A DNA stretch of 64,000 nt from Pedobacter punctiformis (lineage in GTDB: Bacteria; Bacteroidota; Bacteroidia; Sphingobacteriales; Sphingobacteriaceae), in assembly GCF_027213715.1 (NCBI RefSeq), contig NZ_JAPWGM010000004.1, positions 124,001-188,000 of the forward strand, read 5' to 3'. The translations under genes and the position numbers were made by a program. Of the stretch, positions 1 to 64,000 are shown piece by piece. How positions within the stretch are numbered: position 1 is the first letter of the stretch; each line of letters starts with the position of its first letter. The notes beneath the pieces were generated by a model. That model searched no databases. It had not been told where the DNA came from and worked only from the letters and a program-made list of their open reading frames with translations.

Positions 1-320
1 TCTTTTTTAATCTGGCCCTGAAGTTTCATAATTTCATCATTCTTCTCTACATCGATATAAATGGTATGTGGAGCAAATGCACTAAAATTCTTTAAAACCT
101 GTTCAAAGGTATTCATAAAACAAGCCCGTTCTAAAGCATCAAAGAACTTCTGTTCCTGTAAAGCTGAAGATAATTTTACAGGATTGTAAAGCGTAATATG
201 TGCTGGCCTTTTTAAAGATTCGTGAACATTATACTTTGCAGAAATGTCATTTCTGATGAGATCGATATCCTCTACTATACTTACTGGTGGGATAATACAA
301 ACTAAAAATAAATTTTCCAT
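1..320 (-). CDS. 2'-5' RNA ligase family protein (3' part outside window)
   Basis: Only the first ~106 residues lie in the window; the gene starts at the ATG complementary to 318-320 and runs off the left edge. The protein begins MENLFLVCIIPP and carries an HITL motif near residue 43, matching the first HxT/S motif of the 2H phosphoesterase superfamily (2'-5' RNA ligase/cyclic phosphodiesterase). The second HxT motif would lie outside the window, so activity cannot be judged. It is on the same strand as the next gene but separated by 70 bases that contain a small hairpin (ATTACTA/TAGTAAT near 328-350). The family call is an inference from one motif plus the hydrophobic N-terminal strand. Confidence 0.6.
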   Translation of the reverse strand, partial: MENLFLVCIIPPVSIVEDIDLIRNDISAKYNVHESLKRPAHITLYNPVKLSSALQEQKFFDALERACFMNTFEQVLKNFSAFAPHTIYIDVEKNDEIMKLQGQIKK

Positions 321-390
321 AGACTAAAATTACTAAAAATATTAGTAATTAATAGGCGTTTATGAAAAAAATAATTCCTTATGTCAGTCC

Positions 391-921
391 TCAAAAAAGA
401 TTTTTTAATCCATCAAACGTACTTTCAAAAAACGTAGAAAGATTTAAGCCGTTACTGTGATTAAAGTAAATAAATATGACGAATACAATTGCCACAAATA
501 TGATGAGTTTCCTGAAAGCAAAGGCAATTAAGATCAGTACGATAGGAATAATGAAGAGCCATAAACTATTAATGGTGTAAGGGCTTAAATCAGTATCTTT
601 TTTATACACGTAAACAAGCTTGCTGTGCGTACCTGTATCGTTTTGATGTTTGAGGTAAACAAATGTAGAACGTTCAATAGGAAGCGGTAATACTGCTACA
701 CCATCATTAAATTTTAAGCTTTGCGTAAAACCACTTACACTAAAGGTATAAATACCGTTAATGTTTTCGTTTGGCTTATTTAAAGAGTCGGCGGCAATAA
801 TGGCCAGTTTATTATTTTTAAGCAAATTTTCTTTAACAAGAAAATTATTAATGGCTGCGGTTTGGGCAAAGCCAAAAAAGCTGATTAAGCTGAGAGAAAA
901 GAAAATAAATAGTCGTTTCAT
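391..921 (-). CDS. Exported hypothetical protein with C-terminal membrane segments
   Basis: 176 residues with a clear signal peptide (MKRLFIFFSLSLISFFGFAQ, cleavage after about residue 20). A β-rich soluble part follows, then a strongly hydrophobic stretch at about residues 118-153, read as one long or two short membrane segments, with a short polar tail. The start codon overlaps the stop of the upstream patatin gene by four bases (ATGA), so the two are almost surely co-translated. I do not recognise the family. The context suggests an envelope protein working with, or simply co-expressed with, the patatin/outer-membrane protein. Confidence 0.7.
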   Translation of the reverse strand: MKRLFIFFSLSLISFFGFAQTAAINNFLVKENLLKNNKLAIIAADSLNKPNENINGIYTFSVSGFTQSLKFNDGVAVLPLPIERSTFVYLKHQNDTGTHSKLVYVYKKDTDLSPYTINSLWLFIIPIVLILIAFAFRKLIIFVAIVFVIFIYFNHSNGLNLSTFFESTFDGLKNLF

Positions 922-3236
922 TCTATAGAACGTTTGTTGTAAATTAAATAGCCAATGTGCAATAATACACCATTTCTTTTAACTGCATCATTATATAAAT
1001 TATAACTTAAGCTTACAGGGCCTACTGGCGTGTGATAAACCAAGCCGGTGGTGCCTGCATAACGTATTTTACTAATTGCCTTTGCATAATCAACATCCTG
1101 AAAATTATTGAGTTCGAATTCTTTATGCGGCAGGAAAAGATATCCTTCCAACCTGAAATCCAGATTCTTTTTTAAGCTATAAATATTTTTCACACCCCCG
1201 GCAATATAGGTAGTTGCTCTAAATTTATCCAGAAATAATGAACGGCTGTCTTGAAGTGGATAAAATGCCGGAGACATGAGTAAGCTAGAGTAATAATTTT
1301 TAAACAATGGCTGATTGGAGATTACACCTTCAATTAAATAGCCAAATGTATAATTTTTAAGGTGCAGGAAATAATTTTCCTGAGTTAATTTGATGCTTCC
1401 CCAATGTCTGATCTGCTGTTCTGGTAAGCCTTTGATAAATCCCGGCGTATTTCTGAAAATATTACCGGGGTTATAATTTTCACGTCCGGTGGTGTAATTA
1501 AAACTCAAAGAGAAACTTTGACCTCTGGTTGCATATTGCTTTCTGTTGAGTGAGTTCTTCTCTAAATTTAAGGAACCTTTAAAGCCATTAAAAATCGTTT
1601 GGTCTAAAATATCACCCACTGCAAACGTATTATTCGGACTGTAACGGTCATTATTATTGATGAACGTAGAGTGTAATACAATTTTAGTGTTGTGGTTTAG
1701 CGGCATACCTATCATCAAATCAATTTTACGATCAGATTGTTCGATGTAAATAGGGCGGGGGTTTTCAATAAAAATTTGACTGGTGTTGTAAAAATTCCAG
1801 TGATTATAAGTTAATTCTGCTGCTAAAAAGAGGGGTAAACGGGTAGGGTAATCTACACGGCCATTAATTTGTACGGATTCATAAAAGCGGCCAGAATAAA
1901 AACTGGTACCGAAAGTATACGCCTTTCTGTTTAAATAGTTGTATTCGGCACCTAAAAAAACATTGCTGATTGGCCTGGTGGAGATATTCCCGCCTAAATC
2001 AAGCTTGAAACTTCTTTTCGGTTTGGCAATTACTTCAAAGGTATAACTATCTGTTGCAGCCTGATAAGATATTCTGGGATAAATGGTTTCAAAAGTTTGA
2101 TCGGCAACCAATTTATAATAACCACGCTTAATATCCTGAAGATTGAAAGTTGTTTTATCGCTTTTAAAAAGCCGTTCAACATATTTTTTCTGATCGTTGT
2201 TAACCCCCGATACCGTTACATTGCTAAATAGAAGGTCTGGTTTTTTGGCATTAAACTGTGCCCGTTTCTTTTCCAATTCCTCATCGCTTACTCTGTTGCT
2301 GATTAAAGCCTTAATTTTAGGCATATTAGCCATGGTTGCTTCGTAACCTTTTTGAATGAGCTCTTTTACCGGTGAGAAGTTAGAAACACTGTAATCGCCT
2401 ACCTCCGGTTGAATGTAAACCCCATTTTTACCAATCATAGTAGAATCAGACTTAGATAAAAACATGAACACCAAAAAGCGGTTCATCAGTCTGTCATCTA
2501 TATTTTTAGGGTATTCGTTATACGTTTTAGAGGATACATTGGCTCCAATAATATAATCCGGCTTAAATTCTTTGGTCATTACATCCACCGGGAAATTATT
2601 GTAGAGCCCACCATCAAAAACATATTTGTTATCCAGCTTAATCGGGCGATAAATAACCGGAACCGTCATGGTTGCCCTAACTGCTTCGGCTAAACTGCCT
2701 TTGCTTACAGTAATGCTTTCTTGCGACAATACATCGGCTACCATACACCTGTAAGGAATGAAAAGGTTATTAAAATTATCTTTTGAAACCGCAGATGCCT
2801 GAGAGAAAAGCTCCAGAAAGGCAAAATTTAGTGGAATATCATTAATCAGGTTAGACCTGAAACTGAAGTGAAACCCGGTATCAATGGCAACTTTAGCGGT
2901 AAGCATAGAAGCATTAGGTGCGTTTTTTTGAAAGAAAAAAGTGTAATCGCTTGTGTAACGGCCATTTACCCAGTTTTGAAAATCGTTGCTCAAAGCAATT
3001 TTTTCTATTTGTGCCGGAGAATAACCCGAAGCATACATGGCACCAACAATGCCTCCCATTGAGGTTCCGGTAATATAATCTATCGGGATATGGTTTTCTT
3101 CCAGTGCTTTTAGCGTACCAATATGCGCCAAACCTTTTGCACCACCGCCACTAAAAACAAGACCTACCTTTTGCGCATGTAACTGGATACAGCACAGGAA
3201 AAGAAGCATCAGCAAAAAACATCTAAAAGTAAGCAC
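918..3236 (-). CDS. Patatin-like phospholipase with C-terminal outer-membrane barrel
   Basis: 772 residues: signal peptide 1-22, then a patatin domain (about 23-310) with the oxyanion loop GGGAKG (30-35), nucleophile motif GTSMG with Ser59, and the catalytic-dyad DGG with Asp208. All expected catalytic residues are present, so lipid acyl hydrolase activity is likely. The C-terminal half (from about 335) has one POTRA-like segment followed by a β-strand-rich region resembling BamA/FhaC barrels, the architecture of PlpD-like type Vd proteins. The patatin domain may therefore be displayed at or passed through the outer membrane. It overlaps the downstream small membrane-protein gene by 4 bp. Family and architecture are confident; physiological substrate is unknown. 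Confidence 0.88.
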   Translation of the reverse strand: MLTFRCFLLMLLFLCCIQLHAQKVGLVFSGGGAKGLAHIGTLKALEENHIPIDYITGTSMGGIVGAMYASGYSPAQIEKIALSNDFQNWVNGRYTSDYTFFFQKNAPNASMLTAKVAIDTGFHFSFRSNLINDIPLNFAFLELFSQASAVSKDNFNNLFIPYRCMVADVLSQESITVSKGSLAEAVRATMTVPVIYRPIKLDNKYVFDGGLYNNFPVDVMTKEFKPDYIIGANVSSKTYNEYPKNIDDRLMNRFLVFMFLSKSDSTMIGKNGVYIQPEVGDYSVSNFSPVKELIQKGYEATMANMPKIKALISNRVSDEELEKKRAQFNAKKPDLLFSNVTVSGVNNDQKKYVERLFKSDKTTFNLQDIKRGYYKLVADQTFETIYPRISYQAATDSYTFEVIAKPKRSFKLDLGGNISTRPISNVFLGAEYNYLNRKAYTFGTSFYSGRFYESVQINGRVDYPTRLPLFLAAELTYNHWNFYNTSQIFIENPRPIYIEQSDRKIDLMIGMPLNHNTKIVLHSTFINNNDRYSPNNTFAVGDILDQTIFNGFKGSLNLEKNSLNRKQYATRGQSFSLSFNYTTGRENYNPGNIFRNTPGFIKGLPEQQIRHWGSIKLTQENYFLHLKNYTFGYLIEGVISNQPLFKNYYSSLLMSPAFYPLQDSRSLFLDKFRATTYIAGGVKNIYSLKKNLDFRLEGYLFLPHKEFELNNFQDVDYAKAISKIRYAGTTGLVYHTPVGPVSLSYNLYNDAVKRNGVLLHIGYLIYNKRSIE

Positions 3237-3265
3237 CCCTAAAAATAAGGTTTTACTTTTAAAGT

Positions 3266-3739
3266 TTAGTTCAATATAAAGATGTTATATGTTAAAAATG
3301 ATGCAAAAGTTACCCAAAGGATGTATGGAATGAAAAGTAAACCTGCCCATTTATCAATTTTGTAAAATACATAGGCATTTATAAGAATTACCAGTAATAA
3401 CAGAATAATTTCTGCCAGTGCAAAACCAATTTCGTGCAGATAGAAAAATATAAACGACCAGCTTAAATTTAAAACCAACTGAATCAGATAAATGGCAACA
3501 GTTCGGGGAAAGTGAACAATTTTATCTCTTTTCATCCAAACCAAATAGGCTGCAATACCGATCAGGATATAAATTGTTGTCCAGGCGTATGGAAATACCC
3601 AGTTTGGCGGGTTAAATGATGGCTTGTTAAGGATTGGATACCAGGTTTTTACAGATTGTGCCGTTGCCCAGCCGCCCAATGCACCAATTCCAAGGGTTAG
3701 GGCAATGCTAAGGATAAGCGCTAAAGGTTTAAATTTCAT
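3266..3739 (-). CDS. TspO/MBR family tryptophan-rich sensory protein
   Basis: 157 residues with five predicted membrane helices and the conserved tryptophan-rich loops of the TspO/PBR family: W-YP-L-KPSFNPPNWVFP near residues 30-50 and WAGLLFIPYILWVTFASFLT near the C-terminus. Length matches bacterial TspO (about 155-160). Family members bind porphyrins and have been linked to oxidative stress and tetrapyrrole handling. The gene is alone between the patatin and M28 genes, same strand, with a 29-base gap to the patatin gene, so it could share a transcript. Function here is inferred only from the family. Confidence 0.9.
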   Translation of the reverse strand: MKFKPLALILSIALTLGIGALGGWATAQSVKTWYPILNKPSFNPPNWVFPYAWTTIYILIGIAAYLVWMKRDKIVHFPRTVAIYLIQLVLNLSWSFIFFYLHEIGFALAEIILLLLVILINAYVFYKIDKWAGLLFIPYILWVTFASFLTYNIFILN

Positions 3740-3784
3740 TTTGCTAATTTGACTTTAAACAATAATAAAACCTAAAAGTTTTAC

Positions 3785-5134
3785 CTAACGGCCAATTCCC
3801 GGTACTACCGGTAAACTTTCATTATCTTCTGATCCAACACTTTGAACGGCAAATAAATAATTGTCTTTACTATAAGGCAAACGCAATTCTGTAGCCGTTG
3901 TATAAAACTTTTTCTGCCAAACCGGACTGCTTGTTTCGCGCATAAGCACATAATAACCTTTATTTATACCTGCTGCGGGTGCTTTCCAATATAAAAAAGT
4001 AGAGTTGCTCAAATTTTTAACATCAACTTTTACCTCTTGTGGGGTAGCGGGCGCCTTAGCTAAATTGGCCAGCACTGAAATGTTTACTGCAGTATTTTTC
4101 CTCAGGTATTCAAAGTCCATATACTCTATTAAATCGCCATATTTAATGCCGTTTTCTGTTCTTAAGTCCTGATGCTGATGTTCGAAATTTTCGTTCATTT
4201 CAGTAATTCTAACTGCAGTAAAGCCATTTTCAACAAAAGGAGTATGGTCTCCACCACGTAAAAAACGATCGTTTCTGTAAATTAATTTTACCTCCAGCTG
4301 ATCTACATAACGTTCGCCAATTTCTTTTACATAACGAGCCAGCTGTCTGCTTTTTCCATCATTCTCTAAACCAAACTGCCTGATGTTTTTTGCATTTTTA
4401 TCTAAATCCAAAGCTGGCAAACCTTCGCTAAAAACCCGGAGTTTGGTGTTGTCTATAACCTGGGTTTCACTGCTGTTGTTGCTGCCAATCATGTCGTTAT
4501 TAAGCATTGCTTCAATTTCCCAGCCTTCTTTCTTTGCTTTTCCGGCCATAAAACCAGATCCCAATAGCGATTGTTCTTCGCCACTTACGGCAACAAAAAT
4601 TACTGTTGCAGGAAATTTATATTGACTCATAATTCTTGCTGCTTCAATTACTCCAGCAACGCCGCTTCCATCATCGTTGGCACCCGGCGCATCACTAATG
4701 CGGTTCATTACATCGGTAACCCGGCTATCTAAATGCCCGCTGACTACAAAAACACGTTTATCATTGGGGTCGGTACCCTTTAAAACCGCTACTGCATTAC
4801 CTAATAAAGTGGGTGCATCAACTCTTTTTCCATCCGCTTTAATGGTCACCGTATCTAAAAAGGCTGAAAGACGACCATCACTTTGTTTTGCAAACTGGCT
4901 AAACTTACTTACCACCCAGTTTCTTGCTGCGCCAATGCCATTTTTCTTGCTTTTTTGATCACTCAGTGTATTTCTGGTACCAAAAGAAACCATTTTGGTG
5001 ATGTAAGATTTTAGGGAATCTGCGTTAACCGCTTTTACCATTTTTTCAATGTCTGTATGCCGTTTAACAATAGTTTGGGCATTTGATACTAAACTAAAAC
5101 AGGTAAACAATAAAAGAATGCAGCATTTTTTCAT
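3785..5134 (-). CDS. Secreted M28 family zinc aminopeptidase
   Basis: 449 residues with signal peptide (about 1-19, ending SNAQ). The M28 co-catalytic zinc site is complete: His134/Asp136 (SGHLDS), bridging Asp154 (GANDDGSG), Glu186-Glu187 (SGEEQ), Asp214 (NNDMIGSN) and His297 (GGDHTPF). The last ~85 residues look like a fibronectin-III-like β domain. The predicted role is removal of N-terminal residues from peptides in the periplasm or outside the cell. It is transcribed away from the large SusCD operon across a 1 kb divergent regulatory region, so the shared upstream DNA might coordinate both, although nothing proves it. Confidence 0.9.
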   Translation of the reverse strand: MKKCCILLLFTCFSLVSNAQTIVKRHTDIEKMVKAVNADSLKSYITKMVSFGTRNTLSDQKSKKNGIGAARNWVVSKFSQFAKQSDGRLSAFLDTVTIKADGKRVDAPTLLGNAVAVLKGTDPNDKRVFVVSGHLDSRVTDVMNRISDAPGANDDGSGVAGVIEAARIMSQYKFPATVIFVAVSGEEQSLLGSGFMAGKAKKEGWEIEAMLNNDMIGSNNSSETQVIDNTKLRVFSEGLPALDLDKNAKNIRQFGLENDGKSRQLARYVKEIGERYVDQLEVKLIYRNDRFLRGGDHTPFVENGFTAVRITEMNENFEHQHQDLRTENGIKYGDLIEYMDFEYLRKNTAVNISVLANLAKAPATPQEVKVDVKNLSNSTFLYWKAPAAGINKGYYVLMRETSSPVWQKKFYTTATELRLPYSKDNYLFAVQSVGSEDNESLPVVPGIGR

Positions 5135-5335
5135 ATGGAATCAAATTGAAAGGCTAATGTATTAAATGATTGGTGATTACTATTAGTGTAGGGCTGTAAC
5201 AATTTGAACATAAAAACCTTTTAATTGAAAGGGATCAGCCATTTGGCATAAATGTACATTTGATCAGGATGTATTTATATTAAAGAATTACAACCCTTTA
5301 GTGAATCTCTCCTTTGTTTATGCAACTTAGACTAA

Positions 5336-5347
5336 GCAAACGTTTGC
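5336..5347. promoter_or_regulatory. LacI-type operator-like palindrome, copy 1
   Basis: Perfect 12-base palindrome GCAAACGTTTGC, followed by G as in copy 2. Three bases downstream (5350-5357) is TAAGTTTG, a perfect match to the Bacteroidota -7 element TAnnTTTG, so a bound protein would sit between the -33 and -7 regions. A central CG within A/T-rich arms is typical of LacI-family operators. No regulator gene is in the window; it would act in trans. Confidence 0.5.
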
Positions 5348-5440
5348 GCTAAGTTTGTTATTATTTAGTTTCCAACCTGTTTCGATTTTTAATCAAGTGC
5401 TTAATTTGTAGTGATTTATTTTGATGTTTGGCCATAGGCG

Positions 5441-5456
5441 TAGGTAAGTTTACCTA
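5441..5456. promoter_or_regulatory. Palindrome TAGGTAA-gt-TTACCTA
   Basis: Seven-base perfect arms separated by two bases. It lies between the two GCAAACGTTTGC copies and shares the GGTA/TACC core with further symmetric sites closer to the SusC gene. A protein-binding site is an inference from symmetry and position. Confidence 0.3.
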
Positions 5457-5579
5457 AAAAAACAAAAAAGTAAGAATATGGAAACATTAAAAACAAAATT
5501 CTTCTTGTTATGCCATAATAAATTGTATCCATAAGCTTAATGTTATATGTGCGGTTTTCTCTGTTGGCTCTGTTTTTAG

Positions 5580-5591
5580 GCAAACGTTTGC
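5580..5591. promoter_or_regulatory. LacI-type operator-like palindrome, copy 2
   Basis: Second exact copy of GCAAACGTTTGC, also followed by G, 244 bases downstream of the first and about 600 bases upstream of the SusC start. Two identical operators at this spacing would suit DNA looping by a tetrameric LacI-like regulator. The recurrence is seen directly; the regulator class is inferred. Confidence 0.5.
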
Positions 5592-5867
5592 GTTAAAAAA
5601 AATAAAAATCGGGTTTGTTTAATTTTTAACTTGGATTAATAATAGGGCAAAGAAGTATATTTTTTTGCTGATAGGACTTAATAAAATATTGCTTTTAACC
5701 AGGTATAATAACAACGAAACTACCTCTGACCAGGGTAGATTTTAAAAACAAATAAAGATTTTCTTTTCTGCTGCAACAGTTAGAGATCAAAACATAAACC
5801 ATCAACTTAAACCAAAACCAATGAATAAAAAATTTACTCCCTATTACAAAGAATAACAACATCCTAA

Positions 5868-5885
5868 AAAATACCCAGGTATTTT
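5868..5885. promoter_or_regulatory. Palindrome AAAATACC-ca-GGTATTTT
   Basis: Eight-base perfect arms with a 2-base spacer, about 300 bases upstream of the SusC start. It could be a dyad operator or a small RNA hairpin in the leader; a 2-base spacer favours a DNA site over an RNA stem-loop. Confidence 0.35.
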
Positions 5886-5912
5886 AATTTTTTAAGCAAG
5901 CTTAATAAAAAA

Positions 5913-5933
5913 TATACCCTTAACTAAGGTATA
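5913..5933. promoter_or_regulatory. Looser dyad TATACC-9-GGTATA
   Basis: Six-base arms separated by nine bases, 28 bases downstream of the tighter TACC/GGTA palindrome. A related CTACC-9-GGTAG dyad sits at 5720-5738. The repetition of this core in one leader is the reason for listing it. Confidence 0.25.
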
Positions 5934-6186
5934 GTTGAGCAAGAAAAGCAGGAGAATTGAAATGCCTTCACTCCCGGGTTTTTTAACAAACAAACAAAAA
6001 GCTTTTAAACTTATAAATAGTTATAAAAACAGACACTAACCTTTAAACCAAATTCTATGTTCAAAAAATTTACTTCTTTTTCTATGGCATTGGTGTGCCC
6101 AAAAATCTCAAACAGACATAATTGGCCCCGAAAGTTTTAACAGATCAATTATTCCTTATTAATAAAACTTAATTAAACTAATAAAA

Positions 6187-9100
6187 ATGGTTAAAATCAT
6201 TAAAGGTATTTTTTGTGCCTTGTTGTTATCTATTTTTGGTTTCTCAGTCGTTCAGGCTAAAACTCTTGTTGGGAAAGATTTTAAAATTAATCTTTATAAC
6301 AGGGTGTGTAAAGGAGGTGACCTGATAAAGGTAAAGAATCAAACACTTGCTATTGATACAAATAAGAAGCAAAAAACAGCAAAAGATTCTACATTAAAAG
6401 TTGCTGGCGAAAAAGATACTTTAGGCCGAAATATAAGGCTAAACAGGCTTTTTAAGGGTAATAAAGACTCATTATCTGTTGGAATATCCAGAGCGATACC
6501 AAATTTATCTTTACAGCAGATGCTTAAAGGTAATATTGCCGGATTATATGTTCAGGAAACCACCGGAGAACCCGGTACGGAACAAAGCATGATTATTCAG
6601 GGTACATCCTCCCCAATTTTTAATAAGAGAGATATTTATAACGTACAACCTGTTGTATATATTAATGGGATTCCTTTAGTTCAGGATAATCCCTTTGCTT
6701 ATGATGTTCAGAAATACGATTACAACAGAATCGGACCTGCAACCAATCTATTATCTTCCATAGATATAGATAACATAGCTTCGATTGAAGTTATAAAAGA
6801 TCCGGTTTCATTGGCCAAACTTGGTCCAAATGCCGCTAATGGAGCAATTTGGATTACCACCAGGGCTGCAAAGAGCGGAACAAGAGAAATTAGTGTTAAT
6901 TCTTACTTCGGGATGGTACAAGCCAGTAATGTAAGTACGGTTAATGGTGTATTTGAAAACAACTTCAGAAAGCCTTTTTATCAAAAATATGCTACCGCTG
7001 ACAACTATGCCAATTATGCTTCTTACTTAAAAGATTCTACCAACACCGATTACTTTGGGAAATCTAACTGGAATGATTCATATTATAAAACCAATCCGAC
7101 TTACTCCGTAGATTTAGGTATTTCCGGAGGTTCTGATCGTGCAAATTTTAGATTTTTTGGTTCAGGAACAAAGAGCGCAGGCAATGCCGATGCAACTTCT
7201 TTAACCCGTTATAATGCTTCGTTTGCTATTAATATGGCACCATTTGATTGGGTAACGGTTTCAAGTTTTATTAATGCATCGAGGTTGGACAGGGCTAGAA
7301 ACAGAAGTTTGAGAGATCGTTTTGCTGAGGTTAGGTATTTACCGGATCTTGTAAATCCACTTTCGCCAAATAAAGACAATTATCAAACTTTTTTAGATGA
7401 GTATGATAAAGTGGTTGATGATAACCGTAACAATCTGGTAAACGGATCGCTATCTCTAAATTTTAAATTAACACCGAGGTTAAATTTTGTTACCAGTTTA
7501 TTATTTGATTATAATGAAGGTATCCGTGATGCATTTTTTCCTTCTACTTTGATGGAGAAAGTAAATTATGTATCTAATTATTTTGGTTATAACCAGCGTT
7601 TTGGACTTAATAATGTATTGACTTATAAATATGATTTAAATAAGGATCATAAATTTCAATTTGGCTTAGGGCAAACCACTCAGGGCGATACCTATAAATA
7701 CAATTACGCCAGAGCTTATAACGGGCCTAATGATTTTATTAAAATAAATGTAGTTAGTGGAAACTCGAATGCAGGTTATGATAAAAATGGTAATATTATT
7801 TACTTAAATACTTTAGCAGAAAAGGCTTCTGGTTTTTATGTGTTCAGGTATACGGATAAAATGAAAAACGGTTTAGTGTCGTTTCATGCATCGGCTAAAT
7901 ATGAATATAAAGACTTATTAACTTTTGCAGGTATCATCAGAAGAGATGGATCGTCTAACGGGCAACCAGATAGCAGATGGATTACTACTCCTGCGGTTAG
8001 TGCTGAATGGAACCTTAAAAATCAATTCCTTAAAAACAACAATTTCTTCAATTCGTTAACTGCGGGTGTATCCTGGGGGCGAAGTGCTAAAATTTTTACA
8101 GATGACAGATTTGGTGCAGGCCCGCAATACCGGGTAGAGTATGGCTGGAATGAAGAACCTACTATTCCAACTTTTGGTGCTGCAATGGGGGTTTCAAGAC
8201 CTTATAATACAGGTTGGGTTGGCTACGGAATCACATTGCCTTACTCAGACAGATTTAACTTTACCCTTGCATCATCTTTATTTCGCGGAAGAATAGACGC
8301 TGCTGTTTCACTTTATAACAGAGATGATAAAAATCAGTTGTTAAACTTACCTGTTGCGGCCGAGAGTGGTTATGCAAGCATTTACAAAAATGGGATGTGG
8401 ATTAATAACAAAGGTGCAGATGTGCTGATTAGTGCTCAAGTTTTAACTAATGAAAATAAATTAAGCTGGTCTTCAACTTTAAACTTTGGCTTTAACAAAA
8501 ATACCCTTAAAGCTTTACCTGATAATTTAAATTCATTGGTTATCGGTGATAATAAATTAACCGTTGGCCACTCAGTAGGTTCGTATTGGCTTTACAGCAA
8601 TGCAGGTATTTATAATTCGGATGCTGAAGTTCCGGTGAATCCTGCAAACAATAAAAAACTTGCATTTAATGGTATTGCTTTAAAAGCAGGTGATCCGAAA
8701 TGGGTTGATTATAATGGCGATTATAATGTAACAGATGCGGATAAAGTTATGAAAGGAGATCGTTTACCTAAACTTACAGGAGGCTGGGGTAACACCTTTA
8801 ACTATGGTAATTTCACTTTAAATTTTAACTTCTTCTTTGCTCTGGGCCAAAAAGCAATCAACCAGTTTGATGCTTCGAGATATGATTTTGCAAACCGCGA
8901 AACGGCAAGTGATATTAACTCAATAAAAGAAATCACAACCTGGCAAACCAGTGATAATATTAAAACTTATCCGATATATAATACCTGGAGTAATGTTGTT
9001 CCGTATCGCGTAGATCAGGATTTATTTTTGGAAAATGCTTCTTATGTAAAATTAAGATCATTAACATTTGGTTATGATCTGTCAAAAGCACGTTTCCTTT

Positions 9101-9276
9101 CAAAATCAAAGCTTGGCTTTAGAAAAGCATACGTATACGTAACCGGAAGTAATTTATTTACAATCACCAATTTTTCAGGTACAGATCCGGAGTTAATCAA
9201 CTACAATGGTACTTATGATGGAACAAGTTTGCCTATAGCCAGAACCTTTACAGTAGGGTTTAAAGTTGATTTATAA
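6187..9276 (+). CDS. SusC/RagA family TonB-linked outer membrane transporter (first copy)
   Basis: 1029 residues with signal peptide (about 1-24, ending VVQAKT). A plug domain is recognisable at about 105-230 (LSLQQMLKGNIAGLYVQ, VVYINGIPL, IASIEVIKDP, GAIWITT), followed by a long β-barrel ending TFTVGFKVDL. The usual N-terminal carboxypeptidase-D-like domain (about 80 residues with a GxTDxxGxF motif) is missing; residues 25-100 are an unrelated Lys/Asn-rich linker. The terminal residue is Leu rather than the common Phe. It heads an operon with its SusD partner 24 bases downstream and should form the TonB-powered channel of the complex. Import of a large ligand is inferred from the family. Confidence 0.9.
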   Translation: MVKIIKGIFCALLLSIFGFSVVQAKTLVGKDFKINLYNRVCKGGDLIKVKNQTLAIDTNKKQKTAKDSTLKVAGEKDTLGRNIRLNRLFKGNKDSLSVGISRAIPNLSLQQMLKGNIAGLYVQETTGEPGTEQSMIIQGTSSPIFNKRDIYNVQPVVYINGIPLVQDNPFAYDVQKYDYNRIGPATNLLSSIDIDNIASIEVIKDPVSLAKLGPNAANGAIWITTRAAKSGTREISVNSYFGMVQASNVSTVNGVFENNFRKPFYQKYATADNYANYASYLKDSTNTDYFGKSNWNDSYYKTNPTYSVDLGISGGSDRANFRFFGSGTKSAGNADATSLTRYNASFAINMAPFDWVTVSSFINASRLDRARNRSLRDRFAEVRYLPDLVNPLSPNKDNYQTFLDEYDKVVDDNRNNLVNGSLSLNFKLTPRLNFVTSLLFDYNEGIRDAFFPSTLMEKVNYVSNYFGYNQRFGLNNVLTYKYDLNKDHKFQFGLGQTTQGDTYKYNYARAYNGPNDFIKINVVSGNSNAGYDKNGNIIYLNTLAEKASGFYVFRYTDKMKNGLVSFHASAKYEYKDLLTFAGIIRRDGSSNGQPDSRWITTPAVSAEWNLKNQFLKNNNFFNSLTAGVSWGRSAKIFTDDRFGAGPQYRVEYGWNEEPTIPTFGAAMGVSRPYNTGWVGYGITLPYSDRFNFTLASSLFRGRIDAAVSLYNRDDKNQLLNLPVAAESGYASIYKNGMWINNKGADVLISAQVLTNENKLSWSSTLNFGFNKNTLKALPDNLNSLVIGDNKLTVGHSVGSYWLYSNAGIYNSDAEVPVNPANNKKLAFNGIALKAGDPKWVDYNGDYNVTDADKVMKGDRLPKLTGGWGNTFNYGNFTLNFNFFFALGQKAINQFDASRYDFANRETASDINSIKEITTWQTSDNIKTYPIYNTWSNVVPYRVDQDLFLENASYVKLRSLTFGYDLSKARFLSKSKLGFRKAYVYVTGSNLFTITNFSGTDPELINYNGTYDGTSLPIARTFTVGFKVDL

Positions 9277-9300
9277 AATTAATTGATAGAAAAATATAAT

Positions 9301-10869
9301 ATGATATCATTATTAAATATGGGTGCTAAATTAAATAAGTTTTTAATAGCGCTATTATTAATTATTGTAGTTTCCGGTAACTATTCCTGTAAAAAAGTCA
9401 TAGATATTGAGTCTTCACGTTTATCGGACGAAACAACACAATGGACTAAACTGGAAGATGCGAAAGCCGGATTGATTGGTATTTATGCGTTAATGCGTAC
9501 TGCAATGGTAGCCGATAATACGCACTGGCTGATTGGAGATTTAAGACAGGGCGATTTTGCATCTACAAGCCGTCCCGATTTAAAATCGATTGTAGATGGT
9601 CAGTTAAATGCATCTTATCCACTTTTAACCAGGGTTACCAACTGGAGAAGATTTTACTCTGTGGTTAACGCGGCAAGTTTGTTTATTGAACGTTCAGGTG
9701 AAATTTTACCATTGGATAAACGCTATACAACGGTAAATCATGATGTAGATATTGCACAGGCAAGAGCTTTAAGGGCGTTTGCTTATTTTTATATGACTAG
9801 AATCTGGGGCGATGTTCCTTTATTAACCTCTTCTCACGATGGTGATTTTGAACAACACGCACGAACCAGCCAGGCTAAGGTTTTAGCATTTGCAACTTCC
9901 GAATTACTTTTGGCAGCTAAAGTTTTACCATTTCGTTATGGCGGTACAGATGCTCAGCTTCCGGGGCTTTATTATGGTGCTCCATGGCCTACCTGGAATG
10001 GTGTTTTATTTACCAAACTGGCAGCTTATGCAATTCTGGCACACATTTCTGCATGGCAAAGCAACTACTTTGATACAGAGGTTTATACTAAATTCATCGT
10101 TGATAATTACACCAAATTAAATGGTGACGGAAGTTTTGGTATTCGCTATATTGATATGGATGCCTTAACCGAAAATAATAATGGTTACAGTCCATTTGCA
10201 TTTAAAAGAGCTACGCAGGTTGTTGGTTTTGGTTTCGAATATGGTAATGGCGAGGCAACAGCCAACGGTCACCTGGAGCAATTAACCTTGGCCAGTCCGT
10301 TAATATCAAAGGCTACACCTGAAATTTATGTACCAAAAGACACTATCCGTAAAGTATTTACCGATCCTGGTGACCTTCGCTTTAGCATAGACCCACTTAC
10401 AAAGTTATACCGTACTAACTATTTCCTTAACTACAGTACTGAAAAACCAATGTTCAGTAAAATTAAGGTTGTTGCAGATGCCAGAACCAGTGGAGACTTT
10501 GCCTTATTTACTTCTGCCGTTTTATTTACCCGTTTAGAGGAATTAACCTTATTAAGAGCAGAGGCTTTGGCTGTGTTGGGACAGAGAAACGAGGCTATTG
10601 ATAATTTAAACCGTGCGACAAACCTTAGAGGAATTATTCCTTATGGCTCAACATCATCAAAAGACCTGATTGATGCCATTTTTGAGGAAAGACGCAGAGA
10701 GTTAATGGGAGAGGGCTGGAGATGGTTTGATCAGGTTAGGTATAACAAGATTAAGCGTAATAATGCTGCATTTAACACATTGATAGACAGAAATGGAATT
10801 TATTGGCCGGTATCTAAAGATGTAATTAATGCCAATCCAAGTGTTACACAAAATGGCTACTGGAACTAA
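9301..10869 (+). CDS. RagB/SusD family surface lipoprotein (first copy)
   Basis: SusD-like ligand-capturing lid protein, partner of the SusC just upstream. The lipoprotein signal ends in a lipobox (GNYSC) followed by KK. SusD hallmarks are the TPR-like helical N-terminal part with RALRAFAYFYMTRIWGDVPL and the C-terminal EERRRELMGEGWRWFDQVRY signature. I choose the ATG at 9301 (MISLLNMGAKLNK); an upstream TTG at 9283 and an ATG at 9319 are also in frame. The protein should be anchored in the outer leaflet and hold the ligand for the SusC barrel. Substrate is not evident from sequence. Confidence 0.9.
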   Translation: MISLLNMGAKLNKFLIALLLIIVVSGNYSCKKVIDIESSRLSDETTQWTKLEDAKAGLIGIYALMRTAMVADNTHWLIGDLRQGDFASTSRPDLKSIVDGQLNASYPLLTRVTNWRRFYSVVNAASLFIERSGEILPLDKRYTTVNHDVDIAQARALRAFAYFYMTRIWGDVPLLTSSHDGDFEQHARTSQAKVLAFATSELLLAAKVLPFRYGGTDAQLPGLYYGAPWPTWNGVLFTKLAAYAILAHISAWQSNYFDTEVYTKFIVDNYTKLNGDGSFGIRYIDMDALTENNNGYSPFAFKRATQVVGFGFEYGNGEATANGHLEQLTLASPLISKATPEIYVPKDTIRKVFTDPGDLRFSIDPLTKLYRTNYFLNYSTEKPMFSKIKVVADARTSGDFALFTSAVLFTRLEELTLLRAEALAVLGQRNEAIDNLNRATNLRGIIPYGSTSSKDLIDAIFEERRRELMGEGWRWFDQVRYNKIKRNNAAFNTLIDRNGIYWPVSKDVINANPSVTQNGYWN

Positions 10870-10906
10870 GTTTATAATGAATAATCAATTGATAATAGAA
10901 ATACAG

Positions 10907-11584
10907 ATGAAAAATAAAATAAATAAGCTTTTGTTTTCGCCTCTTGTAATGCTGTTTGTTTTTTGTTTGGGCATAACAGCCTGCAAAAAAGATTCGGCCT
11001 ACCATGATTATGAAAATACCATTAAAGAATTTGACGGTACAGCCTTAAAATACCTTCAGGATCAAAAAAATACTTACGATTCGATGTTATTTGTTTTAGA
11101 CAGAGTACCTGATTTAAAAGATTCTTTAGCAAATGATAAGCTTACCCTGTTTGCGGTAACTAATCAAAGTTTTCAGGTGGCGATAAAAAACTTAAACATT
11201 GAGCGTAAAGCACAAAATAAAACACCGATGTATTTAAAAGACGCTAATGTAGCACAGCTGGATACATTGCTTAGCCGGTATATGGTTAAAGGGATTCGCA
11301 GCACTGAAGATTATAAACCTTTTACGGATGGTGTAACCTTAAAAAGTATGAAATACAATTACCAAATGCATGTTCAATACAAAAAACTGGATGCGTCAGG
11401 TTTTGTTGAAGGCGGCCCGCAATCAATTATTTATAGCGATCCCAAGAATTCTATTTTTCAAAAATACTGGGAAAACGCAACGACTAATGCAGTAAATATT
11501 AAAACAAAAAATGCCATAATCAATGTTCTGGCACCTAGTCACGATTTTGGCTTTAATGAATTTGTAAAAAGAATTAATCAATAA
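10907..11584 (+). CDS. Fasciclin (FAS1) domain lipoprotein (first copy)
   Basis: About 225 residues from the ATG at 10907 (MKNKINKLLF); longer in-frame starts overlap the SusD gene and would put a hydrophilic leader before the signal peptide. Lipobox GITAC followed by KKD. The body has FAS1 features: TALKYLQ, a region around LTLFAVTNQSFQVAI (the FAPTDxAF-like H1 box), and the closing NAIINVLAPSHDFGF. FAS1 domains mediate adhesion and protein-protein contacts in many organisms. Its place directly after SusCD suggests an accessory surface-complex subunit. A second FAS1 lipoprotein follows the second SusCD pair in the same operon. Confidence 0.75.
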   Translation: MKNKINKLLFSPLVMLFVFCLGITACKKDSAYHDYENTIKEFDGTALKYLQDQKNTYDSMLFVLDRVPDLKDSLANDKLTLFAVTNQSFQVAIKNLNIERKAQNKTPMYLKDANVAQLDTLLSRYMVKGIRSTEDYKPFTDGVTLKSMKYNYQMHVQYKKLDASGFVEGGPQSIIYSDPKNSIFQKYWENATTNAVNIKTKNAIINVLAPSHDFGFNEFVKRINQ

Positions 11585-11595
11585 GGTTTAATAAA

Positions 11596-12624
11596 ATGGA
11601 TAATAAAAGATATTTATCATTATTTGGTGTATTGCTTTTTGGTTTTGCCTTCGCAATTACAGCCTGTAAAAAGAATTTGCCTGATGCCCGCCTTTCTTTG
11701 GGCTCCGATTCTCAGTTCACAACAACCGTTTATAAACCTGTATTGGGTAGAAATACTTTATTCTCGAATAATTTTAATGCAGCGAGTTCAAGCTTACCAC
11801 TTAGCTTTAAAATTATTAATATGCGCAGGTTTAACGGTGATCCTGCTCCCGAGCTGACCGAAAACTTCCCGGTTACTGTATGGAAGCAATCGTATTTGGG
11901 TGACGAAAAATCACTGGCAGAGATTGAAGCGAAGCGTACTACTGAAAACCACCCTCTTTTTGAAATAAGAGAACACTCAGGTCAGTTTTTAATGTGGGCA
12001 AAAGCAAAATCTGATTTTGTCAGGGCACAACCTGATTCGGGATATGTTTTCGATGTGGAAATGACCAACTCAGGTGGAAGAAGGTATTTCAAAAACTTTA
12101 AGCTTCAACCTTATAAAGAGCGTCCTTACGAGCTTTCGGCAGCTGATCCTATTACCGGACAAATTAGTTCTGGTTACATTTTTCCAGGCATTTTCAACAA
12201 CATACGGGGTGAGCGTACCAACAGGTATTTATCTCCTGTGGAAGTACAGGTTTTAACCAGAAAAGTAAATGATACAGGAAATTCTTTAACCTTTAAGTTT
12301 GTGGATAGTCTTTACAATCCGATTGATCCGAACAAATTTGCGGCTACGCAATGGCCAACAGTTGTACATGGCTTTGATATGGTTAAAACTAATGAGGCGG
12401 TTAGCTATAAAGTGGCCTATCCTGTTCCTTTAGCAGCTTACCCAACAATATATACTGATGGTAGCGGACAAGCGGCCAGAGCTGTATTTAGATATGACAG
12501 ACAAGGCTTTGGAAATGTAAAGGAATCGGCACAGCTGGGCCTCTATTTTCAGCTGTTCGAGAAAGGGGATTGGGAAATTACCTTCTGGTTTAGAACGGAG
12601 CGCCCCAAATTCACAAATGACTAA
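11596..12624 (+). CDS. Surface lipoprotein of unknown function (DUF5007-like)
   Basis: 342 residues with lipoprotein signal (lipobox AITAC, then KKN). The rest is β-rich and contains no catalytic motif I can identify. From size, N-terminal pattern (KKNLPDARLSLGSDSQF) and its place between FAS1 and SusC genes it resembles the DUF5007 family of Bacteroidota SusCD loci, but that name is from memory and is unconfirmed. It begins 12 bases after the FAS1 stop, so co-transcription is near certain. A ligand-binding or scaffold role on the cell surface is inference from context. Confidence 0.6.
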   Translation: MDNKRYLSLFGVLLFGFAFAITACKKNLPDARLSLGSDSQFTTTVYKPVLGRNTLFSNNFNAASSSLPLSFKIINMRRFNGDPAPELTENFPVTVWKQSYLGDEKSLAEIEAKRTTENHPLFEIREHSGQFLMWAKAKSDFVRAQPDSGYVFDVEMTNSGGRRYFKNFKLQPYKERPYELSAADPITGQISSGYIFPGIFNNIRGERTNRYLSPVEVQVLTRKVNDTGNSLTFKFVDSLYNPIDPNKFAATQWPTVVHGFDMVKTNEAVSYKVAYPVPLAAYPTIYTDGSGQAARAVFRYDRQGFGNVKESAQLGLYFQLFEKGDWEITFWFRTERPKFTND

Positions 12625-12661
12625 TTAATACATCTGTTTTAAGAAAATATAAGTATCTGAT

Positions 12662-15600
12662 ATGAGGTATCTTTACATAATAAGTTTTTTGTTCCTGCTG
12701 TTTTGTACAAACGAAAAATTAATGGCTCAACAAAAGAAAATAATAGTTAAAGGAACTGTTATTGATAAAGGAGACAAAAATGATGGAACACTGCCAAGCG
12801 TGAGTATTCTTTCAGGCGATCCTTTAAAACCCATTGGTATGACTGATGGCAATGGAAATTTCTCTGTAAGCGTAGATGAGAATGCAACATTGGTTTTTAA
12901 ATACATTGGCTACGTAACCCACAAAGTTGAGGTTAAGGGCAGAACAAAAATAACTATTTCCCTAAACCCTGATAATAACCAGTTAAAAGAGGTTTCAATT
13001 GCCGGATATGTATCCAAAACAAAAGAAACTTCGGTAGGATCAAGTATAATTATTTCGGGTAAAGAGTTGCAGGATGTTCCGGTTGCAAATATTACAGATT
13101 TACTTCAGGGTAAAGTTGCCGGTTTAAATATTCAGCAAAATACTGGTTCGCCGGGTATCAGGGGATCTATAGCCATCCGTGGACTTTCTAACCTGACCAT
13201 TTCCGGCTCTGGTAACGAAGCCTTTTTAACGCCAACAACGCCACTCTTTGTTGTGGATGGTATTCCGGTTGATGATAATTCAAGTTATCAATACGGTTTC
13301 CAGCAGGCTGGTCCCGGAATTAGCCCGATATCCTTAATTCCTCAGGAAGATATTGCGAATATGGAGGTTTTGAAAGATGCGTCAGCAACTTCGCTGTACG
13401 GTTCGAGAGGAGCTTACGGAGTAATTTTAATTACCACGAAAAGAGGAAATTCAAAAATTCCGGTAATCCGTTACAGCGGTAAGTTTTTCGTTAGTGCGGT
13501 GCCGAAACTTCGTTCAGTAATTGGTGGAAAGGGTGAAAGACTTCTTCGTATTGATCAAATTATGACCAGCGATTCCAGCTATTATCACGCTTTAGGTTTA
13601 GTAAACGGTACAGAATTTTTGTCAGATAGTTTAAATGCCTACTACAACAATTCAACCGACTGGCAATCTTATTTTTACAAAACGACCTATAATCAAACCC
13701 ATAACTTAGATATATCGGGTGGTGATCAGACATTTAACTATAAAGCTAATTTAGGATACTTTGATCAAAGCGGTATTCAGCAAAATACAGGTTTTAACCG
13801 CTACAACCTGAATATGAATATGCAGTACCAGCCCAATTCAAAATTTAAATTATACGCCGGAATAAACAATTCATTAGGCAAGCAGCAAAAGGGTAGTGGG
13901 AATGGTTTAATTAATAATGGTGTTGCTGAGGGCGGGGCATCATCGTCACTGCTTCCGGCTCCATCTCAGTTTACTTCTGTAAATTCGGTTTTAAGTGCCA
14001 TTCAAACTGATAACGATAATAAAACGGTTAATGTAAACAGTACGGTAGAATTGCAGTATGAGTTTGTTAAGGGATTAAGATTGACCTCAAATTTTAACTA
14101 TACTTATAATACAGCAACTGAAGATAATTTTTTACCAGCTGCTATTAATAATAATGTGCCCTCACTGTTTACTTACAACAGTGTGAAAAATACGGTGTAT
14201 AACAGGAATTTACTGGCATATGTATACAGCATTAAAGATAAAAGCGGTGAGGATGCTCATAATTTCAACGCCTACGTTTTTACGGAAATTAACAGTGCCA
14301 ACTATAAAGCTGATGCAATAAAAAGTAATAAGGGGGTAAATGACCACATCCGCGGCCCTATTATTGGAGTTGATAACTATGTTACTTCGCTCGGAGGTAC
14401 ATTAAATGATTTTTATCAGTCTAGATCTGTTGCCCTTGCCGGTAACTTCTCTTACAACTATAAACAAAAATATGTACTGGATCTTTCTTACCGTTTTGAT
14501 GGAAATTCGACCAACGGGCCAGATGCAGGTTATACTAAAAGTCCATCAGTTGGGGTAAGGTGGAACTTCAATAAAGAAGAGTTTTTATCAAAACTTAACT
14601 GGCTTGAATATGGATCGTTAAGGTTAAGTTACGGTAGTAATATTGTGCCAAACGGAACCATTTATGATGTTTATGGTAAATATGTCTCTGGTAATCTTTA
14701 TAACGGTAAGCCCACAGTAAATCTTGATACTGCCCGCTTACCCAACACAAATTTACAACCTACAAAAAATACAACTTTAAATGCGGGTTTTGATTTGGCC
14801 TTATTTAACAACAGAATCAGTTTAACTTTTGATACTTACTATAAACAAGTAGATAATATTTTCCGCACAAAAGACCTTTCTAATACAAACTCTTTTAAAA
14901 GCGTTACAACAAATGAAGCAAGTATGGTTAACTATGGTTACGAAGCCAATGTAACCGCCAGACCATTGCCGAGCAGCAGTAAAGTAAACTGGACAATATC
15001 TGCAAATATCGCCATTAACCACGATGTGTTAACGCATTTACCCGATGGTGTACGGCAATTTATCTATGTGGATGCAACAACAGGACAATCCATTTTATAC
15101 AGGGTTGGATTAAACTCGCTTTCGAACTTTATTTATAATACTAAAGGTGTTTACTCTACTATTGGCGATGTTCCGGTTGATCCTTTAACAGGTTTGAGGT
15201 ATAGAATTGGTGGAAATGGTGTTTTAAACTACTTTCAGGCAGGAGATCCGCGATTTACCGATTTAAACGGCGATTACGTTTTGGATAACCAGGATTTAGT
15301 GGTGGCAGGTAACTCACAGCCACAAATTACCGGTGGTATTTCAACTTTTATCCAATACAAAAGCTTTTCATTTAGTGCCCAAGGTTCTTTTACCTTGAAA
15401 AGAGATATTTTGAATAATGCCTTAGCTTCTCAATTCCAAATCTTTAATAATCCTACTGCTATTGATAAAAATGGAAACAGGATTTTACCTCAGGGATTGG
15501 TGCCTTTAAGTTTATATAACTATTGGCTGGCTTCAGGTGATAATGCTACCTATCCAAACCCTTATGATTTTACAAGAAGTAAAATTGTAGATCCATTCCG

Positions 15601-15859
15601 TTTTGCCCAAACATTGTTTCAGGAAGATGGATCTTACTTTAAATTAAATCAGGTTACATTAAGTTATTTAATCAACCAGAAATTTACAAAACGATATGGT
15701 GTTAACCGCTTAAATGTATCTCTTACTGCAAGTAATGTATTTATGATTTCAAACTACTCAGGACCAAGTGCAGAAAATGTGAGTGCACTGGGGCGGGACA
15801 GCTCAGGTGGTTATCCAAATCCAAGAACATACACCTTTGGACTTAACGTAGAATTTTAA
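12662..15859 (+). CDS. SusC/RagA family TonB-linked outer membrane transporter (second copy)
   Basis: 1065 residues: signal peptide (about 1-22, ending LMAQ), a complete carboxypeptidase-D-like domain at about 27-105 (KGTVIDKG, GMTDGNGNFSVSV, FKYIGYVTHKVEV), a plug at about 115-265 (GKVAGLNIQQNTGSPG, IRGLSNL, PLFVVDGIPV, MEVLKDASATSLYGSRGAYGVILITTK), then the barrel ending in Phe (TFGLNVEF). No N-terminal STN/secretin domain is present, so FecI/FecR-type signalling through it is unlikely. It is a canonical SusC, in contrast to the first copy. Partner SusD follows after 17 bases. Confidence 0.93.
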   Translation: MRYLYIISFLFLLFCTNEKLMAQQKKIIVKGTVIDKGDKNDGTLPSVSILSGDPLKPIGMTDGNGNFSVSVDENATLVFKYIGYVTHKVEVKGRTKITISLNPDNNQLKEVSIAGYVSKTKETSVGSSIIISGKELQDVPVANITDLLQGKVAGLNIQQNTGSPGIRGSIAIRGLSNLTISGSGNEAFLTPTTPLFVVDGIPVDDNSSYQYGFQQAGPGISPISLIPQEDIANMEVLKDASATSLYGSRGAYGVILITTKRGNSKIPVIRYSGKFFVSAVPKLRSVIGGKGERLLRIDQIMTSDSSYYHALGLVNGTEFLSDSLNAYYNNSTDWQSYFYKTTYNQTHNLDISGGDQTFNYKANLGYFDQSGIQQNTGFNRYNLNMNMQYQPNSKFKLYAGINNSLGKQQKGSGNGLINNGVAEGGASSSLLPAPSQFTSVNSVLSAIQTDNDNKTVNVNSTVELQYEFVKGLRLTSNFNYTYNTATEDNFLPAAINNNVPSLFTYNSVKNTVYNRNLLAYVYSIKDKSGEDAHNFNAYVFTEINSANYKADAIKSNKGVNDHIRGPIIGVDNYVTSLGGTLNDFYQSRSVALAGNFSYNYKQKYVLDLSYRFDGNSTNGPDAGYTKSPSVGVRWNFNKEEFLSKLNWLEYGSLRLSYGSNIVPNGTIYDVYGKYVSGNLYNGKPTVNLDTARLPNTNLQPTKNTTLNAGFDLALFNNRISLTFDTYYKQVDNIFRTKDLSNTNSFKSVTTNEASMVNYGYEANVTARPLPSSSKVNWTISANIAINHDVLTHLPDGVRQFIYVDATTGQSILYRVGLNSLSNFIYNTKGVYSTIGDVPVDPLTGLRYRIGGNGVLNYFQAGDPRFTDLNGDYVLDNQDLVVAGNSQPQITGGISTFIQYKSFSFSAQGSFTLKRDILNNALASQFQIFNNPTAIDKNGNRILPQGLVPLSLYNYWLASGDNATYPNPYDFTRSKIVDPFRFAQTLFQEDGSYFKLNQVTLSYLINQKFTKRYGVNRLNVSLTASNVFMISNYSGPSAENVSALGRDSSGGYPNPRTYTFGLNVEF

Positions 15860-15876
15860 TTTTCAGAACTATAATT

Positions 15877-17370
15877 ATGAAACAATTTAAATATATCTTT
15901 CTTATTGTTGGTTTGTCAATATCAACCATAAGCTGTAAAAAATTTCTAAACATAGTACCAACTGATAATTTATCTGGAAATAACTTTTGGCAAACCAGAA
16001 AGGATGTTGAAGGCTTTACCAATGGTTTATATAGAATTTTAAGAACAAAAACAGCACAAAGTGGAGGTTTCTTCCCTGTAGCTGATATACGTTGTACGCC
16101 TTTAAACTCTGTAACAGGTAATCTTTTTATTTCTCAGTTGAGCACCAATAACTTAAGGGGTTTAGTAGCTAGTAACCAACAATGGACAAGCGGTTATAAT
16201 TTTCAAAATATGACCTACTGGGTTAGCTTTTACGATATTATACAAGGGGCCAATATTTTATATGCCCAGGTAGATAAAGTTCCCGATCCTTCATTATCCG
16301 AAACAGATAAGAAACGTTATAAGGCCGAGGCCGTTTTTATGCGTAACCTGGCTTACTTTTTTATTGTGCGTTTATATGGTGATGTGCCTTATTATACCAA
16401 TGCATACAATGAAGAACCCTTACCAAGAACACCGATGCTTACGGTATTAAATAACTGTATTGCAGATATGAATGCAGTTAAAGCAGATTTGCCATGGACT
16501 TATTCAGATCCTTCTTTAGTAGGTGTAAGAGCCATGCGTGGTGGTGCAATTGCACTTTTAATGCACATGAATATGTGGGCTGCCGGCTTTGACGAAGTCA
16601 ATAAAACAAAGTATTATACTGAAGTTAAAAATTTAGGCGCCGAAATAACCAGTACGAACGATTATAGTTTATTGCCATTAACTGAAGACAGCAACAAACA
16701 GTTATTTAAGGGACGCACTAAGGAAAGTTTGTTCGAAATTCTTCAAAATGCAAACTATGGCGAAAAATTTTCTACACAGGCTTCTTTTTGGAATTTAGTG
16801 AGCCATTACCCACTTAAAGGAGCCATTACCAATACAAATAGCCTGGCCTACTACGATAAAAAATTCATGGATCAAATTTACTCAGATGGTTTACCTGATT
16901 TAAGAAAAGATATTTGGTTTGAAAACAGATCAGCTTCAAATGGTACTTTCCAGTTTAAAAAATTTGCCAATGTATATGTGTCTGGTACAGAAGTTTTAAA
17001 TGATGATGATATTATTGTTTTCCGTTTGTCGGATGCATTATTATTAACAGCTGAAGCAGAAGCGGAACTGGGAGAAGAGGCAGAGGCAAAAAGATATGTT
17101 AATATGGTTAGACAAAGAGCTAAAGCAACTGATATTACTTCAAGCGGTAATGATTTGAAGGATGATATTTATTTTGAAAGAGTAAGAGAACTTATGGGAG
17201 AAGGTCATTATTACTATGATCTTGTAAGAACTAAGAAAATTTTGGATTCTAAATATTGCTATCGTGTAATGACAGTGAGTGATTATAACGCGAGAGCCTG
17301 GACCTGGCCTATTGATCCGTCAGCATTGCTGAATAACCCTAACATGACTTTAAACAATTTCTGGAGATAA
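15877..17370 (+). CDS. RagB/SusD family surface lipoprotein (second copy)
   Basis: 497 residues with lipoprotein signal (lipobox TISC, then KK). SusD signatures include the ‘LNIVPTD’ start, KAEAVFMRNLAYFFIVRLYGDVPYYT in the helical core, LLLTAEAEAELG, and the C-terminal ERVRELMGEGHYYYDLVRTKK. It should cap the second SusC. Its sequence is clearly different from the first SusD, so the two pairs probably bind different parts of a ligand or different ligands; that is inference. Tight spacing on both sides supports one operon. Confidence 0.92.
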   Translation: MKQFKYIFLIVGLSISTISCKKFLNIVPTDNLSGNNFWQTRKDVEGFTNGLYRILRTKTAQSGGFFPVADIRCTPLNSVTGNLFISQLSTNNLRGLVASNQQWTSGYNFQNMTYWVSFYDIIQGANILYAQVDKVPDPSLSETDKKRYKAEAVFMRNLAYFFIVRLYGDVPYYTNAYNEEPLPRTPMLTVLNNCIADMNAVKADLPWTYSDPSLVGVRAMRGGAIALLMHMNMWAAGFDEVNKTKYYTEVKNLGAEITSTNDYSLLPLTEDSNKQLFKGRTKESLFEILQNANYGEKFSTQASFWNLVSHYPLKGAITNTNSLAYYDKKFMDQIYSDGLPDLRKDIWFENRSASNGTFQFKKFANVYVSGTEVLNDDDIIVFRLSDALLLTAEAEAELGEEAEAKRYVNMVRQRAKATDITSSGNDLKDDIYFERVRELMGEGHYYYDLVRTKKILDSKYCYRVMTVSDYNARAWTWPIDPSALLNNPNMTLNNFWR

Positions 17371-17387
17371 CCTGATTAACTAAAAAG

Positions 17388-18116
17388 ATGAAAATTATGT
17401 TTAAAATATTTATAAAAACCGCAGTTATGGTATTACTTGCTGCGGTGTTATTTGCATCATGTAAAAAGAACGATTACTATTACGATACGGGTGTACATGC
17501 AGCTGAATATAATGGTACCATTCTAAGTTATCTGAAATCAAAACCTGTTTATTTTGATACCCTTACAAAGGTGATTAATATAGCCGGTATGAACGATGTT
17601 TTTGAAAAAGAGAATGTTACCTTTTTTGCGCCAACAAGTTCAACCATCTATAAATCTCTTAACAGGTTAAATACTTACCTTAAATTAAATGGCAGGGATA
17701 CCGTTTCACAGCTTACGCAAATTAAGCCTTCTGTTTGGAAAGAAACATTGTCCATGTATGTTTTTAAAGGCACCAGCCGCTTAAAAGACTATCCGCAAAT
17801 AGATACCTTATCTTTATTGGCTTTCCCAGGTCAGGGTTATACTTCGTATCAGGGCAGAACAATGAATATTGGAGTTTTATACCGTGATGCCGGAGGTGTT
17901 AAATATGCAGGTTACAGACAGTTAATCCTGTCTTTTATTCCTGATTATGCCAACCCGCGGGTCGGTTTGGTAAATGTACCAATTGCCTCATCAGATATTG
18001 CTCCAACAAACGGTATCGTACACGTTTTGGTTCAAAACAAGCATAATTTTGGCTTTAATACCGATCGGTTTATCAATACTGCAGTATCAAGCGGAATATT
18101 ACCACCAACACCATAA
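17388..18116 (+). CDS. Fasciclin (FAS1) domain lipoprotein (second copy)
   Basis: 242 residues with lipoprotein signal (lipobox FASC, then KKND). FAS1-like features parallel the first copy: YNGTILSYLKSKPVYFDTL, the H1-like box ENVTFFAPTSSTIYKSL, and the closing NGIVHVLVQNKHNFGFN, which mirrors NVLAPSHDFGFN in the first. The two therefore share layout and probably ancestry while being quite divergent. An in-frame ATG at 17397 is an alternative start. It sits 17 bases after SusD and 17 before the next gene. An adhesive or scaffold role at the surface is inferred. Confidence 0.75.
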   Translation: MKIMFKIFIKTAVMVLLAAVLFASCKKNDYYYDTGVHAAEYNGTILSYLKSKPVYFDTLTKVINIAGMNDVFEKENVTFFAPTSSTIYKSLNRLNTYLKLNGRDTVSQLTQIKPSVWKETLSMYVFKGTSRLKDYPQIDTLSLLAFPGQGYTSYQGRTMNIGVLYRDAGGVKYAGYRQLILSFIPDYANPRVGLVNVPIASSDIAPTNGIVHVLVQNKHNFGFNTDRFINTAVSSGILPPTP

Positions 18117-18133
18117 TTTTTAAAATAAAGAAG

Positions 18134-19753
18134 ATGAGAATTATAAATCATAAAAATTTTGTAAGCCAAACAATGGTGTTAATGCTTTTCTTAACACTGG
18201 CTATATTTTCTTGTAAAAAGCAAGAGCTGATTGGAGAAGATCCTTATGCCGGAGGAAAGCAGCCGCTGGGTATAAAATTCTCGGCAGATGTTCCTGATCC
18301 GGAGATAGGTACGCAGGGTGGCGAGGTTAATGTAAATGTAAGAGGATTACTAAAATACAAGGACAAATTTAAATTTCTGATTAATGAGGTTGAAGCAACA
18401 GTATTGGCTTTAACGGACAGTACAATCAGAGTAAAAATACCAGATAATGCCAGTACCGGAGGCTTTTCTGTAATGCTTGATGGCCAAACCTTTTTTGGCC
18501 CGAACTTTACAATTGATGGAAAAGTAAGTCTGGATGGCTCCTTTTTAGCAGTCAACGGTTCTAATGGCAGTATATATGATATTTTAAAACTACCTACTTC
18601 TAATTACTTTCTGGGTGGTTCATTTACTGATTTTGACAATAAAGCAACCGCTAAAGTGCCAATTGGAGGTGTAGCGCAAATAACAGCACAGGGCGCCTAT
18701 GCAAGTACACTGAATTTTGGTAAAGGGGCTAATGGTGTGGTATACAGTGTTAACCGGTTACCTAATGGCCAATATATTATAGCCGGACTATTTGGCAATT
18801 TTAACAATAGAAAAAATATAAATAGCATTACCCGCTTAAATAGTGATGGTACATTAGATTCGACCATTATTCAGGTGATTAACCCAACTCCGTTAGAAAT
18901 CAGAAAAAATGTAGATACGGTACCAACTTTTAATGGTGGAGTGGATGGGGTAATCAGAAAAACCTTTGTTCAAAATAACATGATAACCATAGTTGGAACT
19001 TTTCAATACTACGCTAGATATTTCTACGAACGTTCTACTTATGATAACAAAGTATTGGATGCAACCAGAATGAGGCAGCTTGTTCGTGTTAAAATTGATG
19101 GAACGATGGATTCTACTTTCAATTTTGATCCTGCGGTTAGACAAAGCTATGCAGGAGGCAATGGTGCAATTAACGATGCATTTATGCAGCCGGATGGAAA
19201 AATTGTTATTGTAGGTAGTTTTACAACCTTTAACGGATCTCCGGCAAATCATATTGCACGGATCAATACCGATGGAACCTTAGATGCTAGTTTTAATGCA
19301 GGCGCAGGTACAAATGATGATATTACATCTATAACCTATAATTCGGTTACCCAAAAAATTATCATCTCCGGATTATTTAATAGTTATAATGGTACCTCCA
19401 GATCGGGTGTTGCCATGTTAAATGCTAATGGTTCAATAGATAATTCATTCTCATTCAGTAATTTATCAGGTGGCGTTCCAACGTTTGCCTCGCAACTGGA
19501 TAATGGGAAAATAATTGTTTCCGGCCAGTTTAATAAATATAATGACGTTGTCAGACAGGGTTTTATGGTGCTAAATGCTGATGGAAAGCTAGCATCGGGT
19601 TATAATAACTCAGGTGCTTTCCAGGGTCAGATTTACAGAATGGTTGAAACCACATCATCTTTAGGTAACCCTGCGGTGATTTTAACAGGTTTCATTAGTA
19701 AATTTGACAATAAGAAAGTTGGCAACATTGTTCGTGTAGAACTTAAGCCTTAA
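18134..19753 (+). CDS. Surface lipoprotein with IPT-like domain and delta-60 repeats (DUF5008-like)
   Basis: 539 residues, lipobox IFSC then KKQ. Residues about 45-125 look like an IPT/TIG β-sandwich (GTQGGEVNVNVRG ... IRVKIPDNASTGGFSVMLDG). From about 135 to the end there are delta-60-type repeats with a recognisable unit: RLNSDGTLDSTI, RVKIDGTMDSTF, RINTDGTLDASF, MLNANGSIDNSF. These suggest a β-propeller-like fold. The N-terminal stretch DPYAGGKQPLGIKF resembles what I remember of DUF5008 proteins in Bacteroidota SusCD loci; that label is tentative. A surface binding or scaffold protein is the likely role. Confidence 0.7.
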   Translation: MRIINHKNFVSQTMVLMLFLTLAIFSCKKQELIGEDPYAGGKQPLGIKFSADVPDPEIGTQGGEVNVNVRGLLKYKDKFKFLINEVEATVLALTDSTIRVKIPDNASTGGFSVMLDGQTFFGPNFTIDGKVSLDGSFLAVNGSNGSIYDILKLPTSNYFLGGSFTDFDNKATAKVPIGGVAQITAQGAYASTLNFGKGANGVVYSVNRLPNGQYIIAGLFGNFNNRKNINSITRLNSDGTLDSTIIQVINPTPLEIRKNVDTVPTFNGGVDGVIRKTFVQNNMITIVGTFQYYARYFYERSTYDNKVLDATRMRQLVRVKIDGTMDSTFNFDPAVRQSYAGGNGAINDAFMQPDGKIVIVGSFTTFNGSPANHIARINTDGTLDASFNAGAGTNDDITSITYNSVTQKIIISGLFNSYNGTSRSGVAMLNANGSIDNSFSFSNLSGGVPTFASQLDNGKIIVSGQFNKYNDVVRQGFMVLNADGKLASGYNNSGAFQGQIYRMVETTSSLGNPAVILTGFISKFDNKKVGNIVRVELKP

Positions 19754-19784
19754 CTATTTAAATGAATATTCATAACCACGAAAT

Positions 19785-21545
19785 ATGAAAAATCTAGAAA
19801 AAAACACAGCAACAAATGTCTTCCGGTCATTAACCGCGGCGGTTTGCCTGGCATTTGTGTTATTATTTGGATCGTCTTGTAATAAAGATTTTCCAAATAC
19901 CTTAAACACAAATTATAAAAACGATACGACAGGAATAAATAATAAAACCCGTAAGGTACTATACATTATTATGGATGGTGTTAGAGGCAAGGCTTTACGA
20001 GCTTTAAATCCTCCTGTTCTGGCTCAGATAGTTAAAAAATCTATTTATGCCTATGACGGATTAACGGATTATCAAACCTCAACCATGACAAATGCAACCG
20101 CGTGGTCTAATATGATTACCGGTGTAACAAGTGATAAACATAAGGTTACAACAGAAAACTTTTCAGGAAATCAGATCGCTTCTTTTCCCAGTTTGTTTAC
20201 ACGTTTTAGGCAAACAAATCCAAATTTGAGATCGGTATCCATTGCTGCATCTAAAATTTTTAATGATAATTTAGCTAAAGATGCAACAGTAACGCTTAAT
20301 TATGAAAATGATGATGCAAAAGTTAAAGATGGCGTAATAGAAGAATTCAAAAAAGATGATGCAGGTATTGTAGTTGCACAATTTCATAGCGCAGAGGTGG
20401 CTGGTGCAGCAAGCGGTTATACCGATGCTTCAACAAATTACATTAACGCAATAAAACAGCAGGATACTTATATAGGTGAAATTATGACAGCACTTCAAGG
20501 CCGGAAAACTTTTGCTTCAGAAGACTGGCTAGTGGTAATTGCTTCAAATAAAGGCGGTGTAATTCCTGCAATTCCGAACAATCCGGATAAAACCGTTTAT
20601 GCTGATGACACCCGTAATAACTTTATTATATTTTATAACCCGAGATTTGTATCTCAGTTTGTGCCTAAACCTGATTCTGATAAATTACCGTATAGTGGCG
20701 CAGCTCCGAATTTTACCGGTACAAACAGTGCATTTTCTTTTGCAAAATTACCAAATGCGACCATTGGAAATTTTGGAACCGGTGATTTTACCTTCCAATG
20801 TAAGATCAGGTATGATGGCCCCGCTAGTAATTACCCTTCATTTATTTCTAAAAGGGCAAGTTTTACCGCTGGAGTACCTGGTTGGGTTTTATTTTTAGAA
20901 GGAGATATCTTTCAGTTAAATATGAGCCAGGTTGGACAAGGAAATACACAGGTAAGCGGTGGAACAATCAGAGATGGTATATGGCACTCCATAGCTTTTA
21001 AAGTTTGGATGAATGGAAGCGTACGTACTGTAACCATGTATAAAGATGGTGTAAAAGGTCTGGATAAGGTGATAACCAATGTTGGTAATTTTGATTCGCC
21101 AGCTCCGCTGACTCTTGGAGGTAATTTTATTTCAGGAGAAGGGGGAACAATAGACCTTTTAATTAAAGAAGTGGCTATGTTTAATGTGGCTATTCCTGAT
21201 GCAGCAATTTTAGCCAATATGCGTAAAACAACTATTGATGCAACATTTCCAAACTATAATAACTTAGTGGGTTACTGGCCGGCAAATGAAGGTGGAGGAA
21301 GCACATTGGCAGACTTATCTGGTAAGGCTGGGAACTTTACAATGTCTTCAACCGCGAAATGGAAAACTTTTACAGATTTTTCACCAAACCTTGATCCAAC
21401 AGTAAGTGAAGCCACTTATATGGTTGTTCCTAATAATGTTGATATTCCTTTTCAGATTTATACCTGGATGGGGGTGATTATTCAACCTTCATGGCAGCTA
21501 AAAGGCAAATCATGGAAACCTAATTATACGGATGTTAGGATATAA
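19785..21545 (+). CDS. Alkaline-phosphatase-fold/LamG lipoprotein, metal site degenerate
   Basis: 586 residues; lipoprotein signal with lipobox GSSC then NKD. The N-terminal half (about 50-290) has the alkaline phosphatase/phosphodiesterase superfamily layout: KVLYIIMDGVRGKAL (first metal Asp), a TNATAWSNMITG stretch where the nucleophile would lie, and LVVIASNKGG where active members have T-DHGG. The second motif has Lys in place of the metal-binding His and Asn in place of Asp, so this copy is probably catalytically impaired. The C-terminal part (about 310-510) is a LamG/concanavalin-like domain (WHSIAFKVWMNG, GYWPANEGGG). Resembles DUF4983-type proteins (tentative). A second paralogue lies two genes downstream. 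Confidence 0.7.
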   Translation: MKNLEKNTATNVFRSLTAAVCLAFVLLFGSSCNKDFPNTLNTNYKNDTTGINNKTRKVLYIIMDGVRGKALRALNPPVLAQIVKKSIYAYDGLTDYQTSTMTNATAWSNMITGVTSDKHKVTTENFSGNQIASFPSLFTRFRQTNPNLRSVSIAASKIFNDNLAKDATVTLNYENDDAKVKDGVIEEFKKDDAGIVVAQFHSAEVAGAASGYTDASTNYINAIKQQDTYIGEIMTALQGRKTFASEDWLVVIASNKGGVIPAIPNNPDKTVYADDTRNNFIIFYNPRFVSQFVPKPDSDKLPYSGAAPNFTGTNSAFSFAKLPNATIGNFGTGDFTFQCKIRYDGPASNYPSFISKRASFTAGVPGWVLFLEGDIFQLNMSQVGQGNTQVSGGTIRDGIWHSIAFKVWMNGSVRTVTMYKDGVKGLDKVITNVGNFDSPAPLTLGGNFISGEGGTIDLLIKEVAMFNVAIPDAAILANMRKTTIDATFPNYNNLVGYWPANEGGGSTLADLSGKAGNFTMSSTAKWKTFTDFSPNLDPTVSEATYMVVPNNVDIPFQIYTWMGVIIQPSWQLKGKSWKPNYTDVRI

Positions 21546-21584
21546 TAAACAAATTAATACTTAAAGGCCTATTATTTCTTAAAT

Positions 21585-23537
21585 ATGAAACGTAACAAAT
21601 TTTTACTCCAAATAACATTCCTGATTTTACTGCTCAGCACGGCTGCCTGTAAAAAATATGGATATGAAGTTGAAGATGGTTATACTGATGGTTCCAAAAC
21701 GCCAAATACTTCCTCTTCAATTGATACCAACATGTCTGTAGTAGACAGGACAATGTATGCTAAAGCGCGTATTTTTCCCGGTTTGGTAGACAACAGCGAA
21801 CCTCGTGTAAAGGATCAGAAATTTACACTTGATCTGAATTTTTCAGCTCAGAATGCGAGTAACCTGCGTATTCAGGTAGCGCCTGAACCACAATTTAGTA
21901 CGGGTTATTATGCGGCCCCGGGTGAGCTGATTAAAATTATTGTACCCGATGGAATTAATGGTTTAAGCATGCAAATTGGTGGTCATACTGATAATTTAAC
22001 CGGTAAAGTTCCATTACTTAGAGATCCGATTATTTATAGTGTAAAACAACTATATCCGGGTGTTAATTATGTGCGTAATTTATATGGCGGTACCATTTAC
22101 ATAAGGGCGGCATTTGCTTTCCCAAAACCGGTTGAGTTCACTATTTCTGGTGCGGTTGTTTCTCCTGATTTTGTATTGGGAGTTACCCAGGATGCTGCAT
22201 GGGTAGCGCAGGTTAAGGCATCTAATGTGCCATGGCTAGAGATGCGTGCCAAAAGAGTTGTGTTTTTGATTCCAAGAGATTTTGTAATCAGAAAATTTAC
22301 TTCCAGTGAACCACTAACTAATCCAACTGCAGTAATGACAGAGTGGAATAATAAGTTTGATTTGGATTATAATGCCTGGATGGGACTTTCGGATAATGCT
22401 CCGGATGTAAAAGACAGAAGTCCGCAAGGTCCATGGAGAGGCGTTTTAGATATTCAGTTGACCGCCGGTTACGGACATAGCGGTTTCCCTTTTGTTGGTC
22501 AAATGGACGATGAATGGTTTAACAGTTTTACCAGTTTAAAACAACTTTTAACAGGCACCAACTGGGGTACTTACCATGAATTCGGTCACAATTGTCAGCA
22601 ACCACTTGTATGGAGCTGGAGCACTTTGGGTGAAACGACAAATAACCTGTTCTCATTTAAAGTGGCTAAAAGAAATGGTGTTGCTTTTAATATTTTACAT
22701 GGAGTAAATCACGATTATGTGACTGCTGCACTGGCATTCGCGGCAAGTACACCTGCGGCTGGCGTAACCAAAAATTTTGACACTGATCCATTATTCGTGG
22801 ATGTAAATGAAGGCCCTTTCAGAAAAATCAATCCTTTTATACAGTTATTTGAAAAGTATGGGTACGATATGATGACTTACTTTTATACCAGTGCAAGACA
22901 TGCATCCCGATTATCATTTAATGATATTGATAAACATGATTTTACTTATGAAAGAGCATCTGAATATGCCCAAACAGATTTAGCTGCTTTTTTTGAAGCA
23001 TGGGGTATCTTAATAAGTACACAATCTCAGGCTAAAATTTCGGCAAAATATCCTCCTTTAAAAGTTAAGCTGTGGACGTATAATATATTTACTAAAGCCG
23101 GTGGTACAGCAGCTATAGTACCTACAATGACAGCAAGTTCTGAAGAAACAAATGGTGAAGGAGCAGTTAATGGCAGGGCTGCAACCTTACTTGATGGCAA
23201 TACGGCAACATACTGGCACTCTGCATGGCAAACCGCTCCAATTGGTGCATTTCCTTACACTTTAACTTATAATTTAGGCTATTCACAAACTTTAAGAGGC
23301 TTGTACTTTACACCGAGGGCAAGTGCAGGACAAAGACCAAAAAATGTTGATATATTAAGTAGTGCAGATAACGTAACTTTTACGGCAGTTGCATCTACTC
23401 AAATACCAAACGCGGCAACGCAGTATAACTTTATTTTCCCTGCACCGGTAAAAGCAAAATATTATAGAATAGTGATTAAAGATTCCTGGAATACTGGAAC
23501 AAATGCTTCATTATCTGAAGTAGGTGCAATTCAATAA
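21585..23537 (+). CDS. M60 family (enhancin/peptidase M60-like) metallopeptidase lipoprotein
   Basis: 650 residues with lipobox TAAC then KKY. The zinc-peptidase motif HEFGH is at residues 331-335 with a plausible third ligand Glu350 (H-X14-E), fitting the gluzincin pattern of M60/PF13402. Characterised family members, such as Bacteroides BT4244, act on mucin-type O-glycoproteins. N-terminal β domain (about 70-220, with RDPIIYSVKQLYPGVNYVRNLYGGTIYI) precedes the catalytic part. The C-terminal ~150 residues look like an F5/8-type C (discoidin) carbohydrate-binding domain (TASSEETNGEGAVNGRA, LDGNTATYWHSAW). Catalytic residues look intact. It is the only clear hydrolase with an intact active site in the operon, which points to glycoprotein substrates. 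Confidence 0.88.
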   Translation: MKRNKFLLQITFLILLLSTAACKKYGYEVEDGYTDGSKTPNTSSSIDTNMSVVDRTMYAKARIFPGLVDNSEPRVKDQKFTLDLNFSAQNASNLRIQVAPEPQFSTGYYAAPGELIKIIVPDGINGLSMQIGGHTDNLTGKVPLLRDPIIYSVKQLYPGVNYVRNLYGGTIYIRAAFAFPKPVEFTISGAVVSPDFVLGVTQDAAWVAQVKASNVPWLEMRAKRVVFLIPRDFVIRKFTSSEPLTNPTAVMTEWNNKFDLDYNAWMGLSDNAPDVKDRSPQGPWRGVLDIQLTAGYGHSGFPFVGQMDDEWFNSFTSLKQLLTGTNWGTYHEFGHNCQQPLVWSWSTLGETTNNLFSFKVAKRNGVAFNILHGVNHDYVTAALAFAASTPAAGVTKNFDTDPLFVDVNEGPFRKINPFIQLFEKYGYDMMTYFYTSARHASRLSFNDIDKHDFTYERASEYAQTDLAAFFEAWGILISTQSQAKISAKYPPLKVKLWTYNIFTKAGGTAAIVPTMTASSEETNGEGAVNGRAATLLDGNTATYWHSAWQTAPIGAFPYTLTYNLGYSQTLRGLYFTPRASAGQRPKNVDILSSADNVTFTAVASTQIPNAATQYNFIFPAPVKAKYYRIVIKDSWNTGTNASLSEVGAIQ

Positions 23538-23564
23538 TGGTTAACAATTAATTAAGAATTAAAA

Positions 23565-25259
23565 ATGAACAACATAAGCAAAAACATCAAAGTATTATCC
23601 TTTGCAATACTTTGCGTTGGATTAACCATTGTTGGTTGTAAAAAATATGATAATCCACCACCCGTTTTCGAAGAACTTGACAATAGTGACAGGGTGATCC
23701 AAAGAAAAGTTCTGGTGATTAGCATTGATGGGGTGACGGGGTCGGAATTGAATACCATTGCTCCGCCGATAATTACAGATTTAGCAAAAACGGGGAAATA
23801 CACCTATAATGTATTGCGTGGTGCAGTAACCACCGATGCAAGTTCATGGGTATCTATGCTTACCGGAACAAGTTACAGTAAACATCAGATTAAAGATGAT
23901 GTTACGTTTCGTCGCCCGCCTGCTGATGATGAACATGGTGCAGTGGTTTATTATCGTAATGTACTGGATTATGTAATGCAATATAAAAGCATAAAGACAG
24001 CCTTTGTTACACCTTGGTCTCAGCTTAGAGGTTATATGAAACAGGCCGATTATGCTCCGAATGTTTCAACCGATATTGCTGTAAAAGATTCGACAATTAA
24101 TTTACTTAATACAAGTAACAGCTTAGGAGCAGTTATCGTTAATTTTAAAGATGTGCAAACAGCAGGCTTAGCTGGTAGTTTTACGGCATCTAATGCAGGC
24201 TACAAAGCAGCAATTTTAAAATCTGATGAATATGTCGGTAATATTTTAACAGCATTAAAAGCGAGAAAAAATTATGCAGCTGAAGACTGGCTGGTAATTG
24301 TAACCACTAACCATGGGGGTAGCGAAGCAGATTCAAAACCTGGTTTTATAGTGCTTTCGAATAAAAATTTTAAAGGACAGGAAGTCAAAAAATCCGGTTT
24401 TAATACTGTTCTATTTAATAATACGAGTATTAATGCTTCAGTTCCGAATGATAACGGTTTATACGATTCGGGTTCAAGTAAAGATTTTACCGTTCAAATG
24501 CAGGTAAAGTTCAACTCGCTTACTTCGTATCCAGGCTTCTTATCCAAAGGATCAAATTTAGATTTATCAAAAATGACCGGGTGGTTATTTATGGAGACCG
24601 GAAGTAATTGGGCAGCTGTTTTGGGTGGAACTGGAAATGGAGGTACTGGAAAAACTCAGATTAACGGGGGCGCTATCGGTGATTTGCAATGGCACACGTT
24701 AACTATGACAGTAAAAACCGTTAATGCTACTACCAGAACAGTGAGTACCTATACTGATGGGAATTTAAACGCAACAGCTAATATTTCAAACACCAAAAGT
24801 TTGGCTACTACCGAAAAACTAACATTGGGATATAAAAATGTTGATAACGGAGGTGGTGCTTTAAATTTCCACGGAGCAGACCTGATTTATTTTAATACAG
24901 CCTTAGATGCTGCAACCATTAAAGCAAACATTGCCTTAAAAGATATAACTAAACACCCTAATTATGCTAATGTTACGGGTTACTGGCCAATTAATGAAGG
25001 TGGAGAAGGCTTGGCTACAAATGCAGCACCTGGAGGTTATGATATGTTTTTAAATGGTGGTTTTACCTGGAAAGGATTGGGTATTGATGTGCCTGCTTCG
25101 GTAACACCTGATGCAAATGCTACCGGTAAATCTATTATTGTAACTCCGGCAACTATTACAGCAGCAGCAATGTATTGGCTGAAAATTCCAATTTTGCCTG
25201 AATTTGGAATTGATGGAAATCCGGTTCTAAATCAATTTGAAGTAGAATTTTTAAAATAA
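23565..25259 (+). CDS. Alkaline-phosphatase-fold/LamG lipoprotein, second paralogue
   Basis: 564 residues; lipobox IVGC then KKY. Superfamily landmarks: KVLVISIDGVTGSEL (first metal Asp), TTDASSWVSMLTG (nucleophile region), and LVIVTTNHGGSEAD, which keeps the metal-binding His-Gly-Gly of the DHGG motif but has Asn for Asp. The C-terminal half is LamG-like (DFTVQMQVKFNSL, WHTLTMTVK, GYWPINEGGEG), ending with a conserved tail. It is a clear paralogue of the 586-residue protein upstream and retains more of the active site. A surface phosphodiesterase or phosphatase activity is possible but the nucleophile cannot be assigned with confidence. Last gene of the operon, followed by a strong terminator. 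Confidence 0.72.
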   Translation: MNNISKNIKVLSFAILCVGLTIVGCKKYDNPPPVFEELDNSDRVIQRKVLVISIDGVTGSELNTIAPPIITDLAKTGKYTYNVLRGAVTTDASSWVSMLTGTSYSKHQIKDDVTFRRPPADDEHGAVVYYRNVLDYVMQYKSIKTAFVTPWSQLRGYMKQADYAPNVSTDIAVKDSTINLLNTSNSLGAVIVNFKDVQTAGLAGSFTASNAGYKAAILKSDEYVGNILTALKARKNYAAEDWLVIVTTNHGGSEADSKPGFIVLSNKNFKGQEVKKSGFNTVLFNNTSINASVPNDNGLYDSGSSKDFTVQMQVKFNSLTSYPGFLSKGSNLDLSKMTGWLFMETGSNWAAVLGGTGNGGTGKTQINGGAIGDLQWHTLTMTVKTVNATTRTVSTYTDGNLNATANISNTKSLATTEKLTLGYKNVDNGGGALNFHGADLIYFNTALDAATIKANIALKDITKHPNYANVTGYWPINEGGEGLATNAAPGGYDMFLNGGFTWKGLGIDVPASVTPDANATGKSIIVTPATITAAAMYWLKIPILPEFGIDGNPVLNQFEVEFLK

Positions 25260-25315
25260 ATCAATCATTTAGTTAAAACAGATGCTGTCTGTTGAACGCT
25301 TAAATATCTCTCTCA

Positions 25316-25343
25316 AAAAAGGATGCTCACGGGCATCCTTTTT
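25316..25343 (+). terminator. Rho-independent terminator of the SusCD/M60 operon
   Basis: Perfect 11-base stem (AAAAAGGATGC / GCATCCTTTTT) with a six-base loop and a T-run inside the 3' arm, 57 bases after the last operon stop. Marks the end of the 19 kb transcript. Confidence 0.9.
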
Positions 25344-25575
25344 CGTTATAAAATACTGAACCGGGTATCATTTATAATCGTATAACATCAATATTTCAGA
25401 GCCTTTTATTTATTCATTTCGTTCATTTTGGTTGCTTTAAATTAATTGATAATGGTTATACATAAATTTATTACAGACATTATTTGACCGGGTGATCAAA
25501 AGGCGTTTAAGTATATTTCAAATTTAAGCGTTCAATAATAGGTTCAAATTTATACGGAGCAATTGAGAACTGAAA
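25344..25575. other. Intergenic leader before the receiver-domain gene
   Basis: About 230 A/T-rich bases without a reading frame of note. I see no repeat or strong hairpin after the terminator; the promoter of the receiver gene should lie here but no clear -7/-33 pair stands out. Confidence 0.4.
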
Positions 25576-25983
25576 ATGAGTGAGAAAATGATTTTAAATA
25601 ACAGACCCGACAATGTGTTACTGATTTCCGAAAGTCAGGAAACCGAAAAATTAATTTCAGCGTATTTATTTGATGCTGAAATAGAATTTAATGTCGCGGA
25701 AAGTATAGAAGATGCCTGCGAATTATTGAAGAAAAATAAATTCAAACTGATTTTATTGGATATTCATTTAAACGATTTAAATGAACTCTATGCCATTAAA
25801 ATGTTAAAAGACAAAAATATCAATGTTCCAATTGTTGTGCTTACTGATGAATTGCAAGGGTTGGAAGTCGGAAAATATTTTAACCTCGGGATCAGCGGTT
25901 GTATATCAAAACCAGTAAGTAAAATGGATTTAGCTGGAATAACTACACAGTTTCTGCAATACGAATATGCTGCTACTCTTTAA
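25576..25983 (+). CDS. Stand-alone atypical response-regulator receiver domain
   Basis: 135 residues, essentially one receiver domain and no output domain. Asp62 (LLLDIHL) is the phosphoacceptor position, Thr90 (VVLTD) and Lys112 (ISKPV) are the conserved switch residues. The usual acidic pair after the first strand is replaced by Ser18-Glu19 (LLISESQE), leaving one acid to hold magnesium, so phosphorylation may be weak or absent. An in-frame ATG five codons in is an alternative start. It stands alone between the operon terminator and exonuclease III, and no histidine kinase lies nearby. Role unknown. Confidence 0.8.
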   Translation: MSEKMILNNRPDNVLLISESQETEKLISAYLFDAEIEFNVAESIEDACELLKKNKFKLILLDIHLNDLNELYAIKMLKDKNINVPIVVLTDELQGLEVGKYFNLGISGCISKPVSKMDLAGITTQFLQYEYAATL

Positions 25984-26261
25984 TTATAAATCTTAAGTTC
26001 CTTATTCTAAAGTATCAAATACTTGAAATTTGTCACAAAAAAGGAGACGAAGTAATTAAACCCCGTCCCCAATCTAAATTAACGCTCTCAGGAAACAAAA
26101 CTGGGCAATTTGTATGAAGATTTTATGAATTAATCAGGTTTGATTCATAACAATTGGATTAATTTTTAATTTATTTAAAGCAAAATGTAATTGAAAAAGT
26201 TATTTATTGATGTAACTAATCGATTAAAAGCATAGCTTTATTTTATTAAAAAATCATTGTA

Positions 26262-27038
26262 ATGAAAATCGCTACCTATAATGTTAACGGTGTAAACGGA
26301 AGACTTCCGGTGCTCCTGCGCTGGCTGGAAGAAACGACTCCGGATGTTGTTTGTTTACAGGAATTAAAAGCGCCGCAAGAAAAATTTCCTGAACAAGCTA
26401 TAAAAGATGCAGGTTATAATGCCATTTGGCACGGACAAAAAAGTTGGAACGGTGTGGCAATTCTTGCCCGAAATGTGGAAATTAAGGAACTAACCAGAGG
26501 TTTGCCCGGTGATGAAGAGGATTTACACAGCCGCTATATTGAAGCCGTTGTTAATAATGTAATAATAGGCTGTTTATATTTACCCAATGGAAATCCGGCA
26601 CCAGGGCCAAAATTGGATTATAAAATGGCCTGGCTGGAAAGATTGAAAATTCATGCTGCACAACTTTTAGAACGTGATTTACCAGTTGTACTTGCCGGAG
26701 ATTTTAACGTAATTCCCACTGAGCATGATGTTTATAAGCCGGAACGCTGGGTTGAAGATGCGCTGTTTCGTCCGGAAGTTAGAGAATCTTTTAATAGTTT
26801 AGTCGGACAAGGGTGGACCGATGCAATAAGAAAGCTCTATCCAACAGAGAAAATTTATACTTTTTGGGACTACTTCCGTAATGCTTATGGTCGCGATGCG
26901 GGATTACGTATTGATCATTTTCTGCTTAGTCCGAAGCTTAGTAACCGCCTTTTGGCCGCAGGAGTTGACCGTGAAGTACGTGGTTGGGAAAAAACAAGTG
27001 ATCATGGCCCGGTTTGGATCGAATTGTCAGATCAATAG
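26262..27038 (+). CDS. xth: Exodeoxyribonuclease III
   Basis: 258 residues, the normal length for the Xth/ExoA family of AP endonucleases. Landmark motifs are all present: ATYNVNGVNGR at the start, CLQELK with the metal-binding Glu, a YxxNG stretch (YLPNGNPAPGPKLDYK), LAGDFNV with catalytic Asp-Asn, LRIDHFLLS and the terminal SDHGPVW. It should cleave DNA at abasic sites and act as a 3'-5' exonuclease in base excision repair. Free-standing, with 278 A/T-rich bases upstream and no visible partner. Active site appears intact. Confidence 0.95.
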   Translation: MKIATYNVNGVNGRLPVLLRWLEETTPDVVCLQELKAPQEKFPEQAIKDAGYNAIWHGQKSWNGVAILARNVEIKELTRGLPGDEEDLHSRYIEAVVNNVIIGCLYLPNGNPAPGPKLDYKMAWLERLKIHAAQLLERDLPVVLAGDFNVIPTEHDVYKPERWVEDALFRPEVRESFNSLVGQGWTDAIRKLYPTEKIYTFWDYFRNAYGRDAGLRIDHFLLSPKLSNRLLAAGVDREVRGWEKTSDHGPVWIELSDQ

Positions 27039-27101
27039 AGGTGTTTTAAGGTCAATATGTAGTTTTTAGCTTGTTTTGTATCGATTTTGTTTCCGTAGGA
27101 A

Positions 27102-27113
27102 GCTACCGGTAGC
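27102..27113. promoter_or_regulatory. Perfect palindrome GCTACCGGTAGC
   Basis: Twelve-base perfect palindrome located 29 bases upstream of the putative -33 box of the H1-like gene. Could be an activator or repressor site; no other copy was noticed in the window. Confidence 0.3.
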
Positions 27114-27141
27114 CAAATAGTATTCTATATTTGGATAAGGA

Positions 27142-27172
27142 TTTGCGGGTTTAATTACATTTATTAATTTCG
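27142..27172 (+). promoter_or_regulatory. Promoter of the histone H1-like gene
   Basis: TTTG at 27142-27145, a 19-base spacer, then TAATTTCG at 27165-27172, one base off the Bacteroidota -7 consensus TAnnTTTG with the standard spacing. Start codon is 56 bases downstream. Confidence 0.55.
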
Positions 27173-27227
27173 CGGCTCGTTTTTTGTAATGAGGAATGAA
27201 TCAATTTAAAAATTTAAAATAAATAAA

Positions 27228-27407
27228 ATGGACAAGTTTCAAAAAGTTAAAGAGTTGGTTTCTGCAGTAGAAGCTGATGCGACTAAATTTTATGATGGTG
27301 GAAATGCAGCAGCTGGTACTCGTGTACGTAAAGCAATGCAAGATTTAAAAGTTTTGGCTCAGGAAATCAGAGCTGAAGTAACTGAAAAGAAAAACAGCGG
27401 AAAATAA
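27228..27407 (+). CDS. Small histone H1-like (Hc1-type) protein
   Basis: 59 residues (MDKFQKVKELVSAVEADA... to KKNSGK). Sequence matches the short histone H1 family widely found in Bacteroidota and related to chlamydial Hc1: a helical N-terminal part with KELV and EADA, a GGNAAAGTRVRKAMQDLK core, and a short Lys-rich tail. The basic core and tail suggest DNA binding as a nucleoid protein. It has its own promoter and is followed 27 bases later by a strong terminator, so it is a compact, probably well-expressed single-gene unit. Confidence 0.85.
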   Translation: MDKFQKVKELVSAVEADATKFYDGGNAAAGTRVRKAMQDLKVLAQEIRAEVTEKKNSGK

Positions 27408-27433
27408 TTTCTATAGCGTTTTGGGAAAATAAT

Positions 27434-27462
27434 AAAGCCCCGTCCAATTTGGTCGGGGCTTT
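27434..27462. terminator. Bidirectional terminator between H1-like gene and 65-residue gene
   Basis: Nine-base stem AAAGCCCCG/CGGGGCTTT with an 11-base loop that can pair further. A and T runs on both outer sides let it serve the plus-strand H1-like gene and the convergent minus-strand gene ending at 27496. Confidence 0.85.
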
Positions 27463-27495
27463 GTTGTTAATGCTGTTTTGAAAAAGAACTTTTAA

Positions 27496-27693
27496 TTATT
27501 TTTTTCTGGCTTTCTTTGTTTCCGTTTGTTCGCTAACTAAAAGTGTGGCCAGCAAATCAAATTTTTCTGGATTAGCCTCGTAATCTGCCGATATTTCCTG
27601 CCATTTTTTAAGTTCTGACTGTGCATTTTCGAGTTCGGTATGCAGTGCTTCTATTTTATTGTTTAATAATTTTTGGATGTTACTTTGTGTCAT
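27496..27693 (-). CDS. Small coiled-coil hypothetical protein
   Basis: 65 residues, MTQSNIQKLLNNKIEALHTELENAQSE... with heptad-like spacing of Leu/Ile across residues 5-40, consistent with a short coiled coil, and a basic tail (ETKKARKK). No catalytic motif. Convergent with the H1-like gene and sharing its bidirectional terminator, which supports a real gene. I do not recognise the family. Codon use looks like that of neighbours. Confidence 0.6.
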   Translation of the reverse strand: MTQSNIQKLLNNKIEALHTELENAQSELKKWQEISADYEANPEKFDLLATLLVSEQTETKKARKK

Positions 27694-27914
27694 GGTGCAA
27701 AGGTAAATACTCTGATATTAATTTTTTATTAAACCTGTTGTGTATGGATTAAGCTATTTGCAGATCAACGGTTTAATTTTTTAACATGACTCTTTATTAA
27801 ATTTGATGTAAACCTTTTTCCCTGTAACTACGTTATATTGAGCCAACAACATTTGTTAAATTAACGAAATCCTGCAGGATATTTGTAAAGCTAAAAAAAC
27901 GTGATAATTAATGC

Positions 27915-27943
27915 GTTTTATACAGGTTTTTCTTCTATTTTTG
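27915..27943 (+). promoter_or_regulatory. Promoter of tRNA-Arg
   Basis: TATTTTTG at 27936-27943 is a perfect TAnnTTTG -7 element, 15 bases before the mature tRNA 5' end. A T-rich GTTTTA at 27915-27920 sits at roughly the -33 distance. Confidence 0.55.
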
Positions 27944-27958
27944 CAGGCTAAAGAAAAT

Positions 27959-28030
27959 GCTCCCGTAGTTCAATGGATAGAATTATGGTTTCCGGTACCA
28001 TCGATATGAGTTCGAATCTCGTCGGGAGCA
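27959..28030 (+). tRNA. tRNA-Arg (anticodon CCG)
   Basis: 72 bases folding as a full cloverleaf: acceptor GCTCCCG/CGGGAGC with discriminator A, D-stem GTTC/GAAT, anticodon stem ATGGT/ACCAT around loop TTCCGGT (anticodon CCG, reads CGG), T-stem ATGAG/CTCGT around TTCGAAT. The CCA end is not encoded. A promoter-like element lies just upstream and a terminator just downstream, so it is a single-gene transcript. Confidence 0.95.
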
Positions 28031-28036
28031 CAATTT

Positions 28037-28069
28037 AAGCCACTTAATGATTAATTAGGTGGCTTTTTT
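28037..28069 (+). terminator. Terminator of tRNA-Arg
   Basis: Stem AAGCCAC/GTGGCTT extended by TTAAT/ATTAG pairs with one wobble, followed by a run of T, beginning seven bases after the tRNA. Confidence 0.85.
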
Positions 28070-28227
28070 AATTTTGACTCTCCTTATTTAAATACTAAAA
28101 ATCTCTTTTCCATCAGGTTAATTTAATGTTTCATTATTGCTTTAAGTTGGCTTTTTTAAAAATAAAAACGCACATTTGCAAACCGTTAAATAAAGGTTTA
28201 GGCATGTAATTATTTTAGTTTTTTGTT

Positions 28228-29604
28228 ATGGAAGAATTGGTTGTAGATGAGATTAGAGAACTACTTGAAAAAGAGAACGATAAGGGCTTAAAGCAATATC
28301 TCGACCAGTTAAATATATCAGATGTTGAACAACTGATAGATGAACTTCCACAGCATGCCGCTAAATTTATTGAAACCCTTTCTTTAAACCGGGCGGTAAA
28401 TGTTTTCCGTATCCTTGATTTTCCTACACAGGAAAGAATTATCAAAAAACTTTCGGGCAATAAACTTAATCAGATTATAAAAGATCTTCCGCCGGATGAT
28501 CGTACAGCCTTATTTAGTGAACTGAAGGGGGATGTGGTAAAGAAAATGATTACGCTTTTGCCTCCTGAAGAACGTAAAGAATCATTGGCACTTCTGGGTT
28601 ATAAAGAAGATAGTATCGGACGTTTAATGACGCCTGATTATATCGCTGTTAAGCCTGAATGGTCTATTTCCAGGGTTTTGGCTCACATCAGGCGTTATGG
28701 GAAAAACTCGGAAACCATTGATGTAGTCTATGTGATCGATAAGGAAGGTGTTTTGCTTGATGACATCAGGATTCGTGAAGTTTTGTTAGCCGATCCGGAA
28801 GCCATTATTGGTGAACTTACCGATAAACGTTTCATTGCTTTAAAAGCGAACGATCCTCAGGAAGATGCCATTAATATTTTCAGGATGAATAACCGTGTGG
28901 CGCTGCCTGTGGTTGATGAAAGCAATATTTTGCTTGGTATTGTAACTGTTGATGATATTTTATGGATTGCCAACGAAGAATATACCGAGGATATGCACAA
29001 AATAGGGGGTACAGAGGCTTTAGATGAGCCTTACCTGGATATTCCTATTTTAAAACTGGTTAAAAAACGTGCCGGCTGGTTGGTGGTTTTATTTTTAGGT
29101 GAAATGCTTACCGCTACGGCCATGCAACACTTTGAGATAGAGCTGGAAAAAGCCGTAGTATTATCGTTGTTTATCCCCTTGATTATGAGTAGCGGAGGGA
29201 ACAGTGGCTCTCAGGCCTCTACATTAATTATTCAGGCCATGGCACTGGGCGAAGTCACGATTTCAGGCTGGTGGCGGGTGATGCGCCGTGAGCTTGTATC
29301 AGGTGCCTTACTTGGAATTATTTTAGGAAGCATTGGTTTTGTACGCATTATTACCTGGCAAAAACTTCATTTATACGATTATGGCCAGCATTGGTTTTTA
29401 ATTGCAACAACTATATTTTTTACCTTAATCGGCATTGTGCTTTGGGGGAGTTTAATTGGCTCAATGATGCCCATTATTATGAAGAAGCTTAAACTCGATC
29501 CCGCTACTTCTTCGGCGCCATTTGTGGCCACAATGGTGGATGTTACCGGTATTGTAATTTATTTTACGGTGGCGGTGCTTATTCTAAAAGGTGTATTGCT
29601 CTAA
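28228..29604 (+). CDS. mgtE: Magnesium transporter MgtE
   Basis: 458 residues with full MgtE architecture: helical N domain (1-125, DLPPDDRTALFSEL and LLPPEERKESLALLGY), two CBS domains (about 130-255; LMTPDYIAVKPEW, LPVVDESNILLGIVTVDDIL), a connecting helix, and five membrane helices in the last ~180 residues with the conserved pore region PLIMSSGGNSGSQASTLIIQ. In the family, the cytosolic N and CBS domains bind Mg2+ and close the channel when magnesium is high. A single-gene unit after the tRNA; no Mg2+ riboswitch is visible in the short upstream region. Confidence 0.95.
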   Translation: MEELVVDEIRELLEKENDKGLKQYLDQLNISDVEQLIDELPQHAAKFIETLSLNRAVNVFRILDFPTQERIIKKLSGNKLNQIIKDLPPDDRTALFSELKGDVVKKMITLLPPEERKESLALLGYKEDSIGRLMTPDYIAVKPEWSISRVLAHIRRYGKNSETIDVVYVIDKEGVLLDDIRIREVLLADPEAIIGELTDKRFIALKANDPQEDAINIFRMNNRVALPVVDESNILLGIVTVDDILWIANEEYTEDMHKIGGTEALDEPYLDIPILKLVKKRAGWLVVLFLGEMLTATAMQHFEIELEKAVVLSLFIPLIMSSGGNSGSQASTLIIQAMALGEVTISGWWRVMRRELVSGALLGIILGSIGFVRIITWQKLHLYDYGQHWFLIATTIFFTLIGIVLWGSLIGSMMPIIMKKLKLDPATSSAPFVATMVDVTGIVIYFTVAVLILKGVLL

Positions 29605-29746
29605 AATTTAAGTCTGGATTGTCGAATATTTAATAATTTGATGACATTCTTTTTCCAAATTAATGCCTAGCTTGTTATGGAGTTTAAACCAAAATTAAAC
29701 TCAATTATTCTGATTCTAAATCAGTAAAAAAACAAGGAATTAAACA

Positions 29747-30364
29747 ATGGATAAAAATAAAATAACAACGCTCTTTACAGATATTGGCGGTGTTTTGCTA
29801 ACCAATGGGTGGGACAGGCAGGCAAGAGCCGAGGCCGCTATAAGGTTTAACCTGGATTCTGTCGAAGTGGAAGAACGTCACCACCTTACTTTTGATACCT
29901 ACGAAGTTGGCAAAATAACATTAGATGAATATCTGGATCGCCTTGTTTTTTACGAAGACCGTAATTTTAGTCCGGATGATTTTAAAGACTTTATGTTTAA
30001 AAAATCGTTGCCATATAACGATATGATTAAGCTGATTTGCGATTTAAAAAAGAAGTACAACTTAAAAGTCGCTGTAATCAGCAATGAAGGTCGCGAGCTT
30101 AATCAATACAGGATCAATACTTTTAAACTAAACGAATTTATTGATTTCTTTATTTCTTCAAGTTTTGTGCATTTCAGAAAACCCGATGCAGACATTTTTA
30201 AAGTGGCAATTGATATTTCTCAAAGCGATATAGAAACCAGTATTTATATAGACGACAGAATGTTATTTGTGCAAATTGCTGAAGGATTAGGCCTGACTGG
30301 AATTTGCCATACCGATTACGAAACGACCAGACAAAAACTGGCTGAATTTGGATTAGAAGCCTAA
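29747..30364 (+). CDS. HAD family hydrolase (subfamily IA)
   Basis: 205 residues with HAD motifs: motif I FTDIGGVLLTNGW (nucleophile Asp17 or its neighbour position in TDIGG), motif II VISNEG, motif III Lys in FRKPDADIFKVA, and motif IV YIDDRM. The cap helices fall between residues 18 and 95. DxGG in motif I is usual for YihX-like members, which dephosphorylate small sugar phosphates or nucleotides; the substrate here cannot be read. The gene stands alone and shares a strong terminator with the convergent ychF. Confidence 0.88.
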   Translation: MDKNKITTLFTDIGGVLLTNGWDRQARAEAAIRFNLDSVEVEERHHLTFDTYEVGKITLDEYLDRLVFYEDRNFSPDDFKDFMFKKSLPYNDMIKLICDLKKKYNLKVAVISNEGRELNQYRINTFKLNEFIDFFISSSFVHFRKPDADIFKVAIDISQSDIETSIYIDDRMLFVQIAEGLGLTGICHTDYETTRQKLAEFGLEA

Positions 30365-30400
30365 ATAATAAGATTATTACAAGGCATGGAATTGGATTTT

Positions 30401-30439
30401 AACAAAAAAAGCTGCCTTTTTGAGGCAGCTTTTTTTGTT
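30401..30439. terminator. Bidirectional terminator between HAD gene and ychF
   Basis: Sixteen-base perfect inverted repeat (AACAAAAAAAGCTGCC and its complement) with a 7-base loop. A-run and T-run flank the GC core symmetrically, so it ends transcription from both sides. Confidence 0.93.
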
Positions 30440-30451
30440 ACTATTTATTCG

Positions 30452-31552
30452 TTATACGTTAAACCTGAAGTGCATAATATCACCATCTTCAACGATATAA
30501 GTTTTTCCTTCAACACCTAATTTACCGGCTTCTTTGCAAGCATTTTCAGAACCTAAGGTTACAAAATCATTGTATTTAATTACCTCAGCACGGATAAAGC
30601 CTTTTTCAAAATCTGTATGAATTACACCAGCTGCCTGTGGTGCTGTAAATCCCTTAGTAATTGTCCATGCTCTAACTTCTTGTACACCAGCAGTAAAGTA
30701 GGTATAAAGGTTTAATAATTTATAGGCTGCACGAATTAATTTGTTTACACCTGATTCTGTTAAGCCTAAATCTGCTAAAAACTCCTGACGTTCTTCATAA
30801 CTTTCCAATTCGGCAATTTCAGATTCGATTTTTGCCGAAATAACTAAAACCTCTGCTTTTTCGTCTGCAACATTCGCTTTAACTAAATCAACATATTTAT
30901 TACCAGTTATTACCGAAGCCTCATCAACGTTACAAACATACATTACAGGTTTTTGAGTTAATAACCCTAAATCTTCAATAAAATCAAAGTCGTCTTGCTC
31001 AAGAGGTGCGGTACGGATCGATTTGCCACTTTCCAAATGCTTTTTAACAACCGTTAAAATCTCATAAGTACGTTTAGCATCTTTATCGCCACCGGTTTTA
31101 GCCATTTTCTCTACCTTTTGAATGCGTTTTTCAACAGTATCCAAATCTTTAAGCTGCAACTCTGTATCAATAATTTCTCTGTCTCTGATCGGATCAACAG
31201 AACCATCAACGTGGATCACGTTTCCATCATCAAAGCAACGTAAAACGTGGATAATGGCATTTGTAGCACGGATATTTCCTAAAAACTGATTACCTAAACC
31301 TTCACCTTTTGATGCGCCTTTAACTAAACCGGCAATATCTACAATTTCAATTGTATTTGGCTGTACCTTATTTGGCTTAACCAGTTCAGCAAGTTTGGTC
31401 AATCTATCATCTGGTACTGTAATTACACCAATATTAGGTTCTATAGTACAAAACGGGAAGTTTGCAGCTTGTGCTTTTGCGTTAGATAAACAATTAAAAA
31501 GAGTTGATTTACCAACATTAGGTAAACCTACTATACCACATTGTAATGCCAT
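30452..31552 (-). CDS. ychF: Redox-regulated ATPase YchF (Obg-family)
   Basis: 366 residues, standard length. G1 GLPNVGKSTLFN at residues 8-19, switch region NFPFCTIEPNIGVI, G3 DIAGLVKGASKGEGLGN, and an NVDE in place of the GTPase NKxD, which gives the family ATP rather than GTP preference. The C-terminal TGS-like domain includes FTAGVQEVRAWTITKGFTAPQAAGVIHTDFEKGFIRAEV. Binds ribosomes and is linked to stress and translation quality control in other bacteria. Single gene with a -7 element upstream (31617-31624). Confidence 0.97.
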   Translation of the reverse strand: MALQCGIVGLPNVGKSTLFNCLSNAKAQAANFPFCTIEPNIGVITVPDDRLTKLAELVKPNKVQPNTIEIVDIAGLVKGASKGEGLGNQFLGNIRATNAIIHVLRCFDDGNVIHVDGSVDPIRDREIIDTELQLKDLDTVEKRIQKVEKMAKTGGDKDAKRTYEILTVVKKHLESGKSIRTAPLEQDDFDFIEDLGLLTQKPVMYVCNVDEASVITGNKYVDLVKANVADEKAEVLVISAKIESEIAELESYEERQEFLADLGLTESGVNKLIRAAYKLLNLYTYFTAGVQEVRAWTITKGFTAPQAAGVIHTDFEKGFIRAEVIKYNDFVTLGSENACKEAGKLGVEGKTYIVEDGDIMHFRFNV

Positions 31553-31616
31553 TTATTTATAATCTTAAGTCTTTAGTATCAAGTTAGGAAGGTTGTATTT
31601 CTCCCTTAAAAGTCGG

Positions 31617-31624
31617 CAAAGATA
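31617..31624 (-). promoter_or_regulatory. -7 promoter element of ychF
   Basis: On the minus strand TATCTTTG, a perfect TAnnTTTG match, 65 bases before the ychF start. No convincing -33 box was found. Confidence 0.4.
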
Positions 31625-31706
31625 AGCTTTTAAAACCTTTAATAAAACTTATGCATTTGCATCAAATCTATATTTTATCTAAGTTTAACCCAAAATCAAT
31701 AGAAAG

Positions 31707-32168
31707 ATGGAAGAATTAGATCAGCAAGTGCCTCAGGAAGTAAAACTAATAGTGAGCGAAGAAATGCGCAGCTATATTTACGAATTGACAAAATGGGCAA
31801 GATTTTTATCCATTGTAGGTTTTGTGTTTGCTGCTTTTCTAATTATTGGTTCTTTTGGTATTGGTGCTTTTTTATCCAGTAATCCAGCTATGCTCGCACA
31901 GTTAGGCCCGCTGGCAAAAAGTGGCAGTACCATCATTACAATTGTTTATCTTTTAATGGGTTTGTTCTATTTTTATCCAAGCTTACTATTGTTCAGGATA
32001 GCTGGAAGAGGGCAGCAAGGGGTTTTATATGGCGATCAGGAAAGTTTAAATGCCGCTACACTAAACCTTAAATCACTTTTTAAATTCTGGGGTATTATTA
32101 CTATTGTTGTTATTGTAGGTTATTTTGGCCTGATCTTTTTGGCTGGTGCAAGTATGGCCATACGCTAA
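31707..32168 (+). CDS. DUF5362-like inner membrane protein
   Basis: 153 residues with three to four hydrophobic helices: about 34-56, 76-98 and 127-150. The N-terminal EMRSYIYELTKWARFLSIVGF and the YFYPSLLLFRIAGRGQQGVLYGDQESLN segment resemble small Bacteroidota membrane proteins annotated DUF5362; label from memory. Function unknown. It converges on the serine hydrolase gene with one base between stop codons and no terminator hairpin, so the two transcripts must overlap. Confidence 0.7.
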   Translation: MEELDQQVPQEVKLIVSEEMRSYIYELTKWARFLSIVGFVFAAFLIIGSFGIGAFLSSNPAMLAQLGPLAKSGSTIITIVYLLMGLFYFYPSLLLFRIAGRGQQGVLYGDQESLNAATLNLKSLFKFWGIITIVVIVGYFGLIFLAGASMAIR

Positions 32169-32169
32169 T

Positions 32170-33084
32170 CTACTTAAAGTATTTTTGCATACCTTCTGGT
32201 TGTTTCCAGTTATAGTTGGGCTCGTAATAATTCCATAAAGTTTTACTCAGGTTTCTGATCATTGCCCAGCCTTCGTTGCTGTAATTCCATGAAGTATCCT
32301 TTTGGTTTTTAGTGGTAATGCAAAAAACATAATCGCCATGCGGTGCATTTACAAGTACAACTTCAGATCGTGCAGCATCTACGGCGCCTGATTTAGAGGC
32401 AACCTGTACGGTTGGTGGAATCTGCGATAAAGCTTCTGTATCCCAGTAAATGCGGATTAGATTTCTATAAATACGTTCAGAAGCTGCAGGATTAATCATC
32501 TTTCCATCCCTGATTAAAGTTAGCAAAGTAGCCATTTCTCTTGGTGTGGTTTGTCCCCAGCCATATTTTAACTGGTTTTCTCTGCGCCCAGGCGTACGCG
32601 AATTTACTCTTGTAAATTGCATTCCATTATTGGCCATGACCTCATTAATAGCCGTTCCGGTTCCGGCCATTAACTGGCTCCATAAACTTGCGGTATTATC
32701 GCTTGTCGTAATCATGAGCATTAATACTTTTCCAAGTTCTATTTTTTCGCCATCCTTAAACGAGCCTAAAATGTCCTCACCAGCATATAGCAAGCTATCG
32801 CAATAGGTTAATTTGGAATGATAATCTAATTCGCCTTTTTCTATTTTATTAAAAATTCCGCAAGTAATGGGTACTTTAATCATGCTGGCCGTGGGGAAAA
32901 TGCCGTCGGCATTTATACTTGCAGTTTTTCCCGTTTTAAGGTTTTTAACATAAATTCCTACATCGCCCTGAAACCCTTTAACAATTTCATTTAATTTTAA
33001 TTGCAGTTTTTGGTCTACTTTTTCCTGAGCTGATAAGGTAAAAATGGATAAACACAAAAGCAGGGAAGGAATTATCTTTTTCAT
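32170..33084 (-). CDS. Class A beta-lactamase-related serine hydrolase
   Basis: 304 residues from the ATG at 33084, which gives a proper signal peptide (MKKIIPSLLL...FTLSAQ); a longer in-frame start at 33135 would add a hydrophilic leader running through the preceding terminator region. Motifs of the penicillin-binding fold: Ser67-M-I-Lys70 (SxxK), Ser128-Asp-Asn130 (SDN) and Lys231-Ser-Gly (KSG), spaced as in class A beta-lactamases. The omega-loop ExxLN motif with the deacylating Glu166 is not evident (VNSRTPGRRENQLKYGWG precedes TTP), so true beta-lactamase activity is doubtful; a peptidase or esterase is possible. Periplasmic. Confidence 0.85.
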   Translation of the reverse strand: MKKIIPSLLLCLSIFTLSAQEKVDQKLQLKLNEIVKGFQGDVGIYVKNLKTGKTASINADGIFPTASMIKVPITCGIFNKIEKGELDYHSKLTYCDSLLYAGEDILGSFKDGEKIELGKVLMLMITTSDNTASLWSQLMAGTGTAINEVMANNGMQFTRVNSRTPGRRENQLKYGWGQTTPREMATLLTLIRDGKMINPAASERIYRNLIRIYWDTEALSQIPPTVQVASKSGAVDAARSEVVLVNAPHGDYVFCITTKNQKDTSWNYSNEGWAMIRNLSKTLWNYYEPNYNWKQPEGMQKYFK

Positions 33085-33110
33085 GAGCAGATTGTTTAAA
33101 ATAAATTCAT

Positions 33111-33143
33111 AAAAAAAGCCTTTGTAATTAAACAAAGGCTTTT
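33111..33143 (-). terminator. Terminator of the PUR-family gene
   Basis: Eleven-base stem AAAAGCCTTTG/CAAAGGCTTTT with an 8-base loop; on the minus strand it ends in a long T-run. It lies 19 bases after the PUR gene and 27 bases before the serine hydrolase start, separating the two units. Confidence 0.85.
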
Positions 33144-33161
33144 GTATTGTAAATATATTAC

Positions 33162-33485
33162 TTAAAAAGAAAAATCATCTGATGATTTTGTGGAGTGTTC
33201 TCCGTTTTCAGAGTACTCATAACGTTTTTCAACAACATCCTGGTGAGTTTTGATGTAATCAACCGTTTCATTAAGACCTTCTGCAAATTTTTCGAAATCC
33301 TCTTTGTACAAAAAGATTTTATGTTTTACAAATACACCGTCTTCTAATCTTTTCTTGCTCTCGGTAACTGTTAAGTAATAATCACCTGAACGAGTAGCCT
33401 TCACGTCGAAAAAATAAGTTCTTTTACCTGCTCTTACTTTCTTTGAAAAAACTTCTTCTCTCTCTTTGTTGTCAAATTCTCCCAT
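33162..33485 (-). CDS. PUR family DNA/RNA-binding protein (DUF3276)
   Basis: 107 residues. It matches the Bacteroidota/Spirochaete PUR-alpha-like family: a β-rich N-terminal sheet (EEVFSKKVRAGKRTYFFDVKATRSGDYYLTVTESKK) and a helical end (EDFEKFAEGLNETVDYIKTH), the whirly PUR repeat topology. Members bind single-stranded nucleic acids. The Ser/Asp-rich tail (STKSSDDFSF) is disordered. Own promoter and own terminator. Physiological target unknown. Confidence 0.9.
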   Translation of the reverse strand: MGEFDNKEREEVFSKKVRAGKRTYFFDVKATRSGDYYLTVTESKKRLEDGVFVKHKIFLYKEDFEKFAEGLNETVDYIKTHQDVVEKRYEYSENGEHSTKSSDDFSF

Positions 33486-33517
33486 GGTTGGTATTGATGT
33501 TGGTTTTTTGGTTTCGG

Positions 33518-33547
33518 TAAATATAAAGCAAATATTTAAAGTTCAAA
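33518..33547 (-). promoter_or_regulatory. Promoter of the PUR-family gene
   Basis: On the minus strand TTTG (33544-33547), 18-base spacer, TATATTTA (33518-33525), one base from the TAnnTTTG consensus; 33 bases before the start codon. Confidence 0.45.
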
Positions 33548-33564
33548 ACAGAATTTAACATAAA

Positions 33565-35355
33565 TTAAATACTGCGGCTTTCTTCTTCCAAAAGTTGATT
33601 GTTATACAGTTCGGTATAAGTCCCATTCAGGTTAAGTAGTTCATTATGTGTGCCTTGTTCTATAATGCTGCCGTTATCTAATACCAGGATTTTATCTGCA
33701 TTTTTAATTGTTGATATCCGGTGTGCAATAAGAATACTGGTCTTTCCATGCATAATTTTACCTAAATTTTGCAAAATTTCCTCTTCTGTTTTGGTATCAA
33801 CAGCCGAAAGGCAATCATCAAATATTAAAATTTTAGGCGATTTAATTAGTGCTCTGGCTATAGATACACGTTGTTTTTGCCCACCTGACAGGGTAATTCC
33901 ACGTTCGCCGAGCATAGTTTCAAACCGCTCTTCAAAATCCATAATGTTACTGTAAACCGAAGCATTTTTTGCAGCAAGGTGTACTTCTTCATCTGTTGTC
34001 TGATCTAAACCGAAAGCAATATTATTTTTAATGGTATCCGAAAAAAGGAAAACTTCCTGTGGTACAAAACCAATCTGGCTACGGTAGTTTTTTAAATTCA
34101 GACCTTTTATATTGCTGCCATCTATATCAATTTCGCCTTGCTCCACATCGTACATCCTCATAATTAAATTGGCTAATGTGGATTTTCCTGAGCCTGTTTT
34201 GCCAATAATAGCAACAAATTCGCCACTGTTAATTTCAAAACTTACATCCTTTAAAGCCTGTATTCCAGTATCGGGATAAGTAAAGTTTACCTTTTTAAAA
34301 ACGATGTTTCCATTAATTTCCCGTTCGGTTTCATTGGTAGATTGAATATCTGAAGAGATTTCTAAAAACTCATTAATTCTTTTTTGTGATGCCGCGGCCC
34401 TTTGAATAAGAGAAGTTACCCAGCCCAGCATGGTTACCGGAAAAGTAAGCTGATTGATGTAAATAATGAACTCAGCAATATTTCCGGCGGTAATACTGCC
34501 ATTCATCACTTGGATTCCTCCGATGTAAATGGTTAAAATAGTGCTTAATCCGATAAGTAAAAGCATTGTTGGGTAAAATAATGCCGAAACCTTAACCAGG
34601 CTCATCGAATCTTTTTTATACTCGTTACTTTGAATTTCAAACATCGTACGTGTGTAATCCTCCCGAACATACGATTTGATAATCCTGATGCCTGAGAAAC
34701 GCTCCTGTACAAAACTGGAAAGTTCAGAAAGCCTTTCTTGTATTTTACCGCTTTTTTTAAATATAACCGTGTTTACATAATATATAATAATCACCAAAAG
34801 GGGCAAAGGGGCAAGGCAATAAATGGCTAGTCTGGTATTTACATCAAACATGGAGTAAATTATCAATACCGATAAAACCAGCGTATTGGCCGTGTACATA
34901 ATGGCCGGACCAACATACATTCGTACCCGGTTTACATCTTCTGTTGCACGAGCCATCAAATCGCCGGTATTGTTGCGGCGGTAAAAACCCAAACTCAATT
35001 CCTGGTAATGGTTATAAATATCATTCTTCATGTCAAATTCTATATGTCTCGACATTAGAATAATGGTTTGACGCATAAAGAATAAAAATAAACCTCTAAG
35101 TAAATAGAGTGCTATAACCAATAAGCCGAAATACAGCAGGCTGTTGCTGAAAATATCATAAATAATTTGCTGACGGTTAAATCCGTTAAAAAGCATATAG
35201 ATTTGAATGTTTTCAGTAATCAAATCAAAGGCATAACCAATAACCTGGGCCGGAATTACACCGAAGATGTTAGAAATAACAACGAAAATAATTCCCGGAA
35301 TAATCCACCATTTATATTTATAGAAATACTTATTTAAATGACGAAGATGTTTCAT
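33565..35355 (-). CDS. ABC transporter, fused permease and ATPase (exporter type)
   Basis: 596 residues from the ATG at 35355 (MKHLRHLNKYF); a TTG three codons upstream is an unlikely alternative. Six membrane helices in residues 1-320, then the ATPase with Walker A IIGKTGSGKST, Q-loop VPQEVFLF, signature LSGGQKQR, Walker B ILIFDDCLSAVD and switch His in LIAHRIST. All catalytic residues present, so it should work as a homodimer or paired half-transporter of the MsbA/LmrA exporter class. Substrate unknown. A TAAGTTTG -7 element lies 7 bases before the ATG, hinting at a leaderless transcript. Confidence 0.92.
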   Translation of the reverse strand: MKHLRHLNKYFYKYKWWIIPGIIFVVISNIFGVIPAQVIGYAFDLITENIQIYMLFNGFNRQQIIYDIFSNSLLYFGLLVIALYLLRGLFLFFMRQTIILMSRHIEFDMKNDIYNHYQELSLGFYRRNNTGDLMARATEDVNRVRMYVGPAIMYTANTLVLSVLIIYSMFDVNTRLAIYCLAPLPLLVIIIYYVNTVIFKKSGKIQERLSELSSFVQERFSGIRIIKSYVREDYTRTMFEIQSNEYKKDSMSLVKVSALFYPTMLLLIGLSTILTIYIGGIQVMNGSITAGNIAEFIIYINQLTFPVTMLGWVTSLIQRAAASQKRINEFLEISSDIQSTNETEREINGNIVFKKVNFTYPDTGIQALKDVSFEINSGEFVAIIGKTGSGKSTLANLIMRMYDVEQGEIDIDGSNIKGLNLKNYRSQIGFVPQEVFLFSDTIKNNIAFGLDQTTDEEVHLAAKNASVYSNIMDFEERFETMLGERGITLSGGQKQRVSIARALIKSPKILIFDDCLSAVDTKTEEEILQNLGKIMHGKTSILIAHRISTIKNADKILVLDNGSIIEQGTHNELLNLNGTYTELYNNQLLEEESRSI

Positions 35356-35361
35356 GTAAAG

Positions 35362-35369
35362 CAAACTTA
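35362..35369 (-). promoter_or_regulatory. -7 element directly before the ABC exporter ATG
   Basis: Minus-strand TAAGTTTG, a perfect TAnnTTTG, ending 7 bases 5' of the start codon. If used, transcription would begin at or next to the ATG. No clear -33 box. Confidence 0.3.
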
Positions 35370-35560
35370 GATAAAACCTCGAAGCATTTACGAAACCAGT
35401 TGAAAAAAAGTCTAAAAGTTTACAATAGTTTATAAAATAACAGCATTTGACCTGTATTCTTTTTATTTTATAAATAGGTTGAAATGAATGGGATTAATTA
35501 AAACATTAAAGTAATTTTGTTATAGTTTAGCGAAAAGCGTGTAATAATGGTTTTTTATTT

Positions 35561-35568
35561 TAATTTTG
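35561..35568 (+). promoter_or_regulatory. -7 element of the leucine dehydrogenase gene
   Basis: TAATTTTG, a perfect TAnnTTTG, 24 bases before the start codon. The -33 region is weak. Confidence 0.45.
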
Positions 35569-35592
35569 CAGCAGGTTAGCTCTACGTAAATT

Positions 35593-36681
35593 ATGCCAGC
35601 GAATTCTTCATCCGAAACTTCAATTTTAGATCAGTTAAGTGTCTATGGACATAAGAAATTGGTTTTCTGTAACGATGCAGACACGGGTTTAAAAGCCATT
35701 ATAGCTATTCATGATACTACATTAGGTCCTGCATTAGGCGGAACCCGTATGTGGAGTTATGCTACAGAAGGAGAAGCCTTAGAAGATGCCCTTCGTTTAT
35801 CTCGTGGTATGACTTATAAATCGGCCATTACCGGATTAAATTTAGGTGGTGGTAAAGGGGTCATTATTGGAGATTCCAGAAAAGACAAAACCGAAACTTT
35901 AATGCGCAGCTACGGCAGGTTTATTAAAAACCTGAACGGAGAGTTTATTACTGCTGAGGAGATGGGCACCAATACCCGCGATATGGAGTACATTCGGATG
36001 GAAACCAATTATGTTACCGGTGTACCTGAATCAATTGGTGGCGCCGGAAATCCTGCTCCGTTTACGGCTCAGGGTGTGTATTTGGGTATCAAAGCCAGTG
36101 TTAAAGAAGTTTTTGGTACGGATATGCTGGCCGGAAGAACAATTGTAGTACAGGGAATTGGTAATGTAGGAGAGCATTTAGTAGCTTTGCTGAGAAAAGA
36201 AAATGCCGAAGTACTAATTAGCGATATTAACCAGGAACAACTTACTTACGTTGCTCGTAAATATAAAGCGAAACCAATTGAGGCGGATAAAATTTTCGGC
36301 ATCGATGCGGATGTATATGCCCCTTGTGCAATGGGCGCAACCGTAAACAACAAAACGATTGAGAAAATGAAATTTGCAATTATTGCAGGCTCGGCAAACA
36401 ATCAGTTAAAAGATGAACTTGCCGATGGCGAATTGCTTTTAAATAAGGGAATTTTATTTGCTCCTGATTATTTAATTAATGCCGGAGGATTAATTGCATG
36501 TTATTCTGAGTTAACAGGTTTTGGTAAAAAAAGAACTGTACAGCTTACAGAAAATATTTATGAAGCAACCAGAAATGTAATTAAATTAAGTAAAACAGAA
36601 AAAATTTCAACCATTACAGCTGCAAACCGCATCGCCGAAAAGCGGATTGAAGACATTAAAAAAATTAAATCATCATATTAA
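35593..36681 (+). CDS. Leucine dehydrogenase-type Glu/Leu/Phe/Val dehydrogenase
   Basis: 362 residues, the size of leucine/phenylalanine dehydrogenases (about 360) rather than glutamate dehydrogenases (about 450). Substrate-binding domain with GPALGGTRMW and catalytic Lys in LNLGGGKGVI; NAD-binding Rossmann motif VVQGIGNVGEHLV at about 180; later APCAMGATVNN and INAGGLI typical of the leucine dehydrogenase branch. It should oxidatively deaminate branched-chain amino acids to 2-oxo acids with NAD+. It is followed 43 bases later by nusB on the same strand and may share a transcript. Confidence 0.9.
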   Translation: MPANSSSETSILDQLSVYGHKKLVFCNDADTGLKAIIAIHDTTLGPALGGTRMWSYATEGEALEDALRLSRGMTYKSAITGLNLGGGKGVIIGDSRKDKTETLMRSYGRFIKNLNGEFITAEEMGTNTRDMEYIRMETNYVTGVPESIGGAGNPAPFTAQGVYLGIKASVKEVFGTDMLAGRTIVVQGIGNVGEHLVALLRKENAEVLISDINQEQLTYVARKYKAKPIEADKIFGIDADVYAPCAMGATVNNKTIEKMKFAIIAGSANNQLKDELADGELLLNKGILFAPDYLINAGGLIACYSELTGFGKKRTVQLTENIYEATRNVIKLSKTEKISTITAANRIAEKRIEDIKKIKSSY

Positions 36682-36724
36682 ATAATTATAAAAGGTCTAA
36701 AAAACCATATTCGTTCTTACATTC

Positions 36725-37675
36725 ATGTTAAATAGAAGGCACCTAAGAATCAAAGCTTTGCAAAATATTTTTGCTTGGCACATGACAGAAAAAAAAGACA
36801 TCAGAGGCTACTTAAAAACCCTGATGCAAAGTATCGACAGCGTATACGAAATGTATATATGGATGCTTTCCTTATTGGTAGAAGTTACAGAGTTTACAGC
36901 AAACGATGCTGCTGAACGGGCCAATAAGCATATTAAAACAGCTGACGATATTAATCCAAACTTAAAACTACTGCACAACAAGTTCAGTGTTTTAATGCAG
37001 CAAAATCCTGAATACATTTCGGCGGTTAAAAAATATAAAGTAGACTGGGGTTTCGATCCTGAAATCCGTAAAACCGTTTACAATTCATTAAAAGCTTCAA
37101 AAGAATATGCAGAATACCTTGCTGATCCAAACGAAAGTTTAGAATCATCAAAGGACATCATCAAATTTATTTTCAGAAAAATTCTTTTAAAAAATCAGGC
37201 GATTATCCAGGTTTTTGAAGAGAAATTTATCAACTGGCAGGTTGATCATGAAGTGATGAAAGGTATGGTAGCAAAAACGTTAAAGAATTTCACTTCGGAG
37301 GATCCTTTTAAAAACAAACTGACCGAAATTAGTGCAGATTGGATTGAGGATAGCAAATTTGTTCAGGATTTATTCCTTTACACTTTGCAAAATGATGAGA
37401 AATATCAGGAAATGATTGCTGATCGTACCAAAAACTGGGAATCTGAGCGTATTGCTTTAATGGATACCATTTTAATGAAGATGGCAATTTGCGAACTGCT
37501 TAATTTTACTTCAATTCCGGTAAAAGTAACGATTAACGAATACCTTGAATTATCAAAAGATTACAGTACGCCGAAAAGTAATTCATTTATTAACGGTATT
37601 TTGGACAAAATTTTAAGCGATCTGAAGAAAACCAATACCATTAAAAAGATTGGCCGAGGTTTAATTGAAGAATAA
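36725..37675 (+). CDS. nusB: Transcription antitermination factor NusB (long Bacteroidota form)
   Basis: 316 residues, about twice the size of E. coli NusB. The start MLNRRHLRIKALQNIFAWHM is the conserved NusB opening, followed by a lineage-specific helical insertion, and the classic C-terminal part ERIALMDTILMKMAICELLNF-SIPVKVTINEYLELSKDYSTPKSNSFINGILDKIL. It should bind NusE/S10 and boxA RNA during rRNA transcription. First of a run nusB, DUF1573 lipoprotein, yajC with small gaps. Confidence 0.93.
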   Translation: MLNRRHLRIKALQNIFAWHMTEKKDIRGYLKTLMQSIDSVYEMYIWMLSLLVEVTEFTANDAAERANKHIKTADDINPNLKLLHNKFSVLMQQNPEYISAVKKYKVDWGFDPEIRKTVYNSLKASKEYAEYLADPNESLESSKDIIKFIFRKILLKNQAIIQVFEEKFINWQVDHEVMKGMVAKTLKNFTSEDPFKNKLTEISADWIEDSKFVQDLFLYTLQNDEKYQEMIADRTKNWESERIALMDTILMKMAICELLNFTSIPVKVTINEYLELSKDYSTPKSNSFINGILDKILSDLKKTNTIKKIGRGLIEE

Positions 37676-37689
37676 AAGATATTTAGATA

Positions 37690-38151
37690 ATGAAAAAAAT
37701 ATTTATCCTGGCTATTGCAGCATTATCATTTACAGCCTGCCACAATGCAAATAATCAAACAAAAGAAGAATCAACCGGCGTATCTATTGGTAACGATACT
37801 TCTAAAACCGCTTCGAAAATAGCGCCGGCTGATGCAGCTGTGATTTCTTTTGATCGTGAAATTTATGATTTTGAGAAAATTCAGCAGGGAGAAAAAGTTC
37901 AGCACGATTTTAAATTTAAAAACACAGGTAAAAGTCCCTTAATTATTACAAATGCCACTGCCACATGCGGTTGTACTATTCCTGAGTCGCCAAAAGAACC
38001 AATTTTGCCGGGTAAAGAAGGGGTTATTAAGGTTGTTTTTAACAGTGAAGGTAAATTCGGAATGCAAGATAAAATCGTTACGGTTACTTCTAATGCTAAC
38101 CCTAACGTGAGCACTGTACATTTGGTAGGAGAGGTTTTAGCAAAGAAATAG
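37690..38151 (+). CDS. DUF1573 domain lipoprotein
   Basis: 153 residues. Lipoprotein signal with lipobox FTAC then HNANN. The body is one DUF1573 immunoglobulin-like domain: FDREIYDFEKIQQGEKVQHDFKFKNTGKSPLIITNATATCGCT with the conserved CGC and the ending VTSNANPNVSTVHLVGEV. Role unknown, probably a periplasmic or surface β-sandwich. It lies between nusB and yajC, a conserved arrangement in this group as far as I recall. Confidence 0.85.
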   Translation: MKKIFILAIAALSFTACHNANNQTKEESTGVSIGNDTSKTASKIAPADAAVISFDREIYDFEKIQQGEKVQHDFKFKNTGKSPLIITNATATCGCTIPESPKEPILPGKEGVIKVVFNSEGKFGMQDKIVTVTSNANPNVSTVHLVGEVLAKK

Positions 38152-38195
38152 CTAAGCCCAAAAGATAAAATTTAAACAACACAAATAAATAAGAA

Positions 38196-38525
38196 ATGAC
38201 ATCAACAGTAATTTTACAGGCCGCAGGTGGTAGCAATATGCTAAGTACTATTGTGCCAATGGTATTAATCATGGTAGTTTTTTACTTCTTCATGATCCGT
38301 CCGCAGGTTAAAAAAGCTAAAGACCATAAAAAATTGGTTGAAGAATTGAAAAAAGGAGATAAAATTGTAACTACTGCTGGTATTCATGGTCGCATTGTTG
38401 ACATGAACGAAACAACTTTCTTAATTGAAGTAGAGGGTGGCGTTAAAATCCGTTTTGATAAAACTGCAGTATCTTTAGATGCAACTAAAGCTGTAGCTCC
38501 AAAAGATTTAGGCCCTAAAGCTTAA
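38196..38525 (+). CDS. yajC: Preprotein translocase subunit YajC
   Basis: 109 residues with a single N-terminal membrane helix (about 15-37, ending FYFFMIRPQ) and the hallmark RPQVKKAKDHKKLVEELKKGDKIVTTAGIHGRIVDM. YajC associates with SecDF, whose gene lies elsewhere in this window (62463-64000). Followed by a strong terminator, so it ends the nusB-DUF1573-yajC unit. Confidence 0.95.
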   Translation: MTSTVILQAAGGSNMLSTIVPMVLIMVVFYFFMIRPQVKKAKDHKKLVEELKKGDKIVTTAGIHGRIVDMNETTFLIEVEGGVKIRFDKTAVSLDATKAVAPKDLGPKA

Positions 38526-38541
38526 TTTTATATACGCTTAC

Positions 38542-38574
38542 AAAAGGCCATCTGAATTTCAGATGGCCTTTTTT
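38542..38574 (+). terminator. Terminator after yajC
   Basis: Thirteen-base perfect stem AAAAGGCCATCTG/CAGATGGCCTTTT with a five-base loop and a T-run. Confidence 0.93.
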
Positions 38575-38632
38575 GTTATAAATTATTCTGGTGTGATTGG
38601 AAGCTCAGCACCTTCCTCTTTTAAAATTTTAC

Positions 38633-38640
38633 TACATTTG
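38633..38640 (+). promoter_or_regulatory. -7 element before the ybbR-like gene
   Basis: TACATTTG, a perfect TAnnTTTG, 57 bases before the start codon, in the gap after the yajC terminator where a promoter is needed. No clear -33 box. Confidence 0.4.
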
Positions 38641-38696
38641 GCTAAATTGTTGCATGGTTGAGCATTAAAAGCCTCTATCATCCATTTTCATAGCAT

Positions 38697-39644
38697 ATGC
38701 CCTTTATTAAGTTAACCCAAATAGAAAAAAGACGTGTTTTTAGCTTACTGGCTTGCCTGGTACTGGCGGTTGCGGCATGGCTTTTTATGGCGTTAAACAA
38801 CAAATATGTGTATACAGCTAAAACGGTATTGATTTACAAAAATTTCCCACAAAAACGGGCCTTTCATCCTTTGCAGTCTGATACAGTCGATTTACAGGTA
38901 GAAGGCACTGGCTGGCAGCTTTTATTTGCCCGTTTAAGAATTAATCCGCAATCTATTGCTGTAAGTTTAAATCAATTAAACTCAAAAGAGTTTATTGTGT
39001 TCTCTGATCAGTTGTACAACATTAATAAGCAACTGGAAAGTTCACAAAAGGTTATTTCGGTAAAACCAGATACGTTATACTTTGACTTTACTAAAAGAAC
39101 CGTTAAAAGAGTGGCAATTAAATTGATTAAGAAGATTGATTTTACCAAACAATACGGAATTTCCAGTGACATATTGCTCAATCCAAAATACGTTACCGTA
39201 ACCGGCCCGATTGAGGAGTTGGATAAAATTACAGAATGGTCAACAGATACCTTAAAACTGAGCAATTTGCAAAACAATGCAACGGTTAGGGTGCCCATGC
39301 AACACAGTACGCACAAAAATGTGAGTATTTTCCCATCGACTGTAGAAGTTAAATTACCGGTAGATGAATTTACAGAAAAGACAATAGAAGTTCCTTTAAA
39401 GATTATTAATAACCGCAATTATAATAGCATTAAGCTTTATCCGAAAAAAATAAAAGTTACCTTTTTGGTGGCTCTAAGTAATTATGAGCAGGTTGATGAA
39501 AGTTTTATTCAGGCAAGTGTTGATGCCGATGAATGGTCAAACCTGCATCATAATCAATTTACGGTGAAGATTACCGAATTCCCGGATTATTGTAAACTAA
39601 TTAACATTTCTCCATCTAAAATAGATTTCGTAGTCGAAAAATAA
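38697..39644 (+). CDS. YbbR-like domain protein
   Basis: 315 residues: one N-terminal membrane helix (about 13-33, FSLLACLVLAVAAWLFMAL), then extracytoplasmic β-rich YbbR-like repeats, e.g. YGISSDILLNPKYVTVTGPIEELDKITEWSTDTLKL. In Gram-positives the YbbR protein (CdaR) regulates cyclic-di-AMP cyclase; whether that holds here is unknown because no cyclase gene is near. The stop overlaps the coaE start by one base, so translation is coupled to coenzyme A biosynthesis. Confidence 0.82.
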   Translation: MPFIKLTQIEKRRVFSLLACLVLAVAAWLFMALNNKYVYTAKTVLIYKNFPQKRAFHPLQSDTVDLQVEGTGWQLLFARLRINPQSIAVSLNQLNSKEFIVFSDQLYNINKQLESSQKVISVKPDTLYFDFTKRTVKRVAIKLIKKIDFTKQYGISSDILLNPKYVTVTGPIEELDKITEWSTDTLKLSNLQNNATVRVPMQHSTHKNVSIFPSTVEVKLPVDEFTEKTIEVPLKIINNRNYNSIKLYPKKIKVTFLVALSNYEQVDESFIQASVDADEWSNLHHNQFTVKITEFPDYCKLINISPSKIDFVVEK

Positions 39645-40243
39645 TGTATAAAGTTGGTATAACAGGCGGAATAGGCAGCGGTAAAACAACCGTATGCAAA
39701 GTTTTTGAAGTATTGGGTATCCCCGTTTTTTATGCAGATACCGTTGCCAAAGAAATTATAGTGGAAGATGCTTTACTGATAGAGGGTATAAAAAGTACTT
39801 TCGGAAAGGAGAGCTATTTTGAAGATGGCAAATTAAATAATAAACATATTGCGGCTATTGTATTTAATAATGAAATGGAGCTGGCAAAGTTAAATGCACT
39901 GGTTCATCCAGCAGTTTTCAGGGCATTTGATCATTGGGAAAAGCAAATTGATCCTGCTGTGCCCTATACTTTAAAGGAAGCTGCCTTATTATTTGAGAGT
40001 GGCTCTTATAAAATGTGTGATACCAATATTTTGGTTACTGCACCATTGGAAGTTAAGCTAAACAGGGTGATGCTACGGGATAACGTTTCTGCTGAACAAG
40101 TAAAAGCCAGAATGGATAAGCAGTTTAATGATGAGAAAAAGAAAGAAATGGCCAATCATTTTATAATAAACGATGAAGAACATGGAATTATTGAACAGGT
40201 TTTGGCATTACATAAGAAATTTTTAGAGGTAAGTAAAAGATAA
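39644..40243 (+). CDS. coaE: Dephospho-CoA kinase
   Basis: 199 residues, normal length. P-loop GITGGIGSGKTTV at residues 5-17, PVFYADTVAKEI with the substrate Asp, LVHPAVF, and KEAALLFESG of the lid-region motif. Catalyses the last step of coenzyme A synthesis. Overlaps both neighbours by one base (TAATG junctions), giving a tightly coupled trio with the ybbR-like and MBL exonuclease genes. Confidence 0.96.
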   Translation: MYKVGITGGIGSGKTTVCKVFEVLGIPVFYADTVAKEIIVEDALLIEGIKSTFGKESYFEDGKLNNKHIAAIVFNNEMELAKLNALVHPAVFRAFDHWEKQIDPAVPYTLKEAALLFESGSYKMCDTNILVTAPLEVKLNRVMLRDNVSAEQVKARMDKQFNDEKKKEMANHFIINDEEHGIIEQVLALHKKFLEVSKR

Positions 40244-41184
40244 TGATACTGGAAGATTTTATTACAATTACCTCAATGGGATTGTATTGTGTGTATGGAG
40301 ATTTTTATCTTGATCCTCAGCAACCGGTTAAAGAAGCCGTAATTTCTCATGCGCATGGCGATCATGCGGTAGGTGGGAATCAAAATGTTTATTGTACGGG
40401 AGCTACAACTGCATTTATGAAACATCGCTACCGTAAATTTGCTGCAGGCGATTTTCATATTAAAAGTTACCATCAATCCTTTAAATTAAAAGAGGTAACC
40501 ATTACTTTTTACCCTGCAGGCCATATATTGGGTTCTGCACAGGTAATGATGGAATATAAAGGCGTTAAATACCTTTATACGGGTGACTATAAGATTGAGC
40601 CTGATATCACCTGTGAGCCTTTTGAATTTATACAGGCAGATGTTTTAATTACAGAAAGTACTTTCGCCGATCCGGAAACCAAACATCCTGAAGCAGCAGG
40701 AGAAATTAACAAGCTAAATGCTACAAACGCTAATATTATGCTTGGTGCTTATGCGTTAGGAAAAAGCCAGCGTATTATTCAGTTGATTAACCAATATTGT
40801 CCTGATAAAAATATACTGGTACACCATAGCATTATGCCTTTTGTTAAAATTTATGAAGAGCATGGCATGAAACCCGGGAAATACCAGGTTTACGATCGGA
40901 AAGTGATGAAGCAAAATACCCAGCATCAGGTTTATATTGTACCACCAATGGTTTTTCATAGTTATTTTAAAGCGGTAAATGTAGTCAGGGCATTTGCTTC
41001 AGGCTGGAAAAACCTTCAGCAGCAAAATGGAATTTCACTTTATATATCTGATCATGCAGATTGGGATGCCATATTGGAAACCATAGAAAAAGTACAACCC
41101 AAAGAAGTTTGGACTTTACATGGCGATGGAAAGCAATTAAAACAACATTTTGCAGGAAAACTGGAGGTTAAAATTTTAAACTAA
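40243..41184 (+). CDS. MBL-fold exonuclease-like protein (ligase-associated exonuclease type)
   Basis: 313 residues with a metallo-β-lactamase core: HAHGDHAVGG (residues 36-45) binding two metals, PAGHILGSAQ, YTGDY, and a late SDHADW followed by a TLHGD ending that fits the β-CASP branch (mRNA 3'-processing factor/SNM1-like nucleases). Similar proteins are called ligase-associated DNA exonuclease, but no DNA ligase gene is beside it here. Starts with a one-base overlap with coaE. DNA or RNA substrate is not decided by sequence alone. Confidence 0.82.
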   Translation: MILEDFITITSMGLYCVYGDFYLDPQQPVKEAVISHAHGDHAVGGNQNVYCTGATTAFMKHRYRKFAAGDFHIKSYHQSFKLKEVTITFYPAGHILGSAQVMMEYKGVKYLYTGDYKIEPDITCEPFEFIQADVLITESTFADPETKHPEAAGEINKLNATNANIMLGAYALGKSQRIIQLINQYCPDKNILVHHSIMPFVKIYEEHGMKPGKYQVYDRKVMKQNTQHQVYIVPPMVFHSYFKAVNVVRAFASGWKNLQQQNGISLYISDHADWDAILETIEKVQPKEVWTLHGDGKQLKQHFAGKLEVKILN

Positions 41185-41245
41185 TGAACAACTGAGTTTT
41201 GAGCATGTTTAAAATCCGGCGATCAATCGTTTTAACAATTGAAAA

Positions 41246-41395
41246 ATGAAAGAAGGAGAAGACTTTTATTTTAACGAAGAAGGCTTAATGGTTTTTACAG
41301 AAGTTTACCATTTAAAAAGAGGGTATTGCTGTAAAAATAAGTGTAAACATTGCCCCTGGGGTTACGGAAAGAAAAAGGAAAAGAAGTCGTCTTAA
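41246..41395 (+). CDS. Small Cys-rich DUF5522-like protein
   Basis: 49 residues: [20 protein letters not shown], then [20 protein letters not shown] and a Lys-rich tail. Four cysteines in a CC-x4-C-x2-C pattern next to Pro-Trp-Gly suggest a metal-binding knuckle; matches the DUF5522 type as I remember it. The start lies 62 bases after the exonuclease gene, same strand. The 3' end overlaps the end of the convergent Uma2 gene by four bases. Function unknown; conservation of such small proteins in Bacteroidota supports a real gene. Confidence 0.75.
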
Positions 41396-41991
41396 TCTTT
41401 AATAGAAACCTTATTGTAAATCTCTGCTAAAGGAATTTCGAAACCCAAAGAATTAAATTTTAAAGTCTGATCTATATTTTTGTACTCCTTTAATTCCCAG
41501 TTCTGTTTCTCATTAATGTAAAACGCTTCAATTAATACCGATTCAGAATCAACCAGGATATACTCTTTCAGTGACGGGATGTCTCTGTAAAACTTAAATT
41601 TATTCCCTCTGTCGTAAGTTTTAGTTGAGGAAGATAAAATTTCTATGATTACAGCAGGCAGGATAGAGGTATTTTTATCATCCTTGCTGTGTACCAAATC
41701 GTTACAATAAATTGAAATATCCGGATAGGTAAATAATGTGTTTTCCGGAATTTGCATTCGCTTGTCGCTGCCATATGGGCGGCAGGATTTGCCTTTTAAT
41801 TTTATACCTATTTCAACAAAAAGATTAGTGAAAATTTCGTTATGGGTATCACTTGCTCCGGCCATGGCAAAAATCTCACCTTCAAAATATTCATGCTTTT
41901 CGTCAGATGAATCTTCCTTTTTAAGATATTCAGCAACCGAATATTTTTGTTTTAGGTAATCTACAGCAGGCTCATTAACTTCGTTTTCCAT
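41392..41991 (-). CDS. Uma2 family (DUF820) restriction-endonuclease-fold protein
   Basis: 199 residues with the Uma2 layout: [38 protein letters not shown] near the N-terminus, [10 protein letters not shown] (catalytic Asp) and [39 protein letters not shown], the PD-(D/E)xK-like core with Glu and Lys. These proteins are common as paralogues in Bacteroidota and cyanobacteria and their function is not established. Solitary gene; 3' end overlaps the convergent DUF5522-like gene. Confidence 0.9.
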
Positions 41992-42055
41992 ACAAGCTAA
42001 ATTAATGAAACTAAATGGGCTATCATAACTAAGTTGCCAACAGAAAAGAAGTTTA

Positions 42056-42778
42056 TTAATGTGAATGCCCTAGGAAAAAACCAATAAGGGCAACACCAAT
42101 TCCCAGCAACACGGCAATCATTTTACGAATATTTATTTTATGATCAGCGCTGGATTCGAATAAAATAGTGGTAGAAATATGTAAAAAGATACCAATTACA
42201 ATACCCATTATTTTGTTAAAATAAGCCTCTACACCGCCAATAGTTCCATTGCTTAGTCCCATGCTTACATAAAAGCCCAGCGGAGCCATTATCGCAAATA
42301 TGACAAGGTAAACCATAATGCTTCCCTTTTTAAAGTGATTTTGCATTAAAATGCTGGCCAGTGCAAATGCAGCAGGGATGTGGTGTAAAGAGATTCCAAA
42401 AATTAATTCATTGTGCTGATCTTTAGCCAAAGGCATTCCCTCTAAAAAAGCATGTAAACATAAGCTAATCATAATTCCATAAGGGAAAGCATGTCCATCA
42501 TGATGTTTGTGAATATGTCCATGTTCTACACCTTCAGAAAACTGCTCAAGAAAAACTTGTAATAGAAAGCCAATTAAGATAAAGATTCCAATCTGCCAGC
42601 GGTCAGGGCCACTGTAGGCATCAGGAATTAAATGTAAAACGGTAATGGCAAATAAATAAGCCCCGCTAAAAGATAAAATAAGCTTAAGAAACTTAGATTT
42701 ATCGCTTTTAACTAAAAATATAGCCGATCCGCCTAAAAAAGCACAGAAGAAGAGTACGCAAATTTTCCAGACTTCCAT
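42056..42778 (-). CDS. ZIP family metal transporter
   Basis: 240 residues with about eight membrane helices. Metal-site helices are evident: [12 protein letters not shown] (HxxxE) and [10 protein letters not shown], plus a His-rich cytoplasmic loop [14 protein letters not shown] between helices 3 and 4, typical of zinc/iron ZIP permeases. It follows PAP2 and the methyltransferase on the minus strand with a 2-base gap, so the three form one unit. Likely imports Zn2+ or another divalent metal across the inner membrane. Confidence 0.88.
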
Positions 42779-42780
42779 TT

Positions 42781-43344
42781 TTAAAAATCGGGTTGAAGTT
42801 TTTTAAATATTCTTGAACAAATAAATCCAATCAGCGTTCCCAGTAATGCCCCTGCCGTTACATCTACCGGATAATGCACACCCACGTAAACCTGCGCAAA
42901 GCTTATGATAAAAGCCCAGAATAAACCAATGGGTAAAATGGGTTTCCATCTGCTGTAAAATAGGCAAATTAAGAAAATGGCAATGGCAAAATGATTGGTT
43001 GCATGCGCTGAGGGAAAACTTAGTCCGCTTCCACAAGGAACGCGATGGATAATATCATTAGCTAGTGAAGGATCATTACAAGGCCTTAATCTGGCTACAA
43101 AAGGCTTTATTAATCTCGAAGCAATTAAATCACCCATGGCAAAGGTAAAAAGTATCATACCGATGATGTAATAGCCTTGTTTTTTATACTGTTTAATGCA
43201 AAAAATAATAATAAACAAATAGAGTGGTGCCCAAAAAAAACGGTTCCGCATTAAAGGCATCAGCCAGTCGAAAAATCCATTGGAAAGTCCACGGTGAATT
43301 TTCAAAAACAACTCTGCATCAAACTGCTGAATGCTTTCTATCAT
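42781..43344 (-). CDS. PAP2 family membrane phosphatase
   Basis: 187 residues with about five membrane helices and the three phosphatase motifs: KPFVARLRPC (KxxxxxxRP), FPSAHATNHF (PSxH) and SFAQVYVGVHYPVDVTAG (SRxxxGxHxxxD-like, with Gln for Arg at the second position of that motif as commonly written). Candidate substrates are undecaprenyl or phosphatidyl phosphates. Its start overlaps the methyltransferase stop by four bases, and the ZIP gene follows two bases later. Confidence 0.88.
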   Translation of the reverse strand: MIESIQQFDAELFLKIHRGLSNGFFDWLMPLMRNRFFWAPLYLFIIIFCIKQYKKQGYYIIGMILFTFAMGDLIASRLIKPFVARLRPCNDPSLANDIIHRVPCGSGLSFPSAHATNHFAIAIFLICLFYSRWKPILPIGLFWAFIISFAQVYVGVHYPVDVTAGALLGTLIGFICSRIFKKLQPDF

Positions 43345-44072
43345 GCTTTTTTACAAATTAAAATTAACCGGTCAGAATTTTCTTTATTATAATCTTCGAG
43401 TGCATAACTACCGAAGGTTTTTGCGATCACCATGCCTGCCTTTGTTAACATTCTTTCAAAATCCTGTAAACTAAAAGCTTGTACACGCTCTTCAAAATTG
43501 TAAGTTTTGTGGTTGTCCTCAAAATTAATCTTCTTGATAATTTTTCCATCAACAACTTTTTTATCAATATTAAAAGTGATATGATCCAGGACTTTGGTTT
43601 CGTTAGAATTTAAGTTCCTGATTATTTTTTCTGTGTTAAAATAGTCGACTACTAATATTCCGTTTGCATTTAAACTTTTTCTAAAGGTTTTAAGCGCATT
43701 TACATGATCTTTTTCGGTATCAAAATAGCCAAAGCTGGTAAACAGGTTTAAAGCGATATCGAAATAATTAATGTAGAATAAGCGGCGCATATCATGCACC
43801 AGAAAATGAAGTTTTTCATTTTCAAATTGCTTCGCATATTTTATGCTTTGCTCTGATAAATCAATTCCGGTAACATTAAAGCCTTTTTTATTCAGATAAA
43901 TAGAGTGTCTTCCTTTGCCGCAGGCAATATCAAGCATTTTGGAATCTGTAGCAGGATTTAAAAAAGAAGTTAAATTATCAATAAAAAATTCGGCTTCGGC
44001 ATCATTTCGCTGTTGATAAAGAATATGATAATAAGGGGAATTAAACCAATATTGAAACCACTTGCGCTGCAT
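43341..44072 (-). CDS. Class I SAM-dependent methyltransferase
   Basis: 243 residues from the ATG at 44072 (MQRKWFQYWFNSPYYHILY), the start that agrees with relatives beginning around FEYWFNSPYYH; a longer in-frame start at 44126 is possible. Motif I LDIACGKGRHSIYL, then GIDLSEQSI, motif II LNLFTSFGYFD and motif III-like LVVDYFNTEKI. Acceptor substrate is unknown. First gene of a minus-strand unit with PAP2 and ZIP; divergent from glmM across about 240 bases. Confidence 0.85.
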   Translation of the reverse strand: MQRKWFQYWFNSPYYHILYQQRNDAEAEFFIDNLTSFLNPATDSKMLDIACGKGRHSIYLNKKGFNVTGIDLSEQSIKYAKQFENEKLHFLVHDMRRLFYINYFDIALNLFTSFGYFDTEKDHVNALKTFRKSLNANGILVVDYFNTEKIIRNLNSNETKVLDHITFNIDKKVVDGKIIKKINFEDNHKTYNFEERVQAFSLQDFERMLTKAGMVIAKTFGSYALEDYNKENSDRLILICKKA

Positions 44073-44282
44073 AAAAAGCCGTATTTGTTTTTTGAAAGAG
44101 GCAAATATAATGTTTTGCAATGGCAACGAAACTTTTGAAGATCGATTTTATGCAATATTGTTGCATAATTAAATTTCGTTTTAAGCCTAATCTACTAAAT
44201 ACATCGTATAAACAGATATAAAGTGAATGTAAATTAAACGATTACCAATGTCAAAACTTAGACACAATCTTGAATTTTTTCT

Positions 44283-44290
44283 TATTTTTG
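44283..44290 (+). promoter_or_regulatory. -7 element of glmM
   Basis: TATTTTTG, a perfect TAnnTTTG, 24 bases before the GTG start of glmM. -33 region not clear. Confidence 0.45.
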
Positions 44291-44313
44291 GGCATATATA
44301 AAACTAAACATAA

Positions 44314-45696
44314 GTGACTTTAATAAAATCGATTTCAGGCATAAGAGGAACCATTGGTGGACAAGCAGGAGATGGCTTAACACCTATTGATATTGTGAAA
44401 TTTACAGCTGCGTTTGGTAGTTGGGTAGTTCAAAAAACAAATAATAAAAGAATAGTATTAGGTCGTGACGCCCGTATATCAGGCGAAATGGTTAATAATT
44501 TGGTTATCGGAACTCTTCAGGGTTTAGGTATTGAAGTTATTGATTTAGGCTTATCTACCACACCAACTGTAGAAGTTGCTGTTCCTGATGAAAATGCAGG
44601 TGGCGGCATTATTTTAACGGCGAGCCATAACCCTAAACAATGGAATGCGCTTAAATTGTTAAACAACCATGGCGAGTTCATCAGCGATGCAGATGGCAAA
44701 GAAGTTTTGGATCTTGCGGAAAGTGCAGATTTCGATTTTGCTGATGTAGATAAATTAGGTAAAGTAATTAAAAACGATACTTACCTGCAAAAGCATATTG
44801 ATAAAGTTTTAGCCTTGCCTCTGGTTGACGTTGATGCAATTAAAAAAGCCAATTTTAAAGTGGTTATTGATTGTGTAAATTCTACCGGTGGTATTTTTAT
44901 TCCGGCTTTGTTAAAAGCTTTAGGCGTAAATGAGGTTGTAGAATTATATTGCACTCCTGATGGACATTTTCCGCATAACCCCGAGCCACTTCCTGAAAAT
45001 TTAACCGTAATTTCTAAGGAAGTTCAAAAACAAAATGCCGATTTGGGTATTGTTGTTGATCCGGATGTTGACCGTTTATGTTTTGTAAATGAAGATGGCA
45101 GCATGTTTGGCGAAGAATATACATTAGTGGCCGTTGCAGATTATGTGCTTCAAAATACACCAGGAAATACAGTTTCCAACCTTTCTTCAACCAGAGCCTT
45201 ACGCGATGTGACAGAGAAAGCTGGAGCAGCATATAATGCTTCTGCAGTAGGAGAAGTAAATGTGGTTAATAAAATGAAAGAAACCAATGCAATTATCGGT
45301 GGCGAAGGTAATGGTGGTATTATTTACCCTGAATCTCACTACGGAAGAGATGCTTTAGTTGGAATTGCCTTGTTTTTAACACATTTAGCTAAATTTGGTA
45401 AGCCAATTTCGGTTTTGAGAAACAGTTATCCGGGTTATTTCATCTCCAAAAATAAAATTACCCTTACTCCGGAGATGGATATTGATCATTTATTAAAGCA
45501 GGTAGAAGAAAAGTATAAAAATCAGCCATACAGCACAATTGATGGTTTGAAAATAGAGTTTGATAAAACATGGGTTCATTTACGCCGTTCAAATACAGAG
45601 CCGATTATCCGTATTTACAGTGAGGCAGAAAACGAAACAGTGGCCGAAAGCCTTGCGAAGAAAATAATCTCTGATATCAAAGAGATTTTGAACTAA
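44314..45696 (+). CDS. glmM: Phosphoglucosamine mutase
   Basis: 460 residues starting at GTG; the family's conserved opening MTLIKSISGIRGTIGG begins at that codon, which decides the start. Active-site serine loop LTASHNPKQWNALK (Ser104), metal loop VDPDVDRLC, sugar-binding GGEGNGG and phosphate-binding RRSNTEPIIRIY. Converts glucosamine-6-P to glucosamine-1-P for peptidoglycan and LPS precursors. The assignment of glmM over a general phosphomannomutase rests on this opening, which is typical of Bacteroidota GlmM. A cysteine desulfurase gene follows 18 bases later. Confidence 0.9.
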   Translation: MTLIKSISGIRGTIGGQAGDGLTPIDIVKFTAAFGSWVVQKTNNKRIVLGRDARISGEMVNNLVIGTLQGLGIEVIDLGLSTTPTVEVAVPDENAGGGIILTASHNPKQWNALKLLNNHGEFISDADGKEVLDLAESADFDFADVDKLGKVIKNDTYLQKHIDKVLALPLVDVDAIKKANFKVVIDCVNSTGGIFIPALLKALGVNEVVELYCTPDGHFPHNPEPLPENLTVISKEVQKQNADLGIVVDPDVDRLCFVNEDGSMFGEEYTLVAVADYVLQNTPGNTVSNLSSTRALRDVTEKAGAAYNASAVGEVNVVNKMKETNAIIGGEGNGGIIYPESHYGRDALVGIALFLTHLAKFGKPISVLRNSYPGYFISKNKITLTPEMDIDHLLKQVEEKYKNQPYSTIDGLKIEFDKTWVHLRRSNTEPIIRIYSEAENETVAESLAKKIISDIKEILN

Positions 45697-45714
45697 ACAC
45701 ATACAAACACACAA

Positions 45715-46863
45715 ATGAAAAGGGTTTATTTAGATAATGCAGCAACAACGCCTCTTGATCCTGCAGTGATTGCAGAAATGACGAACGTAATGGAGAATTA
45801 CTTCGGTAATCCGTCTGCTATTCATGCTTTAGGGCGTGAGGTTAGAACGTTGGTAGAGAAGGCACGTAAAACTGTTGCGGGCTTATTGGGCGCATCGCCA
45901 TCTGAAATATTTTTTACTTCAGGTGGTACAGAAGCAGATAATACCGCAATTAGATGTGGCATTTCTGCTTATGGAATTAAACACGCCATTACCTCTAAAA
46001 TCGAGCATCATGCGGTAGAACATACTTTAAACATGATGTTAAAGGATGGGCAGATTGACAAACTGAGTTTTGTTAATATTGATGAAAAAGGCAATGTCGA
46101 TTATGCGCATTTAGAAGAATTATTGCAAAATAACGAACGCACTTTTGTTTCTTTAATGCATGCCAATAACGAGTTAGGTACGTTAACGGACATGCAAAAA
46201 GTGGGTGATATCTGTGAAAAATATAATGCAATTTATCACGCAGATACCGTGCAAACGATGGGGCACTATCCTCATAATGTTCGCGAATTAAAAGCACATT
46301 TTATTGTTTGTGCAGCGCATAAGTTGCATGGTCCCAAAGGCGTTGGCTTTTTATATGTAAATAGCAATATTAAAATCCCACCAATGATTTATGGAGGTGC
46401 ACAAGAGCGCAATATGCGTGGTGGCACTGAAAATGTATATGGAATTGTTGGGTTGGCCAAGGCTTTAGAAATGGCTTATGAAGATATGGAAGCACATCAA
46501 AACCACATTCAGGGCTTAAAAGATTATTTAAAAGAACAGCTTATTGCCGAAATTCCGGGGATTTCTTTTAACGGCGAAACAGATGCAGATAAAAGTTTGT
46601 ATACGGTTTTAAATGTTTCATTCCCAGAAATGGATATGGCCGATATGCTGCTTTTTAATTTAGATATCAATGGCATTTGTGCCTCAGGCGGGAGTGCTTG
46701 TTCATCGGGCTCTAATATTGGTTCTCATGTACTAAATGGTATAAATGCAGACCCAAACCGCCCTTCGGTACGTTTTTCTTTCAGTAAATACACCACTAAA
46801 GAAGAACTGGATTATGTGATAGAAAAAGTTAAAATGGTGGTTAAGCAAAATGCTTTAGCCTAA
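45715..46863 (+). CDS. Cysteine desulfurase (NifS/IscS type)
   Basis: 382 residues. PLP-binding Lys203 in HKLHGPKGVG, upstream IEHHAVEHT and HADTVQ for cofactor contacts, and a loop ICASGGSACSSGSN with Cys329 as the likely persulfide-forming residue, the longer-loop group I form. Provides sulfur for Fe-S clusters or tRNA thiolation. Not in an isc or suf cluster here; it is co-transcribed with glmM and closed by a terminator. Confidence 0.93.
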   Translation: MKRVYLDNAATTPLDPAVIAEMTNVMENYFGNPSAIHALGREVRTLVEKARKTVAGLLGASPSEIFFTSGGTEADNTAIRCGISAYGIKHAITSKIEHHAVEHTLNMMLKDGQIDKLSFVNIDEKGNVDYAHLEELLQNNERTFVSLMHANNELGTLTDMQKVGDICEKYNAIYHADTVQTMGHYPHNVRELKAHFIVCAAHKLHGPKGVGFLYVNSNIKIPPMIYGGAQERNMRGGTENVYGIVGLAKALEMAYEDMEAHQNHIQGLKDYLKEQLIAEIPGISFNGETDADKSLYTVLNVSFPEMDMADMLLFNLDINGICASGGSACSSGSNIGSHVLNGINADPNRPSVRFSFSKYTTKEELDYVIEKVKMVVKQNALA

Positions 46864-46884
46864 AAATATCAATAACCAAATAGG

Positions 46885-46916
46885 AAAGCCTTAACATTTT
46901 GTTAAGGCTTTTTTTG
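46885..46916 (+). terminator. Terminator after the cysteine desulfurase gene
   Basis: Eleven-base perfect stem AAAGCCTTAAC/GTTAAGGCTTT with a five-base loop and a T-run. Confidence 0.92.
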
Positions 46917-46960
46917 TAAATCAGCTTTTTGAATGCTAAGTCGTTAATGTGGTTATTGAC

Positions 46961-46992
46961 TTGAACAGGTTAATTTTATTCTTTTAGTTTTG
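46961..46992 (+). promoter_or_regulatory. Candidate promoter of the first GHEPGTTPG gene
   Basis: TTG at 46961-46963, 21-base spacer, TAGTTTTG at 46985-46992, a perfect TAnnTTTG. It would leave a leader of about 220 bases before the small gene at 47218; the rest of that leader shows no other feature I can name. Confidence 0.35.
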
Positions 46993-47217
46993 AAATAAGT
47001 AAATAAAAAAGAGTATATTTAAGTAAATATTAGAAAAAGGTAGATTTTAAGCTGCCAAAATATTTGCCACATCCCCGAAAAAACCTTAGTAATACTCCAC
47101 GCATAAGGTTAAGCAAGATTCATTTTTTGAAATAGTTTTAATAGGTCTATACCCCAGATTGGATTAAACATTTGCTTTACATTTTATTTAATTATAAAAT
47201 CTTAATCTCTTATCGTT

Positions 47218-47427
47218 ATGGAAACCAACAGCAATCTTAACAAAGGCACGGAAAATGCCGGGTTAAAATCAGAAAAATCGAATGCTGAAAAAAGACATGT
47301 ATACAATTTTGTCTTAAATTCTTTTTCAATCGAATCGTCAAGTCATTTTAGTAAAATACACAAAAGAAGATTTCACTCTTTTGGGTGCGGACACGAACCT
47401 GGAACCACCCCTGGAACAGGTTTTTAA
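47218..47427 (+). CDS. Small protein with C-terminal GHEPGTTPG motif, copy 1
   Basis: 69 residues starting METN, with a Lys/Asn/Glu-rich, apparently disordered N-terminal half and an aromatic middle (VYNFVLNSFSIESSSHF). It ends in SFGCGHEPGTTPGTGF. The tail is nearly identical to that of the next small gene (SFGPGHEPGTTPG), while the rest has diverged, which argues that the tail is the functional part. No signal peptide. I do not know the family. A role as a peptide precursor, a processed tail or a binding tag is possible. Confidence 0.65.
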   Translation: METNSNLNKGTENAGLKSEKSNAEKRHVYNFVLNSFSIESSSHFSKIHKRRFHSFGCGHEPGTTPGTGF

Positions 47428-47616
47428 GCCGTTTAATGCTGTTTTGCTAAATGTGCAGGTCTTTTAATAATAAAGGCCCTTGACTTTGTAATTTTTGTGC
47501 AGACATTTATAGATAATTTACCCTTGTTTATAAGTGATGGCAAAACCTGTGTGTTTAAAGATTGAGAAACAAAAACTTTTACCATTTGTTCCCTTTATAC
47601 ATCAATTATAACAGTT

Positions 47617-47820
47617 ATGGAAACAAATAAGGAAAAAGGCAAAGTTGTTCAGAACGATTTGTTGGATAAAAAAACAGAAGGTGTAAGGAAAGATAAAAAC
47701 CTGGATCAGAATAAATCATCAAAAATCGCAACCAATTTATTTAATAAAAACGATGGCCGCAAAAATAACTCATTTGGCCCCGGACATGAACCTGGAACTA
47801 CACCAGGATCCGAGATATAG
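47617..47820 (+). CDS. Small protein with C-terminal GHEPGTTPG motif, copy 2
   Basis: 67 residues starting METN like copy 1, very rich in Lys, Asn and Asp (NKEKGKVV...DKKTEGVRKDKN...), ending NSFGPGHEPGTTPGSEI. The aligned tail differs from copy 1 mainly by Pro for Cys before GHEPGTTPG and in the last two or three residues. 189 bases separate the copies. A strong terminator follows 40 bases later. Function unknown; likely a tandem duplication under selection on the tail. Confidence 0.65.
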   Translation: METNKEKGKVVQNDLLDKKTEGVRKDKNLDQNKSSKIATNLFNKNDGRKNNSFGPGHEPGTTPGSEI

Positions 47821-47860
47821 ATTAATGAAAGGTTGTATTTCAAAATAAATCATTAAATTT

Positions 47861-47887
47861 AAACCACAGTAATCGCTGTGGTTTTTT
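47861..47887 (+). terminator. Terminator between the second small gene and the MBL hydrolase
   Basis: Nine-base perfect stem AAACCACAG/CTGTGGTTT, six-base loop and six T in a row. It ends only 13 bases before the ATG of the MBL hydrolase, so it may also act as an attenuator for that gene. Confidence 0.85.
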
Positions 47888-47900
47888 AGTTAATCCCGTT

Positions 47901-48800
47901 ATGGAAAGAAGAAATTTTATTAAAAATTCTGCATTGGCTATGGCTTTGCTATCCATTTATAAAACAGATGCATTTGCCCAAAGTAATTTATTAAGCGCTT
48001 ATAATTTTAAGCCTATCCGCAACAATGTAGGCATATTTACAGAGCAGGGTGGTACTATTGGCTGGTTGAATTCTTCAAATGGCTTTGTTGTTGTTGATGC
48101 TCAATTTCCGGCTTCTGCTCCGCATGTAATTGAAGAATTAAAAAAACTTGGCGAAAAACCATTTAAATATTTAATTAATACTCATCATCACGGAGATCAT
48201 ACGGCTGGAAATATAGCTTTTAAAGGTTTGGCAGAAAAGGTTGTAGCCCATCAAAACTCATTAGTTAATCAGAAAAAGGCAGCAGAAAAAGCTAATAATC
48301 TGGATCAGCAATTGTTACCTGATGTTACTTTTGGAACCGGGTGGAAAGCTAAAGTTGGCGATGAGAAAATCAGTGCATACTATTATGGTTCGGGCCATAC
48401 TAATGGCGATGCCGTTTATCATTTTGAAAATGCAAATATTGTGCACGTCGGTGATTTGGTTTTTAACCGCAGATTTCCCTATATAGATCGTGATAATGGC
48501 GCACACATTGGAAACTGGATTGCAGCATTAGATAAAATAACCAGTCAGTTTGATAACGATACCATATTCATTTGGGGACACAGTCTTGATCCTGAAAAAG
48601 TAACCGGAAACAAAGCAGATGTAAAAGCTTACCAAAATTATCTGCAAAGCTTGCTGACATTTGTAGGCGCAGAAATCAAAGCTGGAAAAAGCAAAGAAGA
48701 TATTTTAAAAGCAACGACCATACCAGGTACTCCTGAATGGAAAGGGGATGGCATACAAAGAAGTCTTACAGCCGCTTATGACGAATTGAAGGGAGCCTAA
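47901..48800 (+). CDS. Tat-exported MBL-fold metallohydrolase
   Basis: 299 residues. N-terminus MERRNFIKNSALAMALLS has twin arginines in an RRxFxK context and a cleavage site around AFAQ (residue 27), pointing to Tat export with cofactor already bound. Metal motif HHHGDH at residues 95-100 (His95, His97, Asp99, His100), then GSGHTNGDAVYHF and WGHSLDPEKV supply further ligands. Periplasmic hydrolase of subclass-B-like type; substrate not readable. Its ATG comes right after a terminator, so its promoter must be within or beyond that hairpin or it depends on read-through. Confidence 0.88.
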   Translation: MERRNFIKNSALAMALLSIYKTDAFAQSNLLSAYNFKPIRNNVGIFTEQGGTIGWLNSSNGFVVVDAQFPASAPHVIEELKKLGEKPFKYLINTHHHGDHTAGNIAFKGLAEKVVAHQNSLVNQKKAAEKANNLDQQLLPDVTFGTGWKAKVGDEKISAYYYGSGHTNGDAVYHFENANIVHVGDLVFNRRFPYIDRDNGAHIGNWIAALDKITSQFDNDTIFIWGHSLDPEKVTGNKADVKAYQNYLQSLLTFVGAEIKAGKSKEDILKATTIPGTPEWKGDGIQRSLTAAYDELKGA

Positions 48801-48827
48801 AGTTTTATAATTGCTATTAGGATATAT

Positions 48828-50033
48828 TTATTGTTTGTAAATATATTCTATAGCTTCATCTTTACCTTTTTTAAAGTTTTCGATTGAATAAGTAATTTTA
48901 ACATCCGGAAGGAGAGGGCCTTTTTTTCCTTTCCAGTTTTCCCAATATTTAGTGGAATAACTGATAATAATTTTTGTTTTTGGCAATTTAAAGCCTCTTA
49001 CTTCACCATAATGATTAATATTGCCACTCGTGCTTTCTCCAATTAATTTAGCATTGGTATTTCTTTTTAGGTTAACCGCATTCATTAAAGCAGAAGAGAA
49101 CGTTCTTTTTCCAATCAATACAAATAGCTTTTTCTCTTTATTTAGGTAACTCGTTTTAATGCTATCTATAAAAGGCCATAATATTCCGGAGTTCCCTCCG
49201 CTATTTTCTCTAAGGTCTAAAACTATTTTCTTTGGGTGATTTATTTTAATCTCCTTAAATAAGGCTTCATTAAATTTTGCAAATGGATTATTCTGATCTT
49301 CCTTACATCTCGAATAATTGAAGTACAATATCCCATTTGTTTGATTGTATTGGAACCAGTAATTACCATTTTTCTCTGAGGAATAAGGTGTATATAAGTC
49401 TTTTGCTAACTGTATTTTCCTTTTATCGATTTTTAAGATAGATTTTAATATGATTTCAGTTTCTTTTCCGTTTGGGTTTTTAAAAGTGTATTGCGCTTCT
49501 TCATTAGAATTTAATATATCCAAACCTTTTAAAAAAGCAGGATTATTCAGGAAGTTTAAAAAACCGACTTCAAAATAAGATTTGTTTTCGCTCTGAATGA
49601 CTTGTTTAAAACGATCGATAATTAGTTTTATCGGTTGACCATTAATTTGGGTAAGTTCTGATTTCAAGTGTTCTGCATGTGATGAATCGATACCAACAAC
49701 AAATATTCCTTCTTTAAAAATATCGAATTGAATGGGGAGAATTTTGGTATAAGGAGGCTCTATTCTGGTATGTTCATCGCCAATGGAAACAATAAGTTTA
49801 AAAAGTTCTGTGGTAAAGGTTTCATAATTTAAATCATTAACCTTTAGTTTAATGTCTTTAATTTTATTTTCGAAATCAGATTTATTAATTTTTATGAATA
49901 AATTTTTGTGTTTTTTAGGTAATGTATCCTGAAGATACTCCAAATCATTAAAAAAATCTGTAGTCGAAGGGGTTTGAGCAAAAGCAGATTGAATAAAGAA
50001 TAGTAAAAGCACAAATAAGATATACTTCTTCAT
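48828..50033 (-). CDS. S41 family secreted peptidase
   Basis: 401 residues with signal peptide (about 1-19, SAFAQ). A weak PDZ-like part lies around residues 100-130 (EGIFVVGIDSSHAEHLKSELTQINGQPI). The C-terminal half has the S41 core: KIVLDLRENSGGNSG, LFVLIGKRTFSSALMNAVNL with the likely nucleophile Ser in TFSSA, and LIGESTSGNINHYGE. Resembles tail-specific/CtpA-like proteases. Solitary minus-strand gene, its end 28 bases from the MBL hydrolase. Confidence 0.88.
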   Translation of the reverse strand: MKKYILFVLLLFFIQSAFAQTPSTTDFFNDLEYLQDTLPKKHKNLFIKINKSDFENKIKDIKLKVNDLNYETFTTELFKLIVSIGDEHTRIEPPYTKILPIQFDIFKEGIFVVGIDSSHAEHLKSELTQINGQPIKLIIDRFKQVIQSENKSYFEVGFLNFLNNPAFLKGLDILNSNEEAQYTFKNPNGKETEIILKSILKIDKRKIQLAKDLYTPYSSEKNGNYWFQYNQTNGILYFNYSRCKEDQNNPFAKFNEALFKEIKINHPKKIVLDLRENSGGNSGILWPFIDSIKTSYLNKEKKLFVLIGKRTFSSALMNAVNLKRNTNAKLIGESTSGNINHYGEVRGFKLPKTKIIISYSTKYWENWKGKKGPLLPDVKITYSIENFKKGKDEAIEYIYKQ

Positions 50034-50201
50034 TAGTTTGGGTTGGTTTTTTTAATAGACAAGTCACTATTTAATAAGTTGCATCGTTTACTACTAAATA
50101 ATAAGTGATTGACCTACTATTTTTTCAATTTATAAACATTCTATATTTAAAATAATCCTTTCATCATCACTAAATTACCATAAGCTTTAGTCATTAACAG
50201 T

Positions 50202-50209
50202 TATATTTG
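50202..50209 (+). promoter_or_regulatory. -7 element of cydAB
   Basis: TATATTTG, a perfect TAnnTTTG, 24 bases before the cydA start; CTTTAG about 14-19 bases upstream is a weak -33. Confidence 0.5.
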
Positions 50210-50232
50210 TTACAATTCAAAAATCAGAACTT

Positions 50233-51564
50233 ATGGATGATTTTATAGCTGCCCGTTCCCAAATGGCCCTCTCATTGGGCTTTCACATTATCTTTTCTTG
50301 TATTGGTATGGTAATGCCGTTTTTTATGGCAGTATCCCACTATAAATGGTTGAAAACTAATGATGAAGTTTATAAAAACATTACTAAAGCCTGGAGTAAG
50401 GGTGTAGCCATTTTCTTTGCAACAGGAGCGGTATCAGGCACGATGTTATCTTTTGAACTGGGCTTATTGTGGCCAAAATTTATGGAACATGCAGGGCCTA
50501 TTTTCGGAATGCCTTTTTCATTAGAAGGTACTGCCTTTTTTATTGAAGCCATTGCACTGGGGTTTTTCCTGTATGGCTGGAATAAATTAAATAAATGGTT
50601 CCATTGGTTTACCGGGATGGTAGTTGGGGTAAGTGGTTTGGCATCCGGTATTTTAGTGGTTGCAGCAAATGCCTGGATGAATAGCCCGGCTGGATTCGAT
50701 TTTGTAAACGGTCAATACTTAAACATAGATCCCATACAGGCCATGTTTAATAAAGCCTGGTTCACTCAAGCCTTACATATGTGCCTGGCTGCCTTTACCG
50801 CAACAGGCTTTGCTGTGGCTGGTGTACATGCTTTAATGGTATTGAGAAACAGCAATAAAGATTTCCATTTAAAGGCTTTTAAAATTGCCGCTGTATTTGC
50901 CTGTATTGGTGCATTGCTGCAACCATTAAGTGGCGATTTATCGGCTAAAGATGTAGCCAAAAGACAGCCTGCGAAACTGGCGGCTATGGAAGCGCTCTAT
51001 AAAACCGAAAAACCAGCCCCTTTATTAATCGGTGGAATTGTAAATGAGAAAGATAAAACGGTTAAAATGGCGATTCAGCTTCCCGGAGCATTAAGCTTTT
51101 TGGCACATGGTGATTTCAAAGCCGAAGTTAAAGGTTTAGATCAGATTCCTGAAGATCAACATCCTCCTGTAGCCATAACACATTATGCTTTTCAAATTAT
51201 GGTTGGTATTGGTACGTTACTGATGCTTGTTGCTATAATTTATTTCATAACCATATTTAAAAAGAAACCTTTAACCGATAAACCCTGGCTGCTTAAATTA
51301 TTCGTTTATGCAATACCACTAGGTTATATTGCTCTGGAGGCCGGCTGGGTGGTTACAGAAGTTGGCCGGCAGCCCTGGATTATTTATGGTATTATGCGCA
51401 CAAAAGATGCTGTAACCCCAATGCCGGGTATTGCTTATTCTTTTTATATCTTCTCTGCAATTTATATCTCTTTAAGTATTATAGTAACGTTTCTGCTGTA
51501 CCGACAGATAAAAATGGTACCCATTTTATACAACAATTCATCAACAGAACCCCAAAAAAGTTAA
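50233..51564 (+). CDS. cydA: Cytochrome bd-type ubiquinol oxidase subunit I
   Basis: 443 residues, shorter than E. coli CydA (about 520) because the Q-loop is short, as in the cyanide-insensitive group. N-terminal RSQMALSLGFHIIFSCIGM has the heme-ligand His (about residue 18), the GTAFFIEAIALGFFLYGW helix carries conserved Glu residues, WFTQALHM another heme ligand region, and GRQPWIIYGIMRT the conserved GRQPW. Forms the bd oxidase with CydB, 3 bases downstream, for oxygen reduction at low oxygen or stress. Confidence 0.95.
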   Translation: MDDFIAARSQMALSLGFHIIFSCIGMVMPFFMAVSHYKWLKTNDEVYKNITKAWSKGVAIFFATGAVSGTMLSFELGLLWPKFMEHAGPIFGMPFSLEGTAFFIEAIALGFFLYGWNKLNKWFHWFTGMVVGVSGLASGILVVAANAWMNSPAGFDFVNGQYLNIDPIQAMFNKAWFTQALHMCLAAFTATGFAVAGVHALMVLRNSNKDFHLKAFKIAAVFACIGALLQPLSGDLSAKDVAKRQPAKLAAMEALYKTEKPAPLLIGGIVNEKDKTVKMAIQLPGALSFLAHGDFKAEVKGLDQIPEDQHPPVAITHYAFQIMVGIGTLLMLVAIIYFITIFKKKPLTDKPWLLKLFVYAIPLGYIALEAGWVVTEVGRQPWIIYGIMRTKDAVTPMPGIAYSFYIFSAIYISLSIIVTFLLYRQIKMVPILYNNSSTEPQKS

Positions 51565-51566
51565 CC

Positions 51567-52574
51567 ATGGAATACGTTGTAATCACTTTTTTATGTTTGG
51601 GCATATTGTTATACTTTTTGCTTGGCGGTGCTGATTTTGGTGCCGGTATTATTGAATTGTTTACTTCCGCCAAAAACAGAGGTAAAACCCGTAAAACAAT
51701 GTATCAGGCTATTGGTCCGGTTTGGGAAGCCAATCACATGTGGTTAATTATTGCCATTGTAATTCTTTTTGTGGGGTTTCCGCATATTTATACCACCATG
51801 TCGGTTTACCTTCATATTCCGCTGCTCATTATGCTTATCGGAATTATTGCCCGTGGTACAGCGTTTGTATTTCGTCATTACGATGCTGTTCACGATAATA
51901 TGCAGGAGGTTTACAATAAAATATTTGTTTATTCCAGTTTTATTACCCCATTATTTCTGGGCATTATCGCCGGGAGTGTGATTTCTGGTCATATTGATAC
52001 GCAAGCCACTGATTTTGTTTCGGCTTACATTTACAGCTGGTTAAACTGGTTTTCTGTTTCGGTTGGCCTATTTACCGTAGCACTTTGTGGCTTTTTAGCT
52101 GCCATTTATTTAATTGGTGAAACTAAAGATGAACACGATAAGAAAAGATTCATAAAAAAGGCGGAGTTTATGAATATTGCTGCAGTTTTATTTGGTGCGA
52201 TGGTTTTTATCGCCTCCTTTAAAGAAAATGTTCCGCTTGCAGACTGGGTTTTTAAAAATCCCATTGGACTTTCTGCCGTAATATTAGCCAGTTTATCTTT
52301 GATTTTATTGTGGTATTTACTGCTTAAAGGAAAAACGAAGATTTTACGTGTTTTAGCAGGCTTTCAGGTCACTATGATTCTATTGGCCATTAGTTATGCC
52401 CACTTTCCTAATTTTATCCGTTTAAAAGGCGGCGATACAATTTCCTTGTTTAGCGCCGTAGGCCCGGAGAAAACCATTTATAGCTTAGGCTTAGCACTTT
52501 TGTTAGGCAGTGTTTTGATTTTACCTTTCCTTGGATACTTGTTTTATAAGTTTCAGCAAAAAGAAGAAGAATAA
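51567..52574 (+). CDS. cydB: Cytochrome bd-type ubiquinol oxidase subunit II
   Basis: 335 residues with about eight membrane helices. Conserved opening LGILLYFLLGGADFGAGIIELF and GPVWEANHMWLIIAIVILFVGFP are hallmarks of CydB, followed by FVFRHYD. Partner of CydA directly upstream (two bases between). No CydX-like small gene is obvious downstream; a strong hairpin ends the unit. Confidence 0.95.
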   Translation: MEYVVITFLCLGILLYFLLGGADFGAGIIELFTSAKNRGKTRKTMYQAIGPVWEANHMWLIIAIVILFVGFPHIYTTMSVYLHIPLLIMLIGIIARGTAFVFRHYDAVHDNMQEVYNKIFVYSSFITPLFLGIIAGSVISGHIDTQATDFVSAYIYSWLNWFSVSVGLFTVALCGFLAAIYLIGETKDEHDKKRFIKKAEFMNIAAVLFGAMVFIASFKENVPLADWVFKNPIGLSAVILASLSLILLWYLLLKGKTKILRVLAGFQVTMILLAISYAHFPNFIRLKGGDTISLFSAVGPEKTIYSLGLALLLGSVLILPFLGYLFYKFQQKEEE

Positions 52575-52619
52575 CGATTTCATTATTGTGAAATCTAATT
52601 TGTAAAATTAATAAGGAAA

Positions 52620-52674
52620 GCAGTTACAGTAGCGCTTTGGGTTCGAAAGCCCCGCTATTACTGCAATCTTTTTT
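52620..52674 (+). terminator. Long hairpin terminator after cydB
   Basis: GCAGT...AGTAGCG pairs with CGCTATT-ACTGC (12 pairs, one 3-base bulge, one G-U), topped by CTTT/AAAG around GGGTTCG, and followed by TTTTTT at 52669-52674. Larger than a usual terminator, so it might have another RNA role. Confidence 0.6.
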
Positions 52675-52886
52675 GAACTTCTATTCTGCTGAGATACAAG
52701 GTATCTGCAACCCATGAAAAATGCTTCGTGCCTCAGCACTACAGATTTATTTAAGTTTGTGTATCAAAAAAGTATTTCCGCTTTATCGGGTTTAGAAGAG
52801 TTAGGAAAGATGAAAGAATTTAAAAAATCACACTTTAGAAGCTGATAATAATTATTTCTGTGAATATCCCTGATTTAAATAATAAA
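52675..52886. other. Intergenic stretch after cydAB with a small repeat
   Basis: No gene seen. It contains a small inverted element (52687-52738, TGCTGAG...CTCAGCA) whose inner part, TGCTTCGTGCCTC, recurs at 59482-59494. The rest is A/T-rich without recognisable sites. Confidence 0.4.
52687..52738. repeat. Small inverted repeat element containing TGCTTCGTGCCTC
   Basis: Ends TGCTGAG and CTCAGCA are perfect complements. The 13-base core TGCTTCGTGCCTC at 52722-52734 recurs exactly at 59482-59494 near the other inverted-repeat element, both in intergenic DNA. Confidence 0.4.
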
Positions 52887-52916
52887 AAAGGAGCACCTGT
52901 TTCCAAATGCTCCTTT
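52887..52916 (-). terminator. Terminator of the M28/PA peptidase gene
   Basis: Nine-base stem AAAGGAGCA/TGCTCCTTT with a 12-base loop; on the minus strand it is followed by a T-run. Begins 24 bases after the gene's stop. Confidence 0.85.
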
Positions 52917-52939
52917 ATGTAAATTATAAAATCTTTTGT

Positions 52940-54487
52940 TTACAACCCGCCTTTTCGGTTGGCTTTAGTTTGTACCGGCCAGGTATTTGGTTTGCCTGTA
53001 CGTTCATTAACACCTAAATCTGTACTTCTCTCTGTTGATGTTTTTTCAGGGTCCTCGCAAGCCATATAAACTAAAATTGCTGCTAAAATTACATTGCTTC
53101 TAATTTCATCAAAAACAAGCTTATCATAGCTGTCACGATTAGTATGCCAGGTATAAGTTCCATAATCCCAGCTTGTAGAGCTTAATGAGAAACCAGGCGC
53201 ACCTACCGCCACAAAAGAGGCAAAGTCTGAACCACCACCACCCGGAGCACCCGGAAAATTGGTTTTAATTTGATTTTTAATGGTATCGGGAACTTTAGCC
53301 AGCCAGCGGGTTAAAAAATCTTTCGCTTTAGCATAACCCTGTCCGGATAAATTAACCACACGGCCTGTACCATTATCCTGGTTAAATAAAGCCTGAAGGT
53401 TATTTACAACTTCCGGATGATCTTCGACAAAGGCTCTTGAACCGTTTAATCCCTGCTCTTCGCTGCCCCAGTGTCCAACTAAGATGGTTCTTTTAGGATT
53501 TGGATAAAATTTCTTTAAAACACGCAAGGCCTCCATCATCATAATGGTTCCGGATCCATTATCAGTAGCGCCACTTGCACCATCCCATGAATCGAAATGG
53601 GCCGATAGCATTACATATTCATTCGGTTTTTCTTTTCCTTTAATTTCTGCAATCGTGTTAAAAGTTGGTACAACACCTAATTCTTTAGATTCAGACTCAA
53701 TTTTAAGTGTAGGTTTAGAGCCATATTTAGCTAAACGATAAACTAAACCATAATCTTCAACGGATAAATCTAACGTAGGAATTTTTGTAGTATTTGCCCC
53801 AAAGATTTTATCTACGCCAAAACCTTGCGACCAATTGTTGATGATAATCCCGGCTGCACCAGCATTTTCTATAGCTAAAGCTAAATTTTTGGCATTTAAG
53901 CCTGTTTTTGCAATTCCAGCCGCCCAGGCTTTTGCTGCCTCAGCTTTCTCTTTTTTATATTTTTCAAATAAGTCTTTGGTTGCAAATTCCTCCCAGTTTT
54001 TTTCCGGTCGACCCGAAAGCTGATTCATCGAAATCAGAACCAATTTTCCTTTTACGGCCGGTAACCATTTTTGAAATGAAACTGAATCGGTGATTTCTGG
54101 TAAGATAATGGCCTCAGCATTAATGGCTTTCCCATTTGTAGAAGGACTCCAGGCTAATTGTGTGCCTTCTAACGATCTTACCCTTGGGCTAATTAAATCA
54201 ATATGAGTAACACCTCTTTGCCAGCCTCTCCATTCGCCCCATTTCTCATTTTTTGCAGAAATGCCCCAGTCGCTGTATTTTTTTACAGCCCAGTCATTAG
54301 CTTGTTTCATTTGCGGGCTGCCAACTAACCGTGGACCAACTACATCAAGAAGTTCATGAGCTAGTTTTTCCAGTTGAGAATTTTCATTAGCTTCTTTAAC
54401 AATTCCATCGATGACCTGATTGTTTTGAGCAAACACAACAGAAGAGGTGAAAAGGAGCAGGGTAGGCAATAGTAATTTTTTATTCAT
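52940..54487 (-). CDS. Secreted M28 peptidase with PA-like insert (carboxypeptidase Q-like)
   Basis: 515 residues with signal peptide (ends SVVFAQ, about residue 21). A PA-like domain spans about 120-270. Zinc ligands: His297 and Asp299 (SAHFDSWD), Asp309 (GATDNGSG), Glu343-Glu344 (WGSEEQ), Asp371 (NQDNGTG) and a His in TYTWHTNRD near 462. A dipeptidase/aminopeptidase of the plasma glutamate carboxypeptidase type is the likely activity. Solitary, with its own terminator. Confidence 0.9.
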   Translation of the reverse strand: MNKKLLLPTLLLFTSSVVFAQNNQVIDGIVKEANENSQLEKLAHELLDVVGPRLVGSPQMKQANDWAVKKYSDWGISAKNEKWGEWRGWQRGVTHIDLISPRVRSLEGTQLAWSPSTNGKAINAEAIILPEITDSVSFQKWLPAVKGKLVLISMNQLSGRPEKNWEEFATKDLFEKYKKEKAEAAKAWAAGIAKTGLNAKNLALAIENAGAAGIIINNWSQGFGVDKIFGANTTKIPTLDLSVEDYGLVYRLAKYGSKPTLKIESESKELGVVPTFNTIAEIKGKEKPNEYVMLSAHFDSWDGASGATDNGSGTIMMMEALRVLKKFYPNPKRTILVGHWGSEEQGLNGSRAFVEDHPEVVNNLQALFNQDNGTGRVVNLSGQGYAKAKDFLTRWLAKVPDTIKNQIKTNFPGAPGGGGSDFASFVAVGAPGFSLSSTSWDYGTYTWHTNRDSYDKLVFDEIRSNVILAAILVYMACEDPEKTSTERSTDLGVNERTGKPNTWPVQTKANRKGGL

Positions 54488-54610
54488 AATTAAGTTCCGG
54501 TTAAATTGATTGAGCTAAATTAAGAATTAAGCGATGTTTAGTAGGAAGTTAATAGAAATGTTGCACGAAATATCCGTTTACTCCGTTTTTTTGCATTAAG
54601 AAGAATGGTT

Positions 54611-55315
54611 TTATTTTTTAACGAGGTGAATATATTTGTCTCCGCATTCGGATAAGCGAACATATTCATTCATTGAGTTTCCATAATTTTGAATGGAGAT
54701 TTTACCCTCATTCAGAAGACCTTGTAAATCTCCCTGATTTTCATCGCCCGGTAAGCCTGAAAAAGTAATGTAATTACCATCCTCAGATCTTGAAAAGTAA
54801 ATTTTACCATTTCTTTTGCGTTTATCTGTTTTCAAAAAGTAAAGGTATTCTCCTTTAACGTAGCTTATTTTGATGTCTATTTTGCAATTTCCTTCAGATT
54901 CAGTATTACTTACGCTGTAATTTCCGGCTATTTGTTTTGGAAGCGGTTTATATTTTAATTTTGATACCTGCAGTTGAACAGGCAGTTCTTTTTGAGTAAC
55001 CAGGTTTTTCCACGTTCCGTTTAATACTCCATTTTTTAAAGTAGCCGTTATTTTTGCAGTTTTATTTTTCAGGTAATCGGTTTCAAAGCAGGTAAGTCGA
55101 TCATTTTCAACCTTACCGTCTGTTAGGTTGATTTCTATTCCTTTATTTGCATAAAAGTAAGTGCCGGATATGGTATTGTTTCTAGCCTTTAAATTCATGT
55201 AAACCGTATACTTTCCTATTTTTCCGGCATAATTATGCTCAAAATTTTCCTTTTTAGGATTAATGGAGCCATTAAATAGTAAAAAGATAGAGGATAGTAA
55301 AAACAGATACTTCAT
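54611..55315 (-). CDS. Exported hypothetical protein
   Basis: 234 residues with signal peptide (MKYLFLLSSIFLLFNGS). β-rich, with an internally repeated idea: GKIGKYTVYMNLKARNNTISGTYFYANKG in the first half and a second β module (IAGNYSVSNTESEGNCKIDIKISYVKGEYLYFL) in the second. Four cysteines are present. No family recognised. It follows the exported YciI-like gene with an 11-base gap, so they are probably co-transcribed. Confidence 0.6.
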   Translation of the reverse strand: MKYLFLLSSIFLLFNGSINPKKENFEHNYAGKIGKYTVYMNLKARNNTISGTYFYANKGIEINLTDGKVENDRLTCFETDYLKNKTAKITATLKNGVLNGTWKNLVTQKELPVQLQVSKLKYKPLPKQIAGNYSVSNTESEGNCKIDIKISYVKGEYLYFLKTDKRKRNGKIYFSRSEDGNYITFSGLPGDENQGDLQGLLNEGKISIQNYGNSMNEYVRLSECGDKYIHLVKK

Positions 55316-55326
55316 GTTAAGCCGGT

Positions 55327-55791
55327 TTAGAAACTCGTTTTTTGAATTTTATCGTGAAATGGTAAGTATTCAGACAATGCTGCAGAGCCGTACCAGTTAA
55401 ACAACTCCACATCCAGAAGTTTACTTTTAATGGCCGGATCTGTTTCTAATAACTGTCTGGCTTCTTCCTGTGATTTGGTATTCAGAATAAAAATACCGCG
55501 ATAAGACCGGTCATTTTTACCTAATGGTCCGGCTACAACCAGTTTATTGGTTTCAACCAAGCGGCCGATATTTTTCATATGCCCGGCAAAAAGACTGTCT
55601 GTTTGTGCTTTGGTTGCTGTGGTATTGGTTCCGGTTTTAAGAATGACAAGGGTGTACATTTTCATACCATAATTATCTGCACCTAATTTTTTAGCCAGCG
55701 CCTCGTCATAGGTCGCTTTTGGCTTTTTATCTTGTGCCTGTACTGCATACCCGAATGTAAAAAGGCAAATAAGGACTACTAGTTTTTTCAT
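55327..55791 (-). CDS. Exported YciI-like protein
   Basis: 154 residues with a signal peptide (MKKLVVLICLFTFGYAVQAQ) followed by a YCII-related ferredoxin-like domain: YTLVILKTGTN, HMKNIGRLVETNKLVVAGPLGKNDRSYRGIFILNTKSQEEARQLLETDPAI. The GHMKNIxxL-x-GPL layout fits the family's active-site His/Asp region (His of GHMKN). Most YciI proteins are cytosolic, so export is notable. Function unknown. Confidence 0.82.
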   Translation of the reverse strand: MKKLVVLICLFTFGYAVQAQDKKPKATYDEALAKKLGADNYGMKMYTLVILKTGTNTTATKAQTDSLFAGHMKNIGRLVETNKLVVAGPLGKNDRSYRGIFILNTKSQEEARQLLETDPAIKSKLLDVELFNWYGSAALSEYLPFHDKIQKTSF

Positions 55792-55875
55792 CTGATTTTT
55801 TTAACTAAAATTAAAATAATTCTTTAAAAGAAACTCAAAATTAATTTTTCAATCCGGAATAAGTTCATTCAAAAA

Positions 55876-55918
55876 AAAAGCAGGGAAGAAGTAACCTACA
55901 CTTCAAAGCCCTGCTTTT
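55876..55918 (-). terminator. Terminator of accD
   Basis: Ten-base stem AAAAGCAGGG/CCCTGCTTTT with a long loop that contains a nested GAAG/CTTC pair; the minus strand reads into a T-run. It starts 25 bases after the accD stop. Confidence 0.85.
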
Positions 55919-55942
55919 CTAAATATATAAAAGTAATACTAA

Positions 55943-56788
55943 TTAATTATTCATCATTTTAATAAAGGCAGCAAGTTTGGCTTTCATCGCCCTTCTGTCT
56001 ACAATAAAATCAAGGAAACCATGTTCCAGTACAAATTCTGATGTTTGGAAACCTTTAGGTAAATCTTTTTTAATGGTTTCTTTAATTACCCGGGGACCAG
56101 CAAAACCGATTAATGCACCAGGTTCGGCAATGTTAATATCGCCAAGCATTGCATAAGAAGCAGTAACACCACCAGTAGTTGGATCGGTTAATAAGGAGAT
56201 GTAAGGAATTTTAGCCTGACTTAATAAAGCTAATTTTGCTGATGTTTTAGCCATTTGCATTAATGAAAATGCAGCTTCCATCATTCGGGCACCACCTGAT
56301 TTGGAAATCATCAGGAAAGGAATTTTGTGTTTGATGCTGTAATCGATAGAACGGGCAATTTTTTCGCCTACTACTGATCCCATGGAACCACCAATAAAAG
56401 CAAAATCCATACAGGCAATTACTAAATCCTGCCCTTCAATTTTACCAACACCAGCACGAATAGCATCTTTTAAGCCGGTTTTAGCCTGACTTTCTACAAT
56501 TCTTTCCGTATACGGTTTATTGTCATTAAACTTAAGCGGATCGCCTGAAGTTAGATTAGCAAAAAGCTCTTTAAACTCGTTATTATCAAATAAAACCTCG
56601 AAATATTCTTTTGAGCCTACTCTTAAATGATAGTCGCAATAGTGGCAAACGTATTTATTTTCCTGTAGTTCTGCCTGATGCAGCGGTTTTTTACAATTTG
56701 GACATTTGTTCCACAAACCATCAGGTGCTTCTTTTTTCTCTTCAGTTGTGGTAATGATACCTTTATTTTCTCTTTTAAACCAAGCCAT
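55943..56788 (-). CDS. accD: Acetyl-CoA carboxylase carboxyltransferase subunit beta
   Basis: 281 residues from ATG at 56788 ([10 protein letters not shown]), the family's usual opening; a nine-codon longer in-frame start exists. Zinc ribbon CPNCKK...CHYCDYH (about 29-51), then the crotonase-like fold: [38 protein letters not shown] and [18 protein letters not shown] with oxyanion glycine loops. Carries out the carboxyl transfer from biotin to acetyl-CoA in fatty acid synthesis with AccA, which is not in this window. Confidence 0.96.
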
Positions 56789-56994
56789 ATAATTTTTTAA
56801 AGAATCGGATTGCAAAGAAACGAAAAATTATTTTAAGTCAAGTATTTCTATTTAGTGTAAAAAGTACACCATGGATAATGTAGTTTATACACTAAATAGG
56901 CCTTATTTTGATATTAAACAGATAAAACTGTTGTTATAAAAGCTTTAAATGTTATTTTTTTTTATAACTTCGGACTTAATAAAATTAACAAGAA

Positions 56995-58074
56995 ATGAGT
57001 TTAAAAGGCTATAAAGGCGTAATTTACGGAGATGCCGTTCAAGAATTATTTGAGCAGGCTAAAAAACATCAGTTTGCTTTACCGGCAGTAAACGTTACTG
57101 GTACAAATACAGTTAACGCGGTTTTAGAAACTGCAAAGGCAGTAAATTCGCCTGTTATGATTCAATTATCTAATGGCGGTGCTCAGTTTTATGCGGGCAA
57201 ATCGTTAGATAACGAGAAATTACAAGCATGTATCTTAGGTGCTGTATCGGCAGCTAAACATGTACATTTATTGGCAGAACATTATGGTGTTGCTGTGGTT
57301 TTACATACAGACCATGCCGCTAAAAAATTGTTGCCTTGGATTGATGGCCTTTTAGACCATGGTGAAAAATTCTTCGCTGAAACGGGAAAACCTTTATTTT
57401 CATCACATATGCTTGATTTATCAGAAGAGCCGATTGAAGAAAATATGGAAATTTCTGCTAAATATTTTGCCCGTATGGCCAAAATGAATATGACGATCGA
57501 AATCGAACTTGGTGTTACAGGTGGCGAAGAAGATGGTGTTGATAACAGCGATGTAGACAGTTCGAAATTATATACTCAGCCAAGTGAAGTTGCTTATGCT
57601 TACGAAGAATTAAGCAAAGTTTCTCCACGTTTTACTGTTGCTGCAGCTTTTGGTAATGTACACGGTGTTTATAAGCCAGGTAATGTTAAGTTACAACCGG
57701 TAATTTTGAAAAACTCTCAGGATTTTATCAAAGAAAAATTTAACCTGATTGCTGAAAAACCAATCAACTTTGTTTTCCATGGTGGTTCAGGTTCTTCTCA
57801 GGAAGAGATCAGAGAGGCAATTTCTTATGGTGCCATTAAAATGAACATAGATACCGATATGCAATGGGCATTTTGGGAAGGTATTTTAGAGTATTATAAA
57901 AAGAACGAAGCTTATCTTCAGGGGCAGATTGGTAATCCTGATGGCGATGATAAACCAAACAAGAAATATTATGATCCACGTGTTTGGTTGCGTAAAGGTG
58001 AAGAAGCTTTTGTTAAACGTTTAACAACTGCTTTTGAAGATTTAAACTGCATTAACGCAAACGATAAACTTTAA
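56995..58074 (+). CDS. fbaA: Class II fructose-bisphosphate aldolase
   Basis: 359 residues, class IIA length. Zinc/catalytic motifs HTDHAAKKLLPW (His and Asp), IEIELGVTGGEEDGVDNS with Glu ligands, FGNVHGVYKPGNVKL with a zinc His, and FHGGSGSSQEEI for phosphate binding. Interconverts fructose-1,6-bisphosphate and the triose phosphates in glycolysis/gluconeogenesis. Single gene with terminator. Confidence 0.97.
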   Translation: MSLKGYKGVIYGDAVQELFEQAKKHQFALPAVNVTGTNTVNAVLETAKAVNSPVMIQLSNGGAQFYAGKSLDNEKLQACILGAVSAAKHVHLLAEHYGVAVVLHTDHAAKKLLPWIDGLLDHGEKFFAETGKPLFSSHMLDLSEEPIEENMEISAKYFARMAKMNMTIEIELGVTGGEEDGVDNSDVDSSKLYTQPSEVAYAYEELSKVSPRFTVAAAFGNVHGVYKPGNVKLQPVILKNSQDFIKEKFNLIAEKPINFVFHGGSGSSQEEIREAISYGAIKMNIDTDMQWAFWEGILEYYKKNEAYLQGQIGNPDGDDKPNKKYYDPRVWLRKGEEAFVKRLTTAFEDLNCINANDKL

Positions 58075-58136
58075 GATTAAAGTTTTAGCATTAAACTAAA
58101 ACTTTATCCTTTATAAAAACATTTAACCATTAAAAG

Positions 58137-58170
58137 AAAACGCCATAGGTATAAAAACTTATGGCGTTTT
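58137..58170 (+). terminator. Terminator after fbaA
   Basis: Eleven-base perfect stem AAAACGCCATA/TATGGCGTTTT with a 12-base loop, then CTTTTGTTTT. It ends 38 bases before the iron-permease-like start. Confidence 0.85.
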
Positions 58171-58208
58171 CTTTTGTTTTAGTCTTATATTTAAGCAAAC
58201 AAAATGTA

Positions 58209-58691
58209 ATGAAGAATTCTAAAAAAGAGGCGAAAAAAAATAGCTTTTTCGAACGTTTTGCCAATGCGGCAACCAAATTTACGGGTAGTTCTGTTGCATT
58301 TATTTCTGCTACAGTAATTGTAATTGTATGGGCGGTAACCGGGCCATTATTTAATTATTCTGAAACCTGGCAACTGGTGATAAATACCGGAACCACCATT
58401 ATTACATTTTTAATGGTGTTTTTAATCCAAAAAGCACAAAATAAAGATGGGAAAGCCATTCAGCTTAAATTAAATGAATTAATAGCGGCACATGAAAGGG
58501 CAAGCAACCGTATGGTGGATATTGAGGATCTGACGGAAAAAGAATTGGACCAGTTGCATAAATTTTACGTTACGCTGGCTACATTAGCCAAAAAAGAAGC
58601 CGATATTCACTGTTCTCATTCAATAGATGTGGCAACAGAGTTGAATGAGTTAAAATTAAAAACGAATAAACACTTTAAAAATCAAAAATAA
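58209..58691 (+). CDS. Low-affinity iron permease family protein
   Basis: 160 residues from ATG 58209 (MKNSKKEAKKN); a longer in-frame start at 58161 runs into the preceding terminator and is unlikely. Two membrane helices (about 25-45 and 58-80, SSVAFISATVIVIVWAVTGPLF; WQLVINTGTTIITFLMVFLI) followed by IQKAQNKDGKAIQLKLNELIAA, the signature of this family (PF04120). The iron-transport name comes from fungal Fet4 and need not apply. Its end overlaps the GNAT start by one base. Confidence 0.85.
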   Translation: MKNSKKEAKKNSFFERFANAATKFTGSSVAFISATVIVIVWAVTGPLFNYSETWQLVINTGTTIITFLMVFLIQKAQNKDGKAIQLKLNELIAAHERASNRMVDIEDLTEKELDQLHKFYVTLATLAKKEADIHCSHSIDVATELNELKLKTNKHFKNQK

Positions 58692-59113
58692 TGAGCTTGC
58701 TGGTTCAAAAAGTAAATCACCCTGAAGATTTAGAAAAGGTTTTTGCCATACGCAAAATAGTTTTTGTAGAAGAACAAAATTGTCCGCCGGAATTGGAGTG
58801 GGAACATGAAGATGAATCAGTGCACTTTTTGGCTACACATAACGGGCAACCCTGTGGTGCCTGTCGCTGGCGCAAAACAGATGCGGGTTATAAGCTTGAG
58901 CGTTTTGCCGTATTAAAGGAATTTAGAGGAATGGGGGTTGGACGTGCATTAATTGCCGAAGCTTTATCTGATTTGCCTGAAAATGCGCATTACATTTATC
59001 TAAACTCGCAGTTGGATGCCATGAGCTTGTATGCTAAGTTTGGTTTTATTGCCGAAGGCGACCAGTTTGAAGAAGCCGGAATACAGCATTTCAAAATGGT
59101 GAAAAAGATTTAA
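58691..59113 (+). CDS. GNAT family N-acetyltransferase
   Basis: 140 residues with the GNAT fold: IRKIVFVEEQNCP at the start (ElaA-like), VHFLATHNGQPCGACRWRKTD, then motif A KLERFAVLKEFRGMGVGRALIAEAL binding acetyl-CoA, and motif B IYLNSQLDAMSLYAKFGFIAEGDQFEEAGIQHFKM. Acceptor unknown. Translationally coupled to the permease-like gene. Confidence 0.92.
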   Translation: MSLLVQKVNHPEDLEKVFAIRKIVFVEEQNCPPELEWEHEDESVHFLATHNGQPCGACRWRKTDAGYKLERFAVLKEFRGMGVGRALIAEALSDLPENAHYIYLNSQLDAMSLYAKFGFIAEGDQFEEAGIQHFKMVKKI

Positions 59114-59168
59114 TTTCTACCACGGTTATTGACAACCGTTTTAATGTTTTATATTATCTGAAGTTGTT

Positions 59169-59442
59169 TAAACCCGATTGAAGCGGCATCCCCGATTTTT
59201 CATCGGGATATAGTGAAAAGCGGGACCAGCTTTCCAAAGAAGTACAGGCGCTGCTTTCCAAAAAGACTGGAAAAATACTCAGCTTTTGAATAATCTCGTT
59301 GATAACTATAATTCAAGCAATTTCAAGTACAGACTTAATAGTGATTAGGAAATGAATGGGCAGTAGTTTTTAACTTAGAGCGGTCCCGCTCCCGTTTCTG
59401 TCCCGATGGAAGAATCGGGACATTTCACTCCGATCGGGTTTA
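59169..59442. repeat. 274-base element with imperfect inverted-repeat ends
   Basis: Left end TAAACCCGAT and right end ATCGGGTTTA are exact complements. Inside, each end holds a hairpin (CCCGAT-5-ATCGGG at 59191-59207; GTCCCGAT-6-ATCGGGAC at 59400-59421), and AGCGGGACC (59219-59227) pairs with GGTCCCGCT (59382-59390). No reading frame of note is inside. The structure suits a small non-autonomous repeat of the MITE/REP-pair kind in the gap after the GNAT gene. Confidence 0.65.
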
Positions 59443-59479
59443 AAAACAAAGTTGCTGCCTTTACAAGTGATAGTTGAAG

Positions 59480-59499
59480 ATTGCTTCGTGCCTCGCAAT
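59480..59499. repeat. Second copy of the TGCTTCGTGCCTC repeat core
   Basis: ATTGC...GCAAT arms flank TTCGTGCCTC; the 13-base core is identical to 52722-52734. Adjacent to the larger inverted-repeat element. Confidence 0.4.
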
Positions 59500-59522
59500 G
59501 ACGAACTTAAGAGAAGAATAAG

Positions 59523-60383
59523 CTATCCAAATATCTTTCCGGATAAAACCATGGCCTCATTCCATTTATCCATATTCAGGTTTAAATTTTCTCCCTTTGC
59601 GTTTAAAAAGCTAATTACGTCTTCAGTCGCAATATTTCCGGTCAGGTCATCAGCGGCCATCGGGCAACCCCCAAAACCTTTTAAAGCAGCGTCAATTCGT
59701 TTTACGCCAGAATTATATGCGGCTTCAATTTTTTCGAAACGTTGAGCAGGAGTGGAGTGTAAATGAATGCCAATTTCAATGTTTTTGAACCTGGAAATTA
59801 GTTCAGGTAAAATACTTTCAATTTTTTGAGGTGTTGAAACGCCAACAGTATCGGCCAGTGAAAGAATTTGAACACCTTTATTAACCAAAACATCTGCCCA
59901 TTTTTCTACAATCTCATAATTCCAATCATCGCCATAGGGATTACCAAAGCCCATTGATAAATAAACGACTGCTGTTTTATTGTTTTTAGCACAAAGAGCA
60001 AGCATTTCTTCAACTGTATTTAAAGATTGGGCAATGCTGGAGTTTGTATTGCGCTGCTGGAACGTTTCTGAGATAGAAAAGGGAAAACCAAGGTAATGGA
60101 TCTGTTCGTGCAATACAGCCTCTTCAACGCCTCTTAAATTGGCTACAATGGCCAATAATTTAGTATTGGTTTGATCCAGGTTCAAATTTGCAAGAACTTC
60201 CTTCGTATCTGCCAGTTGCGGAATGGCTTTAGGAGATACAAAACTGCCAAAATCGAGCGTATCGAACCCCACTTGTAAAAGTAAATTCAAATATGCTGAT
60301 TTGAGTGCTGTGGGTACGAAATCATGCAGGCCCTGCATAGCATCACGCGGGCATTCTACTAATTTGAATTGGTTTTGGCTCAT
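59523..60383 (-). CDS. Hydroxymethylglutaryl-CoA lyase
   Basis: 286 residues, HMGL-like TIM barrel: VECPRDAMQGL at the N-terminus (metal Asp and Arg), LSLADTVGVSTP, GIHLHSTPAQRFEKIEAA with HxH metal ligands, and the signature FGGCPMA containing the catalytic Cys. Cleaves HMG-CoA to acetyl-CoA and acetoacetate in leucine catabolism; a leucine dehydrogenase elsewhere in the window (35593) would feed the same pathway, though unlinked. Confidence 0.92.
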   Translation of the reverse strand: MSQNQFKLVECPRDAMQGLHDFVPTALKSAYLNLLLQVGFDTLDFGSFVSPKAIPQLADTKEVLANLNLDQTNTKLLAIVANLRGVEEAVLHEQIHYLGFPFSISETFQQRNTNSSIAQSLNTVEEMLALCAKNNKTAVVYLSMGFGNPYGDDWNYEIVEKWADVLVNKGVQILSLADTVGVSTPQKIESILPELISRFKNIEIGIHLHSTPAQRFEKIEAAYNSGVKRIDAALKGFGGCPMAADDLTGNIATEDVISFLNAKGENLNLNMDKWNEAMVLSGKIFG

Positions 60384-60436
60384 TTGGTTATCGGTCTGTC
60401 GTTATTGCTTTGTACTTCACAATAACGGGCAATTAT

Positions 60437-60886
60437 TTAAAGTGTTCTGTTTTTATAAGCATCGTAATCGGTAAGTGCTACCTGGTAATTTCCGAGCATA
60501 TAGGGCGAAGATATTAAAAAATCAGCCGTTGCTACATCACAGGCCATAGGAATGTTCCAAACAATGCCAATGCGTAACAATGCTTTAACATCAGGATCAT
60601 GCGGTTGGGCCTCCATCGGATCCCAAAAAAAGATTAAAATATCGATCTCTCCCTGTGCAATTAAAGCACCAATCTGCTGGTCGCCACCTAAAGGACCACT
60701 TAATAACTTTCTAACGGGTAAATTTAACCGTTCTTCAATCAGTTTTCCTGTGGTTCCTGTTGCAAGCAATTCATGGCCTGCAAAAGCATCCCGGTTTGTG
60801 GTTACCCAATTTAACAAATCATCTTTACGATTATCGTGTGCAACCAGTGCAATTCTTTTATTTGGCGTTAATGTTTTATAAGTCAT
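60437..60886 (-). CDS. mgsA: Methylglyoxal synthase
   Basis: 149 residues, normal length. ALVAHDNRKDDL at the start, LLATGTTGKLIEE phosphate-binding loop, LSGPLGGDQQIGALIAQGEIDILIFFWDPMEAQPHDPDVKALLRI with the catalytic Asp in GGDQQ and FFWDP. Converts dihydroxyacetone phosphate to methylglyoxal. Same strand as HMG-CoA lyase and NDH-2 with short gaps (53 and 15 bases), so a possible operon. Confidence 0.96.
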   Translation of the reverse strand: MTYKTLTPNKRIALVAHDNRKDDLLNWVTTNRDAFAGHELLATGTTGKLIEERLNLPVRKLLSGPLGGDQQIGALIAQGEIDILIFFWDPMEAQPHDPDVKALLRIGIVWNIPMACDVATADFLISSPYMLGNYQVALTDYDAYKNRTL

Positions 60887-60901
60887 CTATAAATTTTGAG
60901 A

Positions 60902-62233
60902 TCAAACTTTTTTAACTTCTTCAACTTTAGGTATATCTGTACGATAATCAATGCTTCTATCTTTTGCAAAGGTTCGGATAATTAACCTTGCACCCCTGTC
61001 ATAGCTAAAATAACACCAAAGCCAGTTTACAAAAACAATAATTTTGTTTCTAAAACCCACCAGCGTCATTAAGTGAACAAACATCCAGGTAAACCAGGCA
61101 AAAACACCCTGAAAGCGAATTTTGCCTAAATCTACCACCGCCTTGTTCCGGCCGACAGTAGCCATAGAACCTTTATCAAAATACTTGAATTTTTCTAAAG
61201 GTTTATTTTCTTTGATGTTAACCAGGTTCTTTGCCAGCTGATGCCCTTGCTGGATCGCGGCAGGGGCAACACCTGGGTGACCGTTGGGCGTTTCGTCATC
61301 TATAATTGCGGCAACATCGCCAATGGCATAAATATTAGCATAGCCGGAGATTAAATTCTGTGTATCTGTTTTTAATCTTCCACCTCTTACAATTTCAGCT
61401 TTATCCAAACCGGGTATAACCTGACCTTTAACACCAGCACTCCAAATTACTGTAGAAGCGAGGATGGGCGGTTTATCCTGTAAAGTAAGTGTTTGTCCAT
61501 CGTACGCTAAAACCCGTGTACTGTTCATAACGTTAACACCCATTTCCAGTAAAAAGTCTTTCGATTTTTGCTGTGCCTGGGGAGACATTACACCCAATAA
61601 CTCAGGAGAGTTTTCAATTAAATAAATATTGACTTTTTTCAAGTCTAATTCGGGATAATCATTTGGAATAACATGCTTTTTAAGCTCTGCAATGGCTCCG
61701 GAAGTTTCTACACCTGTTGGACCACCACCTACAACCACAAAGTTTAGCAGCGCTGTTTTTTTGTCTTTATTTGCCTCGATCAGTGATTTTTCAAAGTTCT
61801 GCAAAATCAAACTTCTTAAATCCAATGCTTCGGGGATAGATTTCATGGGCATTGAATTATTTTCAATTTCCTGATTGCCAAAAAAATTACTGGTAGAGCC
61901 CGTTGCGATTACTAAGTAATCGTAAGTGATTTTACCAATATCGGTTAAAATGCAATTCTCTGCCGAAATGATTTCATTCACCTTTGTAACCCGGAAAAGC
62001 AGGTTTTTTTGCCCCTTAAAAATTTTTCTGATTGGAAAAGCGATGGAGTCCGGCTCTAAACCTCCGGTTGCAACCTGATAAAGTAAAGGCTGAAAGGTAT
62101 GGTAATTATGTTTATCGAGCATAACCACCTGAAAGGGTTTCTTTTTTAATCTTTTTGCTAATTCAATACCGCCAAAACCACCACCAACTATAACTACTCT
62201 CGGGTATTCACTTTTAGGAAGGTCTAAATCCAT
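60902..62233 (-). CDS. Type II NADH dehydrogenase-like NAD(P)/FAD-dependent oxidoreductase
   Basis: 443 residues. FAD-binding VVIVGGGFGGIELAKRL near the N-terminus, NADH-binding FVVVGGGPTGVETSGAIAEL around residue 165, and ANIYAIGDVAA for FAD; C-terminal FAWFTWMFVHLMTLVGFRNKIIVFVNWLWCYFSYD is amphipathic/hydrophobic and anchors it to the membrane. Non-proton-pumping NADH:quinone oxidoreductase is the likely role. First gene of the minus-strand run towards mgsA. Confidence 0.92.
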   Translation of the reverse strand: MDLDLPKSEYPRVVIVGGGFGGIELAKRLKKKPFQVVMLDKHNYHTFQPLLYQVATGGLEPDSIAFPIRKIFKGQKNLLFRVTKVNEIISAENCILTDIGKITYDYLVIATGSTSNFFGNQEIENNSMPMKSIPEALDLRSLILQNFEKSLIEANKDKKTALLNFVVVGGGPTGVETSGAIAELKKHVIPNDYPELDLKKVNIYLIENSPELLGVMSPQAQQKSKDFLLEMGVNVMNSTRVLAYDGQTLTLQDKPPILASTVIWSAGVKGQVIPGLDKAEIVRGGRLKTDTQNLISGYANIYAIGDVAAIIDDETPNGHPGVAPAAIQQGHQLAKNLVNIKENKPLEKFKYFDKGSMATVGRNKAVVDLGKIRFQGVFAWFTWMFVHLMTLVGFRNKIIVFVNWLWCYFSYDRGARLIIRTFAKDRSIDYRTDIPKVEEVKKV

Positions 62234-62410
62234 TCTTTGGGTTTTTTATATACAAATGTAACAAAAAGAGGACCAAAAGATTTAAAAACTGAGGCTTTGA
62301 TTGTACAAATGAACGATTTGTATAGAAGTAACTTTGGGATGACTGATGATGAGCATCCGACCACTTTTAAACCAGTGTACATAGGTTAGATAAAAGCAGT
62401 GGCATAAAAA

Positions 62411-62440
62411 AAGCGTTCCGGTTTTTAAACCGGAACGCTT
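62411..62440 (-). terminator. Terminator of secDF
   Basis: Fourteen-base perfect inverted repeat AAGCGTTCCGGTTT and complement, nearly no loop; minus strand ends in seven T. It begins 23 bases after the secDF stop. Confidence 0.93.
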
Positions 62441-62462
62441 ATATTTTTAAAAATTTTAAATC

Positions 62463-64000
62463 TTATTTTTTCTCCGCTGAGCTACCCAAATCAATTACGA
62501 TAGGGGTAGAGATACATAATGATGAGTATGTACCAATGATACGGCCGATTAACAAGGCGAAAATAAATCCGCGGATGCTGTCGCCACCGAAAATAAAGAT
62601 TACCAATAACACGAAGAATACGGTTAATGAAGTTAAAATCGTACGACTTAATGTACTGTTCAACGCGAAGTTGATTAAATGGTTACGTTCTTCACCATGT
62701 AAATCTTCTTTACCAGATTCTTTTAATTTCTCACGGATACGGTCAAACACAACAACGGTCTCTGTCATGGTATAACCCATTACTGTTAAAATTGCTGCAA
62801 TAAAATCCTGACCAATTTCTAATGAGAATGGCATAATACCATCTAAAATGGTGTAGAATGAAAGTACCATTAACACATCATGGAATAATGCGATAACTGC
62901 ACCCAAACCATATTGCCATTTTTTAAATCGTACTACGATGTAGATAAACATGAATAAACAGGAGATTAATACCGCGTAGAAAGCACCATTTACAATATCG
63001 CTGGCGATAATTGGCGTAACTTTTTGCGAACTTACAATCTCATATTTAGAACCTGCTAAACCTTTGTTTAAAGCATCTTCAACAAGTTTATCTGTTTTAA
63101 CATCCTGATCTTCGATGTGGAAAGTCGTGGTAATTTTAACCTGACTGTCTTCGCCTGCAGTTTTAACCTCAGGCGTTTCATTACCGAATACCGGGTTTAA
63201 CTTTGATTTTAAATCTTCAGTATTTACCGCTTTATCAAAGTGAACCAGGTAGGTTCTACCACCTTTAAAATCAACACCAAGGTTTAAACCTCCGTTTTTG
63301 AAATACATACCTATACCAGCAATAATAATTAAGGTAGAGATTACATAGTATATTTTACGACGGCCAACAAAGTTGAAGCTGATGTTTTTAAATGCATTAC
63401 GGGTAACGCTGTTATCAAAGCTGATGTCAATTTTGCGGTTTAATAACGATTCGAAAACAACTCTCGAAATGGCTACGGCAGCAAACAATGAAGAAAGGAT
63501 ACCAATACATAAAGTAGTTGCAAAACCTTGAACTGGTCCGCTACCGAAAACGTAAAGGATAGCACCTAAAATAAATAAAGTAACGTTTGAGTCAATGATT
63601 GAAGGCATTGCATGTTTAAAACCTTCTTTAATTGCTGCGCTGGTATTTTTACCGTGAGCAAGTTCTTCACGTACACGCTCAAAAATCAGGATGTTTGCAT
63701 CAACTGATAAACCTATGGTTAGTACGATACCTGCAATACCTGGTAAGGTTAATACTGCACCCAATGATACTAAAATACCAATGATGAAGAATAAGTTTAA
63801 TAATAAAGCAAAGTTTGCAACCCATCCTGCACGGTGATAATATAACGCCATGAAGACTAAGATTACGATAAACGCAATTACGAATGAAATTAAACCGTCG
63901 TGAATGGCTTGTGCACCTAAAGTAGGACCAACTACGAAACTACCGGCAATACGGGCAGGAGCAGGTAATTTACCAGCTTTTAAGATGTTTGATAAATCTT
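62463..64000 (-). CDS. secDF: Protein translocase subunit SecDF (5' part outside window)
   Basis: The open frame continues past the right edge (KDLSNILKAGKLPAPARIAGSFVVGP... at the edge), so about 512 C-terminal residues are visible. They contain the end of SecD (LPGIAGIVLTIGLSVDANILIFERVREEL) and the whole SecF (GLNLGVDFKGGRTYLV, DVLMVLSFYTILDG, AILTVMGYTMTETVVVFDRIREKLKES, RTILTSLTVFFVLLVIFIFGGDSIRGF). This confirms the fused SecD-SecF form common in Bacteroidota. Powers late steps of Sec export using the proton gradient, with YajC (gene at 38196). Confidence 0.97.
   Translation of the reverse strand, partial: DLSNILKAGKLPAPARIAGSFVVGPTLGAQAIHDGLISFVIAFIVILVFMALYYHRAGWVANFALLLNLFFIIGILVSLGAVLTLPGIAGIVLTIGLSVDANILIFERVREELAHGKNTSAAIKEGFKHAMPSIIDSNVTLFILGAILYVFGSGPVQGFATTLCIGILSSLFAAVAISRVVFESLLNRKIDISFDNSVTRNAFKNISFNFVGRRKIYYVISTLIIIAGIGMYFKNGGLNLGVDFKGGRTYLVHFDKAVNTEDLKSKLNPVFGNETPEVKTAGEDSQVKITTTFHIEDQDVKTDKLVEDALNKGLAGSKYEIVSSQKVTPIIASDIVNGAFYAVLISCLFMFIYIVVRFKKWQYGLGAVIALFHDVLMVLSFYTILDGIMPFSLEIGQDFIAAILTVMGYTMTETVVVFDRIREKLKESGKEDLHGEERNHLINFALNSTLSRTILTSLTVFFVLLVIFIFGGDSIRGFIFALLIGRIIGTYSSLCISTPIVIDLGSSAEKK

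Follow-up and report, generated by a model that had tools for sequence, protein, structure and literature searches.

A Sus-like operon of Pedobacter with an M60 peptidase, conserved across Bacteroidota, as a possible capture system for O-glycoproteins

The arabinogalactan-induced PUL5 of Bacteroides thetaiotaomicron comprises BT0262-BT0290, with BT0268-BT0278 as its transporter core. BT0268 (susC) and the HTCS BT0267 respond to arabinogalactan (PMC6874557, PMC5061871, PMC3243724), and induction via the adjacent HTCS has been shown in this species (PMC6874557, PMC3243724). The need for PUL5 is weak, as deletion of the HTCS keeps 78.9% of growth (PMC3243724). BT0269-75 are annotated as SusD, hypothetical, DUF5007, SusD, and DUF5124, and BT0277-79 as carbohydrate-binding protein, alkaline phosphatase family, and hypothetical (PMC10434189). 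The M60 enzymes characterised so far require O-GalNAc, which is contacted by an Arg of the pocket in AM0627, BT4244, ZmpB, and IMPa. Arabinogalactan-proteins are abundant O-glycoproteins, and how bacteria handle their protein part is a question that bears on the operon described here. To our knowledge, O-GalNAc is absent from plant arabinogalactan-proteins, and we know of no described peptidase dedicated to them.

The window (the whole stretch of DNA analysed, 64,000 nucleotides of Pedobacter punctiformis) contains 11 plus-strand open reading frames at 6187-25259, where an earlier note had placed them. They very probably represent a Pedobacter member of a Sus-like operon family found throughout Bacteroidota, and the chances seem about even that this operon captures and imports an O-glycoprotein, probably an arabinogalactan-protein-like one, with the M60 cutting the backbone. 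The features are:

6187..9276, + strand: SusC1, TonB-dependent transporter of unit 1 (TIGR04056, 400 bits; Plug domain)
9283..10869, + strand: SusD1 surface lipoprotein (SusD_RagB, E 7e-16)
10904..11584, + strand: FAS1a lipoprotein, gene 3 (homology to FAS1b)
11596..12624, + strand: DUF5007 lipoprotein, predicted β-rich, probable binding protein (PF16398, E 9e-82)
12662..15859, + strand: SusC2, transporter of unit 2 (TIGR04056, 651 bits)
15877..17370, + strand: SusD2 surface lipoprotein (SusD_RagB, E 9e-27)
17388..18116, + strand: FAS1b (fasciclin) lipoprotein, gene 7 (PF02469, E 8e-6, over the cut-off)
18134..19753, + strand: DUF5008 plus delta-60/DUF5122 β-propeller lipoprotein, gene 8 (PF17164, E 3e-38; PF16400, E 7e-20)
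19785..21545, + strand: AP1, gene 9, alkaline-phosphatase-fold (AP-fold) lipoprotein with LamG-like insert and C-terminal DUF4983, predicted to be catalytically dead (PF16356, E 2e-14)
21585..23537, + strand: M60 (gluzincin) metallopeptidase lipoprotein, gene 10, with C-terminal F5/8 type C (CBM32-like) domain (PF13402, E 2e-35)
23565..25259, + strand: AP2, gene 11, AP-fold/LamG lipoprotein, predicted to be inactive or strongly altered (PF01663, E 1e-8; PF13385, E 2e-7)
25316..25343, + strand: intrinsic terminator closing the operon (12-bp stem, T run, -14.9 kcal/mol)

The FAS1a reading frame opens at 10829, and 10904 is the likelier start. Computed with the latter, the intergenic gaps are 6, 34, 11, 37, 17, 17, 17, 31, 39, and 27 bases in order, which agrees with the eleven plus-strand genes with gaps below 40 bases and one terminator that had been claimed. 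The terminator was missed by a consensus scanner, and a sigma-70 promoter scan performed no better than on shuffles. Two candidate TAnnTTTG motifs are located within 5135-6186, far from the operon start. The divergent M28 peptidase gene (3785-5134) was dropped as a member of the operon; the upstream gene differs among the relatives examined. According to Pfam and NCBIfam there are two adjacent SusC/SusD pairs, with 26% identity between the SusCs and also 26% between the SusDs. Unit 1 consists of SusC-SusD-FAS1-DUF5007 and unit 2 of SusC-SusD-FAS1-DUF5008-propeller, followed by the AP-fold, M60, and AP-fold lipoproteins. All nine non-SusC proteins have a Cys in a lipobox-like setting, and in most of them KK follows it. 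Family and profile searches thus bear out the two SusCD pairs, two FAS1 lipoproteins, and one intact M60 of the earlier note. The same is true for its statement that the operon encodes no glycoside hydrolase, lyase, or sulfatase, as none of these families was matched in the 11 proteins (Pfam/NCBIfam). Because searches of the 11 genes and of their neighbours covered here gave no linked carbohydrate-active enzyme, the window has a Sus-like uptake operon but not a complete PUL by itself. There is also no HTCS next to the operon and no linked regulator.

FAS1a does not match any Pfam family, and comparing profiles with hhalign shows it to be a homologue of FAS1b (99.9%, E 1.6e-34). The DUF5007 lipoprotein gave a predicted model with a pLDDT of 89.5, for which Foldseek found only generic Ig-like matches in the PDB (TM <=0.31) that are no sign of kinship. 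PDB sequence searches with the DUF5007 and propeller proteins gave no match. Of the two β-rich lipoproteins proposed before, DUF5007 is indeed predicted to be β-rich, and gene 8 is more exactly an IPT/TIG-like plus delta-60 propeller protein. In a phylum-wide draw, DUF5007 was present in 5 of 395, a sample too thin to derive a distribution. DUF5007, DUF5008, DUF4983, and the FAS1 proteins linked to PULs, which likely have a role as binding proteins, hardly occur in the literature searched, with a single paper for the three DUFs. FAS1 and LamG domains take part in adhesion in other organisms, so that the FAS1 domains and lectins could also be imagined to form a surface adhesion or biofilm operon and not a nutrient system. 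However, the operon contains two SusCD importers, and relatives have HTCS glycan sensors and sugar-catabolic neighbours. Adhesion as the main purpose is thus very improbable, and the proposed capture and uptake of a glycoconjugate is supported.

Gene 9 matches DUF4983 and Phosphodiest, and gene 11 matches Phosphodiest and Laminin_G_3. Two AP-fold/LamG lipoproteins, as proposed, are therefore found at the level of families, while structure comparison confirms the fold in gene 9 alone (VIA-align, Z 27.5 against the SPAP alkaline phosphatase, 2.8 Å across 264 residues). The motif positions of gene 9 were assigned by visual comparison with the ENPP motifs. Its DHG motif reads N-K-G. Among 30 homologues, none carries D or H at the positions of this motif, and none carries H at the position of the GH motif. 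In gene 11 the motif is NHG, with at least one essential metal ligand lost. Judged from these residues, gene 9 is probably non-catalytic, and for gene 11 this is somewhat likely. Since essential metal ligands are lost in gene 9 and at least one is lost in gene 11, both are probably binding proteins. A match of gene 11 to a xylanase CBM (E 0.008) was judged to be due to chance.

The gene order is conserved over Sphingobacteriaceae, Chitinophagaceae, and Bacteroidales. The earlier note had suggested looking for conserved synteny of the eleven families, and all 11 genes are uninterrupted in 41 of 60 same-genus stretches, while the first nine are found in 56 of these 60 and in 70 of 80 loci from named genomes. 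The conservation of the eleven-gene order is far beyond chance. The Bacteroides copies L204-L211 show the same 11-family order, and from the published annotation order and the sequences of these congeners we infer BT0268-BT0278 to be the counterpart of the window operon. There is little doubt that the Sus-like capture core is homologous to BT0268-78. The combination had been described as a pathway that could not be named, but the B. thetaiotaomicron locus of the same order is the arabinogalactan-induced PUL5 with the HTCS BT0267. Similarly, "glycosidase-free" is not a defining property and describes the window copy but not the system, because most relatives checked carry adjoining glycosidases (GH35, GH43, GH2-GH27, GH29, GH95). 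Galactan-type enzymes next to the core, which favour an arabinogalactan-like substrate, are GH43 and GH35 in Bacteroides, GH35 with a galactokinase in Mucilaginibacter, GH35 in Pedobacter G071, and GH2 and GH27, lying downstream, in five Pedobacter loci. The genome of the window encodes one GH35 and three GH43, all unlinked to the operon.

The single nine-gene core is combined with three tail types. In the third clade (type 2) the M60 is absent and carbohydrate-binding lipoproteins are found instead. The neighbours vary as well, with GH29, GH88, and DUF2264 in the HTCS clade, GH2 and GH27 in another, and a glutaminase-A-like gene in type 2. A lone SusC-SusD-FAS1-DUF5007-like unit (L090) has other neighbours, and five full-length DUF5007 loci of different clades are present in one genome. 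It could therefore be that the core captures large glycans in general, that tails and neighbours set the substrate, and that the M60-active operons serve some other plant or algal glycoconjugate such as extensin, fucosylated or rhamnosylated glycans, or pectin side chains. However, arabinogalactan is the sole experimental substrate for any member, and we regard this explanation as unlikely.

Gene 10 matches M60-like_N, Peptidase_M60, and F5/8 type C in Pfam. Its zinc site is intact (HEFGH at 331-335, third ligand E350), as are HEXXH and Glu in 40 of 41 other Pedobacter-genus M60 copies. The site is degenerate in all seven Bacteroidales copies read, and also in Mucilaginibacter SMC90, Pedobacter L031, and some Niabella. 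Given this degeneration and the missing M60 in the third clade, it is doubtful that the operon is "built around an M60" as had been claimed. The same observations, and the response of PUL5 to larch arabinogalactan, would be expected if the operon took up a plain polysaccharide (type II arabinogalactan or similar) and the M60 were a binding protein decaying lineage by lineage, its catalysis being irrelevant. However, the degeneration maps to just two places on a 96-locus tree. In addition, HEXXH, the third-ligand Glu, Trp, and Asn are almost invariant in dozens of active copies from three families that share 40-60% identity, which implies selection for catalysis. Plain polysaccharide uptake is thus rather improbable, and the window M60 is predicted to be very probably active.

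Among solved structures, the closest relatives in sequence include the mucinase AM0627 (phmmer E 6e-7), and in the active operon M60s the GalNAc pocket still has its Trp and Asn. Some active-M60 loci are also linked to GH29, GH95, GH84, and GH88, which fits fucosylated or GlcNAc-bearing glycans too, and five of them have a second, different M60 nearby with an Arg at the expected place. Together with the intact zinc site and the CBM32-like domain, this would suit a canonical O-GalNAc glycopeptidase and mucin-type or other animal or fungal O-glycoproteins as targets, taken up whole or as glycopeptides, in line with the idea of the earlier note. It is hard to see, however, why then 40 of 41 operon M60s should have no GalNAc-contacting Arg around the corresponding position (the Tyr position is unsure by alignment), and why the gut version of mucin-dwelling bacteria should have a dead M60 and answer plant arabinogalactan. 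A mucin-type target therefore has a low probability. For other Pedobacter M60s, MAFFT aligned an Asp with the pocket Arg; this column was not used, as the direct check places an Arg one residue away.

If the operon captures an O-glycoprotein, as we prefer, the FAS1, DUF5007, propeller, and dead AP-fold/LamG lipoproteins would form a surface binding layer round the two SusCD importers. Its ligand would be a large O-glycosylated molecule with branches, and the most likely candidate is an arabinogalactan-protein or another plant O-glycoprotein related to it. Guided by its CBM32-like domain, the M60 would cut the protein backbone beside the glycan and yield glycopeptides or long glycans of a size that the two SusC channels can pass. 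Glycosidases whose genes lie elsewhere in the genome, or next to the operon in many relatives, would take off the sugars at a later stage. The M60 of gut Bacteroidales, having lost the zinc site, could only bind. Because the evidence for arabinogalactan comes from the dead-M60 clade and the window copy belongs to a separate, well-supported clade of active-M60 copies in the tree, the transfer of the substrate to the window is uncertain, and an arabinogalactan-protein-like substrate is conceivable at slightly less than even chances. The O-GalNAc requirement of the characterised M60 enzymes also speaks against it, as does the lack of a linked regulator or glycosidase in the window. The earlier note had named induction of homologous loci by, and their need for, a simple polysaccharide as speaking against its reading. 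This has been found in part, because the B. thetaiotaomicron locus of the same order is induced by a plant glycan, arabinogalactan; the need is weak (78.9% growth). It might even be, although this is doubtful, that the active-M60 clade represents O-glycopeptidases of a new specificity, which cleave plant hydroxyproline-O-glycosylated arabinogalactan-proteins and not O-GalNAc mucins and are coupled to two SusCD importers, and that in gut lineages this protein has become a glycan binder without catalysis. New are the ligand loss in the AP fold, the M60 that is intact in nearly all soil-clade copies and degenerate in every Bacteroidales copy read, the missing pocket Arg, and the M60 swap in the third clade. 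As the peptidase of this conserved surface machine is active in soil, dead in the gut, and absent in type 2, the family constitutes a natural experiment.

Compared to the type I phosphodiesterase/alkaline phosphatase superfamily (ENPP, SPAP), gene 9 has the same fold but Asn at the nucleophile position, exchanged metal ligands (Asp to Asn, His to Lys, His to Ala), and a LamG domain inside the fold ahead of the DUF4983 end. The operon M60s share the HEXXH and Glu zinc site, the pocket Trp/Asn, and the associated CBM32-like domain with the M60 O-glycopeptidases AM0627, BT4244, ZmpB/C, and IMPa, but their sequence similarity to these is low and most (40/41) are without the pocket Arg. The B. thetaiotaomicron locus with BT4244 combines M60 and SusCD as the window does, and its reported substrate is mucin O-glycoprotein and GalNAc (PMC11992087). 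Like Bacteroidota Sus-like systems and glycan utilisomes, the window has SusCD importers and surface lipoproteins in one operon, but it has two complete units plus FAS1 proteins and no surface glycanase in the operon. The order SusC-SusD-hypothetical-DUF5007-SusC-SusD-hypothetical-propeller-AP-M60-like-AP is shared with PUL5, for B. thetaiotaomicron by annotation only. In the gut copies the M60 is degenerate, and an HTCS and GH43/GH35 adjoin the operon; in the window copy the M60 is intact, and neither a regulator nor a glycosidase is linked.

The window holds eleven plus-strand ORFs separated by intergenic gaps of 6-39 bases and followed by a terminator, which bears out the tight operon described in the earlier note:

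6187-25259, plus strand: eleven-gene operon
25316-25343: terminator with a 12-bp stem

According to Pfam and NCBIfam, the families in gene order, gene 3 apart, are SusC, SusD, DUF5007, SusC, SusD, fasciclin, DUF5008 plus propeller, DUF4983/AP-fold, M60 plus F5/8C, and Phosphodiest plus LamG. Gene 3 has no Pfam match; its family profile aligns to fasciclin-type gene 7 with a hhalign probability of 99.9% (E 1.6e-34). Genes 1-8 constitute a SusC-SusD-FAS1-lipoprotein unit twice over. The two SusC proteins are 26% identical, as are the two SusD proteins, and the FAS1 proteins of both units are homologous by profile comparison. A lone SusC-SusD-FAS1-DUF5007-like unit is found in the related locus L090 (5355-12021, minus strand), with ECF sigma factor-like and anti-sigma-like genes upstream and a GH130-like gene and a sugar transporter downstream; judged from these neighbours, which were read by eye, this is a case of the FAS1-SusCD unit being reused for other glycans. 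The searched genes flanking the operon are housekeeping, transport, and unrelated M28, TspO and patatin genes. The window also contains:

3785-5134, minus strand: M28 peptidase gene
52940-54487, minus strand: M28 peptidase gene
59166-59231: Flavo-1 sRNA (RF01705), scoring above the gathering threshold

One of the M28 genes is divergent from the operon and is not kept beside it in the relatives examined.

DUF5007 is encoded by 54 of 148 sampled relatives. The search for conserved synteny that had been proposed with the operon found all eleven genes, in the same order and uninterrupted, in 41 of 60 twenty-kilobase stretches around DUF5007 genes. The first nine genes, the core, are present in 56 of these 60 stretches and uninterrupted in 70 of 80 loci from named genomes. 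Such loci occur in Pedobacter, Mucilaginibacter, Sphingobacterium, Niabella, Chitinophaga, Flavisolibacter, Pinibacter, Arachidicoccus, Sunxiuqinia, Paraprevotella, Bacteroides, and one Dysgonomonadaceae MAG. Gene order is retained in Bacteroidales at protein identities down to about 24-46%, and therefore selection holds the gene set together. One Pedobacter genome (G071) has five full-length DUF5007 loci (L031, L054, L055, L057, and C1:5983849) from different family clades; four read as full operons, and one locus has a degenerate M60 with a GH35 behind it.

The last two genes, the tail, come in three types. A tree of 96 loci was computed from SusD1, DUF5007 and SusD2 with a quick method; it has no bootstrap values and contains some long branches. 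It requires three switches between tail types, where two would be the minimum. Type 1, to which the window copy belongs, has an intact M60, and the window copy falls within a clade of 40 active copies. Two clades make up Type 1-dead, whose M60 has no HEXXH: one of nine loci (every Bacteroidales locus plus Mucilaginibacter SMC90 and Pedobacter L031) and one of two loci (from a Niabella and from a Sphingobacteriales MAG). In Type 2, M60 and gene 11 give way to two lipoproteins, the one BT_3987-like/PA14 or CBM6 and the other PKD plus F5/8C, and a glutaminase-A-like protein often comes next. Type 2 operons on the same core are L071-L085, L088, L089, L157, L159, L166, and L168.

The window M60 has HEFGH at 331-335 and Glu350, and the full zinc motif is present in 41 of 42 operon M60s of the genus Pedobacter, the window counted. 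Among named genomes outside Pedobacter, Sphingobacterium and most copies from Mucilaginibacter and from Chitinophagaceae preserve the motif; it has disappeared from three Bacteroides loci, two Paraprevotella loci, Sunxiuqinia, and Dysgonomonadaceae. In AM0627, BT4244, ZmpB and others, the cut-site GalNAc is bound by Trp, Asn (Gln in IMPa), Arg, and an aromatic residue (PMC9325726). The operon M60s retain the Trp and Asn of these enzymes but differ from them in the Arg, which is absent within two residues of the expected position in 40 of 41 and present near it in AM0627 and in six further M60s encoded by neighbouring Pedobacter genes. The change hints at a different glycan specificity but is no proof of one.

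The AlphaFold2 model of gene 9 (pLDDT 88) aligns to Sphingomonas alkaline phosphatase and ENPP enzymes with Z 26-27.5. In the model a LamG-like domain (residues about 300-475) is inserted within the alkaline-phosphatase fold, and DUF4983 seems to supply the C-terminal end of this fold rather than a domain of its own. The DHG motif reads N-K-G, and no D or H occurs there in any of 30 homologues. Of these, 21 have N at the position matched by eye to the nucleophile, and all 30 lack the GH-motif His. Gene 11 homologues have N-H-G or similar at the DHG motif. The simplest reading of genes 9 and 11 is that they encode binding proteins without catalytic activity; this is less certain for gene 11.

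The operon had also been called glycosidase-free. This holds for the window, where Pfam and NCBIfam detect no glycosidase, lyase or sulfatase among the eleven proteins, but not as a trait of the system. Next to the core, relatives carry GH2, GH27 and a second M60 (five Pedobacter loci), GH35 and GH95 (L187), GH35 (L177, and L199 with galactokinase), GH29, GH88 and DUF2264 (L178-L181), or GH84 (L189, L036). The lack is therefore peculiar to the window copy and a few others. The window genome encodes one GH35 and three GH43 outside the operon region. Next to the operon and the GH2-GH27-M60 genes, or in the space separating them, L171:11797-19073 has genes that by eye resemble those for siderophore synthesis, and L173:4024-12234 has what by eye resembles a peptide-exporter ABC cassette.

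From these parts and their conservation we infer binding roles, localisation and substrate. A binding layer made up of the FAS1, DUF5007 and propeller proteins together with the dead AP-fold/LamG proteins would offer a bulky O-glycoconjugate to the two SusCD importers, M60 would cleave the protein backbone next to glycans, and the sugars would be stripped later by unlinked enzymes. The substrate class judged most likely is that of arabinogalactan-proteins, since this is where the family's only experimental evidence leads and since galactan-type enzymes are repeatedly found next to the core. The window clade differs, however, from that of B. thetaiotaomicron, and the GH29, GH95 and GH84 neighbours in relatives leave room for other glycoproteins.

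The experimental evidence for arabinogalactan comes from B. thetaiotaomicron, compared here by published annotation, whose order is that of the Bacteroides copies read. BT0269-75 are annotated as SusD, hypothetical, DUF5007, SusD, and DUF5124, and BT0277-79 as carbohydrate-binding protein, alkaline phosphatase family protein, and hypothetical (PMC10434189). BT0268 is the susC of PUL5 and is driven by arabinogalactan via the HTCS BT0267 (PMC6874557; PMC5061871). BT0262-90 have been assigned to arabinogalactan, on which the HTCS deletion grew at 78.9% of wild type (PMC3243724). Upstream of the Bacteroides copies read lies a Reg_prop hybrid two-component sensor, with GH43 nearby and GH35 downstream. 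In a literature search we found no description of the AP pseudo-enzymes, the split into active, dead and absent M60, or the M60 pocket change. The operon type is already known in B. thetaiotaomicron through induction, and the window operon belongs to another clade.
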